NCBI GenBank assembly: GCA_002257025.1
Contig: NCHA01000007.1
Coordinates: 62,001-126,000, forward strand
Length of the DNA: 64,000 nt
Reading direction: 5' to 3'
DNA from: Sphingobacteriales bacterium 16-39-50
GTDB taxonomy: Bacteria; Bacteroidota; Bacteroidia; Sphingobacteriales; Sphingobacteriaceae
The notes beneath the pieces are model-generated. The model ran no database searches. It saw only the letters and a list, made by a program, of their open reading frames with translations, and was not told the DNA's origin. Position numbers and translations under genes: made by a program. Shown piece after piece: positions 1-64,000 of this stretch; positions within the stretch are counted from its first letter, which is position 1, and each line of letters starts with the position of its first letter.

Positions 1-87
1 ATCGCCAAAAGGACCAAATCTGAAATTGTCAGAAAACCTGTTGTTTATCCAAAAGGAAGACCGCAGGGGGGTAATTTTTTGATTTAG
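1..87 (+). CDS. 3' end of an unidentified CDS (partial)
   Basis: An open frame runs from the first base to a TAG at 85-87 and encodes the last 28 residues of a protein that begins upstream of the window. The tail is basic (Lys/Arg rich) with a PKGRPQGGN segment. It is too short for me to assign a family. The bidirectional-looking terminator at 132-173 follows, which fits this being the true end of a gene. Confidence 0.45.
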   Translation: MAKRTKSEIVRKPVVYPKGRPQGGNFLI

Positions 88-131
88 TCTGTTTTTTGAA
101 ACATAATTATCAGAATTCAGGACGTTTTTAC

Positions 132-173
132 AAAAAAAAATGATGATTTTAACTAAAATCATCATTTTTTTTT
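132..173. terminator. Rho-independent terminator, possibly bidirectional
   Basis: A 10-bp perfect stem (141-150 with 155-164, loop AACT) is flanked by an A-run on the left and a T-run on the right, so it could work on either strand. It separates the upstream gene from the sigma-factor gene. Confidence 0.8.
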
Positions 174-227
174 GGAGTATTATGTAATTGAATATTCCTA
201 TATTGGTCTTACATAATTGAAGGTATC

Positions 228-785
228 TTGAACTATAAGTCCTCATCTGATAAAGAATTACTTGGGTATTTAAAAGAAGGCAGCCAGGAAGCGTTTACAG
301 AAATCTATAACAGATACTGGAAACAGATGCTGGCAATAGCCTATACTTTTAGTAAGGATAAATCTGTATCACAGGATATTGTTCAGGAAATATTTGCCAA
401 ATTATGGGCCAGACAAGCCGAACTGAATATTGAATACCTAAATACTTATCTTGGTTCCGCCGTCAGATTTTCAGTATTCAAACTAATTTATAAACAGAAA
501 AGAAGACTTGAAATAGAGTCTCAGAATGTTGCGGATGAATTATCCACACTCACTGAGGAGCAAATTGATACCCGGTTTATTCAGGAGTATATTAATAAAG
601 TGGTTGAAGACCTGCCTGAGAACTGCAGAATGGTATTTAACTACAGCCGTAATTATGGCCTATCTACAACTGAAATCTCAATGGAGCTTGGTATTTCCAA
701 GAAAACTGTAGAAGGCTATCTCACAAAAGGCTTAAAAATCATTCGACTGAATCTTAAGAATGCAATGAACTTGTTCCTGTTTTAA
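228..785 (+). CDS. ECF RNA polymerase sigma factor (FecI-like, Bacteroidota type)
   Basis: The 185-residue length is typical of ECF sigma factors. Region 2 lies at about residues 23-90 (FTEIYNRYW, then the DIVQEIFAKLW segment that contacts the -10 element). A region 4 helix-turn-helix lies at about 125-175 (LSTTEISMELGISKKTVEGYL). The start is TTG at 228; no better in-frame ATG precedes region 2. It sits directly upstream of a FecR anti-sigma gene and a SusC with an STN domain, the classic cell-surface signalling order. It probably activates the susC/susD genes, and perhaps the enzyme genes, when ligand is bound at the outer membrane. That regulatory link is inferred from family and order. 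Confidence 0.93.
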   Translation: MNYKSSSDKELLGYLKEGSQEAFTEIYNRYWKQMLAIAYTFSKDKSVSQDIVQEIFAKLWARQAELNIEYLNTYLGSAVRFSVFKLIYKQKRRLEIESQNVADELSTLTEEQIDTRFIQEYINKVVEDLPENCRMVFNYSRNYGLSTTEISMELGISKKTVEGYLTKGLKIIRLNLKNAMNLFLF

Positions 786-882
786 GTTCCTGTAAATTTT
801 CTGTTAAATCTTTTTTCATTTTTTGCAAGGGTACTTGTCGACTTATGGCACTATATAGTATATGAGCCTAAATCGGTGATCT

Positions 883-2061
883 ATGCAACAAGAAGAAGTC
901 CAAAAATTAGTTGAAAAGTATCTTCATAACACTGCTTCAGCCGAAGAAACTGAAAAGTTGTTTCAGTGGTATCGAACTGAAATGAAAGCGGATTCGGAAT
1001 GGAATTTTGACCCACAGGAGGATGAAGAAAATCTGAAATCATTTATTTTTTCAAAAATTGATCTGCCTGACCTCGCAGAAAGGCATATACCGGTTTATCG
1101 CAGATATTATTCCCTGACAGCAGCTGCCACTATTCTCCTTTTTATGGTAAGTGGCTTGTATTTCTATTTTAAGAAGGATCAGATTCAAACCGCTCCCGTT
1201 CCTGTAAAAGTAGCTGTAAAACAAAAAGTAAAAGATATTCAGCCAGGTGGAATTAAAGCAATTCTCACGCTTTCTGATGGGAAGAAGATTGTCCTCGATG
1301 ATTCGCAAAATGGGGTTGTGATTAATCAGGGAGGAATTAAGATTCACAAGAATTCGAAAGGGATTATTGAGTATACACTCAGTAAGTCTGCAAATGAGCA
1401 AAACTTAAGCGAGAGAAGAGAAATTCAAACAGTTTATAATACCATTCAAACACCTGTTGGCGGAAAATTTCAGTTAAATCTGGCTGATGGCAGTAAAGTA
1501 TGGCTGAACTCGGCATCCTCCTTACGTTTTCCTGTGTTTTTTGCCGGAGATACACGTGAAGTTGAGTTAAAGGGAGAGGCCTATTTTGAAGTATCCAAGA
1601 ATGAGGATAAAAAGTTCTCAGTGAGATCCGGAAATCAGACAGTTGAAGTGCTTGGAACTCATTTTAATATCAATGCCTACTCTGATGAACCGTCAATTAC
1701 CACTACCCTGATTGAAGGAGCCGTTCGGGTAATAGAATTGAACTCGAAGAAATCTCAAATACTGAAACCGGGTGAACAATCAAAAGTTAACTGGGATATC
1801 AAAATACAGAAAAAGGATACTCAGGCAGAAGTTGCATGGAAAGAGGGTTACTTCTATTTTGAAAATGCGAGTATAGAAACAGTGATGCGTCAGTTAGGCA
1901 GGTGGTATGGTATAACTGCCAGATATGAGGCGGCATTACCTGAACATCATTTTGAAGGTGCTATAGCCACAAATCTGACACTTTTGGAAGTGTTGGAAAT
2001 ACTTCAAAAAAGTAATATTCACTTTAGACTGGAAGGAAAGGAGGTTGTCGTTATGCCTTAA
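883..2061 (+). CDS. FecR family anti-sigma factor (DUF4974 C-terminus)
   Basis: Inner-membrane anti-sigma factor of 392 residues. A short cytoplasmic N-terminal domain (about 1-70) is followed by one membrane segment (about 74-92). A periplasmic FecR domain begins near residue 188 with the TPVGGKFQL and LADGSKVWLNSAS signatures. The C-terminal DUF4974 domain (about 320-392; FENASIETVMRQL) is the part thought to contact the STN domain of the partner SusC. It lies 97 bp after the sigma gene and about 115 bp before susC. By family it holds the sigma factor until the transporter signals occupancy. Confidence 0.93.
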   Translation: MQQEEVQKLVEKYLHNTASAEETEKLFQWYRTEMKADSEWNFDPQEDEENLKSFIFSKIDLPDLAERHIPVYRRYYSLTAAATILLFMVSGLYFYFKKDQIQTAPVPVKVAVKQKVKDIQPGGIKAILTLSDGKKIVLDDSQNGVVINQGGIKIHKNSKGIIEYTLSKSANEQNLSERREIQTVYNTIQTPVGGKFQLNLADGSKVWLNSASSLRFPVFFAGDTREVELKGEAYFEVSKNEDKKFSVRSGNQTVEVLGTHFNINAYSDEPSITTTLIEGAVRVIELNSKKSQILKPGEQSKVNWDIKIQKKDTQAEVAWKEGYFYFENASIETVMRQLGRWYGITARYEAALPEHHFEGAIATNLTLLEVLEILQKSNIHFRLEGKEVVVMP

Positions 2062-2177
2062 ACTTAAAAAGTAGAGGGCAGAAAAAAACCAGAAGCGTTG
2101 ACGCGCTCCTGGCAAAAGTCTGGTCTTCTAATAAAAAATATTGAGATAGATTATTGATCACCAAACCAAACAAATTT

Positions 2178-5100
2178 ATGAATTTATTTACTAAAAAAGA
2201 GGGCTCTCTAAGTCGTGTCACCACTTTAGACTTAAAGCCGACAAATACTGGCGGAATTCGATTCTTTACGTATAGTAATAGCCAGTTGATTTCATTTAAT
2301 TCAATTCTCCTTGGCATGAAGCTGACATTCATTTTTCTTTTAGCCTTAATCTTAAATGTTCGCGCAGAAGGGTACTCTCAAAAAGTTACCTATAGTGGCG
2401 AAAATGTTCCGATTGAAAAAGTGTTTTCAACAATAAAGAAGCAGACAGGTTATGGATTTTTCTTTCAGAAAGAACTTATCAGTTTAGCAAAGCCAGTAAC
2501 CATTAATGCGGTTAATGAGGAACTTTCTGATGTTTTGATTGCCTTATTTAAAGATCAGCCTTTAGAGTTCAGTATTAAGAATAAAACAATACTGGTATTG
2601 AAAAAGACAGTGTCAGTTATGATTCCGGAAAGTAATCTGATTGATATTTCAAACTTGTTGGAAGAGAAGGACATTGTGGTAAAAGGTCAGATTACCGATG
2701 CTCAGGGTGAAACTTTACCTGGGGTAAGTATCAAACTAAAGGGTACTACTGTTGGTGCAACTACAGATGTTGACGGTCGGTTTACCATCAATGTGCCAGA
2801 TAATAACAGTGTACTCGTCTTTACCTATATCGGTTATCAGACTCAGGAAGTTACAGTAGGTAGCAGAACTACCTTAAATGTGAAACTGGTAGCAGCCAAT
2901 ACAGCGCTTACTGAAGTAGTAGTAACTGCATTGGGTATTTCAAGAGAAAAAAAGGCACTTGCTTATGCAGTAACTGAAGTGAAAGGTGAAGAGTTTACCC
3001 AGGCAAGAGAGAACAACGTGGCAAACGCATTCAGCGGTAAAATTGCCGGTGTAAACGTAACCGGTATGTCATCTGGCCCGGGTGGTTCCAGCCGTGTTAT
3101 TATCAGGGGTAACGGATCATTGAGTGGTAATAATCAGCCACTATATGTGATCAACGGTATGCCTATGAACAATACAGCACGTTCACAGGCACAAGGTGAA
3201 GGAGCAACCATATTAGACCGTGGAGATGGTATCGCAGCTATCAATCCGGATGATATTGAGACTATTAACGTATTGAAAGGAGGTCCTGCTGCTGCTCTTT
3301 ATGGTAGCCAGGCATCAAATGGTGTAATTCTGATCACAACCAAAAGTGGTAAAGCTCAAAAGGGAATTGGAGTAGAATTCAATAGCAATTTCACAGTTGG
3401 AAGTCCATCAATGTATCCTGATTTACAATATACTTATGGTCAGGGGCTAGATGGTAAAAAGCCTACCACCAAAGCTGAAGCGATCAGTTCAGGTCGTTTA
3501 TCTTTTGGAGCCAAGATGGATGGACAGCCATATATCCAGTTTGATGGAATTATGCGGCCTTATTCTCCGGTTAATGTAAAAGATAACTGGAAAAATTTCT
3601 ACAGACCAAGTACTAATTTAACAAATACAATAGCATTTTCAGGGGGAACTTCTCCAGCACTTACTTACAGGGTATCATTATCTGATCTCGAAGCACAGGC
3701 AATGGAACCGGGTTCAAGCTATGCCAGACAGACCGGTAATGTGAGTTTGAGATCTGTTATTGGGAAAAGGATCATTCTTGAATCGACACTACAATATAAT
3801 GTAGAAAAAGGTACAAACCGTCCGGGTAATGGTTATGCCGATAATACCACCTCATGGGCAACGAATCTTTTAGCTAACACTGTAGATATCCGAGATCTGG
3901 CTCCTGGTTATGATGCGAATTTCAATGAGGTTCAATGGCAACAGGTTCCTGAAGCTCAAAATCCTTATTTCGTAATTAATCGGATGGGAAATAAGGATGC
4001 TAAAAACCGTTTCATGGGTCAGGCTAGTGTTCAGTACAATATTTTAGATGAGTTATCTGTAAAGGTGAGTGGAATGAGGGATATTGATAGGTTCCAGTCA
4101 ATGGATTATATGCCAATTGGAACTGCAAAAAGACCAAGAGGATTATTTAATTCAGGAACTTCATTTGTAACCAAAACTACTGCTCAGGCTTTATTGAATT
4201 ATAACAAAACCTTCTTTGAGGATTTCCAGTTTACTGCAATGGCAGGAGGAAATATAGAAAGGAATGTAGCTGAATCTACTTCAAATTTCGGGTCTGAATT
4301 TATCGTTCCTGATTTCATCAGTTACTCTAACCTCGCCATTCAGTCCGCAAGCGTAGGTTTAAGCCGTTTCGGTCAGAATTCTGTTTTCGGTTCTGCAGAT
4401 ATTGGTTATAAGAGCTTACTTTACTTTACATTTACCGGAAGACAGGATTGGTTTTCAACATTGAATCCAGGAAATAACTCTATTTTCTATCCATCATTCG
4501 GAACCAGTTTCATCTTGTCGGATGCAATTAAACTACCTTCAATAATCAGTTTTGCAAAAATCAGAGCTTCCTGGGCACAAGTGGGTGGTGCAACTGTAAA
4601 TCCTTACCAGATTAACCAGCTTTATACTTTTGCTCAGGGTGGTCACATTGGAAGAGCAGTTCAGAATACTTCGCCCGCATTATCTAATCCGGATCTGCGA
4701 CCACTTACTTCAACTACCTATGAAGGTGGTATTGATATGCAGTTCCTGAATAATCGTTTGGGTTTAGACTTCACTTATTATAACCGTAAAACAACGGATG
4801 ATATTCTGAGTACTTCTATTGCAGCATCCTCAGGTTACACTTCAGCACTTTTGAATGTTGGAGAGTTGAGTAACAGAGGTGTCGAGCTTTTATTGACAGG
4901 AACACCAATCAAGTCGGATAAATTCACATGGGATGTAAGCTATAATGCAGCATACAATAAGAGTGAGATTTTGAAACTTGCACCGGGACTTAGTACCGTT
5001 GGTGGTGCAGGTGTTGGAAGACCCTACAATACTATCAGAGGAAGAACTTATTTAACTAATGCAAGTGGCGTTCGTGTTTACAATAAACTTAGTGGCTATG

Positions 5101-5666
5101 AAGTGCAAAGTGCTGAAATTGAGTATGGGCAAGGTGTTCCACCTTATACAATGGGTTTGACAAACAATTTCAGGTATAAGAATTTCTCTTTGAATGTACT
5201 TCTTGATGCTAAATTTGGTAACATAGTACAATCCGGCTTGAGTAGATACATGTACCGTTTCGGATTATCTAAAAATACACTTCCGGGCAGAGAAAATGGG
5301 TTAACAGTTTCTGGAGTTGATCAGGCTGGATTGCCATTCACTAAAACATGGCCTGTTGATCAGTTAGATACCTATTATAATAATCAGGCCAGCATAAGCC
5401 CATTGACAACTTCAGTTTTTGATGGTGATTTTATAAAGCTTCGTAGTGCAGTACTGAGTTACAGATTACCTGTTAGTAAGTTGCAATCTCTGAAGATTCA
5501 GTCAGCAGATATCTCGCTTGTTGCCAGAAATCCATTTATTCTATTCAAGCATATCACTGACTTTGATCCGGAATCTGCTTATACTATCGGTAACAATCAG
5601 GGACAGTCCTCAAATACAATTCCAAGAACCCGTGAGTTTGGGGTTAATTTAATTGTAAGGTTTTAA
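2178..5666 (+). CDS. SusC/RagA family TonB-dependent outer-membrane transporter with STN domain
   Basis: Outer-membrane importer of about 1,160 residues that works with the SusD lipoprotein downstream. Domains in order: a long leader with a membrane-spanning signal (MKLTFIFLLALIL) near residues 47-65; an STN signalling domain (about 70-140); a carboxypeptidase-regulatory-like beta-sandwich (about 167-245; LPGVSIKLKGTTVGATTD); the TonB plug (about 260-390; GGPAAALYGSQASNGVILIT); and a C-terminal beta-barrel ending in a Phe. The STN domain indicates that uptake is coupled to the upstream FecR/sigma pair. I place the start at ATG 2178. A TTG at 2154 and an ATG at 2316 (directly before the hydrophobic core) are alternatives. 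The substrate cannot be read from sequence. Confidence 0.94.
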   Translation: MNLFTKKEGSLSRVTTLDLKPTNTGGIRFFTYSNSQLISFNSILLGMKLTFIFLLALILNVRAEGYSQKVTYSGENVPIEKVFSTIKKQTGYGFFFQKELISLAKPVTINAVNEELSDVLIALFKDQPLEFSIKNKTILVLKKTVSVMIPESNLIDISNLLEEKDIVVKGQITDAQGETLPGVSIKLKGTTVGATTDVDGRFTINVPDNNSVLVFTYIGYQTQEVTVGSRTTLNVKLVAANTALTEVVVTALGISREKKALAYAVTEVKGEEFTQARENNVANAFSGKIAGVNVTGMSSGPGGSSRVIIRGNGSLSGNNQPLYVINGMPMNNTARSQAQGEGATILDRGDGIAAINPDDIETINVLKGGPAAALYGSQASNGVILITTKSGKAQKGIGVEFNSNFTVGSPSMYPDLQYTYGQGLDGKKPTTKAEAISSGRLSFGAKMDGQPYIQFDGIMRPYSPVNVKDNWKNFYRPSTNLTNTIAFSGGTSPALTYRVSLSDLEAQAMEPGSSYARQTGNVSLRSVIGKRIILESTLQYNVEKGTNRPGNGYADNTTSWATNLLANTVDIRDLAPGYDANFNEVQWQQVPEAQNPYFVINRMGNKDAKNRFMGQASVQYNILDELSVKVSGMRDIDRFQSMDYMPIGTAKRPRGLFNSGTSFVTKTTAQALLNYNKTFFEDFQFTAMAGGNIERNVAESTSNFGSEFIVPDFISYSNLAIQSASVGLSRFGQNSVFGSADIGYKSLLYFTFTGRQDWFSTLNPGNNSIFYPSFGTSFILSDAIKLPSIISFAKIRASWAQVGGATVNPYQINQLYTFAQGGHIGRAVQNTSPALSNPDLRPLTSTTYEGGIDMQFLNNRLGLDFTYYNRKTTDDILSTSIAASSGYTSALLNVGELSNRGVELLLTGTPIKSDKFTWDVSYNAAYNKSEILKLAPGLSTVGGAGVGRPYNTIRGRTYLTNASGVRVYNKLSGYEVQSAEIEYGQGVPPYTMGLTNNFRYKNFSLNVLLDAKFGNIVQSGLSRYMYRFGLSKNTLPGRENGLTVSGVDQAGLPFTKTWPVDQLDTYYNNQASISPLTTSVFDGDFIKLRSAVLSYRLPVSKLQSLKIQSADISLVARNPFILFKHITDFDPESAYTIGNNQGQSSNTIPRTREFGVNLIVRF

Positions 5667-5690
5667 TTAATGTTATCTAAAATTTTTAAG

Positions 5691-7244
5691 ATGAAAAATC
5701 TAAGTTTTAAACCAATATATACGGCTCTTATATTAGCAATTTCCTTATCATCATGTACAAAGGATCTTGCAGAGCTAAATAAGAATCCGAATGCTTACGA
5801 AAGTGTAAATGCTAATTTTCTGTTTACAAAAGCTCAATTGAGTGCTATCGGATTAAATCCTAACGGCAATCGTTTTAACAATATGCAAATGCTGCAGCAG
5901 GAAGCTACCTATAGTGAGGTAACTGCACCAGGCGATAAGTATTTCGCTGAAGGTTATGTTAGAAACAACTGGTCTGCCTATTCGGGCTGTTTGAATCAGA
6001 TTCAACTGGTAATTAATGAGACCAGAAAGGATCCTGCAAATATCAATAAACTGTCAGCAGCCAGAATCTGGCGTGTTTACATTGTTCATCAGTTAACAGA
6101 TCTATATGGAGATATACCATATACTGAGGCTTTGAAAGGTCTGGAAGGCAAATATCAGCCTAAATACGATCTTCAGTCTGATATTTATAAGGATATGTTT
6201 AAAGAGCTTGAAGAGTCGGCTGTTGCTTTTGATGCATCTAAACCAACCTTTGGAAATTCTGATTTGTTTTATGATGGAAACACTGTAAAATGGAAAAAGT
6301 TCGCTTATTCAATGATGTTGAGACTGGGAATGCGTTTGACAAAAATTGATGCAGCACTTGCAAAAACCTGGGTAGAAAAGGCAATTGCTGGTGGTCCCAT
6401 TACAGAAGATGCAGACCTTACAAGGGCACCTTATGCTGATGGCGGACTGTTAAGTAACAGAAATCCATTCTCAGAGCAAATGAGGGTGCTGGATTATGTT
6501 GACGGACAGAACCCATTAAACGTTCAGGGTTCCAAAATTTCTCAGCGTTTTATTGATCACCTGAAAGGGAATTCAACAACTACAAAAGATCCACGCTTGA
6601 ATGTGATCTCAGTATTATGGGTTAAGCAACCTACTGGAGGCTATATTGCTGATACAGCAACTGCCCTGCAAAAAGGTATGAAAAATGCTCAGTTTAATGG
6701 ATATCCTGCTGATTTTGAAACTTATTCTGAACCAAACCCAAATACAGTGATGCGATATGATGCTCCTGTAATTGTAATGGGTGCTGCAGAGGTTCATTTC
6801 CTGCTTGCTGAAGCTTCAATCAGAGGCTGGTATGCCGGAAATGCTGCAACTTCTTATAATAATGGGGTTACTTCTGCTATGAAGCAATGGTCACTATATG
6901 GTGCAGGTGGGGCAATTTCTACAGATAAGGTAACAACTTATCTGAAATATAATCCATTCCTAACTGCAGGTACCTTTGAGCAGAAGCTTGAGCAGATATC
7001 TACTCAGCGTTGGGTATTGGGTTATCTTGACCAGATTGAAAACTTCTCTAACTGGAGACGTACCGGATATCCGGTATTAATTCCAACTAACTATCCTGGA
7101 AATATTACAGGAGGAAGAATACCACGCCGTTATATTGTACCTGAATCAGAAGAAACTTTGAACAGGGAGAATTTCCTTGCTGCCAAAGCAAGACAAAGTG
7201 GTGATAACACGCTTTTAAGTCGTGTATGGTGGGATAAAGAGTAA
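5691..7244 (+). CDS. SusD/RagB-like surface lipoprotein (SusD-like_2 type)
   Basis: Substrate-capturing lid lipoprotein paired with the SusC upstream. The N-terminus is a lipoprotein signal (hydrophobic ALILAISLSSC lipobox; Cys expected at +1) followed by the ELNKNPN motif typical of the SusD-like_2 group. The body is helical with TPR-like character, and the C-terminal YLDQIENFSNWRR region is typical of the family. An ATG at 5670, only 3 bp after the susC stop, is an alternative start. The chosen start gives a compact basic n-region. This SusD subtype is common in systems for substrates other than plain glucans, so it does not prove a sugar substrate. A terminator follows. Confidence 0.92.
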   Translation: MKNLSFKPIYTALILAISLSSCTKDLAELNKNPNAYESVNANFLFTKAQLSAIGLNPNGNRFNNMQMLQQEATYSEVTAPGDKYFAEGYVRNNWSAYSGCLNQIQLVINETRKDPANINKLSAARIWRVYIVHQLTDLYGDIPYTEALKGLEGKYQPKYDLQSDIYKDMFKELEESAVAFDASKPTFGNSDLFYDGNTVKWKKFAYSMMLRLGMRLTKIDAALAKTWVEKAIAGGPITEDADLTRAPYADGGLLSNRNPFSEQMRVLDYVDGQNPLNVQGSKISQRFIDHLKGNSTTTKDPRLNVISVLWVKQPTGGYIADTATALQKGMKNAQFNGYPADFETYSEPNPNTVMRYDAPVIVMGAAEVHFLLAEASIRGWYAGNAATSYNNGVTSAMKQWSLYGAGGAISTDKVTTYLKYNPFLTAGTFEQKLEQISTQRWVLGYLDQIENFSNWRRTGYPVLIPTNYPGNITGGRIPRRYIVPESEETLNRENFLAAKARQSGDNTLLSRVWWDKE

Positions 7245-7257
7245 TTTTTTATGATCA

Positions 7258-7308
7258 GAGAGGGGAAATTTATATCTTAGGATATAAATTTTTCCTCTTT
7301 GTTTTTTA
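7258..7308 (+). terminator. Strong rho-independent terminator after susD
   Basis: A long stem (GAGGGGAAATTTATATC pairing with GATATAAATTTTTCCTC, loop TTAG) is followed by TTTGTTTTTT. It separates the sigma/FecR/SusCD unit from the enzyme genes. Those either have their own promoter or depend on read-through. Confidence 0.82.
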
Positions 7309-7344
7309 ATTTAATTCACAGATAAATATTCCTTTTTAAAAGAG

Positions 7345-8643
7345 ATGAAGCGTAGAGAACTTATTAAATACCTCTCAGTTTTGCCGGTTTCCGGAGCTGT
7401 AGCAGGTGCTGTTTTGCCATTCCAGTCGGTTAAGGCTGAAGAGATGCCGGATTTTAAGCCAGAATTTCAATCAGGACCAAAACGGCTTGCAGCAATTATC
7501 ACTGAATATCGACCGAATTCACATGCCGATGTAATTATCGGAAAATACCTGGAAGGTTTTAATCAGGATCAAATGGCACCTTACCCTGATTCAAAGATCG
7601 TTTCGATGTTTACTGAACAGGTTCCTGATAATGATATGAGTCGCCCATTAGCTAAGAAATACAATGTTCCAATCTTTAGAACAGTAGCAGATGCCTTGAC
7701 CTTAGGCGGTAATCAGCTTGCTGTTGATGGAGTTATACTTATCGGTGAACATGGAGTTTATCCTATGAATGACAAGGAGCAAAAACTGTATCCTAGATTT
7801 GAAATGTTTTTGAAGATTACTGATGTATTCCGTCAGTATAAGAAATCAGTCCCGGTATTCAATGATAAACATCTTTCATGGAGCTGGAGACAGGCCAAGC
7901 GCATGGTCGAGATTTCCAAAGAATTGAAATTTCCGATGTTAGCGGGATCTACTATTCCTGTTTCCTTGCGTATTCCTGCTGTAGATACTCCTTATGGTGC
8001 AAAACAAAAATACGCTGTTGGAATTTCATTCAGCGGACTTGATATTTATGGTTTTCACTTACTCGACGGATTGCAGGCGGTAGTTGAAAGAAGGAAGGGC
8101 GGTGAAACAGGTGTTCGTGCAGTCCAATGTCTTGAAGGACAGGATTGCTGGAACTATATTGACCAGAATGAATGGGTAAAACGGCTTTTTGATCAGGCAA
8201 TTTCACACAGTGAAACGCGGGTGGCAGGCGATATGAGGGAATTAGTTAAAAAACCTGCAGTATTTATTATCGATTATAATGATGGGCTGAAGGCTGCTGC
8301 ATTTCTGCTTACCGGTCTGCTTCAGGACTTTACTTATGCTGTCGATATCGAAGGCCAGCAAAAGCCATTTTCTACACTCATGAAATTACAGGCCGGAAAG
8401 CCGCATTATCATTTCGGTTGCCTTGTTAAAAATATGGAGATCATGTTCAAGACAGGTAAGGCTCCATACCCGGTTGAGCGCACTATGCTTAGCAGTGGTA
8501 TCTTGGATTTTGCACTTGAATCCCGTATCTTGGGATATAAAATATTGGAAACACCTGAATTGTCACGGGTGCGTTACCTCAGCTCTCCTGAATCGCATTT
8601 TTTTAGCAAAGGATGGGACAAAAATGGGAAGCGATTAGACTGA
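7345..8643 (+). CDS. Tat-exported protein of unrecognised family (paralogue A)
   Basis: I cannot name a function. The protein has 432 residues with a twin-arginine signal (MKRRELIKYL then a hydrophobic stretch ending near AEA-like sites, about 1-32). Conserved blocks shared with the genes at 20824 and 22269 include NSHADVI, DALTLGGNQLAVD, IGEHGVYP, SVPVFNDKHLS, LAGSTIPV, YGFHLLDGLQ, VERRKGGETGV and a late LSSGILD. The alternating N-terminal pattern could be a Rossmann-like fold of the Gfo/Idh/MocA kind, but no clear dinucleotide motif is visible. The conserved GEHG and DKHLS blocks could be active-site or metal positions. It is first in the enzyme run after the susD terminator. Confidence 0.85.
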   Translation: MKRRELIKYLSVLPVSGAVAGAVLPFQSVKAEEMPDFKPEFQSGPKRLAAIITEYRPNSHADVIIGKYLEGFNQDQMAPYPDSKIVSMFTEQVPDNDMSRPLAKKYNVPIFRTVADALTLGGNQLAVDGVILIGEHGVYPMNDKEQKLYPRFEMFLKITDVFRQYKKSVPVFNDKHLSWSWRQAKRMVEISKELKFPMLAGSTIPVSLRIPAVDTPYGAKQKYAVGISFSGLDIYGFHLLDGLQAVVERRKGGETGVRAVQCLEGQDCWNYIDQNEWVKRLFDQAISHSETRVAGDMRELVKKPAVFIIDYNDGLKAAAFLLTGLLQDFTYAVDIEGQQKPFSTLMKLQAGKPHYHFGCLVKNMEIMFKTGKAPYPVERTMLSSGILDFALESRILGYKILETPELSRVRYLSSPESHFFSKGWDKNGKRLD

Positions 8644-8729
8644 TAATAGTTCGGATTATTCCGTTAAACTGGTAGTATTTAATTTATTTCAATTATCAAA
8701 TTCATAAACATTTAGAATCACCAATTAAA

Positions 8730-9983
8730 ATGAGGAAGCTCTGTATTTTCTTTGTAAGTATCCTGTTACCGATTGCGCTTTTTGCTCAAACAAAACCTTA
8801 CAATATTATCATTAAAGGCGGGCATGTTATTGATCCCAAAAATAACATAAACCGTGTTATGGATGTGGCTATTAAAGATGGAAAGATCGCAAAAGTGGCA
8901 TCAAGCATTGATGCTTCTGAGGCAAGTAATGTGGTCAATGCTTCAGGAATGTATGTAACCCCGGGTTTGATTGATATCCACGGTCATGTTTTTGCAGGAA
9001 CAGAGCCGAACCATATGTATAGCAATGGGTTTAACAGCGTAATGCCGGACGGTTTTTATCAGCGTGTAGGAGTAACAACTGTTGTTGATGCCGGTGGATC
9101 GGGCTGGAGAGATTTCCAGACTTTTAAAACAAATATTATAGATAATTCTCAAACGCGCGTATTAGCATTCCTGAATATCGTTGGTAATGGTATGCGGGGT
9201 GGAGTGATTGAGCAAAATACCACTGATATGGATCCACAGGTAGCTGCAAAGGCAGCTCTGGCTTATAAAGAGCATGTTGTGGGAATAAAAGTTGCGCATT
9301 TTACAAGCCCTGATTTTACGAATGTTGATCGTGGAGTCGCTGCAGGTAAATTAGCAAATATGCCGGTTATGATCGATTTTGGGGGAACAAAACCACGTCT
9401 TTCCCTATATTCTCTTTTAATGGAACGTTTACGTCCCGGAGATATCTTTACCCATACTTTTGGTGAATTACTTGATACAAAAGAGGCTATTGTTGATACA
9501 GCAAAACAAGCTTTAAAGCCTTTCGTAATGGCAGCTCAGAAGAGAGGAGTCATTTTTGATGTTGGTTACGGTGGCTCTAGCTTCAGATATTCTCAGGCGA
9601 TTCCAGCTGCAAAAGCCGGTTTCCACCCGAATACAATCAGTACAGATTTACATATCAGCAGTATGAAGGGTTCAATGAAGGACATGTTATTGGTAATGTC
9701 TAAGTTCCTGAAATTAGGAATGGATCTTCCTGCGGTTATTAATGCGAGCACCTGGGCTCCGGCTAAGGCCATTAATCGTCCACAGTTGGGTCATCTTACA
9801 GAAGGTGCTATCGCAGATGTCGCCATTCTTGGGATGAGGAAAGGAAAATTTGGTTTTTATGACATGCAGGGCTTTAAAATGGATAGCGATGAAAAGCTCG
9901 AATGTGAAATGACCATATTCGGAGGTAAAATTGTTTATGACCTTAACGGAATCGTAAACCCGCTTCCCGACCTTACTAAATAA
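8730..9983 (+). CDS. Exported amidohydrolase / deacetylase-like metallohydrolase (copy 1)
   Basis: Amidohydrolase-superfamily enzyme of 417 residues with a Sec signal peptide (MRKLCIFF to LFAQ, about 1-20). It belongs to the dihydroorotase-like deacetylase group that hydrolyses N-acyl amino compounds. The expected metal ligands are visible: the HxH of DIHGHVF (about residue 81), a Lys in VVGIKVAHF (about 190, candidate carboxylated Lys), the HTF His near 240 and the STDLH Asp/His near 304. The urease-like beta-sandwich flanks the barrel (IKGGHVIDPKNN at the start, GAIADVAIL at the end). A SelA-like PLP gene follows, repeating the pairing seen at 11352-13851. Periplasmic N-deacylation is the likely role; the substrate is unknown. 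Confidence 0.9.
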   Translation: MRKLCIFFVSILLPIALFAQTKPYNIIIKGGHVIDPKNNINRVMDVAIKDGKIAKVASSIDASEASNVVNASGMYVTPGLIDIHGHVFAGTEPNHMYSNGFNSVMPDGFYQRVGVTTVVDAGGSGWRDFQTFKTNIIDNSQTRVLAFLNIVGNGMRGGVIEQNTTDMDPQVAAKAALAYKEHVVGIKVAHFTSPDFTNVDRGVAAGKLANMPVMIDFGGTKPRLSLYSLLMERLRPGDIFTHTFGELLDTKEAIVDTAKQALKPFVMAAQKRGVIFDVGYGGSSFRYSQAIPAAKAGFHPNTISTDLHISSMKGSMKDMLLVMSKFLKLGMDLPAVINASTWAPAKAINRPQLGHLTEGAIADVAILGMRKGKFGFYDMQGFKMDSDEKLECEMTIFGGKIVYDLNGIVNPLPDLTK

Positions 9984-10006
9984 TGAGTAATTATATTATC
10001 GAATAA

Positions 10007-11218
10007 ATGAAGCGCAGGGAAATTCTCAAAACCTTAACCATGTTGCCGCTTGCAGGCGCAATAGGGAATTCAGGTTCATTGGTGACTCCTGCCCAGGCAG
10101 CACCTGCATCAAAGCGCGATTTGTTTAAGGAGTTTGGGATACGAACTTTCATAAATGCCTCGGGGTATTTTACCAGTCTTAGCGGATCACTGATGCAACC
10201 TGATGCAGCTGATGCAATACGTGAAACTGCAACTTCTTTTTGCAGACTTGAAGAGGTGCAGGATAAAGTGGGAGAAAGGATTGCCAGTCTGTTACATGCT
10301 GAGTCGGCCATGGTCACCGCTGGTGCATTTTCTGCCCTGATGCTTGGAATGGCGGGAGTACTTAGTGGAACCGACCAAAAGAAGGTTTCTCAAATCCCCA
10401 GACTTGAGGGCTCAGGAATGAAGACTGAAGTGATCCTGCAGAAGGCTCATAATGATGGTTATGCTCATGCCCTGACCAATTGTGGTGTGAAATTGATCAC
10501 TATTGAAACAGTAGAAGACTTGGAGAAGGCAATCAGCGAAAAGACTGCCATGATGTATTTTATAAATTATCAGTCTTCTCTGGGTAAAATACAGCATAAA
10601 GAATGGCTTGAGCTTGCCAGAAAGCACCGTATACCAACCATGATCGATATGGCTGCTGATCTTCCACCCAAGGAAAATTTATGGAAGTTTCATGATATGG
10701 GTTTTGATCTGGTTTGTGTTTCAGGAGGTAAATTTATGCGGGGGCCTCAAAGCACCGGAATCCTGAGCGGAAAGAAAGAACTTATTGCTGCGGCCAGAAT
10801 GAGTGCCCCTCCACGAGGATCAAATATTGGCCGTGGAATGAAGGTGAATAAAGAAGAAATATTTGGTTTATATATAGCTTTGGAACATTTTATCAATACA
10901 GATCAGGAAAAGGAATGGAAAATGCTGGAGGACAGAATAGCTGTCATTTCGAAAGAAGCTGCATCTGTTCCCGGAGTAAAGGCCGAATTGATTCCTCTGC
11001 CATTGATTAATCGTATTCCTACCCTGAATATTTCATGGGATAAATCAAAGATAAAACTGGAAAATCTGGCTGCAGTCCTGAGGAATGGGAATCCGTCTAT
11101 AGAGGTTATGGGCGGTCCGGGTGGAAGCATTAATGTAACATCCCATATGCTGAAAAAGGATGAGGTAAAAATTGTAGCATCAAGAATAAGGGAGGAGCTT
11201 TTCAAATCATTGATTTAG
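10007..11218 (+). CDS. Tat-exported SelA/DgaE-like PLP-dependent enzyme (copy 1)
   Basis: Fold-type I PLP enzyme of 403 residues related to selenocysteine synthase SelA and D-glucosaminate-6-phosphate ammonia-lyase DgaE. The Schiff-base Lys is K242 in VSGGKFMRGPQSTGIL, and the cofactor Asp lies in TMIDMAADLPP. The N-terminus carries a twin-arginine signal (MKRREILKTL, hydrophobic stretch, AQAA), so it is predicted to fold with PLP in the cytoplasm and then be exported. It starts 23 bp after the amidohydrolase. Related lyases remove ammonia from 2-amino acids or amino-sugar acids; that activity here is inferred. An exported PLP enzyme is uncommon. Confidence 0.9.
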   Translation: MKRREILKTLTMLPLAGAIGNSGSLVTPAQAAPASKRDLFKEFGIRTFINASGYFTSLSGSLMQPDAADAIRETATSFCRLEEVQDKVGERIASLLHAESAMVTAGAFSALMLGMAGVLSGTDQKKVSQIPRLEGSGMKTEVILQKAHNDGYAHALTNCGVKLITIETVEDLEKAISEKTAMMYFINYQSSLGKIQHKEWLELARKHRIPTMIDMAADLPPKENLWKFHDMGFDLVCVSGGKFMRGPQSTGILSGKKELIAAARMSAPPRGSNIGRGMKVNKEEIFGLYIALEHFINTDQEKEWKMLEDRIAVISKEAASVPGVKAELIPLPLINRIPTLNISWDKSKIKLENLAAVLRNGNPSIEVMGGPGGSINVTSHMLKKDEVKIVASRIREELFKSLI

Positions 11219-11351
11219 GAACTAGTTCCCAAAAACAGCTTTTCTAATTTTTGTTTTTCGTAAACAGAGCCTTAAACTTTATAAATATTGAATTTTATAA
11301 TCCTTCCTCTAATCAGGAATGATAAATAATTAATAATAAATAATCTCAATA

Positions 11352-12572
11352 ATGAAACGCAGAGAAATTTTAAAATCCCTCACCCTGCTTCCGCTGGCTG
11401 GTGGGATCACAGCGACAGCTGCACCACTGAATAACATGCTTTCTGCTCCAGCAGCGGGCCGTGACCTGTTCAAAGAGCTGGGTATCCGAACTTTTATAAA
11501 CGCCGCAGGCAATTATACAGTTATGTCGGGTTGCCTTATGCCACCTGAAGTTATGGAAGCAATTAATGGAGCATCAAAGAAATTTGCACTTGTTGATGAT
11601 GTGCAGGAGAAGGTGGGTGAACGGATTGCACAAATGTGCCATGCCGAAGCCGCATTGGTATCTGCAGGTTGCTGGTCGGCATTGATGCTGGGTATGGCAG
11701 GTGTACTGACAGGAATGGATTCAAAGAGAGTTAGTCAGGTTCCAAATCTTGCAGGAACCGGAATGAAATCGGAAGTGATTCTTCAAAAGAGTCATTCGAT
11801 GGGTTATGATCATGCCCTGACCCAGGCTGGAGTAAAGCTGATCAAAGTCGAAACCCGGGCAGAAGTTGAGGCTGCAATCAATGAGAATACGGCTATGCTT
11901 TGGTTTTTGAACCGAGAAGTTCATGTAGGTCAGATCAAGCATGCAGAATGGCTTGAATTAGGTAAAAAGTATAATCTTCCAACAATGATTGATATTGCTG
12001 CAGACGTACCACCTGTTGAAAACCTTTGGAAGTTCAATGATATGGGCTTTGATCTGGTTGTAATTTCGGGAGGCAAGGCAATGCGCGGTCCGCAGAGTGC
12101 TGGAATTTTAATGGGTAAGAAGAAGTATGTTGATGCGGCTCGTCTGAGCAATAACCCAAGAGGTGGTATTGGTCGCGGACAAAAGGTAAATAAGGAAGAA
12201 GTATTTGGCATGTATGCTGCTCTGGAACGTTTTATCAACCTGGATCATAAAAAGGAATGGGAAATGTGGGAAAGAAAAATTGCCTACATAGCGGGTGTTA
12301 TTAAGTCTATTCCGGGTGTTACAACAGGAACCCATATTCCGGCGACAGAAGATAATAAAATGCCTACTCTTAAAGTTACCTGGGACCCTAATAAAATTAA
12401 GCTAACGAATGTTGAAATGGGAGAACGTCTTCGCAAGGGAAACCCTTCCGTAGAGGTAATTTCCTGGGAAGCACCTAATACCCTCCGTTGCGGCATGCAT
12501 GTTCTTGAAGCAGGAGAAGAAAGAATTGTGGCAAGTCGTTTAAAGGAAGAACTATTGAAGGCTTCAGTATAA
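11352..12572 (+). CDS. Tat-exported SelA/DgaE-like PLP-dependent enzyme (copy 2)
   Basis: Second paralogue, 406 residues, with the same layout: twin-arginine signal (MKRREILKSL, about 1-35), the FKELGIRTFINAAG block that opens the mature enzyme, and PLP Lys K242 in ISGGKAMRGPQSAGIL. It shares the TMIDIAAD cofactor region with its neighbours. It is followed 25 bp later by the second amidohydrolase, so it mirrors the pair at 8730-11218 in reversed order. The C-terminal region differs most between copies (here a Cys, RCGMHV, replaces the NVTSHM segment of copy 1), which suggests different substrate preferences. Confidence 0.9.
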   Translation: MKRREILKSLTLLPLAGGITATAAPLNNMLSAPAAGRDLFKELGIRTFINAAGNYTVMSGCLMPPEVMEAINGASKKFALVDDVQEKVGERIAQMCHAEAALVSAGCWSALMLGMAGVLTGMDSKRVSQVPNLAGTGMKSEVILQKSHSMGYDHALTQAGVKLIKVETRAEVEAAINENTAMLWFLNREVHVGQIKHAEWLELGKKYNLPTMIDIAADVPPVENLWKFNDMGFDLVVISGGKAMRGPQSAGILMGKKKYVDAARLSNNPRGGIGRGQKVNKEEVFGMYAALERFINLDHKKEWEMWERKIAYIAGVIKSIPGVTTGTHIPATEDNKMPTLKVTWDPNKIKLTNVEMGERLRKGNPSVEVISWEAPNTLRCGMHVLEAGEERIVASRLKEELLKASV

Positions 12573-12597
12573 ATCAAAAAATCAAAAATCAATAAAA

Positions 12598-13851
12598 ATG
12601 CAAAAACGTTATTTCTTATTAGCAGCGCTATATTTACTCACTAGTTTTTCAGTTCAGGCACAGACTTATCAAACCTTGCTGAAAGGCGGGCATCTTATCG
12701 ATGCAAAAAACAACATTAACAAAGTAATGGATGTGGCCATTCAGGATGGTAAAATCGCAGCAGTTGCCGCCAATATAGATCCTAAAATGGCGAAACAGGT
12801 GATTGATATCACCGGAAAATATGTAACCCCCGGATTGATCGATATTCACGGACACGTTTTTGCGGGTACTGATCCTGATGGTCAACTTGAAAATGGATTT
12901 TCATCACTCCCTGCTGACGGATTTACCTTCCGGGTGGGTGTAACAACAATCGTTGATTGTGGTGATTCAGGAGCTGAGACTTTTGAACTATTCAAGAAAA
13001 ATGTTATTGACAAATCCCAAACCCGTGTTCTCGCATTTTTAAATATTTCCAGAAAGGGAATGTATGGCAGTGAATTCTCTCTGGAGCAGCAAAATAATAG
13101 TTTTTTTGATCCAGTGCTGGCCGCAGATGTAGCCAAACATTACAGTGAATATATTGTAGGATTTAAGGTAGCACACTATCACAAATCTGATTGGGTTGCC
13201 GTAGACAGAACAGTTGAAGCAGGAAAACTTGCCAATAAGCCAATTATGGTTGATTTTGGAGGAGCGATCCCGAGATTATCCCTAGAAGAACTTTTCCTTA
13301 GAAAAATGCGTCCGGGTGATATTTTTACACATACTTACGGACAAATAATCAAAACAAAGGAGACTATTGTAGATCTTGAAACAAAGAAATTATATCCGCA
13401 TGTCCTCGAAGCAAGGAAAAGAGGAATCATTTTTGACGTAGGTCATGGTGGTGGAAGTTTTACTTTTTCACAAGCTATACCAGCAACTCAGCAGGGATTC
13501 TTCCCGGAAACAATCAGTACAGACTTGCACACCGGTAGCATGAACTCTGCTATGAAGGATCAATTGAATGTGATGTCTAAATTTATGGCTCTTAATATGC
13601 CTTTGGCAGATGTAGTTAAAGCCAGTACCTGGTCTGCAGCAAAAGCAATTAACCATGAAGAGTTGGGGCATCTTTCAGTTGGAGCAATTGCCGACATTAC
13701 TGTATTGAATCTTCGGGAAGGTAAATTTGGATTCTATGATGTTGCCAGGTTCAAAAAAGAAGGAAAAAATTTACTTGAATGCGAAATGACCATTAAAGAT
13801 GGAAAGATCATGTATGACCTGAATGCATTGTCTTTTCCAATGGCTAAATAA
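12598..13851 (+). CDS. Exported amidohydrolase / deacetylase-like metallohydrolase (copy 2)
   Basis: Paralogue of the enzyme at 8730, with the same length (417 residues) and ligand set: DIHGHVF (HxH), FKVAHYH Lys, IFTHTYG His, and TDLHTG Asp/His. A Sec signal peptide is clear (LTSFSVQAQ cleavage region, about residue 21). Copies 1 and 2 differ most in the loop after the second strand (about residues 95-150), which in the family shapes the acyl-group pocket. Likely job: periplasmic deacylation of an N-acyl compound, feeding the neighbouring PLP enzymes. Copy 2 sits directly before the two RidA genes. Confidence 0.9.
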   Translation: MQKRYFLLAALYLLTSFSVQAQTYQTLLKGGHLIDAKNNINKVMDVAIQDGKIAAVAANIDPKMAKQVIDITGKYVTPGLIDIHGHVFAGTDPDGQLENGFSSLPADGFTFRVGVTTIVDCGDSGAETFELFKKNVIDKSQTRVLAFLNISRKGMYGSEFSLEQQNNSFFDPVLAADVAKHYSEYIVGFKVAHYHKSDWVAVDRTVEAGKLANKPIMVDFGGAIPRLSLEELFLRKMRPGDIFTHTYGQIIKTKETIVDLETKKLYPHVLEARKRGIIFDVGHGGGSFTFSQAIPATQQGFFPETISTDLHTGSMNSAMKDQLNVMSKFMALNMPLADVVKASTWSAAKAINHEELGHLSVGAIADITVLNLREGKFGFYDVARFKKEGKNLLECEMTIKDGKIMYDLNALSFPMAK

Positions 13852-13911
13852 GCCCAGCCACTTGTACAATTGAAAATTTAATCTTTTATAAATAATATAT
13901 TTTTATACAAC

Positions 13912-14457
13912 ATGAAAAAACAAATCACATTTATACTTTTTATACTGTTGGCAAGTGTTCTTGTTTTCAACTCTGTTAAAGCTCAATCTGTTGCTAAAGA
14001 TCCTGAAACCAGGATCAAAGAACTGGGGATAAAGTTAAGGACTCCAGGCCCACCTTCAGCGAATTTTTTGGGAGCAGTCAGAGTTGGAAATCTGGTATTT
14101 CTTTCGGGACAGGGTCCACTGAAGGAAGATGGAAAATTTATGATTGGGAAAGTTGGTAAAGAGTTCAACTTCGAAGAGGCAAAATATGCTGCCCGTTTAA
14201 CAGGAATAAGCTTATTGGAATCATTAAAAGCTGAAGTAGGTAATCTGAATAATGTGAAGCGGATTGTAAAGGTTTTGGGTATGGTGAATGCAGTACCGGA
14301 ATTCGATAATCACTCTCAGGTAATCAACGGATTTTCTGACCTGATGGTTGAAGTATTTGGTGAAAATGGTAAACATGCGCGCTCAGCGATAGGATTGGGG
14401 TCATTACCGAGAAATATTCCGGTTGAGATTGAGATGATCGTTGAAATGAAAGACTGA
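13912..14457 (+). CDS. Exported RidA/YjgF-family protein (copy 1)
   Basis: RidA proteins hydrolyse reactive enamine/imine intermediates released by PLP enzymes to keto acids plus ammonia. This 181-residue protein belongs to the longer YjgF_endoribonuc-type branch (opening ETRIKELGIKL, VFLSGQGPL, ending VEIEMIVE). The conserved carboxylate-binding Arg is R157 in HARSAIGLGSLP. Unlike ordinary cytosolic RidA it starts with a Sec signal peptide (MKKQITFILFILLAS to VKAQ, about 1-25). Together with the exported PLP enzymes on both sides, this implies enamine chemistry in the periplasm. Confidence 0.92.
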   Translation: MKKQITFILFILLASVLVFNSVKAQSVAKDPETRIKELGIKLRTPGPPSANFLGAVRVGNLVFLSGQGPLKEDGKFMIGKVGKEFNFEEAKYAARLTGISLLESLKAEVGNLNNVKRIVKVLGMVNAVPEFDNHSQVINGFSDLMVEVFGENGKHARSAIGLGSLPRNIPVEIEMIVEMKD

Positions 14458-14483
14458 TTTTTCTTTAGCATAAATATGATCAC

Positions 14484-15032
14484 TTGAAAAAACAAATCAC
14501 ATTTATTCTTCTATTGTTATTAGTAGGTGTTTTCGGAATAAATTCTGTTAAGGCACAAGCTTTGGTAGCAGATCCTGAAACAAGAATCCATGAACTTGGT
14601 ATCAAGTTAAGGACTCGTGGAGGGAGTTCATCCGGGAGTTTTATTGGAGCTGTTAGGGTGGGTAATTTGGTATATCTTTCGGGTCAGGGTCCATTAATTG
14701 AGAATGGTAAATATATAATTGGTAAAGTTGGTAAGGATCTCAATTTTGAGGAAGCCAAAAATGCTGCCCGTTTAACAGGTATTAGTATGTTGGAAGCCCT
14801 GAAAGCCAATGTTGGTAATCTGAATAATGTGAAGCGAATTGTAAAAGTTTTGGGTATGGTGAATGCTGTTCCTGAATTTGATGAGCACTCTCAGGTGATC
14901 AATGGATTTTCTGATCTGATGGTTGAGGTGTTTGGAGAGAATGGCAAACATGCACGTTCAGCGATTGGACTGGGATCATTACCCAGAAATATCCCGGTAG
15001 AGGTTGAGATGATTGTAGAAATGAAGGATTGA
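14484..15032 (+). CDS. Exported RidA/YjgF-family protein (copy 2, tandem duplicate)
   Basis: Near-identical tandem copy of the preceding gene, 182 residues, with the same signal peptide type (ending SVKAQ) and Arg R158 in HARSAIG. The start is TTG at 14484, where copy 1 uses ATG in the same sequence context (following bases AAAAAACAAATCACATTTAT are shared), so translation may be weaker. Differences cluster just after the signal peptide (RTRGGSSSGSF against RTPGPPSANF). Copy number of two beside three PLP enzymes may reflect dose or hetero-oligomers. Confidence 0.92.
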   Translation: MKKQITFILLLLLVGVFGINSVKAQALVADPETRIHELGIKLRTRGGSSSGSFIGAVRVGNLVYLSGQGPLIENGKYIIGKVGKDLNFEEAKNAARLTGISMLEALKANVGNLNNVKRIVKVLGMVNAVPEFDEHSQVINGFSDLMVEVFGENGKHARSAIGLGSLPRNIPVEVEMIVEMKD

Positions 15033-15059
15033 TTTTTAATATTTAAAAAAATTATAAAT

Positions 15060-16295
15060 ATGAAACGTAGAGACGTTATTAAATTTTTATCAGCTGCTCC
15101 ATTGGCAGGTGGAATAATTGGAAACGGTTTAACAGTGCAGTCAGCATCTGCCGAAGAAGCGACCACTGCAATTGCGGGGCGGGACCTTTTTAAAGAACTC
15201 GGACTTAAAACATTTATAAATGCCTCATGCGTTTGTACAACTTTGACCGCTTCTTTGATGCCGCCTGAAGTTACCCAGGCAATTGCTAAAGGTGCTGAAG
15301 AATTTGTATTGCTAAATGATGTTCTGGATAAAGTTGGCGCTAAAATAGCTGAGCTTTGTCATGCCGAGGCTGCTACAGTTACCGCCGGTTGCTGGTCGGC
15401 ATTGGTGCAGGGACTTGCGGGTGCAATGACTGGCATGGACCGTAAAAAAGTGATGCAACTTCCTAATGTAGATGGTATGAAGTATGAGGTGATCCTTCAA
15501 AAGGCCCATGCTAATGGATACCATCAGGCATTGACCAATACAGGGGCGAAGCTTATAATCGTGGAAACTTTGGAAGAAGTTGAAGCAGCAATCAATGAAA
15601 AGACCGCAATGCTTTGGTTTTTGAACAGGGAATTAAACAAAGGTAAATTGAACTATGAGCAATGGCTTGCTCTGGGTAAAAAGCATAATATTCCAACCAT
15701 GATTGATATTGCTTCTGATGCACATCCGGTGGAAAATCTCTGGAAGTTCAATGATATGGGTTTCGATATGGTTGCTATTTCAGGTGGTAAGGCAATGAGA
15801 GGACCACAAAGTACAGGTATACTCATGGGCAAAAAAGATCTGATAGCAGCATCACGATTAAGTGCACCACCAAATAGCGGAATCTGCCGTGGACATAAAG
15901 TGAATAAGGAAGAAATCCTTGCGATGTATGTTGCATTGGAAAGACATATTAAAATGGATCATGAAAAGGAATGGAAAATGTGGGAAGCCAGTATGGCAGT
16001 TGTTGTGAATACCATTAAAAATATAAATGGAGTAAAAACCGAAGTTTTTATTCCTGAGATTGCCAATTATACACCAACCTTACACCTTTCATGGGATGAT
16101 ACTAAAATTAAAATGACCGGCAGGCAGCTGAAAGAGCGCTTGTGGAACGGTAATCCGGGTATTGAAGTTATGGGTGGAGGAACAATGGGGGGTAAAAGAG
16201 ATGGAATTGAACTTTCTGTATGGCAATTAAAACCAGGTCAGGAGAAAATCGTTGCTAACAGAGTTAAAGAAGAGTTATTAAAAGCATCTGTTTAA
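15060..16295 (+). CDS. Tat-exported SelA/DgaE-like PLP-dependent enzyme (copy 3)
   Basis: Third paralogue, 411 residues. It has a Tat signal (MKRRDVIKFL, SASAEEA region, about 1-33), the FKELGLKTFINAS opening block, and PLP Lys K244 in ISGGKAMRGPQSTGIL. The cofactor-pocket segment reads TMIDIASDAHP where the others have ADLPP or ADVPP, a possible substrate-site change. It follows the RidA pair by 27 bp and precedes a membrane carrier. Ammonia-lyase-like chemistry is inferred from the SelA/DgaE relationship; SelA itself is excluded because there is no selenocysteine context and the enzyme is exported. Confidence 0.9.
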   Translation: MKRRDVIKFLSAAPLAGGIIGNGLTVQSASAEEATTAIAGRDLFKELGLKTFINASCVCTTLTASLMPPEVTQAIAKGAEEFVLLNDVLDKVGAKIAELCHAEAATVTAGCWSALVQGLAGAMTGMDRKKVMQLPNVDGMKYEVILQKAHANGYHQALTNTGAKLIIVETLEEVEAAINEKTAMLWFLNRELNKGKLNYEQWLALGKKHNIPTMIDIASDAHPVENLWKFNDMGFDMVAISGGKAMRGPQSTGILMGKKDLIAASRLSAPPNSGICRGHKVNKEEILAMYVALERHIKMDHEKEWKMWEASMAVVVNTIKNINGVKTEVFIPEIANYTPTLHLSWDDTKIKMTGRQLKERLWNGNPGIEVMGGGTMGGKRDGIELSVWQLKPGQEKIVANRVKEELLKASV

Positions 16296-16329
16296 TTTTT
16301 TTTAATCAAGTTTTATCTTATCCGATACG

Positions 16330-17439
16330 ATGAATAAGGGTGCGTTTTCTAAACTCTTGATGGGGATTTCAATAGTTAGTTTGTTGATTTCTCTATATAT
16401 GGCTTCTAATGGCAATATTGCAGAGGCAGGGCCATTTGTTATTGCTTTTTTATTATTACTTGCGATTAGTTTCAGAGGTTTTCCTGTACTTCGCGGACTA
16501 ACATTTACTACTACTATCCTTTCAGTAGTTGCAACTTCATTGTACTATCCGCAGTATTTCAAAGAATATAACGGATTTGAGTTCGCCACCCTAATTACCC
16601 CTCTGATCCAGATAATCATGTTTGGTATGGGATGTTCGATGGGCCTGAAAGATTTTATAGCCCTGGCAAAATCTCCTAAATCAGTTATTGTTGGTGTAAT
16701 AAGCCAGTACACGATCATGCCTCTGCTTGGTTTTGCTCTTGCTAGTTTTACTGACTTTCCTGCTGAAATCTCAGCTGGAATCATCCTGCTGGGTTGTGCC
16801 CCAACATCTGTTACTGCAAGCGTAATGTGTTATCTGGCAAAAGCAAATGTGGTACTCGCAATTACGATTACAGCGATTACAACATTGCTCGCACCTTTCC
16901 TTATTCCATTGTTGATGAAAGTACTCGCGGGTGGATTCATTGAAATAAATGTTATGGAAATGATGTGGGGCATAGTCAAAATGGTATTTATACCTATTGG
17001 CGCCGGACTTATTTTCAATAAATTCCTGCATGGGAAGGCGAAATGGCTGGATGATTCGATGCCTCTGGTTTCTATGATTGGTGTTGCATTTATTGTTGCG
17101 ATAATTATGGCTGCAGGAAGGGATAGTATCCTGAATATTGGACTTGAACTGATCATCGTAGTTTTCCTCATGATTCTCTTTGGATTTTTCTTCGGCTATT
17201 GGCTGGCAAGACTTTTCAAATTATCTGAATTTGATTGCCGTACAATATCAATTACCACGGGCACTCAGAATGCCGGACTTGTTTCAGGGATTGCAAAAGT
17301 TATGGGGAAGATTGCAACGGTAGGACTTGCAACAGCGGTTTGCGGGCCGATTATGGGTTTTTCATCATCTATTCTGGCCTCATACTGGAACAGTAATCCC
17401 CCTAAAGAGGAGGCTTCAGCCGGAATGGCAGAAGCTTAA
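16330..17439 (+). CDS. BASS/SBF-type sodium-coupled organic-anion symporter
   Basis: Integral membrane carrier of 369 residues in the bile acid:sodium symporter family (PF01758 type), with about ten hydrophobic segments. The crossover motifs of the family are visible: GCAPTSVTASVMCYLAKAN in the first half and TGTQNAGL in the second. Bacterial members carry organic acids such as pantoate or 2-keto acids rather than bile acids. Its position between periplasmic enzymes and a signal-less hydrolase makes it the best candidate for carrying the periplasmic product across the inner membrane; the substrate is inferred only from context. Confidence 0.88.
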   Translation: MNKGAFSKLLMGISIVSLLISLYMASNGNIAEAGPFVIAFLLLLAISFRGFPVLRGLTFTTTILSVVATSLYYPQYFKEYNGFEFATLITPLIQIIMFGMGCSMGLKDFIALAKSPKSVIVGVISQYTIMPLLGFALASFTDFPAEISAGIILLGCAPTSVTASVMCYLAKANVVLAITITAITTLLAPFLIPLLMKVLAGGFIEINVMEMMWGIVKMVFIPIGAGLIFNKFLHGKAKWLDDSMPLVSMIGVAFIVAIIMAAGRDSILNIGLELIIVVFLMILFGFFFGYWLARLFKLSEFDCRTISITTGTQNAGLVSGIAKVMGKIATVGLATAVCGPIMGFSSSILASYWNSNPPKEEASAGMAEA

Positions 17440-17479
17440 ATCCTGAATTTTTGAATTTTTAATATTAGAATACAATATC

Positions 17480-18949
17480 ATGTCTTTTAGAATAGCCCTA
17501 ATGGGTATCTACCACGAGTCAAATACTTTTGTTCCCCAGGCTACAACTACTGCCGACTTCAGGAACGGAAAATATTTAACTGGTGAAGCGATCAGGAAAG
17601 AGTATCAAACCGCCCATAATGAAGTAGGTGGGATGCTGGAAGTAATGGACAAGGAAGGAATGGAAGTTATTCCGATTCTGTTCGCATCTGCAACGCCCGG
17701 TGGTGCTCTTTCTGCAAATACGTACAATGGACTGCTGAAAAACATGATGGATGAACTCGACAAAGTTCTGCCTGTTGATGCATGCCTTGTTATCCCTCAT
17801 GGTGCCGGAGTTTCGGAAGAGTTTCCGGATATGGACGGACATTGGTTAAGCCTGTTAAGAAAAAAGGTTGGTGATTCAGTTCCTATTTTCGGAACTCTTG
17901 ATTTACATGCAAACGTCAGTCCTCTGATGGTATCTTCCACTAATGCTTTAGTGGCATATAAGGAGAATCCGCATATTGATATGAGACAGCGGGGTGTTGA
18001 AGCAGCGAATTTGCTGGTAGATTATTTAAAGGGAAAGACAAATCCGGTTCAGGTTTTGGTCCAGGTTCCTCTTGCTATCAGTATTGAGCAACAGTTAACA
18101 GCAAATGAACCTTGTAAAAGTCTTTATGCTTATGCAAATGAATTAAGCAGGGACCCTGAGATTTTATCCCTCAGTATTCAGCACGGTTTTCCTTACGCTG
18201 ATGTGGAAGAAATGGGGACCTCAATAATTGTGGTAGCCAATGGGAACAGGGAGAAAGCACTTGAGATTGGCAAGAAACTGGAGACTTATATTCTTGATAG
18301 AAGGGAAAGTTTTGTAGGAGTTAAAAACGATATTCAATCTTCTTTGGAGATGATTGATAAAAGTGAGAAACCGGTTTTGTTACTCGATATGGGTGATAAC
18401 GTAGGCGGAGGTGGTCCTGCAAATAATTGCTGCATTTTGGAAGCCTTCGAAGAAAGTAAAAAGTACAAATATTTTGTTTGTATTTATGACCCTGAAGCGG
18501 TTCGAATGGCAGGAAACCATCAGCCGGGAGAGTGGTTTGAGCTGATTATAGTTGGTACTGGGAATGATGGAATAAGAACCTACAGGCTTAAAGTAAAATT
18601 ACTTAGGGTAACAAATGGTGAATTCCAGGAAAGCAATCCAAGGCATGGCGGACAGATCAATTTTAATATGGGTAAAACAGCCGTAGTTGCCACTGAGCAG
18701 GGAAGTCAAATCATGCTGACCACACTAAGAGTAATGCCCTTCAGTTTACAGCAATTAATTTCTCAAGGGGTTCAACCTTCTGATTTTGATGCAATAGTTG
18801 CTAAAGGGGTGAATGCTCCGATTGCGGCCTATGCACCGGTTTGTCCGACAGTTATTCAGGTAAATACTCCAGGAGTGACCCAGGCGGATATGACCCTGTT
18901 TAAATTTGAACACAGGAGAAAACCTTTGTTTCCTTTTGAAAATAATTAA
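17480..18949 (+). CDS. M81 family metallohydrolase (MlrC-like)
   Basis: Zinc metallohydrolase of 489 residues related to microcystinase MlrC. Family motifs: IYHESNTF near the start, PHGAG (about 110), GTLDLHANV (about 139-147; Asp and His are zinc ligands in MlrC), ENPHID (about 161-166) and GDNVGGGGPAN at the opening of the C-terminal domain. There is no signal peptide, so it should act in the cytoplasm, probably on what the preceding carrier brings in. Most M81 members outside microcystin degraders have no known substrate; microcystin breakdown should not be assumed. Confidence 0.9.
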   Translation: MSFRIALMGIYHESNTFVPQATTTADFRNGKYLTGEAIRKEYQTAHNEVGGMLEVMDKEGMEVIPILFASATPGGALSANTYNGLLKNMMDELDKVLPVDACLVIPHGAGVSEEFPDMDGHWLSLLRKKVGDSVPIFGTLDLHANVSPLMVSSTNALVAYKENPHIDMRQRGVEAANLLVDYLKGKTNPVQVLVQVPLAISIEQQLTANEPCKSLYAYANELSRDPEILSLSIQHGFPYADVEEMGTSIIVVANGNREKALEIGKKLETYILDRRESFVGVKNDIQSSLEMIDKSEKPVLLLDMGDNVGGGGPANNCCILEAFEESKKYKYFVCIYDPEAVRMAGNHQPGEWFELIIVGTGNDGIRTYRLKVKLLRVTNGEFQESNPRHGGQINFNMGKTAVVATEQGSQIMLTTLRVMPFSLQQLISQGVQPSDFDAIVAKGVNAPIAAYAPVCPTVIQVNTPGVTQADMTLFKFEHRRKPLFPFENN

Positions 18950-18980
18950 CATACAAGATAATATTTTAATAAATAATTAA

Positions 18981-19004
18981 ATTCTTTCTCATTTGAGAAA
19001 GAAT
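18981..19004. other. Perfect inverted repeat between mlrC-like and ggt-like genes
   Basis: ATTCTTTCTC and its exact complement are separated by ATTT (10-bp arms, 4-nt loop). It lacks a long T-run on the plus strand, so it is either a weak terminator, an mRNA stability stem or an operator. I cannot decide from sequence. Confidence 0.5.
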
Positions 19005-19022
19005 AATTTAAACTGATTTATA

Positions 19023-20822
19023 ATGAACAGACAGGTGATTAACAAAAGCAGAAGCAAAGCAGCTTTTCTGATCTTTGGATTGGCATTTTTACTAATCCTT
19101 CAGAATCTGCAGGTACATGCTCAGGCAGCAAAAGATAATCTGCGTCCTGCAGCGCTTGGAAAGAATGGTATGATTGCGACCGCAAATCCGCTCGCAACGC
19201 TTGCAGGCCAGAAGATTTTAGTGAAAGGTGGAAATGCAATCGATGCCATTGTTGCAGCGGCCGCTTCCCTTAATGCTGCAGAACCTTATATGTCTGGTAC
19301 TGCTGGTGTGGGGTATATGTTATTCTACTCTGCAAAAGAAAACAGGGTCAGATCTCTGGTTTTTGGAGGCTGGGTTCCTGAAACTTTCAGAATCACAAAA
19401 TTTAAAACAGATGTTAAAGTTGCAGATGGTGCCGGTCATGGTGCTATGGAAAGTATAGGGCCAAGAATTGCCTCTGTTCCCGGGAATCTTGCTGGCTGGG
19501 CAAAGGCATTGAAAGATTACGGAACAATGCCGCTTTCTGAAGTATTCGAAAGTGCAATTGACTATCTTGAAAATGGGGTTCCAATCACCGAATTTGATCA
19601 GGCAATGTGGGCAGGAACTGTAAAGAGGATTGCTCCTCATGCTGAATCAAGAAAGATTTTCTTTAAGAATGATAAAGATCCGTTCGTAATCGGTGATTAT
19701 TTTACAAACAAGCCTCTGGCAAAAACGATGAGAAGGATTGCAAGTGAAGGGATTGATGTTTTTTACAAAGGAGAGATTGCCAAAGAAATGGCTGCGGCAT
19801 TTGCCCGTGATGGAGGTTTTATCACTGAAAAAGACCTGGCTTCAGTTCCTGATAAAGTACAGTGGGTCGATCCTATCTCTATTAAATACCGGGATTATAC
19901 AGTTTACAATAACCCCCCTCCGGGAATGGGTCTCCAGCAGCTACAAACGTTGAAGATCATGGAAGGTTTTGATCTGCAAAAGATGGGACATAACAGCGTG
20001 GACTATCTGGCACATTTGCTTGAGGCGGTTAATTTGAGCAGAATTGATTCTGATAAATATATTGGTGACCCGAAATTCGTTAATGTTCCCGTGGATATGT
20101 TGCTTTCTGATGCATATATAAACAAACAACGTGAAAAGGTTATTGCTAAAGTGAAAGAAAGAAAAGCCGGATTAAAGCCTGAGACTTCTCAAAACATTAG
20201 CCCGGATGCAGTTGACGATCCTAATGCAGCCAAATACAGATACGCAACAACAAGTCTGTCAGCAGTTGATAAATGGGGTAATGCAGTGGTAATTATTCAG
20301 ACTCACGGCGGAGGATTTGGATCAGGTTATGTTGCAGGAAATACCGGTGTGGTATTTAACAGTGCATTGGATTGGATGACACTGGAGCCGGGTAAAGCAA
20401 ATACTGTTGCTCCAGGCAAAGCTGTTGGGTGGTGTATAGGTGGGATGATGCAATTTCATAAGGACGGCAAACCTCAGTTAATTGTAGGTTCACCTGGTAG
20501 TTTCGGTATTTTACAATCTGTTCCTCAGGTTGCTATGAATAACATAGACTTTGGAATGAACATTCAGGATGCGATCAGTGCACCCCGCTTCAGGTGGAAA
20601 GATGAATTGGGATCAGTACCGGCAAAGGAAATTATTATGGAAACCAGGGTACAACCAGGTGTTATCAAAACCTTAAGAGGAATGGGATATGTGATAGATA
20701 CGAGCCTGGGCGATTGGTCAATGACTGTAGGAGGAGCTCAGGGAATTACCATTGACCATAAAACAGGCTGGCTTATGGGTGGTGCAGATCTGAGAAGGAA
20801 TGGTTATGCAGTAGGCTGGTAG
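19023..20822 (+). CDS. Exported gamma-glutamyltransferase-like Ntn hydrolase
   Basis: Self-processing Ntn-hydrolase of 599 residues with an N-terminal signal peptide (hydrophobic core about 14-30, VHAQ). The catalytic/autoprocessing Thr is T409 in YATTSLSAVD, followed by the family's GNAVVIIQT and GFGSGYVAGNTG blocks. The large-subunit start GMIATANPLAT and GGNAIDAIVAAA is typical. Two deviations stand out: the usual TTH at the nucleophile reads TTS, and the DFREMAP-like segment that supplies the gamma-glutamyl-binding Arg in E. coli GGT reads VFGGWVPE (about 111-118) with no Arg. It may hydrolyse another amide; calling it a true glutathione enzyme would be unsafe. Confidence 0.88.
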   Translation: MNRQVINKSRSKAAFLIFGLAFLLILQNLQVHAQAAKDNLRPAALGKNGMIATANPLATLAGQKILVKGGNAIDAIVAAAASLNAAEPYMSGTAGVGYMLFYSAKENRVRSLVFGGWVPETFRITKFKTDVKVADGAGHGAMESIGPRIASVPGNLAGWAKALKDYGTMPLSEVFESAIDYLENGVPITEFDQAMWAGTVKRIAPHAESRKIFFKNDKDPFVIGDYFTNKPLAKTMRRIASEGIDVFYKGEIAKEMAAAFARDGGFITEKDLASVPDKVQWVDPISIKYRDYTVYNNPPPGMGLQQLQTLKIMEGFDLQKMGHNSVDYLAHLLEAVNLSRIDSDKYIGDPKFVNVPVDMLLSDAYINKQREKVIAKVKERKAGLKPETSQNISPDAVDDPNAAKYRYATTSLSAVDKWGNAVVIIQTHGGGFGSGYVAGNTGVVFNSALDWMTLEPGKANTVAPGKAVGWCIGGMMQFHKDGKPQLIVGSPGSFGILQSVPQVAMNNIDFGMNIQDAISAPRFRWKDELGSVPAKEIIMETRVQPGVIKTLRGMGYVIDTSLGDWSMTVGGAQGITIDHKTGWLMGGADLRRNGYAVGW

Positions 20823-20823
20823 T

Positions 20824-22188
20824 ATGAAGCCAGGACAAAATACCCCACGTAGAGATTTTTTAAAGAAATCTTTATTCACAGCTGCCGGAATGAGTGTAAT
20901 TCCTGGCTTTTTACATGGTAAAGATGGACAAATTACTTCTGTGACAGATCAGATGTCAAGAGCATTGGCAGGTAAGGATGGGATTAAGAATATTGCATTT
21001 ATTACCCATATATATAGAAACAGTGCTCATGCAGATGTCATTGGAACCAAACTATTTCTTGGCATTCCTATGGATGAAGGTATGGTAACTCCTCAGGTAA
21101 AAATAGTTTCTGTATATATTGAACAGATTGGGGCAAATGATACCGGCGTTAGAATCGCAAAAATGAACGGTGCTACAGTTTATAATTCAGTTGAAGATGC
21201 ATTAACTCTAGGTGGTGATAAACTTGCTGTAGATGCTGTAGTCTACATCGGTGAGCATGGCGAATATCCCTATAACAGATTAGGCATGAAGCTATATCCT
21301 CGTATGAATTACCTTGAAAGGATATTCAGAGTTTTTGATGCATCTAAAAGATCAGTACCTGTATTTACCGATAAGGCACTATCTTACAGTTGGTTAGATA
21401 GTAAATGGATATACGATCGGGCGAAGGAGTTGGATGTACCAATGATGGCAGGATCCTCTCTGACCTATTGCTGGAGAGATAAACCATTAGTTCATCCCAT
21501 TGGTGTCAAAATATCTGATGCGGTTGCCATTGGCTATGCCTCATTGGATGCATACGGTTTCCACGCAACTGAAATTCTACAATGTATGGTTGAGCGAAGA
21601 GCAGGTGGCGAAACTGGTGTGAAAAGTGTTGAAGGTTTGAAAGGAGATGAGGTATGGAAGGCTATGGATGACGGTAGAATTTCTCAAAAGGTAGTTGATG
21701 CTGCTTGTGATGCTATCAAGGGTAAGGCTAGCGGGAATATGCGCGAGATTGTGAAAACACCTTATGCTGTCATTATCAATTATTTAGATGGTACTAAAGG
21801 AGCAATCATGATGCTCGATAAATATGTTAATTCTGGCTGGGCTTATGCTGCAAAGACTTCAAATGGATTGGTTGCGACTGAAATTGTGGGTGATAATAGC
21901 ATGAGTTACTCTCACTTTAGTTATCTCGCATTGAATATTCAAAAGTTTATAGTGAGTGGACCTATCGCTCCAATTGAAAGGAATTTACTGACAAGCGGGA
22001 TTATAGACATGGGAATACGTTCACTCTTAGAAGGTAAAGTCAAAGAGACTCCTTTTCTGAAAATTAAATATTCAGCAGCAGGATATGAACCAATCAGGCC
22101 AACATCACCCAAGCCAATTGGTCAAAGTATTGGCCCTTGGCCTCCAAAGGGATACGAATTTATTATTCCTGATGCCTTTAAGAAATAG
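20824..22188 (+). CDS. Tat-exported protein of unrecognised family (paralogue B)
   Basis: 454 residues, canonical twin-arginine signal (PRRDFLKKS, hydrophobic AAGMSVIPGF). It shares the ADVIGTKLFL, LTLGGDKLAVDAV, IGEHGEYPYN, VPVFTDKALSYSW, MAGSSL, YGFHATEILQCM and ERRAGGETGV blocks with the other copies. It begins one base after the ggt-like stop, so translation is probably coupled. Compared with paralogue A, the DKHLS block reads DKALS, losing its His, while GEHGEYP is kept. I do not recognise a characterised family. Confidence 0.85.
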   Translation: MKPGQNTPRRDFLKKSLFTAAGMSVIPGFLHGKDGQITSVTDQMSRALAGKDGIKNIAFITHIYRNSAHADVIGTKLFLGIPMDEGMVTPQVKIVSVYIEQIGANDTGVRIAKMNGATVYNSVEDALTLGGDKLAVDAVVYIGEHGEYPYNRLGMKLYPRMNYLERIFRVFDASKRSVPVFTDKALSYSWLDSKWIYDRAKELDVPMMAGSSLTYCWRDKPLVHPIGVKISDAVAIGYASLDAYGFHATEILQCMVERRAGGETGVKSVEGLKGDEVWKAMDDGRISQKVVDAACDAIKGKASGNMREIVKTPYAVIINYLDGTKGAIMMLDKYVNSGWAYAAKTSNGLVATEIVGDNSMSYSHFSYLALNIQKFIVSGPIAPIERNLLTSGIIDMGIRSLLEGKVKETPFLKIKYSAAGYEPIRPTSPKPIGQSIGPWPPKGYEFIIPDAFKK

Positions 22189-22268
22189 TAAAATATCAAA
22201 CTCAGGTAAATAGAAGCATCTCTAAAAGGTATTTTAATTTAGAACTAAAATTTAAATCATAATATAAT

Positions 22269-23636
22269 ATGAAATCAGAAAAAAATAATCCACGCAGAGA
22301 TTTTATAAAGAAATCTATGATAGCTGCTGCAGGAATGAGTGTTATCCCGGGCTTTGTACTGGGTGAAAATGGAGAAATCACAGATATAACTGAGCAATTG
22401 TCAAGAGCCCTTGCCGGTCAGGATGGGATTAAGAAAGTTGCATTCATAACCCATATATACAGAAATAGTGCCCATGCTGATGTTATCGGCACCAAACTTT
22501 TTCTTGGTATTCCAACTGATGAGGGGATGGTAGCTCCTCAGATAAAAATTGCTTCGGTATATATTGAGCAGGTTGGTGCGAATGACACAGGTATCAGAAT
22601 CGCGAATATGAATAATACGCCGGTCTATCCCACAGTTGAAGAAGCTTTAACCCTTGGTGGAGATAAACTTGCTGTTGATGCAGTGATTTATGTGGGTGAA
22701 CATGGTGAATATCCTTATAACCGATTGGGAATGAAATTATATCCACGTATGAATTACCTTGAAAGGATATTCAGGGTATTTGATGCATCTAAAAGATCCG
22801 TACCTGTATTTACTGATAAGGCATTATCTTACAGTTGGTTAGATGCAAAATGGATATATGACCGTTCAAAAGAATTAAATGTTCCAATGATGGCAGGATC
22901 TTCTTTACCTTATTGCTGGAGAGATCCGAATCTGGTTCATCCTATAGGTGTTAAAATATCTGAAGCAGTGGCAATTGGTTATGCATCATTGGATGCTTAT
23001 GGATTTCACGTTACTGAAATTCTACAATGTATGATAGAACGGAGAGCAGGTGGTGAAACCGGTGTTAAAAGTGTGGAGGGCTTAAAAGGAGATGATGTAT
23101 GGAAAGCGATTGACTCAGGTAAGATTTCACAGAAGTTGGTTGATGCAGCTTGTGATGCCATAAAGGATAAGATGAGCGGGAATATGCGTGAGATTGTTCC
23201 TATACCTTATGCTGTTATTGTTAATTATAATGATGGAACAAAAGGTGCAATCCTGATGCTCGACAAATATGTCAAGACAGGCTGGGCATATTCTGCAAAG
23301 ACCTCAAAAGGAATTGTTGCGTCTGATTTTGTACTTGCTGGCGGTCCCAATTACGCTCATTTTAGTTATCTGACTTTAAACATTCAGAAATTTATTGTAA
23401 GTGGGCCTGTCGCACCGATTGAGCGAAATTTATTGACAAGTGGAATCATTGATATGGGAATACGTTCACTTGAAGAAGGTAAAGTAAAGCTGACACCTTT
23501 TTTAGATGTTAAATATTCTGCAGCCGGATATGAGTCGATCAGGCCTACTGCTCCACGTCCAACAGGACAAAGTATTAGTCGTTTTCACCCTAAAGAATAT
23601 GAGTTTATGATTCCGGATGCATTTAAGAACAAATGA
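22269..23636 (+). CDS. Tat-exported protein of unrecognised family (paralogue C, tandem with B)
   Basis: 455 residues and very similar to the gene just upstream, clearly a recent tandem duplicate. It has the same Tat signal (PRRDFIKKS), the same GEHGEYP and DKALS blocks and the same closing LLTSGIIDMGIRSL region. Differences are scattered conservative changes plus a variable stretch before YAHFSYL (residues near 355). The stop codon lies inside a 22-bp perfect tandem repeat (23633-23676). Function unknown; three copies in one locus imply an important step. Confidence 0.85.
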   Translation: MKSEKNNPRRDFIKKSMIAAAGMSVIPGFVLGENGEITDITEQLSRALAGQDGIKKVAFITHIYRNSAHADVIGTKLFLGIPTDEGMVAPQIKIASVYIEQVGANDTGIRIANMNNTPVYPTVEEALTLGGDKLAVDAVIYVGEHGEYPYNRLGMKLYPRMNYLERIFRVFDASKRSVPVFTDKALSYSWLDAKWIYDRSKELNVPMMAGSSLPYCWRDPNLVHPIGVKISEAVAIGYASLDAYGFHVTEILQCMIERRAGGETGVKSVEGLKGDDVWKAIDSGKISQKLVDAACDAIKDKMSGNMREIVPIPYAVIVNYNDGTKGAILMLDKYVKTGWAYSAKTSKGIVASDFVLAGGPNYAHFSYLTLNIQKFIVSGPVAPIERNLLTSGIIDMGIRSLEEGKVKLTPFLDVKYSAAGYESIRPTAPRPTGQSISRFHPKEYEFMIPDAFKNK

Positions 23637-23676
23637 TAGTCATTTCGTGAAAATATGATAGTCATTTCGTGAAAAT
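23633..23676. repeat. 22-bp perfect tandem duplication over a stop codon
   Basis: Two head-to-tail copies of a 22-bp unit (ATGATAGTCATTTCGTGAAA plus AT), 23633-23654 and 23655-23676. The first copy contains the TGA that ends paralogue C. The duplication leaves the protein unchanged and looks recent. Confidence 0.9.
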
Positions 23677-23808
23677 TTATTTAATCAGCTGATACTTTTT
23701 TTAAAATATACCAGAAATAATACGTGTTTAATTTGGAAAATCAGTAAAAAGTCAAGAATATGCATCGTATTTAAACAACACCCAATTTAAAAGCAAAATT
23801 CAATAAAA

Positions 23809-25581
23809 ATGAAAGTCAATTTTAAAAACTTATACGGGACTAATCTTCGCACAAAGCTAACTGCTTTTTTAGGTCTGGCATTTCTGATCACGATCAGTTT
23901 TATTAACTCAGGAGGGCCGGGTGGACTACCACAGGGTGATCCTGATAATGGCGGACTTGCACTTCCCGGCGATTTTGAGGCGGTTGTAGTTGCTGATTCT
24001 CTCGGCCGTGCAAGACATCTTGCAGTTAATAAGAATGGAGATATTTATGTTAAATTAAGAGTGCCTGATGCCCAAAAACGTGGTAGTGTTGCCTTAAGAG
24101 ACAATAATAACGATGGTAAAGCAGATATCATTGAGTATTTCGGAAGCTATCCTGATACCGGAAATTATGGAACTGCTATGCGTATTCATAAAGGTTATCT
24201 GTATTTCAGTACTGCCGGCGAGGTTTTAAGAACCAAGCTGACTCCGGGAAAATTAGTTCCTGAAGGTAAAACAGAAACTATTGTTGTTGATAATTATAAA
24301 AGGGGAAAATATTCTCATATAGCAAAGCCAATTGCCTTTGATAATAAAGGAAACATGTATGTTCCATTTGGTTCCCCAAGTGATGTTTGCCAGATTGCAG
24401 ATAGACAACCCGGCTCTATGGGTCAAATGCCTTGCCCTGAATTGAAAGAGCATGCTGGTGTTTGGAAATTCAGTGAGAGTAAATTAAACCAGAAGCAAAG
24501 TGACGGTACCATGTATGCTACAGGTATTCGCAGTATTGTAGGTATGGCATGGAATAAAGTGGATAACTCTTTGTATGCAATGCAGCATGGTCGTGATGAT
24601 TTTTCCAGAACATGGTCAAATCTTTACACTTCATGGCATAGCGCTTTATTACCTTCTGAAGAGTTTCTGAAAGTTCCTGAAGGTTCTGATTCTGGTTGGC
24701 CATACTACTATTATGATTTTATGCAGGGTAAAAAATTATTAAACCCTGAATACGGTGGTGATGGTAAAAAAGAAGGTGATGCCGCTAAATACAATATGCC
24801 AATTATTGGATTCCCGGGCCACTTTGCTCCAAACGATTTACTTTTCTATACCGGAAATCAATTCCCTGAGCGTTATAAAAACGGAGCATTTGTAGCTTTC
24901 CATGGCTCCACTATTCGTGCGCCATATCCTCAGGGAGGTTATTGTGTAGCCTTTGTTCCATTTATAAATGGTAAATTTTCAAGTGAATGGGAATTATTTG
25001 CTGATGGATTTGGTGGGGTAGATACAATCGTTTACACTTCTGATGCTAAATACCGCCCGATGGGTCTTGCACAAGGTCCTGATGGATCTCTTTACATGAA
25101 TGATAGTGAGAAAGGAAAGATTTGGAGAGTAATGTTCAAAGGTGATAAGAAAAAATTTGGTACCAGCCAGCTTGCTGGAATGGCAGCCCGTAAATTAACT
25201 TCACCAAATGTTAAAAGTCCAGACTTCGATAAAGATAATTTGATGAAAGGTCAATTGGTTGCAGGTGCAAAATTATATAATACCTATTGTGCATCATGTC
25301 ATCAGCAGAATGGCAAAGGTGATGGAACACGTTTCCCTCCGGTAGCAGAATCTGAGTGGGTAAATGGCGATAGAAGAAAGTTAATTGAATTAGTACTTAA
25401 CGGTCTTTCAGGTCCAATTACGGTTAAAGGTGTTGGATATAATGAAGCAATGCCTCCTCATGGTTATCTTAAGGATACTGAAATCGCACAGATATTAACT
25501 TATGTCAGGTCCAGCTTTGGAAATAACTCAAGTGCAATCACCCCAAATGAAGTGTCCAGATATCGCGCCAGACGACAATAG
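23809..25581 (+). CDS. Periplasmic sorbosone/PQQ-type sugar dehydrogenase fused to cytochrome c
   Basis: 590 residues with a signal-anchor or signal peptide (AFLGLAFLITISF, about 19-33). A beta-propeller of the glucose/sorbosone dehydrogenase kind covers about 45-450 (GDFEAVVVADSLGRARHLAV, TGIRSIVGMAWN, YRPMGLAQGPDGSLYM). A C-terminal class I cytochrome c domain carries one heme motif, CASCH (about 494-498), and a later Met in EAMPPHGYL as candidate axial ligand. The fusion suggests oxidation of an alcohol or aldehyde with electrons passed to the respiratory chain. PQQ use is family-based and not proven for this subgroup. Confidence 0.88.
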   Translation: MKVNFKNLYGTNLRTKLTAFLGLAFLITISFINSGGPGGLPQGDPDNGGLALPGDFEAVVVADSLGRARHLAVNKNGDIYVKLRVPDAQKRGSVALRDNNNDGKADIIEYFGSYPDTGNYGTAMRIHKGYLYFSTAGEVLRTKLTPGKLVPEGKTETIVVDNYKRGKYSHIAKPIAFDNKGNMYVPFGSPSDVCQIADRQPGSMGQMPCPELKEHAGVWKFSESKLNQKQSDGTMYATGIRSIVGMAWNKVDNSLYAMQHGRDDFSRTWSNLYTSWHSALLPSEEFLKVPEGSDSGWPYYYYDFMQGKKLLNPEYGGDGKKEGDAAKYNMPIIGFPGHFAPNDLLFYTGNQFPERYKNGAFVAFHGSTIRAPYPQGGYCVAFVPFINGKFSSEWELFADGFGGVDTIVYTSDAKYRPMGLAQGPDGSLYMNDSEKGKIWRVMFKGDKKKFGTSQLAGMAARKLTSPNVKSPDFDKDNLMKGQLVAGAKLYNTYCASCHQQNGKGDGTRFPPVAESEWVNGDRRKLIELVLNGLSGPITVKGVGYNEAMPPHGYLKDTEIAQILTYVRSSFGNNSSAITPNEVSRYRARRQ

Positions 25582-25594
25582 ATAAATATAGAGC

Positions 25595-26386
25595 ATGAAA
25601 TTTATCACCTATCTGTTATTTATATCTCTGTCTTTCTTAATGAAAGGCGGAGATATTCTTTCTTCTGAGAAGCCAGGCTTATCTTCAGCATCTGCTTCTC
25701 AAACAAAGCCGGCTGAAGATAAAAAGTATAAGGTTTCTAAATTGAAGGGGGCTTTAACCATTAATGCAGACTGGAATAAGGCACAATGGAAGAATATAGA
25801 AACGATTAAAATCGAAAACTATATGGGTACAATTCCACCGTTTAAACCAACGGTTGAAGCCAAAATGATGTATGATAATGATAACGTTTATGTGATCTTT
25901 CGTGTTAAAGACCGTTTTGTTAAAAGTGTAGTGCAGGAGTATAATGGCAATGTGTCGGGCGATTCCTGTGTAGAATTTTTCTTCGCTCCTGATTCTTCGC
26001 TCCCATTAAGTTATTTCAATCTGGAAATTAATGCCGGAGGTACACCTTTGATTTTTTATATTAAACATCCTTATCCTGCAACACCTTATGTAAAACTTCA
26101 AGCAAGTGAAATTGAAGAAATTGAAATTGCACATTCTTTACCATCAAAGGTTGATCCTGAGATTACAGAACCGGTAACCTGGACCATTGAATACAGAATC
26201 CCTTTGTCAATGTTGGCTAAATTCTCAAATGTTAGCCGTCCTGCACCGGGTGTAGTTTGGAAAGCCAATTTTTATAAAACAGGAAGCAGGACATCAAATC
26301 CGAATTATATTACCTGGAATGTAGTGGATAATCCCAGACCGAATTTTCATCTTCCCCAGTTTTTCGGAACATTGATATTCCAGTAA
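25595..26386 (+). CDS. CBM9-like exported protein
   Basis: 263 residues with an N-terminal hydrophobic signal (MKFITYLLFISLSFLMKG). The body matches the carbohydrate-binding family 9-like fold: LTINADWNKAQW near the start, AKMMYDNDNVYVIFRVKD, DSCVEFFFAPD and a late NFYKTG/ITWN segment. Such stand-alone proteins often accompany periplasmic dehydrogenases or heme proteins. It starts 13 bp after the dehydrogenase/cytochrome gene, so a partnership is likely. Binding to an actual carbohydrate is not shown. Confidence 0.82.
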   Translation: MKFITYLLFISLSFLMKGGDILSSEKPGLSSASASQTKPAEDKKYKVSKLKGALTINADWNKAQWKNIETIKIENYMGTIPPFKPTVEAKMMYDNDNVYVIFRVKDRFVKSVVQEYNGNVSGDSCVEFFFAPDSSLPLSYFNLEINAGGTPLIFYIKHPYPATPYVKLQASEIEEIEIAHSLPSKVDPEITEPVTWTIEYRIPLSMLAKFSNVSRPAPGVVWKANFYKTGSRTSNPNYITWNVVDNPRPNFHLPQFFGTLIFQ

Positions 26387-26414
26387 TTTATCGATTGTGC
26401 CCGGTTTAAATGAG

Positions 26415-27344
26415 ATGGAAAAACTGGTAGTAATAGGCTGCGGTACCATGGGTCATTCCATTGCCCTGAATGCTGCCTGGGCGGGTATGCCGGTGAAAAT
26501 GTATGGTGTTGATACAAATGATATCCAAAATGGATTGTCAGGTGTCACCGATAAATTAAACACGCTTTTTAAAAACGATCTAATCAGTAAAGATCAGAAA
26601 GACCAGATACTCAATAGAATTACAGGAACAGATTTACTGTCAGAAGCTGTTGATGGTGCTACTTTTATCATTGAATGTATCCCTGAAGTTCTGGAGCTTA
26701 AGAATGATCTTTTTAGAAAACTGGATCAAATGTGCAGTGATGAGGTTATTCTTGCAACAAATACTTCCGGACTGAGCCCAAGCCGTATTGCTTTGAATTT
26801 AAAGCATCCCGAAAGGACGCTTGCAACACATTTTTGGAATCCTGCTCATCTTATTCCTCTGGTAGAAGTATTAAGAGCTGAATTTACAGATGATAAAACT
26901 TTCAACAGGGCGATCAAGATGTTGAAGTTCATGAATAAAAAGCCGATCGAAGTTAAAAAGGAAGTGCCCGGACTCGTTGGAAACCGTCTTCAGTTTGCAC
27001 TTTTCAGGGAGGCGCAATATCTTCTGGAACAAGGCATAGCAAGTAAAGAAGATATCGATGCAGCAGTAACTTACAGTATCGGGCGAAGGTTGCCTGTAAC
27101 CGGTCCTCTGCTCTCTGCGGATATGGGTGGACTGGATGTTTTCGCTTCTATCTCTGATTACCTTTTCAAAGATCTGAGTAATGCAGATCAGTCATCAGCA
27201 AATTTGAAAGATTTGGTTTCCCAAGGACATTTTGGGCAAAAAAATGGAGCAGGATTTTATTTCTGGGATGAGAAGTTTTCGAAAGAAATGAATCAGAAAA
27301 GGGAAGAGCAGCTTATCCGTTTTTTAAAAGAGGATATCAATTAA
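26415..27344 (+). CDS. 3-hydroxyacyl-CoA dehydrogenase family protein
   Basis: NAD-dependent dehydrogenase of 309 residues. It has an N-terminal Rossmann fold with GCGTMG, then ATNTSGLSPS, a catalytic His in ATHFWNPAH and the GNRLQFALFREA opening of the C-terminal helical domain. There is no signal peptide, so it is cytoplasmic. ATG 26415 puts the nucleotide-binding strand at residue 3; a GTG at 26397 would add six residues. Relatives also act on free hydroxy acids such as L-gulonate or carnitine, so a CoA substrate is not certain. It is the first of the cytoplasmic steps that close the locus. Confidence 0.88.
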   Translation: MEKLVVIGCGTMGHSIALNAAWAGMPVKMYGVDTNDIQNGLSGVTDKLNTLFKNDLISKDQKDQILNRITGTDLLSEAVDGATFIIECIPEVLELKNDLFRKLDQMCSDEVILATNTSGLSPSRIALNLKHPERTLATHFWNPAHLIPLVEVLRAEFTDDKTFNRAIKMLKFMNKKPIEVKKEVPGLVGNRLQFALFREAQYLLEQGIASKEDIDAAVTYSIGRRLPVTGPLLSADMGGLDVFASISDYLFKDLSNADQSSANLKDLVSQGHFGQKNGAGFYFWDEKFSKEMNQKREEQLIRFLKEDIN

Positions 27345-27419
27345 AACAGAAACATATAACATTAAATAATGTGAACCAATATAAATTGGTCTCATATTCA
27401 ATAAATTAACAAAATCTAC

Positions 27420-28724
27420 ATGAAAAGTTTAGACTATTCCAAATCAGCCGAATTACTTGGAAGGGCAAAGAAAGTACTTGCCGGGGGCGTTTCTTCAGAA
27501 TTTAGAAAATACAATCATCCGCATGCGATATTTTATACGCATGGTAAAGGAAGCCACCTTTTTGATGTGGACGGGAATGATTACCTGGATTTTACCTTAA
27601 GCCAGGGACCACTGATTCTGGGTCACTCACACCCTCATGTCTTAAAATCGGTAAATGAATATTCAGAACTTGGTCAGCTTTATGCCGGGCAGCATATCAA
27701 AGAAATAGAGCTTGCCGAAAAAATAAATAAGCTGATTCCTTCAGCAGAACTAATGCGTTTCTGTCTTGATGGTTCTGAGGCAGTTCAAACTGCTTTCAGG
27801 GTTGCCAGAGCCAAGACAGGAAAGCAAAAATTTCTTCGCTTTGAAGGACATTATCATGGATGGCTGGATAATGTGGCCTGGGGAATTTCTACTCCATCTG
27901 CCGAAGCCCTCGGAAGCAGGGAGAATCCAAATGTGTATCCATGGTCTGCCGGAATACCAGATCATTCAAAAGATGAGTTCATCATACTTCCATGGAATGA
28001 TATCGAACTGGTGAAGAAAACTCTTGCAGAGCGTCATACTGAGATTGCTGCGATAATTACTGAGCCAATTATGTGTAATAATGGTTGTATTATGCCTGAA
28101 GAAGGTTTTCACGCCGGTTTGCGCAGTTTATGTGATCAATATGGGATTGCACTGATCTTTGATGAGGTAATCACTGGTTTCAGGATGAGTCTTGGTGGTT
28201 CCCAGCAATATTTCGGAATTACTCCTGACATGTCAATTTTCGCAAAAGCAATGGGTAGCGGATACCCGATCAGCGCAATTGTCGGAAAAAGAGAGTGGAT
28301 GGGACTGATTGAAGAAGCCAAAGTGATTCATGCAGGAACGATGAACTCAAGCAATCCGACTATTGCGGCCGCTTTGGCAACTATTGAAGTTCTTGAACAG
28401 GAGAACCCATACGAAAGAATGTTCAGACTTGGAAACAAGCTAATCAATGGACTCAGAGAGGCAGCAACTGGCAATAATCATAATTTACTGGTTCAGGGTC
28501 CGGGCCCGATGTTCAATATCGGTTTCACTGATCTTAAAAAAGTGAAGGATTATCGTGATACCCTGACTTATGATAAGGCAAAGCTGGGTAAATTCATTGC
28601 TGCAATGCATGATGAGCGCATCAGGATCATCGGCAGAGGATTATGGTATATTAGCACCGCCCATACTGAGGCTGATATTGACCACGCGATAGCAGTATCC
28701 AAGCGTGTTTTGAGTACTATGTAA
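27420..28724 (+). CDS. Class III aminotransferase (glutamate-1-semialdehyde aminomutase-like)
   Basis: PLP enzyme of 434 residues. The active-site Lys is in FAKAMGSGYPISAI (about residue 277), the cofactor Asp in LIFDEVITGFR, and the phosphate-binding SEAVQTAFRVARA segment lies near 117. It resembles HemL but stands in a catabolic locus; HemL-like homologues also include aminotransferases for beta-amino acids and similar omega-amines. I therefore do not call it hemL. It probably transfers or removes an amino group from an imported intermediate. Confidence 0.87.
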   Translation: MKSLDYSKSAELLGRAKKVLAGGVSSEFRKYNHPHAIFYTHGKGSHLFDVDGNDYLDFTLSQGPLILGHSHPHVLKSVNEYSELGQLYAGQHIKEIELAEKINKLIPSAELMRFCLDGSEAVQTAFRVARAKTGKQKFLRFEGHYHGWLDNVAWGISTPSAEALGSRENPNVYPWSAGIPDHSKDEFIILPWNDIELVKKTLAERHTEIAAIITEPIMCNNGCIMPEEGFHAGLRSLCDQYGIALIFDEVITGFRMSLGGSQQYFGITPDMSIFAKAMGSGYPISAIVGKREWMGLIEEAKVIHAGTMNSSNPTIAAALATIEVLEQENPYERMFRLGNKLINGLREAATGNNHNLLVQGPGPMFNIGFTDLKKVKDYRDTLTYDKAKLGKFIAAMHDERIRIIGRGLWYISTAHTEADIDHAIAVSKRVLSTM

Positions 28725-28793
28725 TTAATAGCTTTTCTTTGGAATTTGTATTCCATTAGAAATTATTTCAATTTAGAGGTCTAAACAAAGAAT

Positions 28794-31628
28794 ATGGATA
28801 CTGGGAAGCTTTTGGAGGCTATTCTGCCAAAAGAACGAATAAAATGCCGCTTAATTGACCTTGTTGCTTATGCGTCTGATGCAGGGTTTTATTATCTGAG
28901 ACCAAAAGCAGTTGTTCAGCCGGTTAGTGAAAAGGAAATTATCTCGCTCCTTGAATTTTCTCATCGGAATAAAATTCCGATGACCTTTAGAACAGGAGGG
29001 ACCAGCTTGTCGGGTCAATCAATAACTGATGGTATTCTGGTAGATCTGAGCCAGTACTGGAATCAATTGCTGATAGAAGAGAATGGGAGCCTTGTAAGGG
29101 TACAGCCGGGGATTACCGGTTCAATGGTTAATACCTTCCTAAGAAAGCATAAGCGTAAAATAGGACCTGATCCATCCAGTATCGACTCAGCAATGATCGG
29201 CGGGATTCTTTCAAATAATTCTAGCGGGATGTGCTGCGGGGTAAGCCTGAATTCTTATCATACCACAAAACACATTCGTTTTATTCTCCCCTGCGGTAAA
29301 AGCTTTTCAACCGAGGTCAAAGCAGATTACCACCGTTTTAAGGAGGAATGTCCGGATATCTATTCCACATTATTAAACTTAAAGAATCAGATTGCTGAGA
29401 ATGCTGCTCTTTCACAGAGAATCAGAACAAAATATCTCACTAAAAATACGGTTGGGTATTCCCTGAATGCCTTTATTGATTATTCCGATCCGCTTGATAT
29501 TCTTTCTCACCTGCTGATAGGTGCAGAGGGTACGCTTGGTTTCATTGCTGAGGCAGTGATGGAAACCGTACCCGACTATCCGTTCAAATCGACCGCATTT
29601 ATCTACTTTGAGACTATTTATTCTGCCTGTCAGGCAATCGGCCCTTTAACTGCATCAGGGGCAGAGGCCGTTGAATTAATGGACAGAGCATCTCTAAGGT
29701 CGATCGAAGATTTGAAAGGTGCTCCCGGGATATTGAAAACTCTGCCTGAAACTGCGGCAGCATTATTGGTTGAATATCAGAGTAACAGCAAGGAAGAATT
29801 ACAGGCTAAAATTGACAGCCTCCTGCCTCATACCAGCTCATTTTTGCTACTGGAGCCTATTAGCTTTACAGAAGACCCATACATTCAGGCCTTTTACTGG
29901 AAACTCCGCAAGGGAATGTTTCCGGCAGTTGGCGCAGTTCGGGCAAGCGGGACGACCGTAATTCTGGAAGATATTGCTTTCCCTGTTGCTAAACTTGGAG
30001 ATGCTATACTCGATTTGCATGTTCTCTTTGAAAAGTATGAATATGAAAATGCGATCATCTTCGGCCATGCCAAGGATGGTAATATTCACTTTGTAGTGAC
30101 TCAATCCTTTAATTCAGCTGAGGAAGTTGTACGCTACGATAAATTCTTAAGGGAAGTCGTTGAGCTGGTTGTCGATAAATATGATGGTACGCTGAAGGCT
30201 GAACATGGCACCGGCAGAAACATGTCGCCATTTGTTGAGACAGAGTGGGGCGCTGAAGCTTATCAGATCATGAAGAGCTTGAAGCAGGTGGTAGATCCGC
30301 AGAATCTGCTGAATCCCGGAGTTATTATCAATGAAAACAAGAATGCACATTTGCACGACCTGAAATCTTTGCCAAGTGTTGAGCAGGAAGTCGACAGATG
30401 TATTGAGTGTGGTTATTGTGAGCATAAATGTCCGAGCCGGAATGTAACCCTTACCCCAAGACAGAGGATTGTTGTCAGAAGGGAGCTTGCCTTACTAAAA
30501 TCCAAAGGTAATACAGGTGAGCATGCCGAACTTGTTCATCAGTTTCAATACGATGGACTTGATACCTGCGCTGTTGACGGACTCTGTGCAACGAGTTGTC
30601 CGGTAGACATAAATACCGGCGATCTGGTTAAACGATTGAGAAGAGAAAGCCATTCTGGTTTTTCTAATCAGGTAGCGCTTTTTGTCTCAAAGAACTTCCG
30701 CCTGGTAACTTATATTGTAAATTTTGCACTAGAGGCAGGTACATTTATCAATAAGGTCTTCGGAAAGAATTCAATGAACCTGCTGACAAAGGGGATAAAA
30801 AAGATCATTCCGGCATTTCCGCTATGGAGTAATCAATTGATTGTAAGTGGCTCTATTTCAGGAAAATACAAGCATTCTATTGCCCCTGAAACTAGTAATG
30901 GCCCGACAGTAGTTTATTTCCCAACCTGTATTTCAAGGGTAATGGGTGGCGTCACAGGTAAAAAGAATATCCCGGATACTTTTTTAAGTGTATCATCCAA
31001 ATCCGGGATTCAGGTCATCATTCCTGAGGGAATTGAATCACTTTGCTGCGGGCAGCTTTTTTCTTCAAAGGGATATAATCTGGCGTATGCAGATAAGGTT
31101 AATGAGACTATCGAAAAGCTCTGGACAATAACTAATGGAGGAATGTTGCCTGTAATTCTGGATGTAACTTCCTGTTCCCATACCCTTCAGCAATGTCGTC
31201 CGGTTTTGAGTGATAGTAACAAGGAGAAGTATGATCGCCTGAGTATTTTAGATAGCATTGATTACCTCCATGATTATGTGATGCCTGCCTGCGGACCTGT
31301 TGAAAAGAAGGGAACCGTTGTACTTCATCCGGTTTGTTCTTTACAAAAAATGGGCCTTGAGAGGAAGTTTGTTGCAGTTGCATCTCATTTTAGTAATACC
31401 GCAGATGTTCCGGTTCATTCCGGATGTTGTGGAATGGCAGGAGACCGGGGTTTTCTTTATCCTGAGCTGACTGCTTCGGCAACTGCTCCTGAAGCCATGG
31501 AAGTCAAAAAGGGTTCTTATGAAGGCTATTATTCTTCTGGTAAGACCTGTGAGATCGCAATGTCTGAAGCGGTGGGTAAGAACTACGAGTCTGTTCTGTA
31601 CCTTGCAGATGAATGCATAAAGAATTAG
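28794..31628 (+). CDS. FAD-linked 2-hydroxyacid dehydrogenase with 4Fe-4S and CCG domains
   Basis: 944-residue fusion. An N-terminal PCMH-type FAD domain (about 35-220; RTGGTSLSGQS) is followed by an FAD-oxidase C-terminal domain (about 265-515; HAKDGNIHF and AEHGTGRN). Two 4Fe-4S clusters follow at CIECGYCEHKCP (about 535) and CAVDGLCATSCP (about 590-600), and then GlpC-like cysteine-rich repeats (CCGQLF about 749, GCCGMAGD about 877). This is the D-lactate / D-2-hydroxyglutarate dehydrogenase layout, passing electrons toward quinone at the inner membrane. Substrate within the locus is unknown. Confidence 0.9.
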   Translation: MDTGKLLEAILPKERIKCRLIDLVAYASDAGFYYLRPKAVVQPVSEKEIISLLEFSHRNKIPMTFRTGGTSLSGQSITDGILVDLSQYWNQLLIEENGSLVRVQPGITGSMVNTFLRKHKRKIGPDPSSIDSAMIGGILSNNSSGMCCGVSLNSYHTTKHIRFILPCGKSFSTEVKADYHRFKEECPDIYSTLLNLKNQIAENAALSQRIRTKYLTKNTVGYSLNAFIDYSDPLDILSHLLIGAEGTLGFIAEAVMETVPDYPFKSTAFIYFETIYSACQAIGPLTASGAEAVELMDRASLRSIEDLKGAPGILKTLPETAAALLVEYQSNSKEELQAKIDSLLPHTSSFLLLEPISFTEDPYIQAFYWKLRKGMFPAVGAVRASGTTVILEDIAFPVAKLGDAILDLHVLFEKYEYENAIIFGHAKDGNIHFVVTQSFNSAEEVVRYDKFLREVVELVVDKYDGTLKAEHGTGRNMSPFVETEWGAEAYQIMKSLKQVVDPQNLLNPGVIINENKNAHLHDLKSLPSVEQEVDRCIECGYCEHKCPSRNVTLTPRQRIVVRRELALLKSKGNTGEHAELVHQFQYDGLDTCAVDGLCATSCPVDINTGDLVKRLRRESHSGFSNQVALFVSKNFRLVTYIVNFALEAGTFINKVFGKNSMNLLTKGIKKIIPAFPLWSNQLIVSGSISGKYKHSIAPETSNGPTVVYFPTCISRVMGGVTGKKNIPDTFLSVSSKSGIQVIIPEGIESLCCGQLFSSKGYNLAYADKVNETIEKLWTITNGGMLPVILDVTSCSHTLQQCRPVLSDSNKEKYDRLSILDSIDYLHDYVMPACGPVEKKGTVVLHPVCSLQKMGLERKFVAVASHFSNTADVPVHSGCCGMAGDRGFLYPELTASATAPEAMEVKKGSYEGYYSSGKTCEIAMSEAVGKNYESVLYLADECIKN

Positions 31629-31669
31629 ATCGCATATCCATTTAAACAAAATAGTGAGGGCTCTATGAA

Positions 31670-32437
31670 TTGAAGAATGTTTTGATCACGGGAAGCACCA
31701 GTGGCATCGGCTTGGGTATTGCGATAGAATTTGCAAAATCAGGATATAACCTTGCTTTTCACGGGCTGGAAAATGATGGTGCTGAGATTGCTGCTGAGAT
31801 TGGAATGCAATATCAAATCAAAACTTTTTTCTCCTCAGCTAACCTGCTTGTACCTGCAGAGATTTCATCAATGATAAAAGAGGCATCAGCACACCTGGGT
31901 GATATAGATATTCTGGTGAATAATGCCGGGATTCAGTATGTATCACCTGTTGAGGATTTCCCATTGAATAAATGGAATGATATCATTAATGTAAACCTTA
32001 CCGCTGCTTTTTGTACATCTCAGGCTGTTTGGAAGAGTATGAAAGCCAAAAAATGGGGAAGGATCATCAATATCTCCTCTGCACATGGTTTAGTGGCATC
32101 AGAAAACAAATCTGCTTACGTAGCCTCCAAACACGGACTTATCGGATTGACCAAGACCCTGGCACTGGAAGGTGCAAACTTTGGAATAACAGTGAACGCT
32201 ATCTGCCCGGGTTTTGTTAAAACCCCATTGGTAGAAAAGCAAATCACAGATCTGGCAAAGCAACAGAATATCCCCGAAGCCGATGTGATTCAGAAAAATA
32301 TTTTACAAAAGCATGCTGTCAAAAACTTTGTCAGCCCCGAGGAGATTGCTGCCCTTGCCTTGTTTTTAGCTTCCGAAAATGCTTCAATGATTACAGGTAC
32401 TTCGATGCCTGTTGATGGGGGCTGGACGGCGCAATAA
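31670..32437 (+). CDS. Short-chain dehydrogenase, 3-hydroxybutyrate dehydrogenase-like
   Basis: SDR of 255 residues: TGSTSGIGLG cofactor loop, NNAGIQ, catalytic Ser in NISSAHG and YVASKHG (YxxxK). The tail (KNFVSPEEIAALALFLAS, GTSMPVDGGWTAQ) resembles D-3-hydroxybutyrate dehydrogenases. The start is TTG at 31670, two residues before the first beta-strand. It probably closes the plus-strand locus: the next gene is convergent with only 3 bp between stops. Confidence 0.85.
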   Translation: MKNVLITGSTSGIGLGIAIEFAKSGYNLAFHGLENDGAEIAAEIGMQYQIKTFFSSANLLVPAEISSMIKEASAHLGDIDILVNNAGIQYVSPVEDFPLNKWNDIINVNLTAAFCTSQAVWKSMKAKKWGRIINISSAHGLVASENKSAYVASKHGLIGLTKTLALEGANFGITVNAICPGFVKTPLVEKQITDLAKQQNIPEADVIQKNILQKHAVKNFVSPEEIAALALFLASENASMITGTSMPVDGGWTAQ

Positions 32438-32440
32438 CAA

Positions 32441-32908
32441 TTACCTCAACCTCTCCGCCGATTTGATCAGTTTCTCATCACTTCTGATTCCCCTGAGTGC
32501 CAGAATAACAAACAATACACTCAATGATGGAAGTATGACTCCAAGTCCGTAGTTTTCAGTTTGTAAGGTGATATTCCCAAGTACCTGCTTTGCAGTTTGA
32601 ACCATCCAGAAACTAAAGCCCAGAATACCTGCGATGCAGATATAGCAAAGCATCATTTGCTTTTTCCTGTTTTTAAATAGAAAAATAGCCAGAAAGGGGA
32701 TTAATCCAAGTATGACTGTTACTATGGTTAAGGCCAGAAAAGGTTCAGTCTGAACGATATTTCCTCCGATACTTTCATAGACACCGGTTACTTTTACAGC
32801 CTTTGAAGTGCCATCAGAATTGATAGCCTGCAAATAAGGAAATAGAAACAGACTGAAAATCGCAGCGGTAGCAAAAAATAGCCAGATGGTTTGTACTCGT
32901 TGTAGCAT
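32441..32908 (-). CDS. DUF4293 family membrane protein
   Basis: Bacteroidota-specific integral membrane protein of 155 residues with four hydrophobic segments (about 8-25, 54-75, 82-102, 123-142), opening MLQRVQTIW as is typical. Function unknown. The start is set at the Met of MLQRVQ; an upstream in-frame ATG at 32959 would add 17 hydrophilic residues not seen in the family. It is convergent with the SDR gene and divergent from truA. Confidence 0.85.
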   Translation of the reverse strand: MLQRVQTIWLFFATAAIFSLFLFPYLQAINSDGTSKAVKVTGVYESIGGNIVQTEPFLALTIVTVILGLIPFLAIFLFKNRKKQMMLCYICIAGILGFSFWMVQTAKQVLGNITLQTENYGLGVILPSLSVLFVILALRGIRSDEKLIKSAERLR

Positions 32909-33019
32909 GGGTTGATAATTTGAAACAAATATAAATATTTTAGCCTTGGGATTATTCATTCATGCAATGTATTGAAGCTGCGGTTGAGTATCTTTGGCAT
33001 TTCAATATTAGTTTAGAGA

Positions 33020-33784
33020 TTGGATACAACACAGCGATATTTTCTGGAACTGGCATACAATGGTACGGCCTATCATGGGTGGCAGATTCAGCAGAATGCC
33101 CTTTCAGTTCAGGAATTGATCAACAAAGCATTGTCTACAATTTGCAGGCAGGAAATTGAAACCCTTGGATGCGGCCGCACTGATACCGGAGTACATGCCC
33201 GGCAGCTTTTTGCACATGCGGATTTTCCTGTTAATATTGATGTCATGAATCCTAGATTTCTGCTCAGTATTAATGCGATGCTTCCTTATGATATTGTGAT
33301 CAAAAGGTTCATCAAAGTTGCGCCAGAGGCTCATGCCCGTTTTGATGCAAGTTTACGTTCTTATGAGTATCATATTCATTTTTCAAAAGACCCATTCCTT
33401 CACAATTTATCATGGCTTTTGCGTGATAAACCAGATATAGGCTTGATGAATAATGCCGCAGCATTGATGATGGAGTACCGTGATTTCAGCTGCTTCAGCA
33501 AGTCAAATACCCAAACTTTTACCAATAACTGTGTAATTAGCAGAGCGGAATGGCTTCCTACCGATAATGGTATTGTTTTTCATGTTTCTGCCGATCGCTT
33601 TCTTCGGAATATGGTTCGGGCAATTGTCGGAACGCTGGTGAGAATAGGTAAAGGGGAAATGAATGTGGATGATATTCACAGTATTATCGAAAGTAAGGAT
33701 CGCTCGAATGCCGGAGAATCTGTACCAGCCTGTGGTTTATTCCTAACAGAAGTGAAGTACCCTTATATTACAGATGAAATTTAA
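33020..33784 (+). CDS. truA: tRNA pseudouridine(38-40) synthase TruA
   Basis: Makes pseudouridine at positions 38-40 of tRNA anticodon arms. The 254 residues open with the family's FLELAYNGTAYHGWQIQ. The catalytic Asp is in CGRTDTGVHA (about 52), and RFLRNMVRAIVG sits near the C-terminus. The start is TTG at 33020. A TATCTTTG box at 32989-32996 resembles the Bacteroidota -7 element, though the -33 spacing is poor. It is followed by an ABC exporter gene. Confidence 0.94.
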   Translation: MDTTQRYFLELAYNGTAYHGWQIQQNALSVQELINKALSTICRQEIETLGCGRTDTGVHARQLFAHADFPVNIDVMNPRFLLSINAMLPYDIVIKRFIKVAPEAHARFDASLRSYEYHIHFSKDPFLHNLSWLLRDKPDIGLMNNAAALMMEYRDFSCFSKSNTQTFTNNCVISRAEWLPTDNGIVFHVSADRFLRNMVRAIVGTLVRIGKGEMNVDDIHSIIESKDRSNAGESVPACGLFLTEVKYPYITDEI

Positions 33785-33825
33785 ATGCCGGGTTTAGTTT
33801 AAAAAATAAATGATCGAAAATACAA

Positions 33826-35592
33826 ATGGCTAAGGTTAGCGGTAATGCAGTAGATATAAACCTGTTGAGAAGGGTATTCCGGTACGTTACTCCTTATCGT
33901 GGTATATTTATCTGGTCAATCGTTTTAACAATATTACTTGCCATTCTGGCTCCGCTTCGTCCATGGCTGATTCAATTTACACTCGACCGATATATTCTTT
34001 TAAATGACCATGCCGGCTTAATTGATATGAGCCTTTTGATGGTAGGGCTATTATTGATTCAGACTGTCGTTCAGTATTTTCATACCTTTTTTACAAATAT
34101 TTTAGGCCAGTCGGTAATTAAGGATCTGCGTGTTAAAGTATTCAATCATATTAGCAGTCTTAGGCTAAAATATTTTGACCGTACACCTATAGGTCAGTTA
34201 ATTACCAGAACGGTATCAGATCTCGAAACTATTGCAGATATATTTTCTGAGGGACTTATTGTAATTGTTGGTGATATACTGCAGGTAATTGCCATCATTG
34301 GCGTGATGCTTTATGTTGACTGGGAACTGACCCTGGTCGTATTGATTCCAATGCCTTTGCTGATCATGGCTTCCCTGGTTTTTAAGGAAGCAATAAAATC
34401 GGCATTTCAGGATGTCCGGACTCAGGTGGCAAATCTGAATACCTTTTTGCAGGAGCATATCACCGGAATAAGAATCATTCAATATTTCGCCCGGGAAGAT
34501 CAGGAGATGAAGAAATTCAAAGAGATCAACTCAAAACACCGTGATGCACATATACGGTCTAACTGGTATTATTCTATTTTCTTCCCTGTAGTCGAGATCA
34601 TTTCTGCTGTTTCAATCGGACTTCTGGTATGGTATGGATCAAAATCGATCCTTTCGGATGATATCAGCCCGGGAGTGGTTGTTTCTTTCATCATGTATAT
34701 TAATATGCTGTTCAGGCCGATCCGTGAACTTGCTGATAAGTTCAATACACTTCAAATGGGTATGGTAGGTGCAGAACGTATTTTTAATGTGCTTGATACT
34801 GATGAGCAGACAGAAGACAAAGGCACCATGCATCCTGAAAAATTGGAAGGCGATATTGAATTTAAGAATGTTTGGTTTGCCTATAACGATGAGAATTGGG
34901 TATTAAAGGATATTTCTTTCCATGTTAAACCAGGAGAAACGCTGGCATTGGTTGGGGCAACCGGAGCGGGAAAATCATCCATAATCAATATTTTGAACCG
35001 TTTTTACGAAATCAATAAGGGAAGTATATTGGTTGATGGAAATGATATCCGCGAGTATCAATTAAGTTATCTGAGGTCACATATTGCGACTGTTTTGCAG
35101 GATGTATTTCTTTTTTCTGATTCCATTGCCAATAATATCAATCTGAGTAACGAGGAGATTGGCAGGGAGAAGCTCATTCAGGCAGCAAAAGAGGTGGGCG
35201 CTTATGAATTTATTATGAAACTTCCCGGAGGCTTCGATTATGATGTGATGGAGCGGGGCGCAACCTTGTCTGCCGGGCAGGCTCAGCTGATTTCATTTAT
35301 CCGGGCAATGGTATATGATCCACAGATTCTGGTGCTGGATGAAGCTACCGCCTCTGTAGATACCGAAACAGAAGAGCTTATTCAGCATGCAATCAATAAA
35401 TTAATGCAGGGCCGAACTTCTATTGTAATTGCTCACCGCCTTTCAACCATACAAAATGCCGATCGGATCATTGTGCTGGATCATGGTGAAATCAAGGAAA
35501 TGGGTTCTCATCAGCAGCTTTTAAAATTAAATGGCTTTTACAGGAAGTTGTACGATCTTCAGTTTAATTCAGAAGGCATAGCAAAACCTTAA
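33826..35592 (+). CDS. ABC exporter, fused permease-ATPase (MsbA/BmrA type)
   Basis: Half-transporter of 588 residues with six membrane helices in about 1-320 followed by the ATPase: Walker A GATGAGKSS (about 374), signature LSAGQAQ (about 480; usual form LSGGQ) and Walker B LVLDEATA (about 503), then the switch His in VIAHRLS. It works as a homodimer or with a partner. Substrate may be lipid or drug; nothing in the context decides. It lies 41 bp after truA and is likely co-transcribed. Confidence 0.9.
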   Translation: MAKVSGNAVDINLLRRVFRYVTPYRGIFIWSIVLTILLAILAPLRPWLIQFTLDRYILLNDHAGLIDMSLLMVGLLLIQTVVQYFHTFFTNILGQSVIKDLRVKVFNHISSLRLKYFDRTPIGQLITRTVSDLETIADIFSEGLIVIVGDILQVIAIIGVMLYVDWELTLVVLIPMPLLIMASLVFKEAIKSAFQDVRTQVANLNTFLQEHITGIRIIQYFAREDQEMKKFKEINSKHRDAHIRSNWYYSIFFPVVEIISAVSIGLLVWYGSKSILSDDISPGVVVSFIMYINMLFRPIRELADKFNTLQMGMVGAERIFNVLDTDEQTEDKGTMHPEKLEGDIEFKNVWFAYNDENWVLKDISFHVKPGETLALVGATGAGKSSIINILNRFYEINKGSILVDGNDIREYQLSYLRSHIATVLQDVFLFSDSIANNINLSNEEIGREKLIQAAKEVGAYEFIMKLPGGFDYDVMERGATLSAGQAQLISFIRAMVYDPQILVLDEATASVDTETEELIQHAINKLMQGRTSIVIAHRLSTIQNADRIIVLDHGEIKEMGSHQQLLKLNGFYRKLYDLQFNSEGIAKP

Positions 35593-35656
35593 TTTTTAGC
35601 TTACTGATCCTGAAAAATAAATTAACTTCGGTTTTTATGATTTTGTTCACGTTTTT

Positions 35657-36940
35657 ATGAAGCGAGTCGTTTCCCATCTTACTTTTCAGGTGCTTGTTGC
35701 AATCGTAATCGGCGTTCTCGTCGGTATGAATTTTCCGGCATTTGCACCTACTGCCAAACTGATCAGTCAGACCTTCATCAATATGATCAGTATGCTGATT
35801 GCTCCGATCATATTTTTTACCATCGTGCTTGGTATTGCCCAAATGGGCGATATGAAAAAAGTGGGAAGGGTAGGTGGAAAGGCGCTGCTCTATTTTGAAC
35901 TGATTACGACCCTGGCAATCATCATAGGATTGTTGGTTGCCAATATATTTAAACCTGGTAAAGGTGTTGACGTGGCTGCCACTCATGCCGACCCTTCAAA
36001 AATACAAACTTATCAGGAGTCAGCCTCTGGGATGAACTGGCTCGAATTTTTTGCCCACATAGTGCCTAAAAATATATTTGTATCCTTTGCCAAAGGCGAT
36101 ATTCTTCAGATTCTGTTCTTCGCAGTACTGTTCGGTTTTGCGCTGAGCCGTATGGGATCAACGGGCAGCTCCCTGATCGTCACATTCGAAAAATTATCGC
36201 AGGTGATATTCAATATCATGAAAATGATCATGAAGCTGGCTCCGTTTGGTGCATTTGGTGGTATGGCCTTTACGATTGGAACTTACGGTTTATCAACACT
36301 TTATCCACTCGGAAAGCTGATGATAGCTGTTTATATGACCATGGCACTGTTCATTTTTGTGGTGCTGAATCTGATCTGCTACCTGTATAAATTCAGTCTC
36401 TGGCAGTTTTTGAAATTCATCAGGCAGGAAATAGTGATCGTTTTGGGAACCTCATCCTCTGAGTCGGTGCTGCCCAGCATGATGCTAAAACTCGAAAAAT
36501 TTGGTTGTTCCAAATCTGTTGTGGGACTTGTAGTTCCGACAGGATATTCATTTAATCTGGATGGGACATCAATTTACCTGTCAATGTCAGTCATCTTTTT
36601 ATCGCAGGTTTTTAATATCGACCTGAGTATTGGCCAGCAGATAACCATAATTGGAGTATTAATGGTTACTTCAAAAGGGGCGGCAGGAGTAACCGGAAGT
36701 GGCTTTATTGTTTTGGCATCCACACTTACGGCCTTAAAAGTTGTGCCTATTGAGAGTATTGCCATTTTATTGGGGGTTGATCGCTTCATGTCTGAAGCCA
36801 GGGCTATTACCAATCTGATCGGTAATGGAGTTGCTTCGGTGGTGATTGCAAAAAGCGAAAAGGAGTTTGATCAGGATGCTTATAAAAGAGCAATTAATCC
36901 CAAAACTGCTGATGATGTGATCAAGTCTTCTTATGAATAA
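35657..36940 (+). CDS. Dicarboxylate/amino acid:cation symporter (DctA-like)
   Basis: Inner-membrane secondary carrier of 427 residues in the DAACS family. Signatures: LIAPIIFFTIVLGIAQMGD in the N-terminal half, the serine-rich GTSSSESVLP re-entrant hairpin (about 275), PTGYSFNLDGTSIY (about 295) and the late DRFMSEARAITNLIGN (about 374), which carries cation and substrate ligands. It probably takes up C4-dicarboxylates such as succinate or malate with sodium or protons. It stands before sucD but with a separate promoter between them. Confidence 0.9.
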   Translation: MKRVVSHLTFQVLVAIVIGVLVGMNFPAFAPTAKLISQTFINMISMLIAPIIFFTIVLGIAQMGDMKKVGRVGGKALLYFELITTLAIIIGLLVANIFKPGKGVDVAATHADPSKIQTYQESASGMNWLEFFAHIVPKNIFVSFAKGDILQILFFAVLFGFALSRMGSTGSSLIVTFEKLSQVIFNIMKMIMKLAPFGAFGGMAFTIGTYGLSTLYPLGKLMIAVYMTMALFIFVVLNLICYLYKFSLWQFLKFIRQEIVIVLGTSSSESVLPSMMLKLEKFGCSKSVVGLVVPTGYSFNLDGTSIYLSMSVIFLSQVFNIDLSIGQQITIIGVLMVTSKGAAGVTGSGFIVLASTLTALKVVPIESIAILLGVDRFMSEARAITNLIGNGVASVVIAKSEKEFDQDAYKRAINPKTADDVIKSSYE

Positions 36941-37023
36941 AAAACAATAAGAGCCTGATAAAATTTGTATTGTAAAAATGTTAGATGAATTTCAAACAGA
37001 CGCTAAATCTTTTTCCTTTACTT

Positions 37024-37054
37024 TTTGACATTCTGAGCGATTCTCTTAGCTTTG
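37024..37054 (+). promoter_or_regulatory. Bacteroidota housekeeping promoter of sucD
   Basis: TTTG at 37024-37027, 19-bp spacer, TAGCTTTG at 37047-37054. This is a full match to the Bacteroidota -33/-7 consensus. The expected transcript start is near 37061, leaving a leader of about 13 nt before the ATG. Confidence 0.75.
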
Positions 37055-37073
37055 CTGTACAAAAAAATATTCA

Positions 37074-37952
37074 ATGAGTGTACTGGTTAATAAAGATTCA
37101 AAAGTAATAGTTCAGGGCTTTACAGGTAATGAGGGAACATATCATGCTTCCCAGATGATAGAGTATGGAACACAGGTTGTAGGTGGTGTAACTCCGGGTA
37201 AAGGAGGACAAAGTCATCTGGACCGACCGGTTTTTAATACTGTTAAGGATGCTGTTGATAAAACAGGCGCCGATGTATCCATTATTTTTGTGCCACCGGC
37301 TTTTGCTGCTGACGCGATCATGGAAGCTGCTGAGGCAGGAATTAAAGTTATTGTTTGTATTACTGAAGGTATCCCGACCAAGGATATGATTCTGGTGAAA
37401 GAATATATTGCAGATAAGGATTGTCGTTTGATTGGTCCGAATTGCCCGGGTATTATCACTGCTGATGAAGCTAAAATTGGTATTATGCCAGGATTTATCT
37501 TCAAAAAAGGTGGTGTAGGTATCGTTTCTAAATCAGGAACTTTAACTTATGAGGCTGTTGATCAGGTTGTTAAAGCCGGATTAGGAATCACTACAGCAAT
37601 TGGTATCGGTGGAGATCCAATCATTGGTACACCAACCAAGGAAGCAGTAATGCTGTTGATGAATGATCCTGAGACCAAAGGAATTGTGATGATCGGTGAG
37701 ATCGGTGGTGGAATGGAAGCTGAAGCAGCTTACTGGATCAAAGAAAACGGAACCAAGCCGGTTGTAGGTTTTATCGCAGGTCAAACAGCGCCTCCTGGAC
37801 GCCGTATGGGTCATGCAGGAGCAATTGTTGGCGGTGCCGATGATACTGCAGCTGCAAAAATGAAGATCATGAGAGAATGCGGAATTCGGGTTGTTGAATC
37901 TCCGGCAGAAATCGGTGCAGCAATGGCTGAGGAACTGGCGAAATTGGGATAG
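37074..37952 (+). CDS. sucD: Succinate-CoA ligase (ADP-forming) subunit alpha
   Basis: TCA-cycle enzyme subunit, 292 residues. The CoA-binding N-terminal half has [11 protein letters not shown] and PGKGG. The phosphorylated active-site His lies in [13 protein letters not shown] (about 247). The beta subunit gene (sucC) is not adjacent, as is often so in this phylum. Own promoter upstream and a clean terminator at 38009-38032, so it is a single-gene unit. Confidence 0.95.
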
Positions 37953-38008
37953 AAAGATTCAAGAGCCAGGTGCCAAGAACCAAGACTCTTTACTACTTTG
38001 TAAAATAT

Positions 38009-38032
38009 ACCGGCTGAGAGGCCGGTTTTTTT
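38009..38032 (+). terminator. Rho-independent terminator of sucD
   Basis: ACCGGC and GCCGGT arms around TGAGAG, followed by a run of seven T. Confidence 0.85.
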
Positions 38033-38130
38033 ATGCTAAAAATTATACCTGGTTCTGGAAAACACCAAAGAGGAGGAATATTGTTTAGAATCTTCTCATC
38101 GTTTTTATTGATCACCTTCCTCCTGTAACC

Positions 38131-38675
38131 TTATTTCGTAATTTCGTAACCGATCGCTTTCCTGGGAGATTCGGGTTGTACCTTTTTATCCAATAATTCA
38201 TCCAGATACTGAAACACCATATCTATATTTTTATCGTGATTATTCAGTTTGTTTTTTAATTTTTCGATTTCCAGCCTAAGCTCTGTATTATCATTGAGCA
38301 TTTGCCGGAAAAGGGTAAAGATCCGGATGATCAGAATATTTACGTGAATAGCCCTTTCGCTGTTCAGAATGCAGGATATCATTGTAACTCCTTGTTCTGT
38401 GAAACAGAATGGCATATAACGTAACCCCTGATGGTCCTCTTTGGAGGTCACAATCTGTGACCTCCAAATTTCGAATTCTTCTTTGTTCATCTCAAACATA
38501 ATTCCTTAGGGAACCGGGTAATATTACGCCTGACGGCTTGTTTGAGGACTTTAGTCTTTACTCAATACAATTCAGCCAGATCTCTGTCAAGCATAATCTT
38601 TTGATTCCGTGTCAAATAGATCTTATTCATCACAACTTCATCAGGTATGAATACTTCGGTCGATTGTTTGCTCAT
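38131..38675 (-). pseudogene. ORF6N-domain protein gene, broken by a stop and a frameshift
   Basis: On the minus strand an ATG at 38673-38675 opens MSKQSTEVFIPDEVVMNKIY and continues LTRNQKIMLDRDLAELY, the normal start of an ORF6N (phage/Kil-type) domain. It then meets TGA where the family has Gly (LYGVET-type motif). The frame goes on KTKVLKQAVRRNITRFPKE, loses one T (GAATTATG where GAATTTATG is expected), and continues in another frame as MFEMNKEEFEIWRSQIVTS to the stop at 38131. Only the C-terminal 122 residues are still open. Two independent lesions mean the gene is dead or a recent relic of a mobile element. Confidence 0.85.
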
Positions 38676-38897
38676 AAGAATAAATTGGTATCCTTTCCCA
38701 GTCATTCGCTTTCAAAAACATGCCATGTTAAAAATATTTACTATAATATTTTTATAGTGTATTTCATGCCGATGGGAAGCAGTGAATATTTAAAGAGTTA
38801 TGTTTTAACATTTATTCAGAATGGTTATAAGCGGTTGAATTTGCTCTTTCGCCTCAAAATGGCGACCTTTGCACCTACTAACCAATTTAAGAAGCAG

Positions 38898-39329
38898 ATG
38901 AAAGTACTATTTTTTATATTCTTCAGCTTTTTTTCAATTGCTTCGATTTCGGCACAACAGACAGATTTACAGAAGGATTCTATTCAAACCGATAGCATCC
39001 TGACTGAAGTATTCCGAAATGACAGCTTGCATACAGTTAGGGGTAAGGCTACTTATTATGCCAGCAAATTCCATGGCCGGCGGACTGCCAATGGGGAAGT
39101 ATTTAGTAATAAGAAAATGACTGCCGCACATCTTAAATTACCATTCGGAACTCTTGTAAAAGTAACCAATCTCGATAATGGAAATACAGTGATTGTCAAG
39201 GTCAATGATCGAGGACCCCATACCAAAGCCTTTATCATTGATGTTTCACAGGCTGCTGCAAAAGAACTTGGATTTTATGGAAAGGGCGTGGCAAATGTTG
39301 AAATCAGTTATCAAATGGCCAATAAATAG
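38898..39329 (+). CDS. rlpA: RlpA-like septal ring lytic transglycosylase / double-psi beta-barrel protein
   Basis: 143-residue exported protein. The Sec signal (MKVLFFIFFSFFSIASISAQ) fixes the start at 38898; the frame is open further upstream but that part lies over the decayed ORF6N gene and is not credible. The double-psi barrel covers about 50-140: GKATYYASKFHGRRTANGE, AAHLKLPFGTLVKVTN and VNDRGPH with the catalytic-type Asp, ending DVSQAAAKELGF. Acts on glycan strands in the periplasm. It lacks a SPOR domain, as short Bacteroidota members do. Confidence 0.88.
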   Translation: MKVLFFIFFSFFSIASISAQQTDLQKDSIQTDSILTEVFRNDSLHTVRGKATYYASKFHGRRTANGEVFSNKKMTAAHLKLPFGTLVKVTNLDNGNTVIVKVNDRGPHTKAFIIDVSQAAAKELGFYGKGVANVEISYQMANK

Positions 39330-39764
39330 ATTATTTGGTTCAAATTCGTCTGCGATTAAAATTTAGTTCTGAATAAATAGGTTTTCATACACTTCATTGG
39401 ATATTTTGACGAATTTATAAAAGTAAGCCCCTTCTTCAAAATGCGATAAGCTTGAAAATGAAATAGCAATAACAAGATTTAGGGTGTTTTCAACCCTTTT
39501 GAATACAGTCTTGGTTGGAATTTTTCTAGTGACCCTGAAGGGGTCAAATGTTTATAGTATTATTAAAACGAAAATCCCGACCCTGAAGGGGTCGCATGTG
39601 AGATTTCAAATACATTCGACCCCTTCAGGGTCGGAAAACGGGCATTTATGATTATTCTATAAACATACGACCCCTCCAGGGTCGAAGAACAATAGCTTTA
39701 ACCAAACAATTTTACCTGGCATTAACTAGGTAAAATGTATCCTCCATGTCATATCTCAACGTGA
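39330..39764. other. Non-coding spacer with REP-like palindromes
   Basis: No credible gene. It holds four copies of a 15-bp near-palindrome (listed separately) and AT-rich sequence before the msrB promoter. Confidence 0.7.
39531..39683. repeat. Cluster of four GACCCTGAAGGGGTC near-palindromes
   Basis: Copies at 39531-39545 and 39579-39593 read GACCCTGAAGGGGTC; copies at 39618-39632 and 39669-39683 are in the inverse orientation (GACCCCTTCAGGGTC and GACCCCTCCAGGGTC). Start-to-start spacing is 48, 39 and 51 bp. The arrangement of two direct and two inverted small palindromes resembles a REP/BIME cluster. No transposase gene is near. Confidence 0.85.
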
Positions 39765-39797
39765 TTTGAACTCTTTTATGCAGCTTGCTTATCTTTG
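39765..39797 (+). promoter_or_regulatory. Candidate msrB promoter (near-leaderless transcript)
   Basis: TTTG at 39765-39768, 21-bp spacer, TATCTTTG at 39790-39797 matching TAnnTTTG. The predicted transcript start (about 39804) coincides with the chosen ATG. Confidence 0.5.
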
Positions 39798-39803
39798 AAC
39801 CAA

Positions 39804-40190
39804 ATGGAATACAATAAATTAACCCCCGAAGAAGAATACATCATCCTGCATAAAGGCACTGAGAGACCCTACTCAGGAGAGTATCTCGATAATAAGAAGT
39901 CTGGAATCTACTGCTGCAGACAGTGTAATGCTCCCTTGTACCGGTCTGAGGATAAATTTGATTCACACTGTGGCTGGCCGAGTTTTGACGATGAGATCGA
40001 AGGTGCCGTGAAGAAATTGACCGACAGAGATGGGCATCGGACGGAAATATTATGTAATAATTGTGGCGGTCATTTAGGGCATGTTTTTACAGGAGAGAAA
40101 TTAACCCCGAAAAACACCCGTCATTGTGTGAATTCACTTTCTATGAAATTTGTTTCTGCAGAGGACCTTTCTTCATTACGTATTTCCTGA
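39804..40190 (+). CDS. msrB: Peptide-methionine (R)-S-oxide reductase MsrB
   Basis: Repairs R-methionine sulfoxide in proteins. 128 residues: [18 protein letters not shown] opening, structural zinc pairs in CCRQC and CNNCG, the CGWPSF substrate loop, and catalytic Cys in [12 protein letters not shown] 39804 is preferred; a TTG at 39795 would add three residues but overlaps the predicted promoter. No signal peptide. A stand-alone domain, not fused to MsrA. Confidence 0.94.
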
Positions 40191-40233
40191 TTAATTTGAA
40201 CAGGAAATTTCCTGTATCCGGAGAAATTCTTTG

Positions 40234-40356
40234 CTATCCGAGCAAGGCTGATTTCTTTCTTTTGTATTTATATCCCGCGCTGAAATCATTCATAGTAAAG
40301 TATTCTTTCCCATCCCCGGAAGGGCCTATAAGACCAATGATTTCCTCTTCTGCTAA
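40234..40356 (-). pseudogene. Possible remnant of an ABC-type ATPase Walker A region
   Basis: A 40-codon open stretch between stops reads EEEIIGLIGPSGDGKE, which resembles an ABC ATPase P-loop (GPSGxGKS/T), but the key Ser/Thr is Glu and the sequence then departs from the family before a stop. It is too short to be sure and may be chance. Confidence 0.2.
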
Positions 40357-40437
40357 TTAGCCTCAGGCATCAATCCTGACTGTGCCGGGAGAACTTATTA
40401 TCATCTTCCGGATAAGTACAAATTAAAGCCTAAGAAA

Positions 40438-40489
40438 ACGCGGACTAAACGCATAAAAATACTAGGGTTTGTATGCGTTTAGTCCGCGT
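40438..40489. repeat. 18-bp perfect inverted repeat plus partial third copy
   Basis: Arms ACGCGGACTAAACGCATA (40438-40455) and its exact complement (40472-40489) flank a 16-nt loop; a further TTTAGTCCGCGTTTA follows to about 40503. There is no T-run, so it is not a simple terminator. It could be a REP-like or protein-binding element. Confidence 0.85.
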
Positions 40490-40641
40490 TTAGTCCGCGT
40501 TTACTATGCGTTTTTCTACTACAAATTATTAAGCTGTCTGCCTGCTTTCCCTGAGGGATTCGGAGGGAGATTTAGCTGAATAAAAGACCAAAGTTCTGCA
40601 GGGATACCTTTATCCTGAATCTGGAAAATGATTTGAAGGTC

Positions 40642-40675
40642 CTTTTCTTAAAAATGTATTTATTTTTAAGAAAAG
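40642..40675 (+). promoter_or_regulatory. 14-bp perfect inverted repeat upstream of fabG
   Basis: CTTTTCTTAAAAAT and its exact complement around GTATTT, ending 27 bp before the fabG ATG. Candidate operator or leader hairpin; function not proven. Confidence 0.55.
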
Positions 40676-40702
40676 TTCTAATTTCACAGTTTAAAATCTG
40701 TT

Positions 40703-41446
40703 ATGAAATTACTTGAAGGAAAAATAGCATTAATTACCGGAGCATCAAAAGGGATTGGCCGTAAGATCGCTGAAAAATTCGCTGAGCATGGTGCTGATGT
40801 AGCATTTACCTACCTGTCTTCCGTTGAAAAAGGTGAGGCTTTGGAAAAGGAATTACAAAGCTTTGGAACGAAGGTTAAAGGATACCGTTCTGATGCTTCA
40901 AAATTCGATGAGGCTGAGAAACTGATCAACGATATTGTTGCTGATTTTGGAAGTCTGGATATCGTGGTTAACAATGCAGGTATTACCAAAGATGGTTTAT
41001 TGATGCGCATGACTGAAGAGAACTGGGATGAGGTTTTAAACGTTAACCTTAAATCTATTTTCAACGTAACCAAGGCTGCATCAAAGATCATGATGAAGAA
41101 CCGAAAGGGTGTTTTCATCAATATGAGTTCGGTTGTAGGTGTACAGGGAAATGCAGGTCAGGCAAATTATGCAGCTTCCAAAGCTGGGATTATCGGATTC
41201 TCTAAATCAGTTGCCAAGGAACTGGGCTCAAGAAATATCCGATCAAATGTGGTTGCTCCTGGCTTTATCAGAACCGAAATGACCGAAGTGCTCGATCCGA
41301 AAGTTGTAGAAGGCTGGGCACAGGCAATTCCTCTAAAGCGTGCCGGAGAAACTGAAGATGTAGCTAATCTATGCGTCTTCTTAGGCTCTGACATGAGTTC
41401 TTACATTACGGGGCAGGTGATTCCGGTTGATGGGGGAATGCTTTAG
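40703..41446 (+). CDS. fabG: 3-oxoacyl-[acyl-carrier-protein] reductase FabG
   Basis: NADPH-dependent SDR of 247 residues that reduces 3-oxoacyl-ACP in fatty acid synthesis. TGASKGIGRKIA cofactor loop, NNAGITKDGLLMRM (a FabG hallmark), Ser in NMSSVVG, YAASKAG (YxxxK) and the closing GQVIPVDGGM. The hallmark segment supports FabG over other SDRs. It stands alone, with an inverted repeat upstream. Confidence 0.9.
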   Translation: MKLLEGKIALITGASKGIGRKIAEKFAEHGADVAFTYLSSVEKGEALEKELQSFGTKVKGYRSDASKFDEAEKLINDIVADFGSLDIVVNNAGITKDGLLMRMTEENWDEVLNVNLKSIFNVTKAASKIMMKNRKGVFINMSSVVGVQGNAGQANYAASKAGIIGFSKSVAKELGSRNIRSNVVAPGFIRTEMTEVLDPKVVEGWAQAIPLKRAGETEDVANLCVFLGSDMSSYITGQVIPVDGGML

Positions 41447-41454
41447 GAGAGGTG

Positions 41455-41500
41455 ATGTCTGAAGTCTGAGGTCTGAAGTCTGATGTCTGGAGTCTGAGGT
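41455..41500. repeat. Degenerate short direct repeats (GTCTGAGG-like)
   Basis: About six imperfect copies of an 8-bp unit of the form GTCTGARG in the spacer after fabG. It looks like slipped-strand expansion; no coding content is seen here. Confidence 0.6.
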
Positions 41501-41630
41501 ACGAGATCTTAGGGATCAATTTACTTTTCCTTTCATCTTTCTGCTTTTAGCTTTGTGCTTTCCGCTTTCATCTTAAAGATGGTATGGATTTTGACTGTAT
41601 TGTTTATAATTAATTTCGTAAATTAATATC

Positions 41631-42356
41631 ATGATAAACAATCGCTTCATTATCCCATTTGCCATTTTAGGATTTTCCCTGATCGTTTCTACTTTCATAT
41701 TTTCTGGCACATGGCGTAAGATCAAAAGTGAGAACCAGACGATTACGGTCACAGGCTCGGCAAAACAAGTTATAGTTTCTGATCTGGGGGTATTGCGCGG
41801 GACTCTGAGTGTTGAGGCTCCTACAGCCTTAGAAGCTTATCGTTTACTTCAGGCTCAGAAACCAATATTGATGGAATATTTTAAGTCTAAGGGTTTTGCC
41901 GGAGATAAGGTTAATGTACAAACAATCACTTCTTTCCCTAACTACTCTTTCAATCAGCAGGGCCAAAATACGGGAGTCAGGTCATATAGTGCTTCTCAAT
42001 CGATAGATATTTCAGCTTCTGACGTTCAATTGATTAAAGCGATGTCTATTGAGATTAGTTCGCTGGTAGAAAGGGGAGTTAACTTTCAGGTTAATCAACC
42101 GGAATATTATTATACCAAAATCGGAGACATAAAGATTGAAATTCAGGCGGCAGCAGCAAAAGATGCCATGATTCGCGGCGAGCGGATAGCAGAGGCAACC
42201 GGACGGGAATTAGGGGCACTTAAAAGTGCCAGAATGGGGGTTCTACAAATTACTCCTGAGAATTCAAACCTGATTTCTGATTATGGTGTGAATGATGTCA
42301 GTTCCATCAGAAAGGAAATAATTGCCGTAGTCAATGCTAATTTCGAGATCGATTAA
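41631..42356 (+). CDS. SIMPL domain-containing (DUF541) protein
   Basis: 241 residues. One N-terminal membrane segment (FIIPFAILGFSLIVSTFIF, about 5-24) anchors or exports a SIMPL/DUF541 domain: ITVTGSAKQVIVSDLGVLRGTLSVEAPT at the start and AAAKDAMIRGERIAEATGRELG near the end. Related proteins (BP26/OMP28, YggE) are periplasmic and of loosely defined function, sometimes linked to stress. No operon partner is obvious. Confidence 0.88.
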   Translation: MINNRFIIPFAILGFSLIVSTFIFSGTWRKIKSENQTITVTGSAKQVIVSDLGVLRGTLSVEAPTALEAYRLLQAQKPILMEYFKSKGFAGDKVNVQTITSFPNYSFNQQGQNTGVRSYSASQSIDISASDVQLIKAMSIEISSLVERGVNFQVNQPEYYYTKIGDIKIEIQAAAAKDAMIRGERIAEATGRELGALKSARMGVLQITPENSNLISDYGVNDVSSIRKEIIAVVNANFEID

Positions 42357-42409
42357 TATCTCATGAAAGATTGAAAGCTTAGATTTAAAAAGGCATATTT
42401 GTATTAGCT

Positions 42410-44497
42410 ATGCCTCTATTATTTCAAATTCAATTTACTTCAGAAAGCTATTTATGGCTCCTGGCCTGTTTGGGATTGGGTATCGCATATGCCTTTCTTT
42501 TATATAGACCATCCGCACATCTTAATAAAAACCTGAGATATTTTCTCTTTGCTCTCAGGGCCATTGCAATTAGCACAATCGCATTTTTGCTTTTTTCTCC
42601 GCTTGTTAAAACAATTAACCGCACAGTAGAAAAACCCTTAATCATCCTTGCACAGGACAATTCAGCTTCAATCCTTCTTTCCAAAACTAGAGATTTCAAC
42701 ACGCAAAACTATAATGATCAGCTCAAAAAGCTTGAGAAGGATCTCTCGGCTGATTATGAGCTGCGTACATTAAATTTTGCTGAGGAAATTAAAAGCGGAC
42801 TTGATGTGAAGTATGATGGTTCTCTTACGGATATTTCATCGGTTTTTAAGCTGATCGATGATCAATTTTCTAACCGTAATATTGGTGCTGTGATTATTGG
42901 CACAGACGGGATCTATAACAGAGGCTCAAATCCGCAATATGAGAGCAAGAATCTCAAAGCACCAATTTATACCATTGCACTTGGTGATACGATAGCAAAG
43001 CGGGATCTTCTGATCTCTAATGTGAACTACAACAATATTGCATATCTGGGTAATCAGTTTCAGATCGGGCTAAGTATTGAGGCTTATCAATCGGAAGGGA
43101 ATACTTCCATGCTTACCGTTAGTTCAGAATCAGGTGTTCTTATATCAAAGCCTGTAACGATCAATTCCAATGAATTCCGGCAAACTATTTTACTGAACTT
43201 ACCTGCAGAAAAGAAAGGGGTTCAATCCTACACAATCAAACTGGCTGCCCTTTCAAACGAGTTATCCCTGATCAATAATACTCAAACCATTTTTGTCGAG
43301 GTTATTGACGGTAGAAAGAACGTCCTGATCATTGCCAATGCCCCTCATCCGGATATCAGCGCAATCAGGCAATCCATCGAGATCAATAAGAACTATTCAG
43401 TGAAGGTTCGAATGGTACAGGATGTTAGTCCGGCAGAAATTCAGGAAGCTGGTTTGCTTATTTTGCATCAGGTGCCTTCAATTGGTAATAATACAAGGGA
43501 TGTACTGAAGTTGGGATCTGACAAGCCTATACTTTATGTGTTGGGTGCTCAGAGCAATATTACTGCTTTTTCAGCCTCCCAAAGCTTGATTACGCTTAGT
43601 TCAAATGGGATTATGCAGGAAGCTACCGCTGCTATTAAATCTGATTTTTATGCCTTTACTCTCAGTGAAAGCAGCAGGACGAAGATCAGTAATTTCGGAC
43701 CCCTGTTTACACCTTTTGGTAATTATGGCCTTAAAGGACCTTCCAGTCTGCTGATGAACCAGCAGATTGGAAAATTGCCTACAGAAAAGCCATTATTATT
43801 GTTTGGAGAGGATGTTCAGCGCAGAATTGCTGTTCTTGCCGGGGAGGGAATCTGGCGATGGAGGCTGGAGGATTTTCAGGAAAATGCAAGCCATGAGGCT
43901 ATTGATGAGTTAATTACAAAAACCGTACAATACCTGGTTAGCGCAGATGATAAGCGTAAATTCAGGGTCTATGCCTCAAAAAATACTTTTGATGAAAATG
44001 AGCATGTCATCCTGAATGCGGAATTATATAATGATGCTTTTGAGCTTGTAAATACTCCGGATGTCAGTATTGCTCTGAACAACAAAAATGGAAAAAGCTA
44101 TTCATTCGTTTTTTCACGCACTTTGAACTCATATCAACTTGATGCCGGAGAATTAGTTGCCGGTGAATATAATTATACTGCCGGAACAGCTCTTGGGAGT
44201 GTAAAACATCAGGCAGAAGGACAATTTATAATAAGTAGGCAAGATTCTGAATATAAGCAGAGTATCGCAAATCATCAGTTATTATTCACAATCGCAAAGC
44301 AGAATGGGGGGAAGATGCTCTTTCCGGCACAGCTTGATGAATTACCATCATTGATCAAAGCAAATGAGCAGGTGAAATCAGTTTTTTATGAAAATCCAAA
44401 GTATAGTGAGCTTATAGATATGAAGCTATTATTTTTCATGATACTTGCTATTTTAAGTCTGGAATGGCTTTCCCGAAAGCGAAACGGCGAAATTTAA
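42410..44497 (+). CDS. Large membrane-anchored protein, VWA/BatA-like architecture
   Basis: 695 residues. Two membrane helices at the N-terminus (about 14-32 and 42-66), a long periplasmic part and one C-terminal helix (about 672-688, followed by basic RKR). The segment IILAQDNSASI (about 78-88) resembles a degenerate metal-site opening of a von Willebrand A domain, and FVEVIDGRKNVLIIANAPHPD looks like the start of a glutamine-amidotransferase-like fold. This layout is frequent in Bacteroidota as conserved hypothetical VWA-type proteins. Exact role unknown. Confidence 0.72.
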   Translation: MPLLFQIQFTSESYLWLLACLGLGIAYAFLLYRPSAHLNKNLRYFLFALRAIAISTIAFLLFSPLVKTINRTVEKPLIILAQDNSASILLSKTRDFNTQNYNDQLKKLEKDLSADYELRTLNFAEEIKSGLDVKYDGSLTDISSVFKLIDDQFSNRNIGAVIIGTDGIYNRGSNPQYESKNLKAPIYTIALGDTIAKRDLLISNVNYNNIAYLGNQFQIGLSIEAYQSEGNTSMLTVSSESGVLISKPVTINSNEFRQTILLNLPAEKKGVQSYTIKLAALSNELSLINNTQTIFVEVIDGRKNVLIIANAPHPDISAIRQSIEINKNYSVKVRMVQDVSPAEIQEAGLLILHQVPSIGNNTRDVLKLGSDKPILYVLGAQSNITAFSASQSLITLSSNGIMQEATAAIKSDFYAFTLSESSRTKISNFGPLFTPFGNYGLKGPSSLLMNQQIGKLPTEKPLLLFGEDVQRRIAVLAGEGIWRWRLEDFQENASHEAIDELITKTVQYLVSADDKRKFRVYASKNTFDENEHVILNAELYNDAFELVNTPDVSIALNNKNGKSYSFVFSRTLNSYQLDAGELVAGEYNYTAGTALGSVKHQAEGQFIISRQDSEYKQSIANHQLLFTIAKQNGGKMLFPAQLDELPSLIKANEQVKSVFYENPKYSELIDMKLLFFMILAILSLEWLSRKRNGEI

Positions 44498-44513
44498 TCT
44501 TAAAGCTAATCTT

Positions 44514-44837
44514 ATGGAAGCAAATAAAACCTTGTCTGTTTACAATAAGGTCAGGAAACTAACCAAAGAGGGAAAACTGCACTGGAATGAAGAGGCAGAT
44601 GGAAATACATTTTACACTTCCATCAATGACTTTAAGATCTATATTGGAAAAAGTGCAGGTACAATTTCCTTTGAACTCTTTAACCATTTAAACACAAAAA
44701 TTGGCCTCCTGGAGTATGGTGGATATTCGCCGGATATAGAAGGTTTGGATTCTTTTTATATGCAGGTTAGGAAACTGATTACGAAGACTGAAGACGGGCT
44801 TGACGATCTTCTGGATCAGCTTGACAAGATTGACTAA
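44514..44837 (+). CDS. Small acidic hypothetical protein
   Basis: 107 residues, no signal peptide, no membrane segment. It reads as one small alpha/beta domain (KLTKEGKLHWNEE, NDFKIYIGKSAGTISFELFN) with an acidic helical tail (LDDLLDQLDKID). It follows the preceding gene by 16 bp and is probably co-transcribed. I do not recognise a characterised family. Confidence 0.7.
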   Translation: MEANKTLSVYNKVRKLTKEGKLHWNEEADGNTFYTSINDFKIYIGKSAGTISFELFNHLNTKIGLLEYGGYSPDIEGLDSFYMQVRKLITKTEDGLDDLLDQLDKID

Positions 44838-45714
44838 TTTAACCTGGGTTTGATAGAATAAAGCTGAAAAAATACGGTTATTAATTCGCGATAAGGCTCT
44901 GGAGCCAATAGGATTAGGTTTTGGAAATCAATACCTGTGCATTATAGGCTGGTTCAGTCCTTTCCTCCGGTTAGCTCCTGCAAGAAATCACATTCTGATT
45001 CAAATTACCACTAGCCGGAAGCTAATCCTCCGGCAAGGTTTATTTTACTAGGAGCTGTATTTCATCGGAACGGGCAGCCCGGCAAAAGGAACTGCTGTGT
45101 AAGCTTGCAGCTCATAAAAGAAAATAAATATGGAAGCACATGCGATACTCGTGCGCTAACAACAGGTAAATTGATGTGCTATTGATAATACGATTAGCAT
45201 TACAATTTCAGCGCAGGCTGGAATCTTCTGACCCCAATAAACCTTTGTCAACCGATGGTTATCGGTTCCCACGAAAGTGGCAACCTCCTAAATATCCCTA
45301 ACTGTAATTTTAACTTTCCCACAATAAAAATTAGTTATTCCTGCGAAAACGGGAATCAAAGAGCCTAAACTGACACTTGAACAATGACATTGCGCATGTG
45401 TTCTGCAGGACTGTAGAGAGAAAGGCCTTGCTTTCTAAAACAAAAAAAATATTCAATTTAACTAGCCTAGAAAAGATTTTATATTCTAACCCAGGTTAAA
45501 TTACAGCAATAGCTTAAAATTCTATCTTCTAAAGCGGGCTTTAGTGGCAATTTCTGATTTTCTCAAATACCTGCCGTTTACTTGACAGTAGATACCACTT
45601 GCTAAAAAACTTCGCATCAAATTCAGGCCTGAAACCTTCTAAACTATATTTATTCCGGTAATTGAAAGTAGATCTCGATAGTTACCAGATCTCTTTAAAT
45701 ATAAATTCCCGAAA
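44838..45714. other. Long non-coding spacer before the peptide-export locus
   Basis: No credible open frame or RNA gene seen in 877 bp. It contains two REP-like hairpins, at 45265-45284 (GTTCCCAC, loop GAAA, GTGGCAAC) and 45337-45356 (ATTCCTGC, loop GAAA, ACGGGAAT), similar in design to each other. Part of the right end must hold the promoter of the HlyD-type gene. Confidence 0.6.
45265..45356. repeat. Two REP-like hairpins with GAAA tetraloops
   Basis: Hairpins at 45265-45284 and 45337-45356 each have 8-bp arms with one mismatch and a GAAA loop. A shorter relative (CCCG AAAA CGGG) occurs at 49722-49733. Confidence 0.6.
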
Positions 45715-46902
45715 ATGTCAGTATCAGCCTGGAATGATCAGCATACCCCCTTAATATCCATTGGATATAGGCACAATTCTGCTGCGGGCGCTGGGATTAT
45801 ATATACTGTCATCCTATCTGCGACCATCATTGCCTTGATTTTGTTGCCTTTCATTCCTGTTCAGGTCAGTATGAATAGTCGGGGTGTGATACAGTCGTCA
45901 TTAGAGCGCACGGATCTTTTTGCAGCAGTTAGTGGAAGGATAATTGAGATCAGGATGAAGGACAATCAAAGTATATCAGCCGGAGATACTGTTCTTGTCA
46001 TTGATTCCTCTTTGCCCGGAAAGCAAAGCAAAATTTTAAGGAGTCGATCGGCACTTCTCAGACAGCTTCTTGAAGATATAGGGCGTATAGTTAATCATGC
46101 CGGTCTTAGGGATAAGTCCTCAACAGAACCGGTATTTTTAACTGAGCAGTACAGAGCTTCCTGGCTGCAGTTCTGTCAGGAATTCGAAGAACACCAATTG
46201 AACAGAGATCAGTCAGAGCGAATTTATAAGAGGTATCGTACCTTGTATGAAAAGGGAGCAATTACTCTAGCGGAAGGTGAAAAAGTCAGGTTTGAATATG
46301 ATAAGTCCTTATCTGATCAAGCCCTGCTAATAAACCGATGGAGATCACAGTGGGAAATTGAAGCAGGCGGCTATCGAAGAGAGTTGAGTGAATTGCTTTC
46401 GCAGGAGGCTGAAATTGAAGAACAGAATAAGCTGTTTACTCTTCGGGCTCCTTTTAATGGTTCGGTACAAAGCCTGGCGGGTATTCAAGCAGGTTCCTAT
46501 GTATTCGCAAACCAAAAGATTGCAGAAATTTCTCCAAATGCTCAATTGATTGCGATATGTTATGTTAAGCCAACAGATATCGGCCTTATCAGAAATGGCC
46601 AGCCGGTAAACTTTCAGATTGATGCTTTCAATTACAATCAATGGGGTTTGATTTCGGGCAAAGTGGTTGATATTTCAGATGATATTATTTTTTCAGATCA
46701 GGGAGTTCCAGTATTCAAGGTGCGTTGTGTACTTGAGGGCGATTATTTGAAACTTAAGAATAATTATAGAGGATACCTTAAGAAAGGAATGAGTTTTACC
46801 GCCCGCTTTTTAGTAGCAGAGCGTACTTTGTTCGAATTGCTTTACGATAAACTTGACGATTGGCTAAATCCAAATCTTTCAGCCACATCTCCTGAAATAT
46901 GA
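45715..46902 (+). CDS. HlyD-type membrane fusion protein of peptide exporter
   Basis: Periplasmic adaptor of 395 residues. It has one N-terminal transmembrane helix (about 27-48), biotinyl-lipoyl half-motifs (about 62-90 and LRAPFNGSVQSLAGIQAGSYV near 243-262), a coiled-coil hairpin between them (about 100-230; rich in Glu, Arg, Gln) and a beta-barrel C-terminal part. Its stop overlaps the ABC gene start (ATGA), so the two are translationally coupled. Together they form the core of a type I-like peptide secretion system; the outer-membrane TolC partner is not in the window. Confidence 0.9.
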   Translation: MSVSAWNDQHTPLISIGYRHNSAAGAGIIYTVILSATIIALILLPFIPVQVSMNSRGVIQSSLERTDLFAAVSGRIIEIRMKDNQSISAGDTVLVIDSSLPGKQSKILRSRSALLRQLLEDIGRIVNHAGLRDKSSTEPVFLTEQYRASWLQFCQEFEEHQLNRDQSERIYKRYRTLYEKGAITLAEGEKVRFEYDKSLSDQALLINRWRSQWEIEAGGYRRELSELLSQEAEIEEQNKLFTLRAPFNGSVQSLAGIQAGSYVFANQKIAEISPNAQLIAICYVKPTDIGLIRNGQPVNFQIDAFNYNQWGLISGKVVDISDDIIFSDQGVPVFKVRCVLEGDYLKLKNNYRGYLKKGMSFTARFLVAERTLFELLYDKLDDWLNPNLSATSPEI

Positions 46903-49073
46903 ACATCCGGGTAAAACAGCGCGACATATCTGATTGCGGGGCAGCTTGTCTGGCCTCAGTTGCGAGGTTTTATAATCTTGATGTTCCGGTTGCGCGAATT
47001 CGTCAACATGCCGGAACTGATGTAAAGGGGACAAATGTTGCCGGTATGCTTGAAGCTGCCGTTAGACTTGGATTTGAGGCAAAAGGGGTTAAGGGAACCT
47101 TTGAAAGCCTTTTTAAAATACCGCTTCCGGCAATAGCACATATCATTGTCAATGCTCAGCTTCATCATTATGTGGTCATTTATAAAATAAATAAGCATAA
47201 GATCAGTATTATGGATCCTGCTGATGGGAAATTGCTTGTGAAAAAGCTCAACGATTTCAGAGAGGAGTGGACCGGGGTACTTATACTATTGGCACCGGAT
47301 GACAGTTTTGTTCATGGGAATCAAAAAATAAGCCTTTACACGCGTTTTTATAAACTTTTACTGCCTCATCATGCTGTTCTTGTTCAGGCTTTGTTCGGTG
47401 CCTTAATCTATACTCTCCTGGGACTATCAATGTCCATTTTTGTTCAGAAGATAGTAGATTTTGTGCTGGTTGATGGGAACAGGAATTTGCTCAACCTCAT
47501 GAGTGCCGGGATGTTCATCATACTCTTCCTGCAGATATTTATAGGCACCTTGAAGAGCATTTTTATAATTCGAACCGGGCAGATGATTGATGCCAGGCTC
47601 ATACTGGGCTATTATAAGCATCTTCTTAAATTGCCTCAGCAGTTTTTTGACACTATGAGGGTAGGTGAAATTACTTCAAGAATTGGGGATGCTGTAAAGA
47701 TTCGTTTGTTTATAAATGATGTGTCCATCAATCTGGCGGTAAACTTTTTTATGCTGGTATTTGCTTTCACGATGATGTTTACCTATTACTGGAAGCTTGC
47801 CCTGTATCTTTTGATCGTCATTCCACTCTATTCTGCCATTTATCTGATAAGCAATAGGCTCAATAACAAGGTTCAGCGCAAGCTGATGGAGAATTCGGCA
47901 GAATTAGAATCGCAGCTTGTAGAAAGTCTGAATTCGGTTGGAACTATCAAACGTTTCGGGCTGGAGGAATATGCGAATCAGAAAACTGAAATGCGGTTCG
48001 TGAAACTACTGACTACGGTTTATAAATCCGGTCTGAATGCAGTTTTTTCAGGATCTTCTACTGAGCTGGTTTCCCATTCATTTACCATTATATTACTTTG
48101 GGTTGGTGCAGGATTTGTTCTGGATAAGCAAATCAGTCCGGGTGAATTACTCTCTTTTTATACCCTGATCGGCTATTTTACAGGGCCCGTTTCTTCTTTT
48201 GTGGGGATGAATAAAACTGTTCAGGATGCGATCATTGCTTCCGATCGCTTATTTGAAATTATGGATATGGAGCAGGAGAGTGAGGACCATAAGTTTGAAA
48301 TCGAAAGATCGAACCTTGGAAATATCAGATTCGTTGATGTTTCCTTTCGATATGGTTCGCGGGTCATGGTTTTTGATAAACTAAATTTGGAGATCCCATA
48401 TCAAAAAATGACAGGAATAGTCGGGGAGAGTGGGTCCGGAAAATCTACACTGATGTCTATTCTGCAGAACATATATCCGGTTCATAATGGTCATGTTTTT
48501 ATTGGTGATTCTGAGATAAAATATATCAGTAATAGCTCCTTGCGACAGATCATTGCTGTAGTACCACAGAAGATAGAACTCTTTGCCGCTGATGTAAGTA
48601 CCAATATTTCTATTGGGGATGATGAACCCGATATGAAGAAGATCCTGGGTATTTGCACTATGCTAGGAATTACCCAATTTATTGATGACTTACCCTATGG
48701 ATTTCAAACCCAGCTTGGCGAGAACGGAGCAAGCCTTTCGGGTGGACAAAAGCAAAGAATTGCAATAGCACGAGCCCTGTACCGTGATCCTGAAATCCTT
48801 ATTTTGGACGAAGCGAGTTCTTCCCTCGACCCGGTGTCTGAAAGATATGTTCAGAATGCAATAGATTTTTTACTTTCTGATAGGAAGACCGTAATTGTAA
48901 TCTCCCATCGCCTCAGCAGTATTCAAAAGGCCGGAAAGATCATTGTTTTAAAAGATGGGAAAGTAGTGGAAGAGGGGAAACATGCTGAACTGATAGCTTA
49001 TCCGGGAGAGTATTATCATTTATGGTCTCAGCAAATGCCCATGGAATTTCGAAGTTTAATGGATGCCAAATGA
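46899..49073 (+). CDS. C39 peptidase-containing ABC exporter (bacteriocin type)
   Basis: 724 residues that cleave double-glycine leaders and export the peptide. The N-terminal C39 peptidase (about 1-130) shows the Q-x-D-x-x-D-C box with Gln7 and catalytic Cys13, His in HHYVVIY (about 89-90) and Asp in MDPADG (about 105). Six membrane helices follow (about 155-460), then the ATPase: Walker A GESGSGKST (about 508), signature LSGGQKQR (about 613), Walker B LILDEASS (about 634) and switch His in ISHRLS. All catalytic residues are present. Two small peptides with GG leaders lie 1.1-1.5 kb downstream and are its likely cargo. Confidence 0.94.
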   Translation: MNIRVKQRDISDCGAACLASVARFYNLDVPVARIRQHAGTDVKGTNVAGMLEAAVRLGFEAKGVKGTFESLFKIPLPAIAHIIVNAQLHHYVVIYKINKHKISIMDPADGKLLVKKLNDFREEWTGVLILLAPDDSFVHGNQKISLYTRFYKLLLPHHAVLVQALFGALIYTLLGLSMSIFVQKIVDFVLVDGNRNLLNLMSAGMFIILFLQIFIGTLKSIFIIRTGQMIDARLILGYYKHLLKLPQQFFDTMRVGEITSRIGDAVKIRLFINDVSINLAVNFFMLVFAFTMMFTYYWKLALYLLIVIPLYSAIYLISNRLNNKVQRKLMENSAELESQLVESLNSVGTIKRFGLEEYANQKTEMRFVKLLTTVYKSGLNAVFSGSSTELVSHSFTIILLWVGAGFVLDKQISPGELLSFYTLIGYFTGPVSSFVGMNKTVQDAIIASDRLFEIMDMEQESEDHKFEIERSNLGNIRFVDVSFRYGSRVMVFDKLNLEIPYQKMTGIVGESGSGKSTLMSILQNIYPVHNGHVFIGDSEIKYISNSSLRQIIAVVPQKIELFAADVSTNISIGDDEPDMKKILGICTMLGITQFIDDLPYGFQTQLGENGASLSGGQKQRIAIARALYRDPEILILDEASSSLDPVSERYVQNAIDFLLSDRKTVIVISHRLSSIQKAGKIIVLKDGKVVEEGKHAELIAYPGEYYHLWSQQMPMEFRSLMDAK

Positions 49074-49330
49074 AATTGCTGGAACAAATTGAGCGAATTA
49101 ACCGGCTGCATGAGTTGATCAAGCATCGTCGGACTGGTACTCCAAGTCAGCTGGCCCAGAGACTGAATCTATCTACTTCAATGGTTTATAAACTAATCGA
49201 TGAGTTGAAACTACGTGAGGCTCCAATCGTTTATTCAAGGCAAATGGGTACTTATTTTTATAGTCGTAGTTTTCAGATGAAGATATCTATTGATTTTAAA
49301 ACACTCACAGAAGAGGAAATGCAGGGATAG
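49070..49330 (+). CDS. Small HTH regulator in the peptide-export operon
   Basis: 86 residues; the ATG overlaps the exporter's stop (ATGA), giving coupling. A helix-turn-helix of HTH_11 type covers about 5-55 (ELIKHRRTGTPSQLAQRLNLSTSMVYKLIDELK), followed by a short beta-wing (IVYSRQMGTYFYS). No effector domain. It could tune the peptide genes downstream; this is inferred from position. A longer reading from 49022 is possible but lies inside the exporter gene. Confidence 0.82.
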   Translation: MKLLEQIERINRLHELIKHRRTGTPSQLAQRLNLSTSMVYKLIDELKLREAPIVYSRQMGTYFYSRSFQMKISIDFKTLTEEEMQG

Positions 49331-49458
49331 TTTAATTATAAATATTTACGTTCTGTTTACCGTTTACTCATTTATCAGCCATATAATTCTTCAAGTAGTG
49401 AAATATGTTTATTTTATCTATAATTTCTTTTTAATCAAGTACTTAAATTCAATTATCT

Positions 49459-49581
49459 ATGAAAAAGTATGCTAAAATAATCTGGTTTGCAGCCTTTGTT
49501 TTAATTGTTTTAGTTGTTTTCTTTTATTGGGATGATATGGCAAGGGGTTTTAGGGATGGGTATAATTCTGTGCCTAAATAG
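49459..49581 (+). CDS. 40-residue single-helix membrane peptide
   Basis: Starts MKKYAKIIWFAAF, has one strong transmembrane helix (about 8-24) and ends DDMARGFRDGYNSVPK. The tail pattern (acidic, G-F-x-D-G-Y-N) resembles the AGISDGWNG segment of the peptide at 50160. No GG leader. It could be an immunity or accessory peptide, or a leaderless bacteriocin. I do not recognise it; the call that it is a gene rests on position, a clear start and its motif. Confidence 0.6.
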   Translation: MKKYAKIIWFAAFVLIVLVVFFYWDDMARGFRDGYNSVPK

Positions 49582-50159
49582 AATTGCTCTCAATGGTCTA
49601 AGCACTTGCTGATTCATTAATTATATCAGCCCATTCATTATGATGCATGCGAATAGTTCTAACATATAGCTGGCACATTCTATTCACAGTTAAGATGGTT
49701 GAAATCTTAGATCTATGCAAGCCCGAAAACGGGAATACCCTGAACTCTATAGGCGATTAAGTATTACCTATTCAGCTTATTGTGCTGATTATTAAATACT
49801 CATATTGAAAAATTATTTTACTTCACTATAGTTTTTTTGCACTGAAGATGTTTTACTTAGACTATCGCGATCAATGCTGTACAGCAGAAGGCAGAAACCG
49901 AAAAGCCTGGAAAGAGTAGGTAAAATATAAATTGATATAATAGGAATATTTTGAATTTGGATTTTGGACTTAAAGCAAATGAAGCTTTTATTAGCCGCTG
50001 CAATCATGATGCATATAAGTGGAATTTAACGTTGGCCAGGCAAGGCAAATCAGCTTTGACCTTGCTGTAACAAATTCTCATTTAACGATGGCGGCTCTTT
50101 TATTTCCATTATTTAATGCAATTTTTTAAAATCTGTTATTCAATTAAAACTAAAAAACT
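49582..50159. other. Spacer before the GG-leader peptide genes
   Basis: AT-rich, no credible gene on either strand. Contains the short CCCG-AAAA-CGGG stem at 49722-49733. It should carry the promoter of the peptide genes. Confidence 0.55.
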
Positions 50160-50342
50160 ATGGATTTGAATCGATTGAATGTAATTGAACTTGATTCTAA
50201 GGAATTAATCAATTTTGAAGGAGGTAATTGGCTTAAAGCATCAATTTGGGGAACTATTGCTTACGAACTTGCATCGAATTGGGACGCGGTTAAAGCGGGA
50301 ATCTCCGATGGCTGGAATGGGACTTATAACAATAAATTTTAA
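50160..50342 (+). CDS. Double-glycine-leader peptide (bacteriocin-like precursor 1)
   Basis: 60 residues. The leader (about 1-22) reads NVIELDSKELINFEGG, matching the L-x-x-x-E-L-x-x-x-E-G-G pattern cleaved by C39 peptidases. The predicted core (about 38 residues) is Trp-rich with a hydrophobic, Gly/Ala-containing helix and a tail with DGWNGTYNNKF, like class II bacteriocins. It lies 1.1 kb after the C39 exporter gene. Antimicrobial activity is not shown; it might instead be a signal peptide. Confidence 0.8.
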   Translation: MDLNRLNVIELDSKELINFEGGNWLKASIWGTIAYELASNWDAVKAGISDGWNGTYNNKF

Positions 50343-50355
50343 AAAACATTTAATT

Positions 50356-50529
50356 ATGAAACTACAAGAATTAACAACAGATGAATTGATGACTATTGAT
50401 GGGGGAGGCCTTGGAAATTTTATTTATGATGTGTTTTATGCAACTACAAGGGCACTTCGTTTTGCATCCGACCTTTCTGATTCACTAAATGGTAATCCAA
50501 ATTTTGGTAATCCATCGGTATATAAGTAA
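50356..50529 (+). CDS. Double-glycine-leader peptide (bacteriocin-like precursor 2)
   Basis: 57 residues starting MKLQELTTDELMTIDGGG; the leader (about 1-17) fits the same GG pattern, with a core of about 40 residues, aromatic at first (LGNFIYDVFYATT) and Asn/Pro-rich at the end. It follows precursor 1 by 13 bp, so the two are probably made together as a two-peptide system. The frame is open further upstream (to 50215) but that part lies over precursor 1. Confidence 0.78.
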   Translation: MKLQELTTDELMTIDGGGLGNFIYDVFYATTRALRFASDLSDSLNGNPNFGNPSVYK

Positions 50530-50580
50530 AATTAGAAAATTAGCAGACTATTTTATATAGTCTGCTAACAAAACGGGACT

Positions 50581-51033
50581 ATGATTAAGTTAGAAGACAA
50601 AAAATTTATTCAATTATTTTTTCTGATACTTCTGTTTAAAATTATCAATGGTTATGTATTCACTTACATTAACCATAGATTCTTTAAGCTTGAAAATGCA
50701 ATTTTTGAAGAATTGTCTGAGAAGGAAATGTTTTTTTTAGCGGTAGTACTTGCTCCAATAATTGAGACTCTGATTTTTCAATTATTTCTTTATCGATTAT
50801 TAGATAAAACAAGAATTAATAATATGCCAATAATCATCATTCTCATGTCATTTGCTTTTTCACAAGCACATTGGTATCATTGGCTTTATGTAGTCGCAGC
50901 ATTTATCAATGGATTATTTTTAAATTATTTTTATGTATACATTCTCAAGAACAAGAATGAACTTATTGCGGTTTTGCTGACAATTGCTTTGCATACATCC
51001 TATAATTTATTTGGATTCTTTTTGGTTGAATAA
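50581..51033 (+). CDS. CPBP/Abi-family membrane protein, candidate immunity protein
   Basis: 150 residues with about four membrane helices. CPBP (CAAX-protease-like) motifs are present but divergent: ETLIFQLFLYR (usual EExxxR, here E-T), SQAHWYHW (motif 2 His) and ALHTSYNLFG (motif 3 His). Members of this family in bacteriocin loci protect the producer. It begins 51 bp after precursor 2, on the same strand. Immunity is inferred from position and family. Confidence 0.8.
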   Translation: MIKLEDKKFIQLFFLILLFKIINGYVFTYINHRFFKLENAIFEELSEKEMFFLAVVLAPIIETLIFQLFLYRLLDKTRINNMPIIIILMSFAFSQAHWYHWLYVVAAFINGLFLNYFYVYILKNKNELIAVLLTIALHTSYNLFGFFLVE

Positions 51034-51120
51034 GACTTTTGAAAAGTCTTGTACCAATATTGCCAGGAGTAAAGCGTAATTGTTCCTGAGGTGAATACCA
51101 TAAATCCAAGAGATTGGAAT

Positions 51121-51429
51121 CTATTTTTCTTTCTTTGCTTCCTCTGTAATAATCACAAAAACATCCTCATTCTCCTTTTTCATCAGATATTTTTCGCGGG
51201 CGAATTTTTCAAGCTTTGTCTTGTCTGTAGTCAGTTCATTGAGGTCTTTAACTGCTTTTGCCGATTCTTTGAGATAGAATTCTTTTTCAGCCTCAAGCTT
51301 GTTCAGTTGAGTGCGGTATTCATATTGCGACATCAGATCATTACGATCGAAAAACAACATCCAGGTCAAAAATGCAATGCCTGCTATGAAATACTTATTA
51401 CGAATCAGATCTAAAAAACGGTACATCAA
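51121..51429 (-). CDS. FtsB/DivIC-family septum formation initiator
   Basis: 102 residues: short basic cytoplasmic tail, one membrane helix (about 13-26), then a coiled coil (about 28-80; rich in Glu/Lys/Leu heptads) and the LEKFAREKYLMKKENEDVFVI segment typical of FtsB/DivIC. It acts at the division septum with FtsL and FtsQ-type proteins. It lies downstream of eno on the same strand, with a terminator between, an arrangement common in the phylum. ATG 51426 is an equally good start. Confidence 0.88.
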   Translation of the reverse strand: MMYRFLDLIRNKYFIAGIAFLTWMLFFDRNDLMSQYEYRTQLNKLEAEKEFYLKESAKAVKDLNELTTDKTKLEKFAREKYLMKKENEDVFVIITEEAKKEK

Positions 51430-51448
51430 TACAAATATAAAACAAAAA

Positions 51449-51475
51449 CATCCCGGAGTTTATAATTCCGGGATG
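51449..51475 (-). terminator. Rho-independent terminator of eno
   Basis: Perfect 9-bp arms CATCCCGGA and TCCGGGATG with a 9-nt loop, followed on the minus strand by TTTTTGTTTT. It separates eno from the ftsB-like gene. Confidence 0.85.
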
Positions 51476-51536
51476 GCTTATTATCAACTTATTAACAAAA
51501 GGCTATAAAGCCCAGGTTTACAAGGGTGCTTTTCGT

Positions 51537-52838
<1,302 letters not shown>

Positions 52839-52964
52839 TTATTAAGAAATGTATATATTCTGATTGCATAGTGTACTTAATACACTTAACTTATGTTTTT
52901 AAAAATACTCATTTTCAGGAGCATTGAATGATTTTTTGCTTATGTATAAATTGACCAACTAAAT

Positions 52965-54065
52965 TTAGTTATTCATCAGTGCCACAAAATCATCGAACAA
53001 ATACCTTGAATCGTGCGGACCAGGTGATGATTCCGGGTGATATTGCACAGAAAATGCTTTCTTACCTTTTACTCTGATTCCTTCTATCGACTGGTCGTTC
53101 AGGTTCAAATGGGTAATTTCCACTTTATCCGAATTTCTGACATCCTCCGGAATTACTCCGAAACCATGATTCTGTGAGGTAACTTCACAATGATTGATAA
53201 TGATATTTTTTACCGGATGATTTAATCCTCTGTGTCCGTTGAACATTTTCATTGTGCGGATATCATTAGCCAGTGCCAGTAACTGATGACCAAGGCAAAT
53301 GCCAAAGAGCGGTTTTTCTGATTTTAAAACTGCCTTTACGGTCTCGATAGCATAAGGCATTGCCGAAGGATCACCTGGACCATTACTAATGAAATATCCA
53401 TCAGGATTCCATTTTTCCATTTCAGCAAAAGAAGTCTTTGCCGGGAATACTTTAGAAAATACACCTCTGCTATCAAAATTTCTGAGAATATTCTTCTTCA
53501 CACCAAGATCCAGAACTGCAACACGTTTTGGGGCATTTTTATCGCCATACTCATAAGCCTCTTTTGTTGAAACTTGTGAAGATAGCTCAAGGCCGTCCAT
53601 TGATGGAACTTTAGCTAATTTTGTCTTTAACTCTTCGATATCCAGTATTTCTGATGAAATGATTGCATTCATAGCACCTTTATCACGAATATGTCTAACC
53701 AGGGACCTTGTGTCTACATCAGAGATTCCAACAATCTTCTCTTCAAGAAAATAATCCTGAATGGAAGTATCGGCCATCTTTCTGCTATAGGTAATGTTAA
53801 AGTTTTTGCAAACCAGTCCGGCGATTTTGATATTATCAGATTCTATCTCTTCATTATGAATCCCATAATTACCAATATGAGCATTGGTAGTTACCATAAT
53901 TTGTCCGAAATAGGATGGATCTGTAAAAATCTCCTGATATCCGGTCATGCCCGTATTAAAACAAATTTCGCCGGTTGTTGTACCAATCTTTCCAGCCGCT
54001 TTTCCGTGGTAGACAGTTCCATCTGCAAGTAAGAGAACAGCAGGTAATTTGATGTAATTATTCAT
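52965..54065 (-). CDS. carA: Carbamoyl-phosphate synthase small (glutaminase) subunit
   Basis: 366 residues. The N-terminal small-subunit domain (ADGTVYHGKAAG, GEICFNTGMTGYQEIFTDPSY) is followed by a class I glutamine amidotransferase. The nucleophile Cys is in GICLGHQLL (about 260) and the His/Glu pair in SVQYHPESSPGPHDS near the C-terminus. It supplies ammonia to CarB for arginine and pyrimidine synthesis. carB is not in the window, so the subunits are encoded apart. Confidence 0.95.
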   Translation of the reverse strand: MNNYIKLPAVLLLADGTVYHGKAAGKIGTTTGEICFNTGMTGYQEIFTDPSYFGQIMVTTNAHIGNYGIHNEEIESDNIKIAGLVCKNFNITYSRKMADTSIQDYFLEEKIVGISDVDTRSLVRHIRDKGAMNAIISSEILDIEELKTKLAKVPSMDGLELSSQVSTKEAYEYGDKNAPKRVAVLDLGVKKNILRNFDSRGVFSKVFPAKTSFAEMEKWNPDGYFISNGPGDPSAMPYAIETVKAVLKSEKPLFGICLGHQLLALANDIRTMKMFNGHRGLNHPVKNIIINHCEVTSQNHGFGVIPEDVRNSDKVEITHLNLNDQSIEGIRVKGKKAFSVQYHPESSPGPHDSRYLFDDFVALMNN

Positions 54066-54318
54066 TTATTAAATATTGATAAGGGATTTGAAAATCAATT
54101 GAAAAGCAAAGATTTCGGAAGGTTTTCCGTTGTGTTGAGGCTTGAACACTGAAGTTTTTTACTTCATTTATCACGGGGGACAAAATTAGTGAATAATTAC
54201 TAAAAGTAAAAGGGATTTAGTATGAAAATTTATATTGTTTTTCATTTCCTGATATAGAATATTATGGAAGTATTGTTTCTTTTAATCCTAACTTTGAGCC
54301 AAAATAAACTCCTGCTAC

Positions 54319-55134
54319 ATGTCTGTACACAAAGAGGTAAAGCGGATCACGACAAATACGATCCAGGAAATGAAGCAAAAGGGCGAAAAAATCGCCATGC
54401 TGACTTCTTATGATTATTCAATGGCTACCATTGTTGATGAAGGTGGGATCGATGTCATCCTTGTTGGTGATTCAGCTTCAAACGTAATGGCCGGACATGA
54501 AACTACGCTGCCAATTACGCTCGATCAGATGATCTATCATGCTCAATCTGTAGTGAGAGCCGTCAAACGTGCCCTGGTTGTAGTTGACCTTCCATTCGGT
54601 TCATATCAGGGTAATTCAAAAGAAGCACTGAATTCGGCAATCAGGATCATGAAAGAATCAGGAGCCCATGCTGTAAAACTTGAGGGCGGATTTGAGATAC
54701 GTGAATCGATTGAACGAATCATTACATCAGGAATTCCAGTAATGGGACATTTGGGTTTAACTCCACAGTCGATCTATAAATTTGGTACTTATACAGTAAG
54801 GGCTAAAGAGGAAGCCGAAGCCGAAAAATTGAAACAGGATATCATGGTTCTTCAGGATGCCGGGTGTTTTTCTGTAGTGCTTGAAAAGATACCTGCAAAA
54901 CTTGCTAAGGAAGTAACAGATTCTATTAAAATCCCAACCATAGGAATTGGCGCTGGTCCACATTGTGACGGACAGGTTTTGGTTATTAATGATATGATTG
55001 GATTGACCAAAGGGTTTAAGCCCCGCTTTCTGAGACAATACCTCAACCTGTTTGATCAGATTAATGGCGCTGTGCAATCCTATGTGAAGGATGTGAAAAG
55101 AGGCAACTTCCCGGATGAAAAGGAACAATATTAA
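54319..55134 (+). CDS. panB: 3-methyl-2-oxobutanoate hydroxymethyltransferase
   Basis: First committed step of pantothenate synthesis: transfers a hydroxymethyl group from methylene-THF to 2-oxoisovalerate. 271 residues: [10 protein letters not shown], the metal-binding [20 protein letters not shown] loop, [16 protein letters not shown] and [16 protein letters not shown], all standard. A TAACTTTG box at 54289-54296 may be its -7 element. Followed 13 bp later by an RluA-type gene. Confidence 0.96.
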
Positions 55135-55147
55135 TTAATACCCCTTC

Positions 55148-55879
55148 ATGGCTGCTCCCGAATATAAGAAGGTTAAATTTCCTGTCCTTGCTGCAGATAT
55201 TACCGATAAAGATATTTTATTTGAGGACAATCATCTAATTGCAGTAAACAAGCGTGCCGGTGATATCGTGCAGGTTGATGATACAGGTGATGAATCTCTG
55301 GATGAGAAAGTTAAAAGATATATCGCCCAAAAGTATAATAAACCAAACGGGGCATTTTTGGGTGTGGTGCATCGCCTCGACCGGCCCGTAAGCGGAGTAA
55401 TTCTATTTGCCAAAACGAGTAAGGCCCTTGATCGCATCAATAAGATGTTCAAGAGCAGGGATATGCACAAAACCTATTGGGCGGTGGTAAGAAACCGTCC
55501 GGAAATTGAACAGGGTACCCTTGTACATTGGCTGGTTAAAAATCCTCAGAAAAATGTAACCAAGGCCTATGAAAAGGAGGTTCCCGGTAGTCAGAGGGCA
55601 GAACTTCATTACAAATTAATCGGAGAACTTGGGGGTTATTATCTGATAGAGGTAGATCCGATAACAGGTCGCCCCCATCAGATTCGTGTACAACTTTCAA
55701 CAATGAATTGCCCTATTGTTGGGGATAATAAATATGGCTACCCCCGTGGTAGTCTCAAAAAGAGTATTTGCCTTCATGCAAGAAGATTGCAGTTCATGCA
55801 TCCTGTAAAGCAGGAACCAGTCAATATCTTTGCTCCATTACCAAAGGATGGATTTTGGGAGCGATTTGAGGATTTTTAG
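55148..55879 (+). CDS. RluA-family RNA pseudouridine synthase
   Basis: 243 residues, RluA type without an N-terminal S4 domain. Catalytic Asp in VVHRLDRPVSGVILFAKT (about 75), with TGRPHQIRVQLS and GDNKYGYP further on. It modifies 23S rRNA or tRNA uridines; the site cannot be told from sequence. Likely co-transcribed with panB. Confidence 0.9.
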   Translation: MAAPEYKKVKFPVLAADITDKDILFEDNHLIAVNKRAGDIVQVDDTGDESLDEKVKRYIAQKYNKPNGAFLGVVHRLDRPVSGVILFAKTSKALDRINKMFKSRDMHKTYWAVVRNRPEIEQGTLVHWLVKNPQKNVTKAYEKEVPGSQRAELHYKLIGELGGYYLIEVDPITGRPHQIRVQLSTMNCPIVGDNKYGYPRGSLKKSICLHARRLQFMHPVKQEPVNIFAPLPKDGFWERFEDF

Positions 55880-56006
55880 GATTGAAGATAAATTTGGTTG
55901 GGCAGTTCGTTATGGGGAATAGGGAATAGGTATCAAGCTATATCAGATTAATACTTCTGTACCTGACCGCTATGTACAATAAATATTAATATCTTCTGCC
56001 CCAGAT

Positions 56007-56849
56007 TCAATCCTCAAATGAGGTATTTAAACTTACAGCCTCCCATTTCGAGAATTCCTCCTCCACAGTTCTGAACTTTTCACGAACAGCATCAAGAGCT
56101 ACTTTGCCCAGTATTAAGCGAAGAGGAGGATGCTCTGAATTAACAGCAAGCAGTATCGCTTTGGCTGCTTTTGCAGGATCACCTGGTTGCTTTCCGCTGA
56201 TACTTTGGAGTTGCCGGAGTCTGGCTCCTGAACTGATCTCATAGTCATCAATCTTATTCCTGGCTGTGACAGAGGATGCGCCAGCCCAGTCGGTTCGGAA
56301 TGGTCCGGGTTCTACAAGAGTTAAATGAATATGCAATGGTTGAAGCTCTAAAGCTAAAGCTTCACTCATGCCTTCCAATGCAAATTTACTGGCATTGTAT
56401 AATCCTGTTCCCGAATTGGCCCGTAAACCCGACATGGAAGAAATTTGGAGTATATGACCTGACCTTTGTTTTCTCATGATAGGTAAAACTGCCTGAGTCA
56501 TTGCCAGCACCGCAAAAAAATTTGTTTCCATCTGCATTCTGGCTTCATCCATATTCAGTTCTTCAATAGCACCAAGTAAGCCATATCCTGCATTATTTAC
56601 CAGAACATCAAGTCGCCCTGATTTAGAAACGATCTGTTCAATAACAGTTTTTATCTCATTGTGGTGATTAACATCCAACTGAAGACCGAAAGTTTTACCC
56701 GGTACCAATTCATTGAATGCAGAGATCTGTTCAGGTTTTCTGAGAGTACCATAAACGGTCTCTCCCTGCATGGCTGCTTCTTTCGCCAATGCTCTTCCCA
56801 GTCCGCCGGAAACACCTGTGATTAGCCAAATTCGGTTTGAAGTATTCAT
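56007..56849 (-). CDS. Short-chain dehydrogenase/reductase of unknown substrate
   Basis: 280-residue classical SDR: TGVSGGLGRALA cofactor loop, NNAGYGLLGAIEE, Ser in ISSMSGLRA and YNASKFALEGM (YxxxK). The extended C-terminal tail after VEPGPFRTDW (about 90 residues) is typical of the group often annotated as oxidoreductase or SDR family in soil bacteria. No partner genes; single unit on the minus strand. Confidence 0.87.
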   Translation of the reverse strand: MNTSNRIWLITGVSGGLGRALAKEAAMQGETVYGTLRKPEQISAFNELVPGKTFGLQLDVNHHNEIKTVIEQIVSKSGRLDVLVNNAGYGLLGAIEELNMDEARMQMETNFFAVLAMTQAVLPIMRKQRSGHILQISSMSGLRANSGTGLYNASKFALEGMSEALALELQPLHIHLTLVEPGPFRTDWAGASSVTARNKIDDYEISSGARLRQLQSISGKQPGDPAKAAKAILLAVNSEHPPLRLILGKVALDAVREKFRTVEEEFSKWEAVSLNTSFED

Positions 56850-56902
56850 GCTGCAATTTAGTAATAATCAGGAATACTTAAGATAGCAAGAGTTAGATAT
56901 GA

Positions 56903-56950
56903 AATGGGGAATAGGAAATAGGAAATAGGAAATGGGGAATGGGGAATAGA
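56903..56950. repeat. Purine-rich GGAAATA/GGGGAAT short repeats
   Basis: Several imperfect 7-8-bp units in the spacer between the SDR gene and icd; a shorter similar run lies at about 55911-55930. Looks like replication slippage, no other function seen. Confidence 0.55.
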
Positions 56951-57071
56951 GTAGAAATTGAAGATAGTAAAATTTCATGGCCCAATTCTTCTCTAAAGCT
57001 CGGCGCTGATACCTCAAACCTGATATCTCATTATATCGAACTCATTTAAGATGAAAGCCGGATTTAGTGTA

Positions 57072-57106
57072 AAAAAAAATAGCCGTCATAATTAAATGGC
57101 GGCTAT
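57072..57106 (-). terminator. Rho-independent terminator of icd
   Basis: Arms ATAGCCGTCAT (79-89) and ATGGCGGCTAT (96-106) with loop AATTAA; on the minus strand the stem is followed by nine T. Confidence 0.85.
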
Positions 57107-57126
57107 CTATATAATTCAAATTGGAA

Positions 57127-58362
57127 TTAAGCGAGTTTTGCTTTCAGATTCTGGTCAATAGCATCCAGGAATTCTTCAGTGTACAGGTAATGATCTCCAT
57201 GACTTACTTTGTTTCCGTGGATACAAACAGCAAGATCCTTGGTCATTTTTCCACTTTCTACGGTCTCGATACAAACCTGCTCTAAAGCATGGCAAAAATC
57301 GATTAATGCCTGGTTATTATCCAGTTTACCGCGGAATTCAAGACCTCTGGTCCATGCGAAGATTGATGCAATTGGATTGGTTGAAGTTGGTTTTCCTGCC
57401 TGATGATCACGGTAGTGACGGGTTACTGTTCCGTGAGCTGCTTCAGCTTCCATGGTAGAACCATCTGGCGTGATCAGCACTGAGGTCATTAAACCTAATG
57501 AGCCGAAACCTTGTGCAACAGTGTCTGACTGAACATCACCATCATAGTTTTTACAAGCCCATACAAAATTACCGTTCCACTTCAATGCAGAAGCAACCAT
57601 ATCATCGATCAAACGATGCTCATAAACAATACCTGCTTTATCGAAAGCTGCTTTAAATTCATTCTGATAAACTTCTTCAAAAATGTCTTTGAAACGGCCA
57701 TCATATTTCTTTAAAATAGTATTCTTTGTAGAAAGGTATAGAGGCCATCCTTTTGATAATGCCTGGTTAAAACAAGCACGTGCAAAACCATAGATACTTT
57801 CGTCGGTATTGTACATTGCCAGAGCTACACCATCACCTTTGAAGTTATAAACCTCAAATGATTGTGTTTCACCACCATCTTCAGGACTGAAAGTAATGGT
57901 TAATTTACCTTTTCCTTTAGTAACAAAATCAGTTGCACGATACTGATCACCAAATGCATGACGACCGATACAGATCGGAGCAGTCCAGTTTGGCACCAGA
58001 CGCGGAACATTGCTCATCACAATTGGCTCACGAAAAACAGTACCGTCAAGAATATTTCTGATCGTACCATTTGGCGACTTCCACATTTGCTTCAGCTTGA
58101 ATTCGCTAACACGTGCCTCATCAGGGGTGATGGTTGCACATTTGATACCAACTCCATATTGTTTGATCGCATTTGCTGCGTCGATGGTTACCTGATCGTT
58201 AGTTTCGTCCCGGTATTCCATCCCAAGATCGTAATATTTAATATCCAGTTCCAGGTATGGGGTAATCAGTTTATCTTTAATAAACTTCCAGATAATTCTG
58301 GTCATTTCGTCACCGTCTAATTCTACTACCGGATTTGCAACTTTAATTTTTTGTACTGACAT
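57127..58362 (-). CDS. icd: NADP-dependent isocitrate dehydrogenase (eukaryotic-like type)
   Basis: TCA-cycle oxidative decarboxylation of isocitrate to 2-oxoglutarate. 411 residues, the homodimeric form related to mitochondrial/cytosolic IDH1/2: [14 protein letters not shown] opening, [44 protein letters not shown] with metal-binding Asp, and [16 protein letters not shown] for cofactor binding. ATG start and its own terminator. Confidence 0.95.
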
Positions 58363-59183
58363 ATACTTAATAATGAGGTTTTTGGAATTTCGACAAAGAT
58401 AGGAATTTTGAATACACCTGAAAATCTGATAGTGAGGAAAATTTAGCTAAATTATATCATCAGTAGTAAATATTACCTTTGGATTAGTAATCTGCCTGAT
58501 ATCGGCTTCAATTCAGGTTTCAACAGAACGTAAAAATATAGATAGAATAGGTTCACTAGTGTCTAATAAAATAAAATTTGTCCTAAATAATAAAATTAGA
58601 CCGCCTTTGCGGCGGAAGGGCAATCCTTTTCCCTGCAGCTGGGAATTAAGCAAAAGAGCCGCGGCTTCCCGGTATTTGTTGTAAATCCACAATGCAGGGA
58701 TAAAGTGCGGCTTTCCTGCCAAATCCCGGAATGCCGATCCCTGCAAAAGGCAATACCAGTAATTTATGAATGGGTGTTACCCAGAGCACTGTCCCAGCTA
58801 CCAGTCATAGCCGATAAACTGGCCCGAAGGACGATTCAATCCCCAGTGCCTGCAAAATCAAAAAAAAGTAGTAGATTCATTCAAATAGCACTTCCGAGCA
58901 TCAGATTTTGGGATCATACCCAGGAAGCTTACCTATCCTGATATCCCCCAAAAGCAGCGATCGCTTTTTTTTGATGTGTGGGGGCTTGTGGCCAAGGCAC
59001 CTAGGGATTGAAGAAGGCTTTTGTTTCTTTTGGCCCTCAAAAGAAATTGGCCTTCCCGGCTATAGAGGGAGGCAAGGTTAAAGCGAGGGCTTTAATTTAA
59101 AAATTAGCTAAAAGATCCATATGAAAAGCCTTTAGTAAGGATGATTACATAATGGACACTCATGAAGATCCTAACAGACAAGA
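58363..59183. other. Long spacer with a GC-richer patch and an orphan open frame
   Basis: 820 bp between icd and dnaX without a gene I can support. A patch at about 58600-58860 is richer in G+C than its surroundings and holds small hairpins (CCGCC-TTTGC-GGCGG at 58601-58615). A 77-codon minus-strand frame (58513-58746) crosses it with an odd composition; I think it is a repeat-derived or decayed segment rather than a gene. A weak stem followed by T (58950-58973) may act as a terminator. Confidence 0.5.
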
Positions 59184-61001
59184 TCAAAAATCCAGATCGA
59201 GGTTAAATCGCTTTCTGAACTCCTCCAGATTTGGGTTCTTTTCAAGCATATGCTGGTATTTTTCGTTGGAAGTGTACAAACGCTTTTTCTGAATTTGCTC
59301 CAATAGTTTTGTTTGGAGGTCTATATTGAAGTTCTTAAGCTCTGTCCTAAGGAAATTCAGCAGATCAACTTTTTCGGCCTGCAAAAGATCTTCCTGAAGT
59401 TTGTTCTCAATGTCCAGTTCGATTACATAATCGGGCAGTAGACGGGGAGGGTAGGAAGTCATGATCGTGAAGATATTGATCTTACCTTCATTCTTTATCT
59501 TAGCAGCATAGGCATTCCAGAATCGGAGCAGTGAATCTGCATTAAAATCCACTTTACTGTCGCCGCTCAGGTACTCAGGTCTATCGTCTTCCTTTTTGTT
59601 ATAATTTGCGGCCAGGTCATTCAGATTTGGAATTAATACACTATTCCCACCAAGGGATGGCTTCGGGATACTTATAAGAGGCTTTTTTGCATCAGTTTCT
59701 GGCTTATGATTATCTTTTTGAGCCTCTGGGGCTGCGTCTACAACGATTTTTACAGGTTCTTCAAGGGTCAGTATAGATTGGATTGTTTCCTTTTCTGGTA
59801 AAGGGTATTCCGGCTTGGCAGAAATTTCAGGTTTTAGCTGGGGATTAAGTTTTTTTTTTATTTCCCCTTCCGGTATGGAGGGCATTCCTGCGGCAGAAAG
59901 ATTGATGACCGATGGGATATGGCATAGTTTAATCAATGCCAGCTCTACCTGCAATCGCTGATTCTTACTGGTTTTATAATTAAGATCACATTGATTACTG
60001 ATATTCAGCGAAGAAATTAAGAAGGAAACAGGTGCAATTTGCGACTGTGCCTGATATTTCTGCCGGATTCCTTCACTCACTTCCAAAAGCTTTAATGTTG
60101 AGCTGTCTTTGCAAACCAGTATATTTCTGAAATGAGAGGCGAGACCGGTAATGAAATGATTTCCATCAAATCCATGGCTTAAAATTTCATCAAAAATAAG
60201 GAGTGAACCCGCCACATCTTCTGTAAGAAGAGCATCTGTTAATTTGAAGTAATAATCATAATCCAGAATATTCAGATTATCAATAACAGCTTTATAATTA
60301 ACATTCTTATTTGAAAAACTGACGATCTGATCAAACATTGACAAGGCATCCCGCAGTCCGCCATCTGCCTTTTGGGCGATCATGTGCAAACCATCCTGAT
60401 CATAGCTGATGCCTTCCTTATCAGCAATCTCTGCAAGATGCTGAGCCATATCCTCAACCCGGATACGGTTAAAATCGAATATCTGACAGCGTGATAATAT
60501 TGTAGGCAGAATTTTATGTTTCTCGGTAGTTGCTAAAATAAAGATCGCGTAGGGAGGAGGTTCCTCTAATGTTTTCAAAAAGGCATTAAAAGCCTGTTGC
60601 GATAACATGTGGACCTCATCAATGATATAGACCTTATATTTCCCAGCCTGAGGAGGGATGCGAACCTGTTCAATCAGGTTACGGATATCTTCTACCGAAT
60701 TATTGGAAGCAGCATCCAGCTCATGGAAATTAAAGGAGTTGCCGTTCTGAAAAGAAATGCAGGAATTACATTCCCCGCAGGCTTCGGCATCAGCGGTTAA
60801 ATTCTGGCAATTGATGGTCTTGGCAAGAATCCGGGCACAGGTAGTTTTACCAACTCCCCTCGGCCCGCAGAAAAGAAATGCCTGAGCCAGCTGATTATTT
60901 ATGATGGCGTTTTTCAGGGTACCAGTTATATGTTGCTGACCAACAACAGTTTGGAAGGTTGCTGGTCTGTACTTTCTGGCTGATACTACGAAATTATCCA
61001 T
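59184..61001 (-). CDS. dnaX: DNA polymerase III subunit gamma/tau
   Basis: Clamp-loader ATPase, 605 residues. Walker A is FCGPRGVGKTTCARI (about 44-58), the zinc-binding Cys cluster CQNLTADAEACGECNSC (about 64-80) follows, Walker B is IIDEVHMLS and the sensor is ATTEKHKILPTILSRCQ. The less conserved C-terminal half (about 365-605) is the tau-like region that contacts polymerase and helicase in other bacteria. Its upstream sequence carries TTTG-N20-TAATTTAG close to the ATG, a candidate promoter with a very short leader. Confidence 0.95.
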   Translation of the reverse strand: MDNFVVSARKYRPATFQTVVGQQHITGTLKNAIINNQLAQAFLFCGPRGVGKTTCARILAKTINCQNLTADAEACGECNSCISFQNGNSFNFHELDAASNNSVEDIRNLIEQVRIPPQAGKYKVYIIDEVHMLSQQAFNAFLKTLEEPPPYAIFILATTEKHKILPTILSRCQIFDFNRIRVEDMAQHLAEIADKEGISYDQDGLHMIAQKADGGLRDALSMFDQIVSFSNKNVNYKAVIDNLNILDYDYYFKLTDALLTEDVAGSLLIFDEILSHGFDGNHFITGLASHFRNILVCKDSSTLKLLEVSEGIRQKYQAQSQIAPVSFLISSLNISNQCDLNYKTSKNQRLQVELALIKLCHIPSVINLSAAGMPSIPEGEIKKKLNPQLKPEISAKPEYPLPEKETIQSILTLEEPVKIVVDAAPEAQKDNHKPETDAKKPLISIPKPSLGGNSVLIPNLNDLAANYNKKEDDRPEYLSGDSKVDFNADSLLRFWNAYAAKIKNEGKINIFTIMTSYPPRLLPDYVIELDIENKLQEDLLQAEKVDLLNFLRTELKNFNIDLQTKLLEQIQKKRLYTSNEKYQHMLEKNPNLEEFRKRFNLDLDF

Positions 61002-61434
61002 CGGGACTAAATTAGAAAGAGGAATGGGTTAAACCAAACTTAGATTAAGTTTTTTCTTCACAGTTTCAGTCCGGAAAAAACTGAACGAAGGCTCTCCATT
61101 ATTTTGAATCAGATTGTATAAATTAAATATCATGTGTAATTATTCCTGCCATACTCCTTGCAACAAAAATACCCGTTATTGGGTATGGCACCATATTTGG
61201 TTATGACAGATATTTGAGCCAGAATTTAAATATGAAATCATTTAATAATTTTATAAAATTTACGATTGGGTTTATTGCATACGTAATAAGAAGTAATACG
61301 AGATAATTCTTAGTCCTTTTATCTCTTATTGCCTTTCTCAAGCCATTTTATTAAAATTTTCTCAGAAAATTTTAATTCTCAATACTACTGGTGGGGGACA
61401 TTCTCTGATTTCTATCCTCAATCTCTTAAAACCA
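61002..61434. other. Spacer between divergent dnaX and rpsF units
   Basis: No gene seen. AT-rich; carries the dnaX promoter on the minus strand at its left end and leads into the rpsF promoter on the right. Confidence 0.6.
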
Positions 61435-61465
61435 TTTGATAAATAGAAAATTATGTCTATTTTTG
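61435..61465 (+). promoter_or_regulatory. Bacteroidota promoter of the rpsF-rpsR-rplI operon
   Basis: TTTG at 61435-61438, 19-bp spacer, TATTTTTG at 61458-61465. Full consensus match. The predicted start near 61472 leaves a leader of about 60 nt, long enough for ribosomal-protein autoregulation. Confidence 0.75.
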
Positions 61466-61531
61466 CATCCCGCTTTAAAGCCTGATTTACAGGGTTTGGA
61501 GTTTAATAAATTAAAAAAACAAATAGCAACA

Positions 61532-61900
61532 ATGCAACAGTACGAAACAGTGATCATTCTGACCCCGTTGTTATCTGAAGAAGCAGTGAAAGAGGTATTA
61601 ACCAAATTCAACAAGCTTATGACTGATAACGGAGCCGAAATTGTCCATGAAGACAATTGGGGTTTGAAAAAACTAGCGTATCCGATTCAAAAGAAGACAA
61701 CAGGATACTATCACCTAACTACATTCAAAGCTCCGGGTGAGTTTATTAACAAACTTGAAGTTGAATACAAGCGCGACGAACGCATTATGCGTTTTCTGAC
61801 TGTATCTCTGGATAAGCATGCACTTGCTTTCAGTGAGAAGAAGCGTAGCGGAGCTTTCAACAAAAACAAGGAAACTAAAACTGAGGAGGTAGCGAAATAA
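61532..61900 (+). CDS. rpsF: 30S ribosomal protein S6
   Basis: 122 residues: [17 protein letters not shown] opening, [40 protein letters not shown]. The start is ATG 61532; the frame is open further upstream, but the promoter at 61435-61465 lies there. The charged Lys/Glu tail is typical. First gene of the S6-S18-L9 operon; its stop overlaps the rpsR start (TAATG). Confidence 0.96.
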
Positions 61901-62163
61901 TGGCAAAAGATACAATCCAATATGTTACCGCTCCAAAGGTTGATGAGAGCCGTAAAAAATATTGCCGTTTCAGAAAGAACGGTATTAAATACATCGATTA
62001 CAAAGACGCAAACTTTTTGTTAAAGTTCATCAATGATCAGGGTAAGGTTTTACCACGTCGTTTGACCGGAACTTCACTGAAATTTCAGCGTAAAGTAGCC
62101 CAGGCTGTTAAGCGTGCGCGTCATATCGGTTTATTACCTTATGTTACTGATTCATTAAAATAA
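61900..62163 (+). CDS. rpsR: 30S ribosomal protein S18
   Basis: 87 residues; [35 protein letters not shown] and [14 protein letters not shown] are all standard. Binds S6 in the platform of the small subunit. Overlaps rpsF by one base. Confidence 0.97.
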
Positions 62164-62179
62164 GAGGGAGATAAGCGAA

Positions 62180-62623
62180 ATGGAACTAATTTTAAAACAA
62201 GACATCAAGAATCTCGGAGAGAAAGATGATGTTGTGAATGTGAAGCCGGGTTTTGGACGTAACTACCTTATTCCAAAGGGTTATGCCACACTGGCGACTG
62301 AATCAGCAAAAAAAGTATTAGCTGAAAACCTGAAGCAAGCTGCTTTTAAGCAGGATAAAATAAAAAAGGACGCAGATGCAATTGCTGCCAGACTAGAAGG
62401 TGTTAAACTTTCTATTGGTGCAAAAGCTGGTGAAAGTGGTAAGATCTTCGGATCTGTTAACACGATCCAGATTGCAGATGCTTTGAAGAAAGAAGGCTTT
62501 GACGTTGACCGTCGTCGCATTACTTTCGATACTGAGCCTAAATTTGTAGGTGAGTATACTGCAAACCTTAACCTTCACAAAGAGGTTAAAGTTAAAGTTC
62601 CTTTTGAAGTTATTGCAGAGTAA
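62180..62623 (+). CDS. rplI: 50S ribosomal protein L9
   Basis: 147 residues: N-terminal rRNA-binding domain (LKQDIKNLGEKDDVVNVKPGFGRNYLIPKGYA), long connecting helix and C-terminal domain (GKIFGSVNTIQIADAL). Last gene of the operon, preceded by a GAGGGAGAT purine-rich site, followed by a terminator. Confidence 0.97.
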   Translation: MELILKQDIKNLGEKDDVVNVKPGFGRNYLIPKGYATLATESAKKVLAENLKQAAFKQDKIKKDADAIAARLEGVKLSIGAKAGESGKIFGSVNTIQIADALKKEGFDVDRRRITFDTEPKFVGEYTANLNLHKEVKVKVPFEVIAE

Positions 62624-62677
62624 TTTCCTTTTTCCGTTTTAATTGCGGAAATAAATCAGGAAAAAAATTATATTTTT

Positions 62678-62713
62678 ATTGCCTTCTGGATTTTCAGAAG
62701 GCAATTTTTTTTT
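62678..62713 (+). terminator. Rho-independent terminator of the rpsF operon
   Basis: Perfect 11-bp arms ATTGCCTTCTG and CAGAAGGCAAT around GATTTT, followed by a run of nine T. Confidence 0.92.
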
Positions 62714-62751
62714 AAGATAATTTAGAAATATAATCTCCTGAATTGTAAGAA

Positions 62752-63438
62752 TTGAACACTTTCAAAATAATCATCGGGCTAATTCAAAAAGCGATCTTTT
62801 GGTTCCTTGCTTTCTCATTAGTATGGGTACTTATCTACCGGTTTATCAACCCACCCATAACTTTCCTGATGCTGCAGCGTGCTGTTGAACGCAAAATCGA
62901 TGGTAAGGGCCTGAAAATTGATAAATCATGGATACGTATAGAAGATATTTCAACCAATTTGAAGCGAGCGGCTATTGCCGGTGAGGATGTTAATTTTCTG
63001 AACCACAGAGGCTTTGATTTCAAGGCTATGGAGACTGCATTCGAGAAAAATAAAAAGGGTAAAAAAATCAGGGGAGGTAGCACAATCAGTCAGCAGACAG
63101 CTAAAAATGTTTTTCTCTGGCCCGGAAGATCTTATATACGTAAAGCCTTTGAAGCTTATTTTACAGTCCTTATTGAATTGTTATGGGGGAAAGAACGTAT
63201 ACTGGAAGTTTATCTTAATGTGATCGAAATGGGTGATGGTATTTACGGCGCAGAGGCCGCTGTACAGAATTACTGGGGAAAATCAGCAAGGAGCATAAGC
63301 AAGTCGCAGGCGGCGCTACTTGTAGCGGTTTTACCCAACCCCTTGCGCTGGAGCCCTGCCAGACCGACCAGATTTGTTTACTATAAGCAGGGATTGATTT
63401 TGAGGAATATGCGGGGTTTAAAGAAATTGCCTTTTTAA
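62752..63438 (+). CDS. mtgA: Monofunctional biosynthetic peptidoglycan transglycosylase
   Basis: GT51 enzyme of 228 residues that polymerises lipid II. N-terminal membrane anchor (about 8-28), then the transglycosylase domain: catalytic Glu in [13 protein letters not shown] (about 72), [21 protein letters not shown], and [24 protein letters not shown]. No penicillin-binding transpeptidase domain, hence monofunctional. The start is TTG at 62752. Confidence 0.93.
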
Positions 63439-63518
63439 TGAGATGAGAATTATTGGGATTGAGCTGTTAACCCGAATTAACTCATCTCAATACTCAACTC
63501 AATACGCACTACTCAATA

Positions 63519-63992
63519 CTAAAACGAAAACACCTTAGCATGCCAGCTATCAGCCAATGGAATATTCCATGAGGTCTCCAACTCCTTCCTGCGACTGATC
63601 AGGTTATTGAAAACCAGAGTCTGACCATCAACAATGCCCTTTTTGATCCGATCTTCAAACTCTTCCCGGCTACAATTAATGATATCTTCGCCTGATTTGT
63701 ACGCCATTCTGAAGCGGTCGAATAGATTGATGTTGAATTTAGTTTCGAGTTCTTTCATCAGATGAACCGATTTATCAATACTGCATCCGGTGGCACCTGC
63801 AATTTGCTCATCAACCGAAAGTACGATAAACTGATGATGATAGATCTCAGCCAGGGCAGCCAGCGCATGTCCGTGAGCCTGCCATTCTGTAGTAAAATCG
63901 TTCAATATCTTCTTTATCGCCTGCTCTTCTTCTTTTGTGAAGGGACGGTCTGACTGATATATCCAAACCCTGGAATTTTCTGAAATATTCAT
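63519..63992 (-). CDS. Conserved Bacteroidota protein of unknown function
   Basis: 157 residues. Blocks ENSRVWIYQSDRPFT, EWQAHGHAL, FIVLSVDE, ATGCSIDKSV and the closing PLADSWHAKVF match a small family found across Bacteroidota that databases often label ABC transporter ATPase. No Walker motifs or signature sequence are present, so that label is wrong for this protein. The conserved Cys, His and Asp in GCSID and SWH could be catalytic. Function unknown. Confidence 0.82.
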   Translation of the reverse strand: MNISENSRVWIYQSDRPFTKEEEQAIKKILNDFTTEWQAHGHALAALAEIYHHQFIVLSVDEQIAGATGCSIDKSVHLMKELETKFNINLFDRFRMAYKSGEDIINCSREEFEDRIKKGIVDGQTLVFNNLISRRKELETSWNIPLADSWHAKVFSF

Positions 63993-64000
63993 ACTGCAAA

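Follow-up and report, generated by a model that had tools for sequence, protein, structure and literature searches.

A SusCD-headed Bacteroidota operon whose export-signalled enzymes likely deacylate and deaminate amino-sugar acids in the periplasm

Here we describe a SusCD-headed operon of Bacteroidota whose export-signalled enzymes likely act in the periplasm to deacylate and deaminate N-acylated amino-sugar acids; the resulting keto acid would be taken up by a carrier of the BASS family. It lies in the window, by which we mean the whole stretch of 64,000 nucleotides that was analysed. Multi-step carbon catabolism is normally cytoplasmic and few PLP enzymes are exported; if our reading is true, an ammonia-eliminating pathway has been relocated to the periplasm, possibly for the reason that reactive enamines there never meet the PLP enzymes of the cytosol.

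The operon and its export signals

Between 7345 and 26386 there are 15 ORFs, all on the + strand and with intergenic gaps of 1-172 bases, and Pfam and NCBIfam searches confirm the product families of the locus. These ORFs and their neighbours on both sides are the following:

228..785, +, ECF-type sigma factor, regulatory gene of the SusCD system (Sigma70_r4_2, E 2.7e-9)
883..2061, +, FecR-type anti-sigma factor (PF04773, E 2.8e-19)
2154..5666, +, SusC-type TonB-dependent outer-membrane transporter (PF07715 plug, E 2.4e-21), with SusD next
5670..7244, +, SusD-like outer-membrane lipoprotein (Pfam SusD-like_2, E 6.4e-80; lipobox-type signal)
7345..8643, +, U1, Tat-type protein of Gfo/Idh/MocA fold without glycine motif (twin-arginine signal; 38% identical to U2)
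8730..9983, +, AH1, Sec-type exported amidohydrolase/deacetylase, PRK09237/EF_0837 group (NF006689, 434.8 bits, cut-off 371)
10007..11218, +, PLP1, Tat-type DgaE/SelA-related PLP lyase (TIGR01437, E 3.4e-48, below cut-off; PLP lysine kept)
11352..12572, +, PLP2, Tat-type DgaE/SelA-related PLP lyase (TIGR01437, E 8.7e-48, below cut-off)
12598..13851, +, AH2, Sec-type exported amidohydrolase, 57% identical to AH1 (NF006689, 421.4 bits, cut-off 371)
13912..14457, +, RidA1, Sec-type exported protein like Rid-family enamine/imine hydrolases (PF14588, E 2.4e-14)
14484..15032, +, RidA2, Sec-type exported Rid-family protein (PF14588, E 9.6e-16)
15060..16295, +, PLP3, Tat-type DgaE/SelA-related PLP lyase (TIGR01437, E 9e-49, below cut-off)
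16330..17439, +, BASS-family sodium symporter, candidate keto-acid importer (PF01758, E 6.4e-36)
17480..18949, +, M81 (MlrC-like) metallohydrolase, unsignalled (PF07364, E 2.4e-92)
19023..20822, +, Ntn-hydrolase of GGT fold, Sec-type signal, gamma-glutamyl pocket lost (PF01019, E 1.9e-115)
20824..22188, +, U2, Tat-type protein of Gfo/Idh/MocA fold
22269..23636, +, U3, paralogue of U2 (81% identical; twin-arginine signal)
23809..25581, +, GSDH-like domain fused to cytochrome c, candidate periplasmic sugar dehydrogenase (PF07995, E 1.2e-10; PF00034, E 4.1e-11)
25595..26386, +, CBM9-like exported protein (PF16011, E 1.4e-33)
26397..27344, +, cytosolic enzyme of 3-hydroxyacyl-CoA-dehydrogenase type (PF02737, E 3.3e-55; no clear signal)
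27420..28724, +, cytosolic class-III aminotransferase, GSA-aminomutase-like (PF00202, E 7.8e-64; no signal)
28794..31628, +, cytosolic FAD-linked oxidase with 4Fe-4S domain, GlcD/D-2-hydroxyacid type (PF02913, E 5.1e-51; no signal)
31670..32437, +, cytosolic SDR, 3-hydroxybutyrate-dehydrogenase-like (TIGR01963, 337.7 bits, cut-off 307.05)

The gene order sigma-FecR-SusC-SusD is found again upstream of lyase operons in relatives. The BASS carrier, a membrane protein, also matches the PanS model (E 4.5e-53) under the cut-off, and the GSDH half of the cytochrome fusion, with its weak Pfam score, has no match in the PDB. Against the amino-sugar-acid reading, the window locus lacks DgoK, aldolase, NagB and SMP-30 lactonase, and sugar-acid catabolism is not indicated by the cytosolic genes at 26397-32437. 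In its favour, a gene for a PIG-L deacetylase lies upstream of the window at a distance of about 8 kb.

N-terminal export signals are present in 13 of the 15 ORFs, the exceptions being the BASS carrier and the M81 protein. Six are twin-arginine signals (ORFs starting at 7345, 10007, 11352, 15060, 20824 and 22269) and seven are Sec-like (8730, 12598, 13912, 14484, 19023, 23809 and 25595). The preliminary description had counted at least eleven export-signalled enzymes in its text and named 13 in its list, of which 13 is the correct figure. TatC is encoded in the genome. Against the signal assignment, the Pfam TAT_signal profile, only 21 positions long, gives four matches genome-wide (E <= 1e-3) and none in the window.

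Conservation and catalytic residues

The enzyme set is found again, in reshuffled order, across Bacteroidota. Same-strand runs with an export-signalled PLP lyase occur in 33 examined genomes of 12 genera; in 32/33 genomes the run also contains an exported amidohydrolase of EF_0837 type and in 28/33 a RidA, which is missing in 5/33. An exported aldolase of RraA type is present in many of these runs as well, together with a carrier, either BASS or a galactonate-type MFS protein, the two never occurring together in one run (0/33 genomes). In 51 stretches hand-picked among the lyase matches we counted the amidohydrolase in 45, RidA in 36, exported RraA in 22, BASS in 13 and SusD in 32, as against 0, 1, 0, 0 and 1 in 20 control stretches from the same genomes.

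The signals of the relatives agree with those in the window. A Tat-type signal is carried by 82 of 84 distinct orthologous PLP enzymes (RR within the first 35 residues in 83/84), and an export signal by 88/89 amidohydrolases, 26/29 RidA proteins of the Sec-type class (the other three lacking one), 24/24 of the Tat-type class (22 of them Tat) and 23/23 exported RraA proteins. Three neighbouring cytosolic enzymes, taken as controls, gave 0/7, 0/7 and 0/5 (0/19 in total) with a classifier that is rough, as it also flags 3/6 cytosolic SDR neighbours and, with true exported or membrane proteins among them, 116/182 other ORFs of at least 200 aa in those stretches.

The lyases scored 163-166 and 132-136 bits for membership in profile searches, and the nearest PDB chain to PLP2 (structure model with pLDDT 82.3) is the distantly related DgaE, 7lc0 (E 1.6e-30). 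The PLP lysine is kept in all three lyases of the window and in 76/76 distinct lyases not longer than 450 aa. The equivalent of DgaE His-163 is found in 1/76, in a loop that is gapped in the alignment (test counts of 2/76 and 1/76, L106 having a shifted His pair), and the phosphate-binding arginines 301, 332 and 346 are present in 1, 1 and 0 of the 76, with alignment gaps at 332 in 32 rows and at 346 in all 76. These losses are in keeping with substrates that carry no phosphate and with a requirement for RidA: according to excerpts of PMC9529869, the H163A change in DgaE leads to release of free enamine, and RidA is named there as an enzyme that degrades such enamines. The loss of His-163 is not tied to export, since the cytosolic lyase relatives L042 and L083 lack it too.

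In AH1 the metal ligands H84, H86, K187, H242 and D306 are kept, a set that we take to be HxH, Lys, His and Asp; counting the two proteins of the window, H84, H86, H242 and D306 occur in 86/86 amidohydrolases and K187 in 85/86. Neither AH1 nor AH2 (216.4 and 214.2 bits) reaches the cut-off of 432.15 of the narrower EF_0837 model TIGR03583. RidA1 and RidA2 both combine a PF14588/PF01042 match with the conserved arginine of the Rid (RidA/YjgF) family and score below the cut-off of TIGR00004; this arginine is Arg157 in 31/31 proteins, the window's two counted, and Arg129 in 29/29 of the Tat/lipoprotein type.

It had been proposed that deacylation, deamination and enamine hydrolysis take place outside the inner membrane, followed by keto-acid import. 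The core of this proposal is supported, because co-location is conserved, the export signals of relatives match and the catalytic residues are kept. Gene content, export-type signals, conservation and the state of the catalytic residues are read from sequence, whereas we infer the individual reactions, the substrate and the direction of transport, as well as anything that the Gfo-like, GGT-like and M81 proteins might do. SusCD would pass the substrate across the outer membrane, its sugar might be oxidised by the GSDH-like protein with the fused cytochrome c, and deacylation at the nitrogen would fall to the EF_0837-type amidohydrolases. Next the PLP lyases, probably exported by Tat folded and with PLP, would eliminate water from the 2-amino-3-hydroxy acid and release an enamine, from which RidA would form a 2-keto-3-deoxy acid and ammonia, the former entering the cell through BASS. 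In minimal related operons, the exported RraA-type aldolase could cleave the keto-deoxy acid already outside the inner membrane. More speculatively, and with somewhat less than an even chance, a whole Entner-Doudoroff-type amino-sugar route might run there, from oxidation to cytochrome c through lactone opening, deacetylation, free enamine released by Tat-delivered PLP enzymes and a dedicated exported RidA to RraA cleavage in the minimal operons, with only pyruvate-like acids crossing the inner membrane.

Substrate class and a possible second module

Two substrate classes had been left side by side, an oxidised N-acetylated amino sugar and a peptide, of which the former is now favoured and the latter weakened yet possible at the window, where DgoK, aldolase and NagB are missing. 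Paralogous loci, mostly from the window's genus, adjoin genes for keto-deoxy acids or amino sugars, namely DgoK with KDPG aldolase, NagB, GH109 and a Tat galactonate dehydratase. DgoK (DGOK PF05035, E 2.5e-58, KDPG aldolase alongside) adjoins lyase loci in 7 genomes of the same genus, NagB in 2 genomes, and an ActP-type symporter adjoins the lyase in 4 stretches; L138 holds GH109 with GSDH-cytochromes, and L099 a sulfatase with SGSH C-terminal domain. The amino sugar is favoured because of these DgoK, KDPG aldolase, NagB, GH109 and ActP-type neighbours and the galactonate-type carrier.

Under the amino-acid alternative, which we consider unlikely, the substrates would be modified peptides or N-acylated beta-hydroxy (D-)amino acids. 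From these the GGT-like protein and the amidohydrolase would release an amino acid resembling serine or threonine, which would lose ammonia through the PLP enzyme; RidA would remove the aminoacrylate, and pyruvate or 2-ketobutyrate would enter the cell through BASS. The PLP and RidA chemistry would be identical, the locus does hold GGT-like (PF01019) and M81 genes, and relatives have M19 dipeptidase-type genes (L014, L024, L135) or an S15 peptidase-family gene adjoining the lyase (L020, L023). However, the shortest operons, L112 and L116, are free of peptidases, the paralogues adjoin 2-keto-3-deoxy-acid and amino-sugar genes, and DgaE is the protein in the PDB to which the lyase is most closely related. 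The peptide reading loses further support because the GGT-like protein lacks the gamma-glutamyl pocket and the M81 protein is unsignalled. The former exceeds the cut-off of TIGR00066 (372.9 versus 357.85 bits) and keeps the Ntn nucleophile Thr409, as do 21/21 relatives (20 distinct), but all six checked pocket positions, presumably R114, N411, Q430, D433, S462 and S463 in E. coli GGT, are replaced in it and in the same 21/21 relatives (20 distinct). The latter is assigned to M81 only, as it scores 120.7 bits against the MlrC microcystinase model NF041767, whose cut-off is 999.

The window may also merge two modules, because four loci lack both lyase and amidohydrolase and hold varied combinations of Gfo-like (U), GGT-like (G), M81 (M) and BASS genes: L015 (R B G U), L022 (G U X M B), L025 (G U M) and L029 (B M G U), the last only 5.9 kb long. 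Conversely, the shortest Sphingobacteriaceae operons have no U, G or M. The lyase and amidohydrolase would then serve amino-sugar acids and the Gfo-like, GGT-like and M81 proteins a second, unrelated amide, with carrier and RidA common to both. We regard this as a real possibility, if not quite a probable one; it is compatible with the amino-sugar-acid reading and would narrow it. The genes may instead form a single longer pathway, since both sets co-occur, at least partly, in loci of the window type as well as in L017, L018, L019, L026 and L027.

Relation to known systems

In the De Ley-Doudoroff and Entner-Doudoroff pathways (DgoK, DgoA, galactonate dehydratase), a 2-keto-3-deoxy acid is the key intermediate, as proposed here, and paralogous loci have a kinase of DgoK type and an aldolase of KDPG type next to them; the classical versions make this acid in the cytoplasm. 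The D-glucosaminate pathway of Salmonella (DgaABCDEF) likewise uses a SelA-related PLP lyase (DgaE, DGL, EC 4.3.1.29), and an aldolase lies downstream in some of the loci described here. Like DgaE, the window lyases are expected to turn a 2-amino-3-hydroxy acid into a 2-keto-3-deoxy acid. DgaE is intracellular with a PTS-phosphorylated substrate (excerpts of PMC9529869), whereas the window lyases have a Tat-type signal, have lost the phosphate arginines and His-163, and are adjacent to RidA.

The oxidative-chitin pathway (ong) of Pseudoalteromonas strain ACAM 620 converts GlcNAc1A through GlcN1A to KDG by OngB, OngC and the RidA OngD, which is essential in vivo, according to excerpts of PMC9537276. 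As here, deacetylase, deaminase and RidA are encoded together and fed by TonB-dependent transport, but OngB and OngC are of other families and predicted to be cytoplasmic, and GlcNAc1A itself is imported (same excerpts). As a candidate for the window, the ong route as outlined there (cytoplasmic OngB, OngC and KdgK with an SSS importer) was rejected, the window enzymes being export-signalled and of other families. Among the titles and abstract openings listed by our literature searches, none describes an exported RidA that is encoded next to a PLP lyase likewise exported.

PvdN and PtaA of pyoverdine maturation catalyse single biosynthetic steps, are other types of PLP enzyme and differ from the present loci in having no catabolic operon with RidA and carrier. 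Like the lyases proposed here, they are PLP enzymes exported folded by Tat, and PvdN must bind PLP before export (excerpts of PMC6206403). Their service in siderophore maturation (same source, in part) lends some plausibility to a reading in which the exported enzymes act on amines of the envelope or outside the cell, to detoxify or modify them, and no keto acid is taken up. We consider it very improbable, as the same operons hold SusCD and a carrier, and DgoK and aldolase follow in paralogues.

The three Tat proteins previously described as unknown have now been assigned a fold, Gfo/Idh/MocA; U1 has no match in Pfam or NCBIfam. Glucose-fructose oxidoreductase (GFOR) of Zymomonas (1h6d) retains NADP and the glycine motif, whereas in U-type proteins (71 sequences) the N-terminal GxGxxG dinucleotide motif is missing, with mostly residues of T-x-Y-R type in its place, and a profile comparison is weak (E 0.017). 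The fold assignment extends to a family with thousands of unnamed members, of which many carry Tat-type signals, and there are grounds to revisit Bacteroidota annotations such as 'selenocysteine synthase', 'dihydroorotase' and 'RraA'.

Gene run and export signals

The 15 genes of the finding (7345-26386) lie in the 4.1 Mb genome of a member of the Bacteroidota, within a run of 23 genes on a single strand, whose intergenic gaps measure 1 to 172 bases and whose families were assigned with Pfam and NCBIfam. The run and the parts of it discussed here are:

228-32437, + strand: sigma factor, FecR, SusC and SusD at the head, the 15 genes of the finding next, and four enzymes lacking a clear signal at the end
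7345-8643, + strand: U1, Tat-type protein of predicted Gfo/Idh/MocA fold
16330-17439, + strand: BASS carrier
17480-18949, + strand: M81 protein
19023-20822, + strand: GGT-like protein
20824-23636, + strand: U2 and U3, of the same type as U1
26397-32437, + strand: the four last enzymes, namely a hydroxyacyl-CoA-type dehydrogenase, a GSA-like aminotransferase, an FAD/FeS oxidase and an SDR

The preliminary description had observed an export-signalled enzyme set here, which is borne out by export-type N-termini in 13 of the 15 genes, the remaining two being the BASS carrier, a membrane protein, and M81, which has no signal. TatC is encoded in the genome, and the Pfam TAT_signal profile, which covers only 21 positions, picked out no window protein. 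The four last enzymes come after exported genes in Pedobacter/Daejeonella loci too.

Across relatives, export appears to go with enzyme type. Identical proteins were removed before counting; some stretches overlap (L012/L064 and L005/L059), and counts made without this step, from which the figure for SDR neighbours below comes, include some genes twice. Among the distinct proteins, and with a rough classifier that was also positive for 3 of 6 SDR neighbours and, among 182 other ORFs at least 200 aa long, for 116, some export signal was found in 88 of 89 amidohydrolases (Sec-type in 83), in 26 of 29 window-type RidA proteins and in all 23 exported RraA-type aldolase candidates, while Rt-type RidA carried Tat signals in 22 of 24 cases and Sec-like ones in two. 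The PLP lyases had a Tat-type signal in 82 of 84 distinct proteins and RR within the first 35 residues in 83, with a slight bias towards signalled relatives possible as the lyase profile A2 spans the signal region. Three neighbouring cytosolic enzymes gave 0/7, 0/7 and 0/5, and signals were assigned to none of 26 sigma factors and to one of 29 FecR proteins. Tat export of PLP enzymes has precedents in PvdN and PtaA, and cytoplasmic PLP binding is required ahead of transport for PvdN (PMC6206403).

Conservation of the gene set

A scan with the U proteins of one genome per species (84,980 species) yielded 303 relatives, the best 80 of which, from 79 distinct loci, were retained. Among these best 80, 24 of the 25 top-listed loci (L005-L029) contained one or more of the lyase, amidohydrolase, RidA, BASS, M81 and GGT-like genes, versus 6 of 47 loci not named as Bacteroidota (L030-L083), where flanks were somewhat shorter (median locus length 13.3 kb versus 19.0 kb). 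Gene order varies among Pedobacter, Parapedobacter, Dyadobacter, Lunatimonas, Membranihabitans and one Balneolaceae genome, so that the association is not mere synteny among close relatives.

The lyase-centred comparison makes the stronger case for a conserved set. At E <= 1e-60, lyases occurred in 5 of 247 genomes sampled across the phylum, in 42 of 301 from the family and in 8 of 395 from the class, the window's own genome being counted in all three. In 51 lyase stretches that we selected from the matches, several of them sharing one genome, and in 20 control stretches that we placed at round coordinates in the same genomes, the respective numbers with each partner were 45 and 0 for amidohydrolase, 36 and 1 for RidA, 32 and 1 for SusD, 22 and 0 for exported RraA-type proteins, 14 and 0 for GSDH-cytochrome, and 13 and 0 for BASS. 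Conservation in other genomes had been proposed as a check, and the set indeed recurs with changed order: same-strand lyase runs were found in 33 genomes of 12 genera, with amidohydrolase in 32, RidA in 28, exported RraA in 20, BASS in 12 and a galactonate-type MFS carrier in 4, the two carriers never sharing one run. The shortest operon (L112, L116) reads sigma-FecR-SusC-SusD-RidA-lyase-amidohydrolase-RraA-BASS.

The three Tat proteins that the preliminary description could not name have now been given a fold, as a predicted structure model suggests that they are of Gfo/Idh/MocA type. Since profile comparison was weak, this link rests on the fold, and we dropped both a sequence proof of it and our first guess, drawn from motifs, that the U proteins are M81 relatives. 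The U family, which includes 7345-8643, 20824-23636 and members at L030-L083, has at least 4234 relatives, no Pfam model and no glycine motif, with records in Bacteroidota, Planctomycetota, Acidobacteriota, Gemmatimonadota, Verrucomicrobia, Poribacteria and Chloroflexota. Microcystin-type degradation was ruled out by the M81 score of 120.7 against an MlrC cut-off of 999, and gamma-glutamyl chemistry of the GGT-like enzyme by loss of its pocket.

Catalytic residues and known systems

By sequence, the closest PDB relative of PLP2, the second lyase, is Salmonella DgaE (DGL; 7lc0, E 1.6e-30), and in the tree DgaE falls outside the exported lyases, at the end of a long branch. The structure model predicted for PLP2 has a pLDDT of 82.3. 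When 76 distinct lyases were aligned to DGL, the PLP lysine was present in all (Lys-217 in PMC9529869, residue 213 by the chain letters of 7lc0), and the phosphate arginines were nearly absent: Arg-301 in 1/76, Arg-332 in 1/76 (gap in 32 rows) and Arg-346 in 0/76 (gap in all). This loss would fit a periplasmic site, because a substrate there would escape phosphorylation by the cell's kinases. His-162 and His-163 of DGL are present in two and one of the 76, respectively. According to PMC9529869, His-163 protonates the enamine of DGL, the H163A variant is still active and releases free enamine, and RidA is the type of enzyme to which the authors point for breaking down such enamines. Two exported RidA proteins are encoded in the window, and the family arginine is kept in 31 of 31 aligned RidA sequences. 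Two cytosolic lyase relatives of Gemmatimonadota (L042, L083) likewise lack the histidine, and its loss is thus a subfamily trait and not due to export.

The amidohydrolase metal site is retained across 86 sequences, and the Arg-Asp pair in 20 of 22 exported RraA proteins. RraA is generally considered a cytosolic protein; exported proteins resembling it, about 310 aa long, occur at L103:6409-7338, L105:10883-11824 and L171-L174, and the window's own genome gave five matches.

Conservation and residues taken together support the proposal that deacylation, ammonia elimination and enamine hydrolysis would take place outside the inner membrane. The ong pathway of a marine Pseudoalteromonas comprises the same kinds of reaction, with deacetylase, deaminase and an essential RidA, but is cytoplasmic and uses other enzyme families (PMC9537276), unlike the export-signalled set of the window. 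Salmonella Dga has a related lyase that acts intracellularly on a phosphorylated substrate (PMC9529869). No description of an exported version of such an operon was found in the literature searched, largely at title and abstract level, and a search for Atu3266/EF0837 found no paper. The chemistry is already known, and what would be new is its cellular place and the gene set.

Substrate clues from paralogous loci

The preliminary description had left the choice between amino-sugar and peptide substrates undecided. The amino-sugar-acid class is now preferred, as related loci point to it at family level:

L099 (own genome): SusC and SusD, a lyase and four amidohydrolases, followed by a sulfatase whose C-terminal domain is of N-sulphoglucosamine-sulphohydrolase type and by a galactonate-dehydratase-like enzyme of Tat type
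L176 (adjoining L099): 2-keto-3-deoxygalactonokinase (PF05035, E 2.5e-58), KDPG-type aldolase, galactonate-type MFS and exported RraA
L100 (own genome): NagB between RidA and lyase, and N-acylglucosamine-2-epimerase-like genes
L178: glycerate kinase, 2-hydroxyacid dehydrogenase and KDPG aldolase, on the same strand as BASS, RraA, lyases and amidohydrolases
L138 (window's genus): U-lyase-amidohydrolase, then GSDH-cytochromes plus a GH109-like protein whose N-terminus is of twin-arginine type
L181 (the 17 kb immediately preceding the window): three long lyases that start with MKRR (lengths 553, 550 and at least 526 aa), a pair of Tat-type RidA proteins, three amidohydrolases of Sec type and, about 8 kb before the window start, a PIG-L deacetylase whose twin-arginine N-terminus was recognized by eye

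The 2-keto-3-deoxygalactonokinase adjoins lyase loci in seven genomes of the window's genus, in five within the lyase run and in two (G000, G344) in an adjoining stretch. The window's locus belongs to a larger island with L181; amino-sugar markers are not present in the window's own flank, and for this locus we infer an amino-sugar-acid substrate from its relatives.

In four loci (L101, L136, L142, L145) an ActP/monocarboxylate-type symporter, scoring just below the model's cut-off, adjoins the lyase, which fits released acetate or pyruvate. Beside this pair lies an L-lactate permease on the opposite strand, assigned by PF02652 for L101 and L136 and by equal length and a similar N-terminus for L142 and L145. 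The galactonate-dehydratase-like enzyme of the enolase superfamily (L099:15606-16844, L140, L144) has a twin-arginine signal in three of three cases and stands beside a sulfatase, suggesting that neutral sugar acids may also be dehydrated outside the cytoplasm. In addition, a small exported protein (L103:4813-5235, L178:6836-7264, L122-L124), assigned to DUF4440 for L178 and L124 and by appearance for the rest, often adjoins the BASS or MFS carrier.
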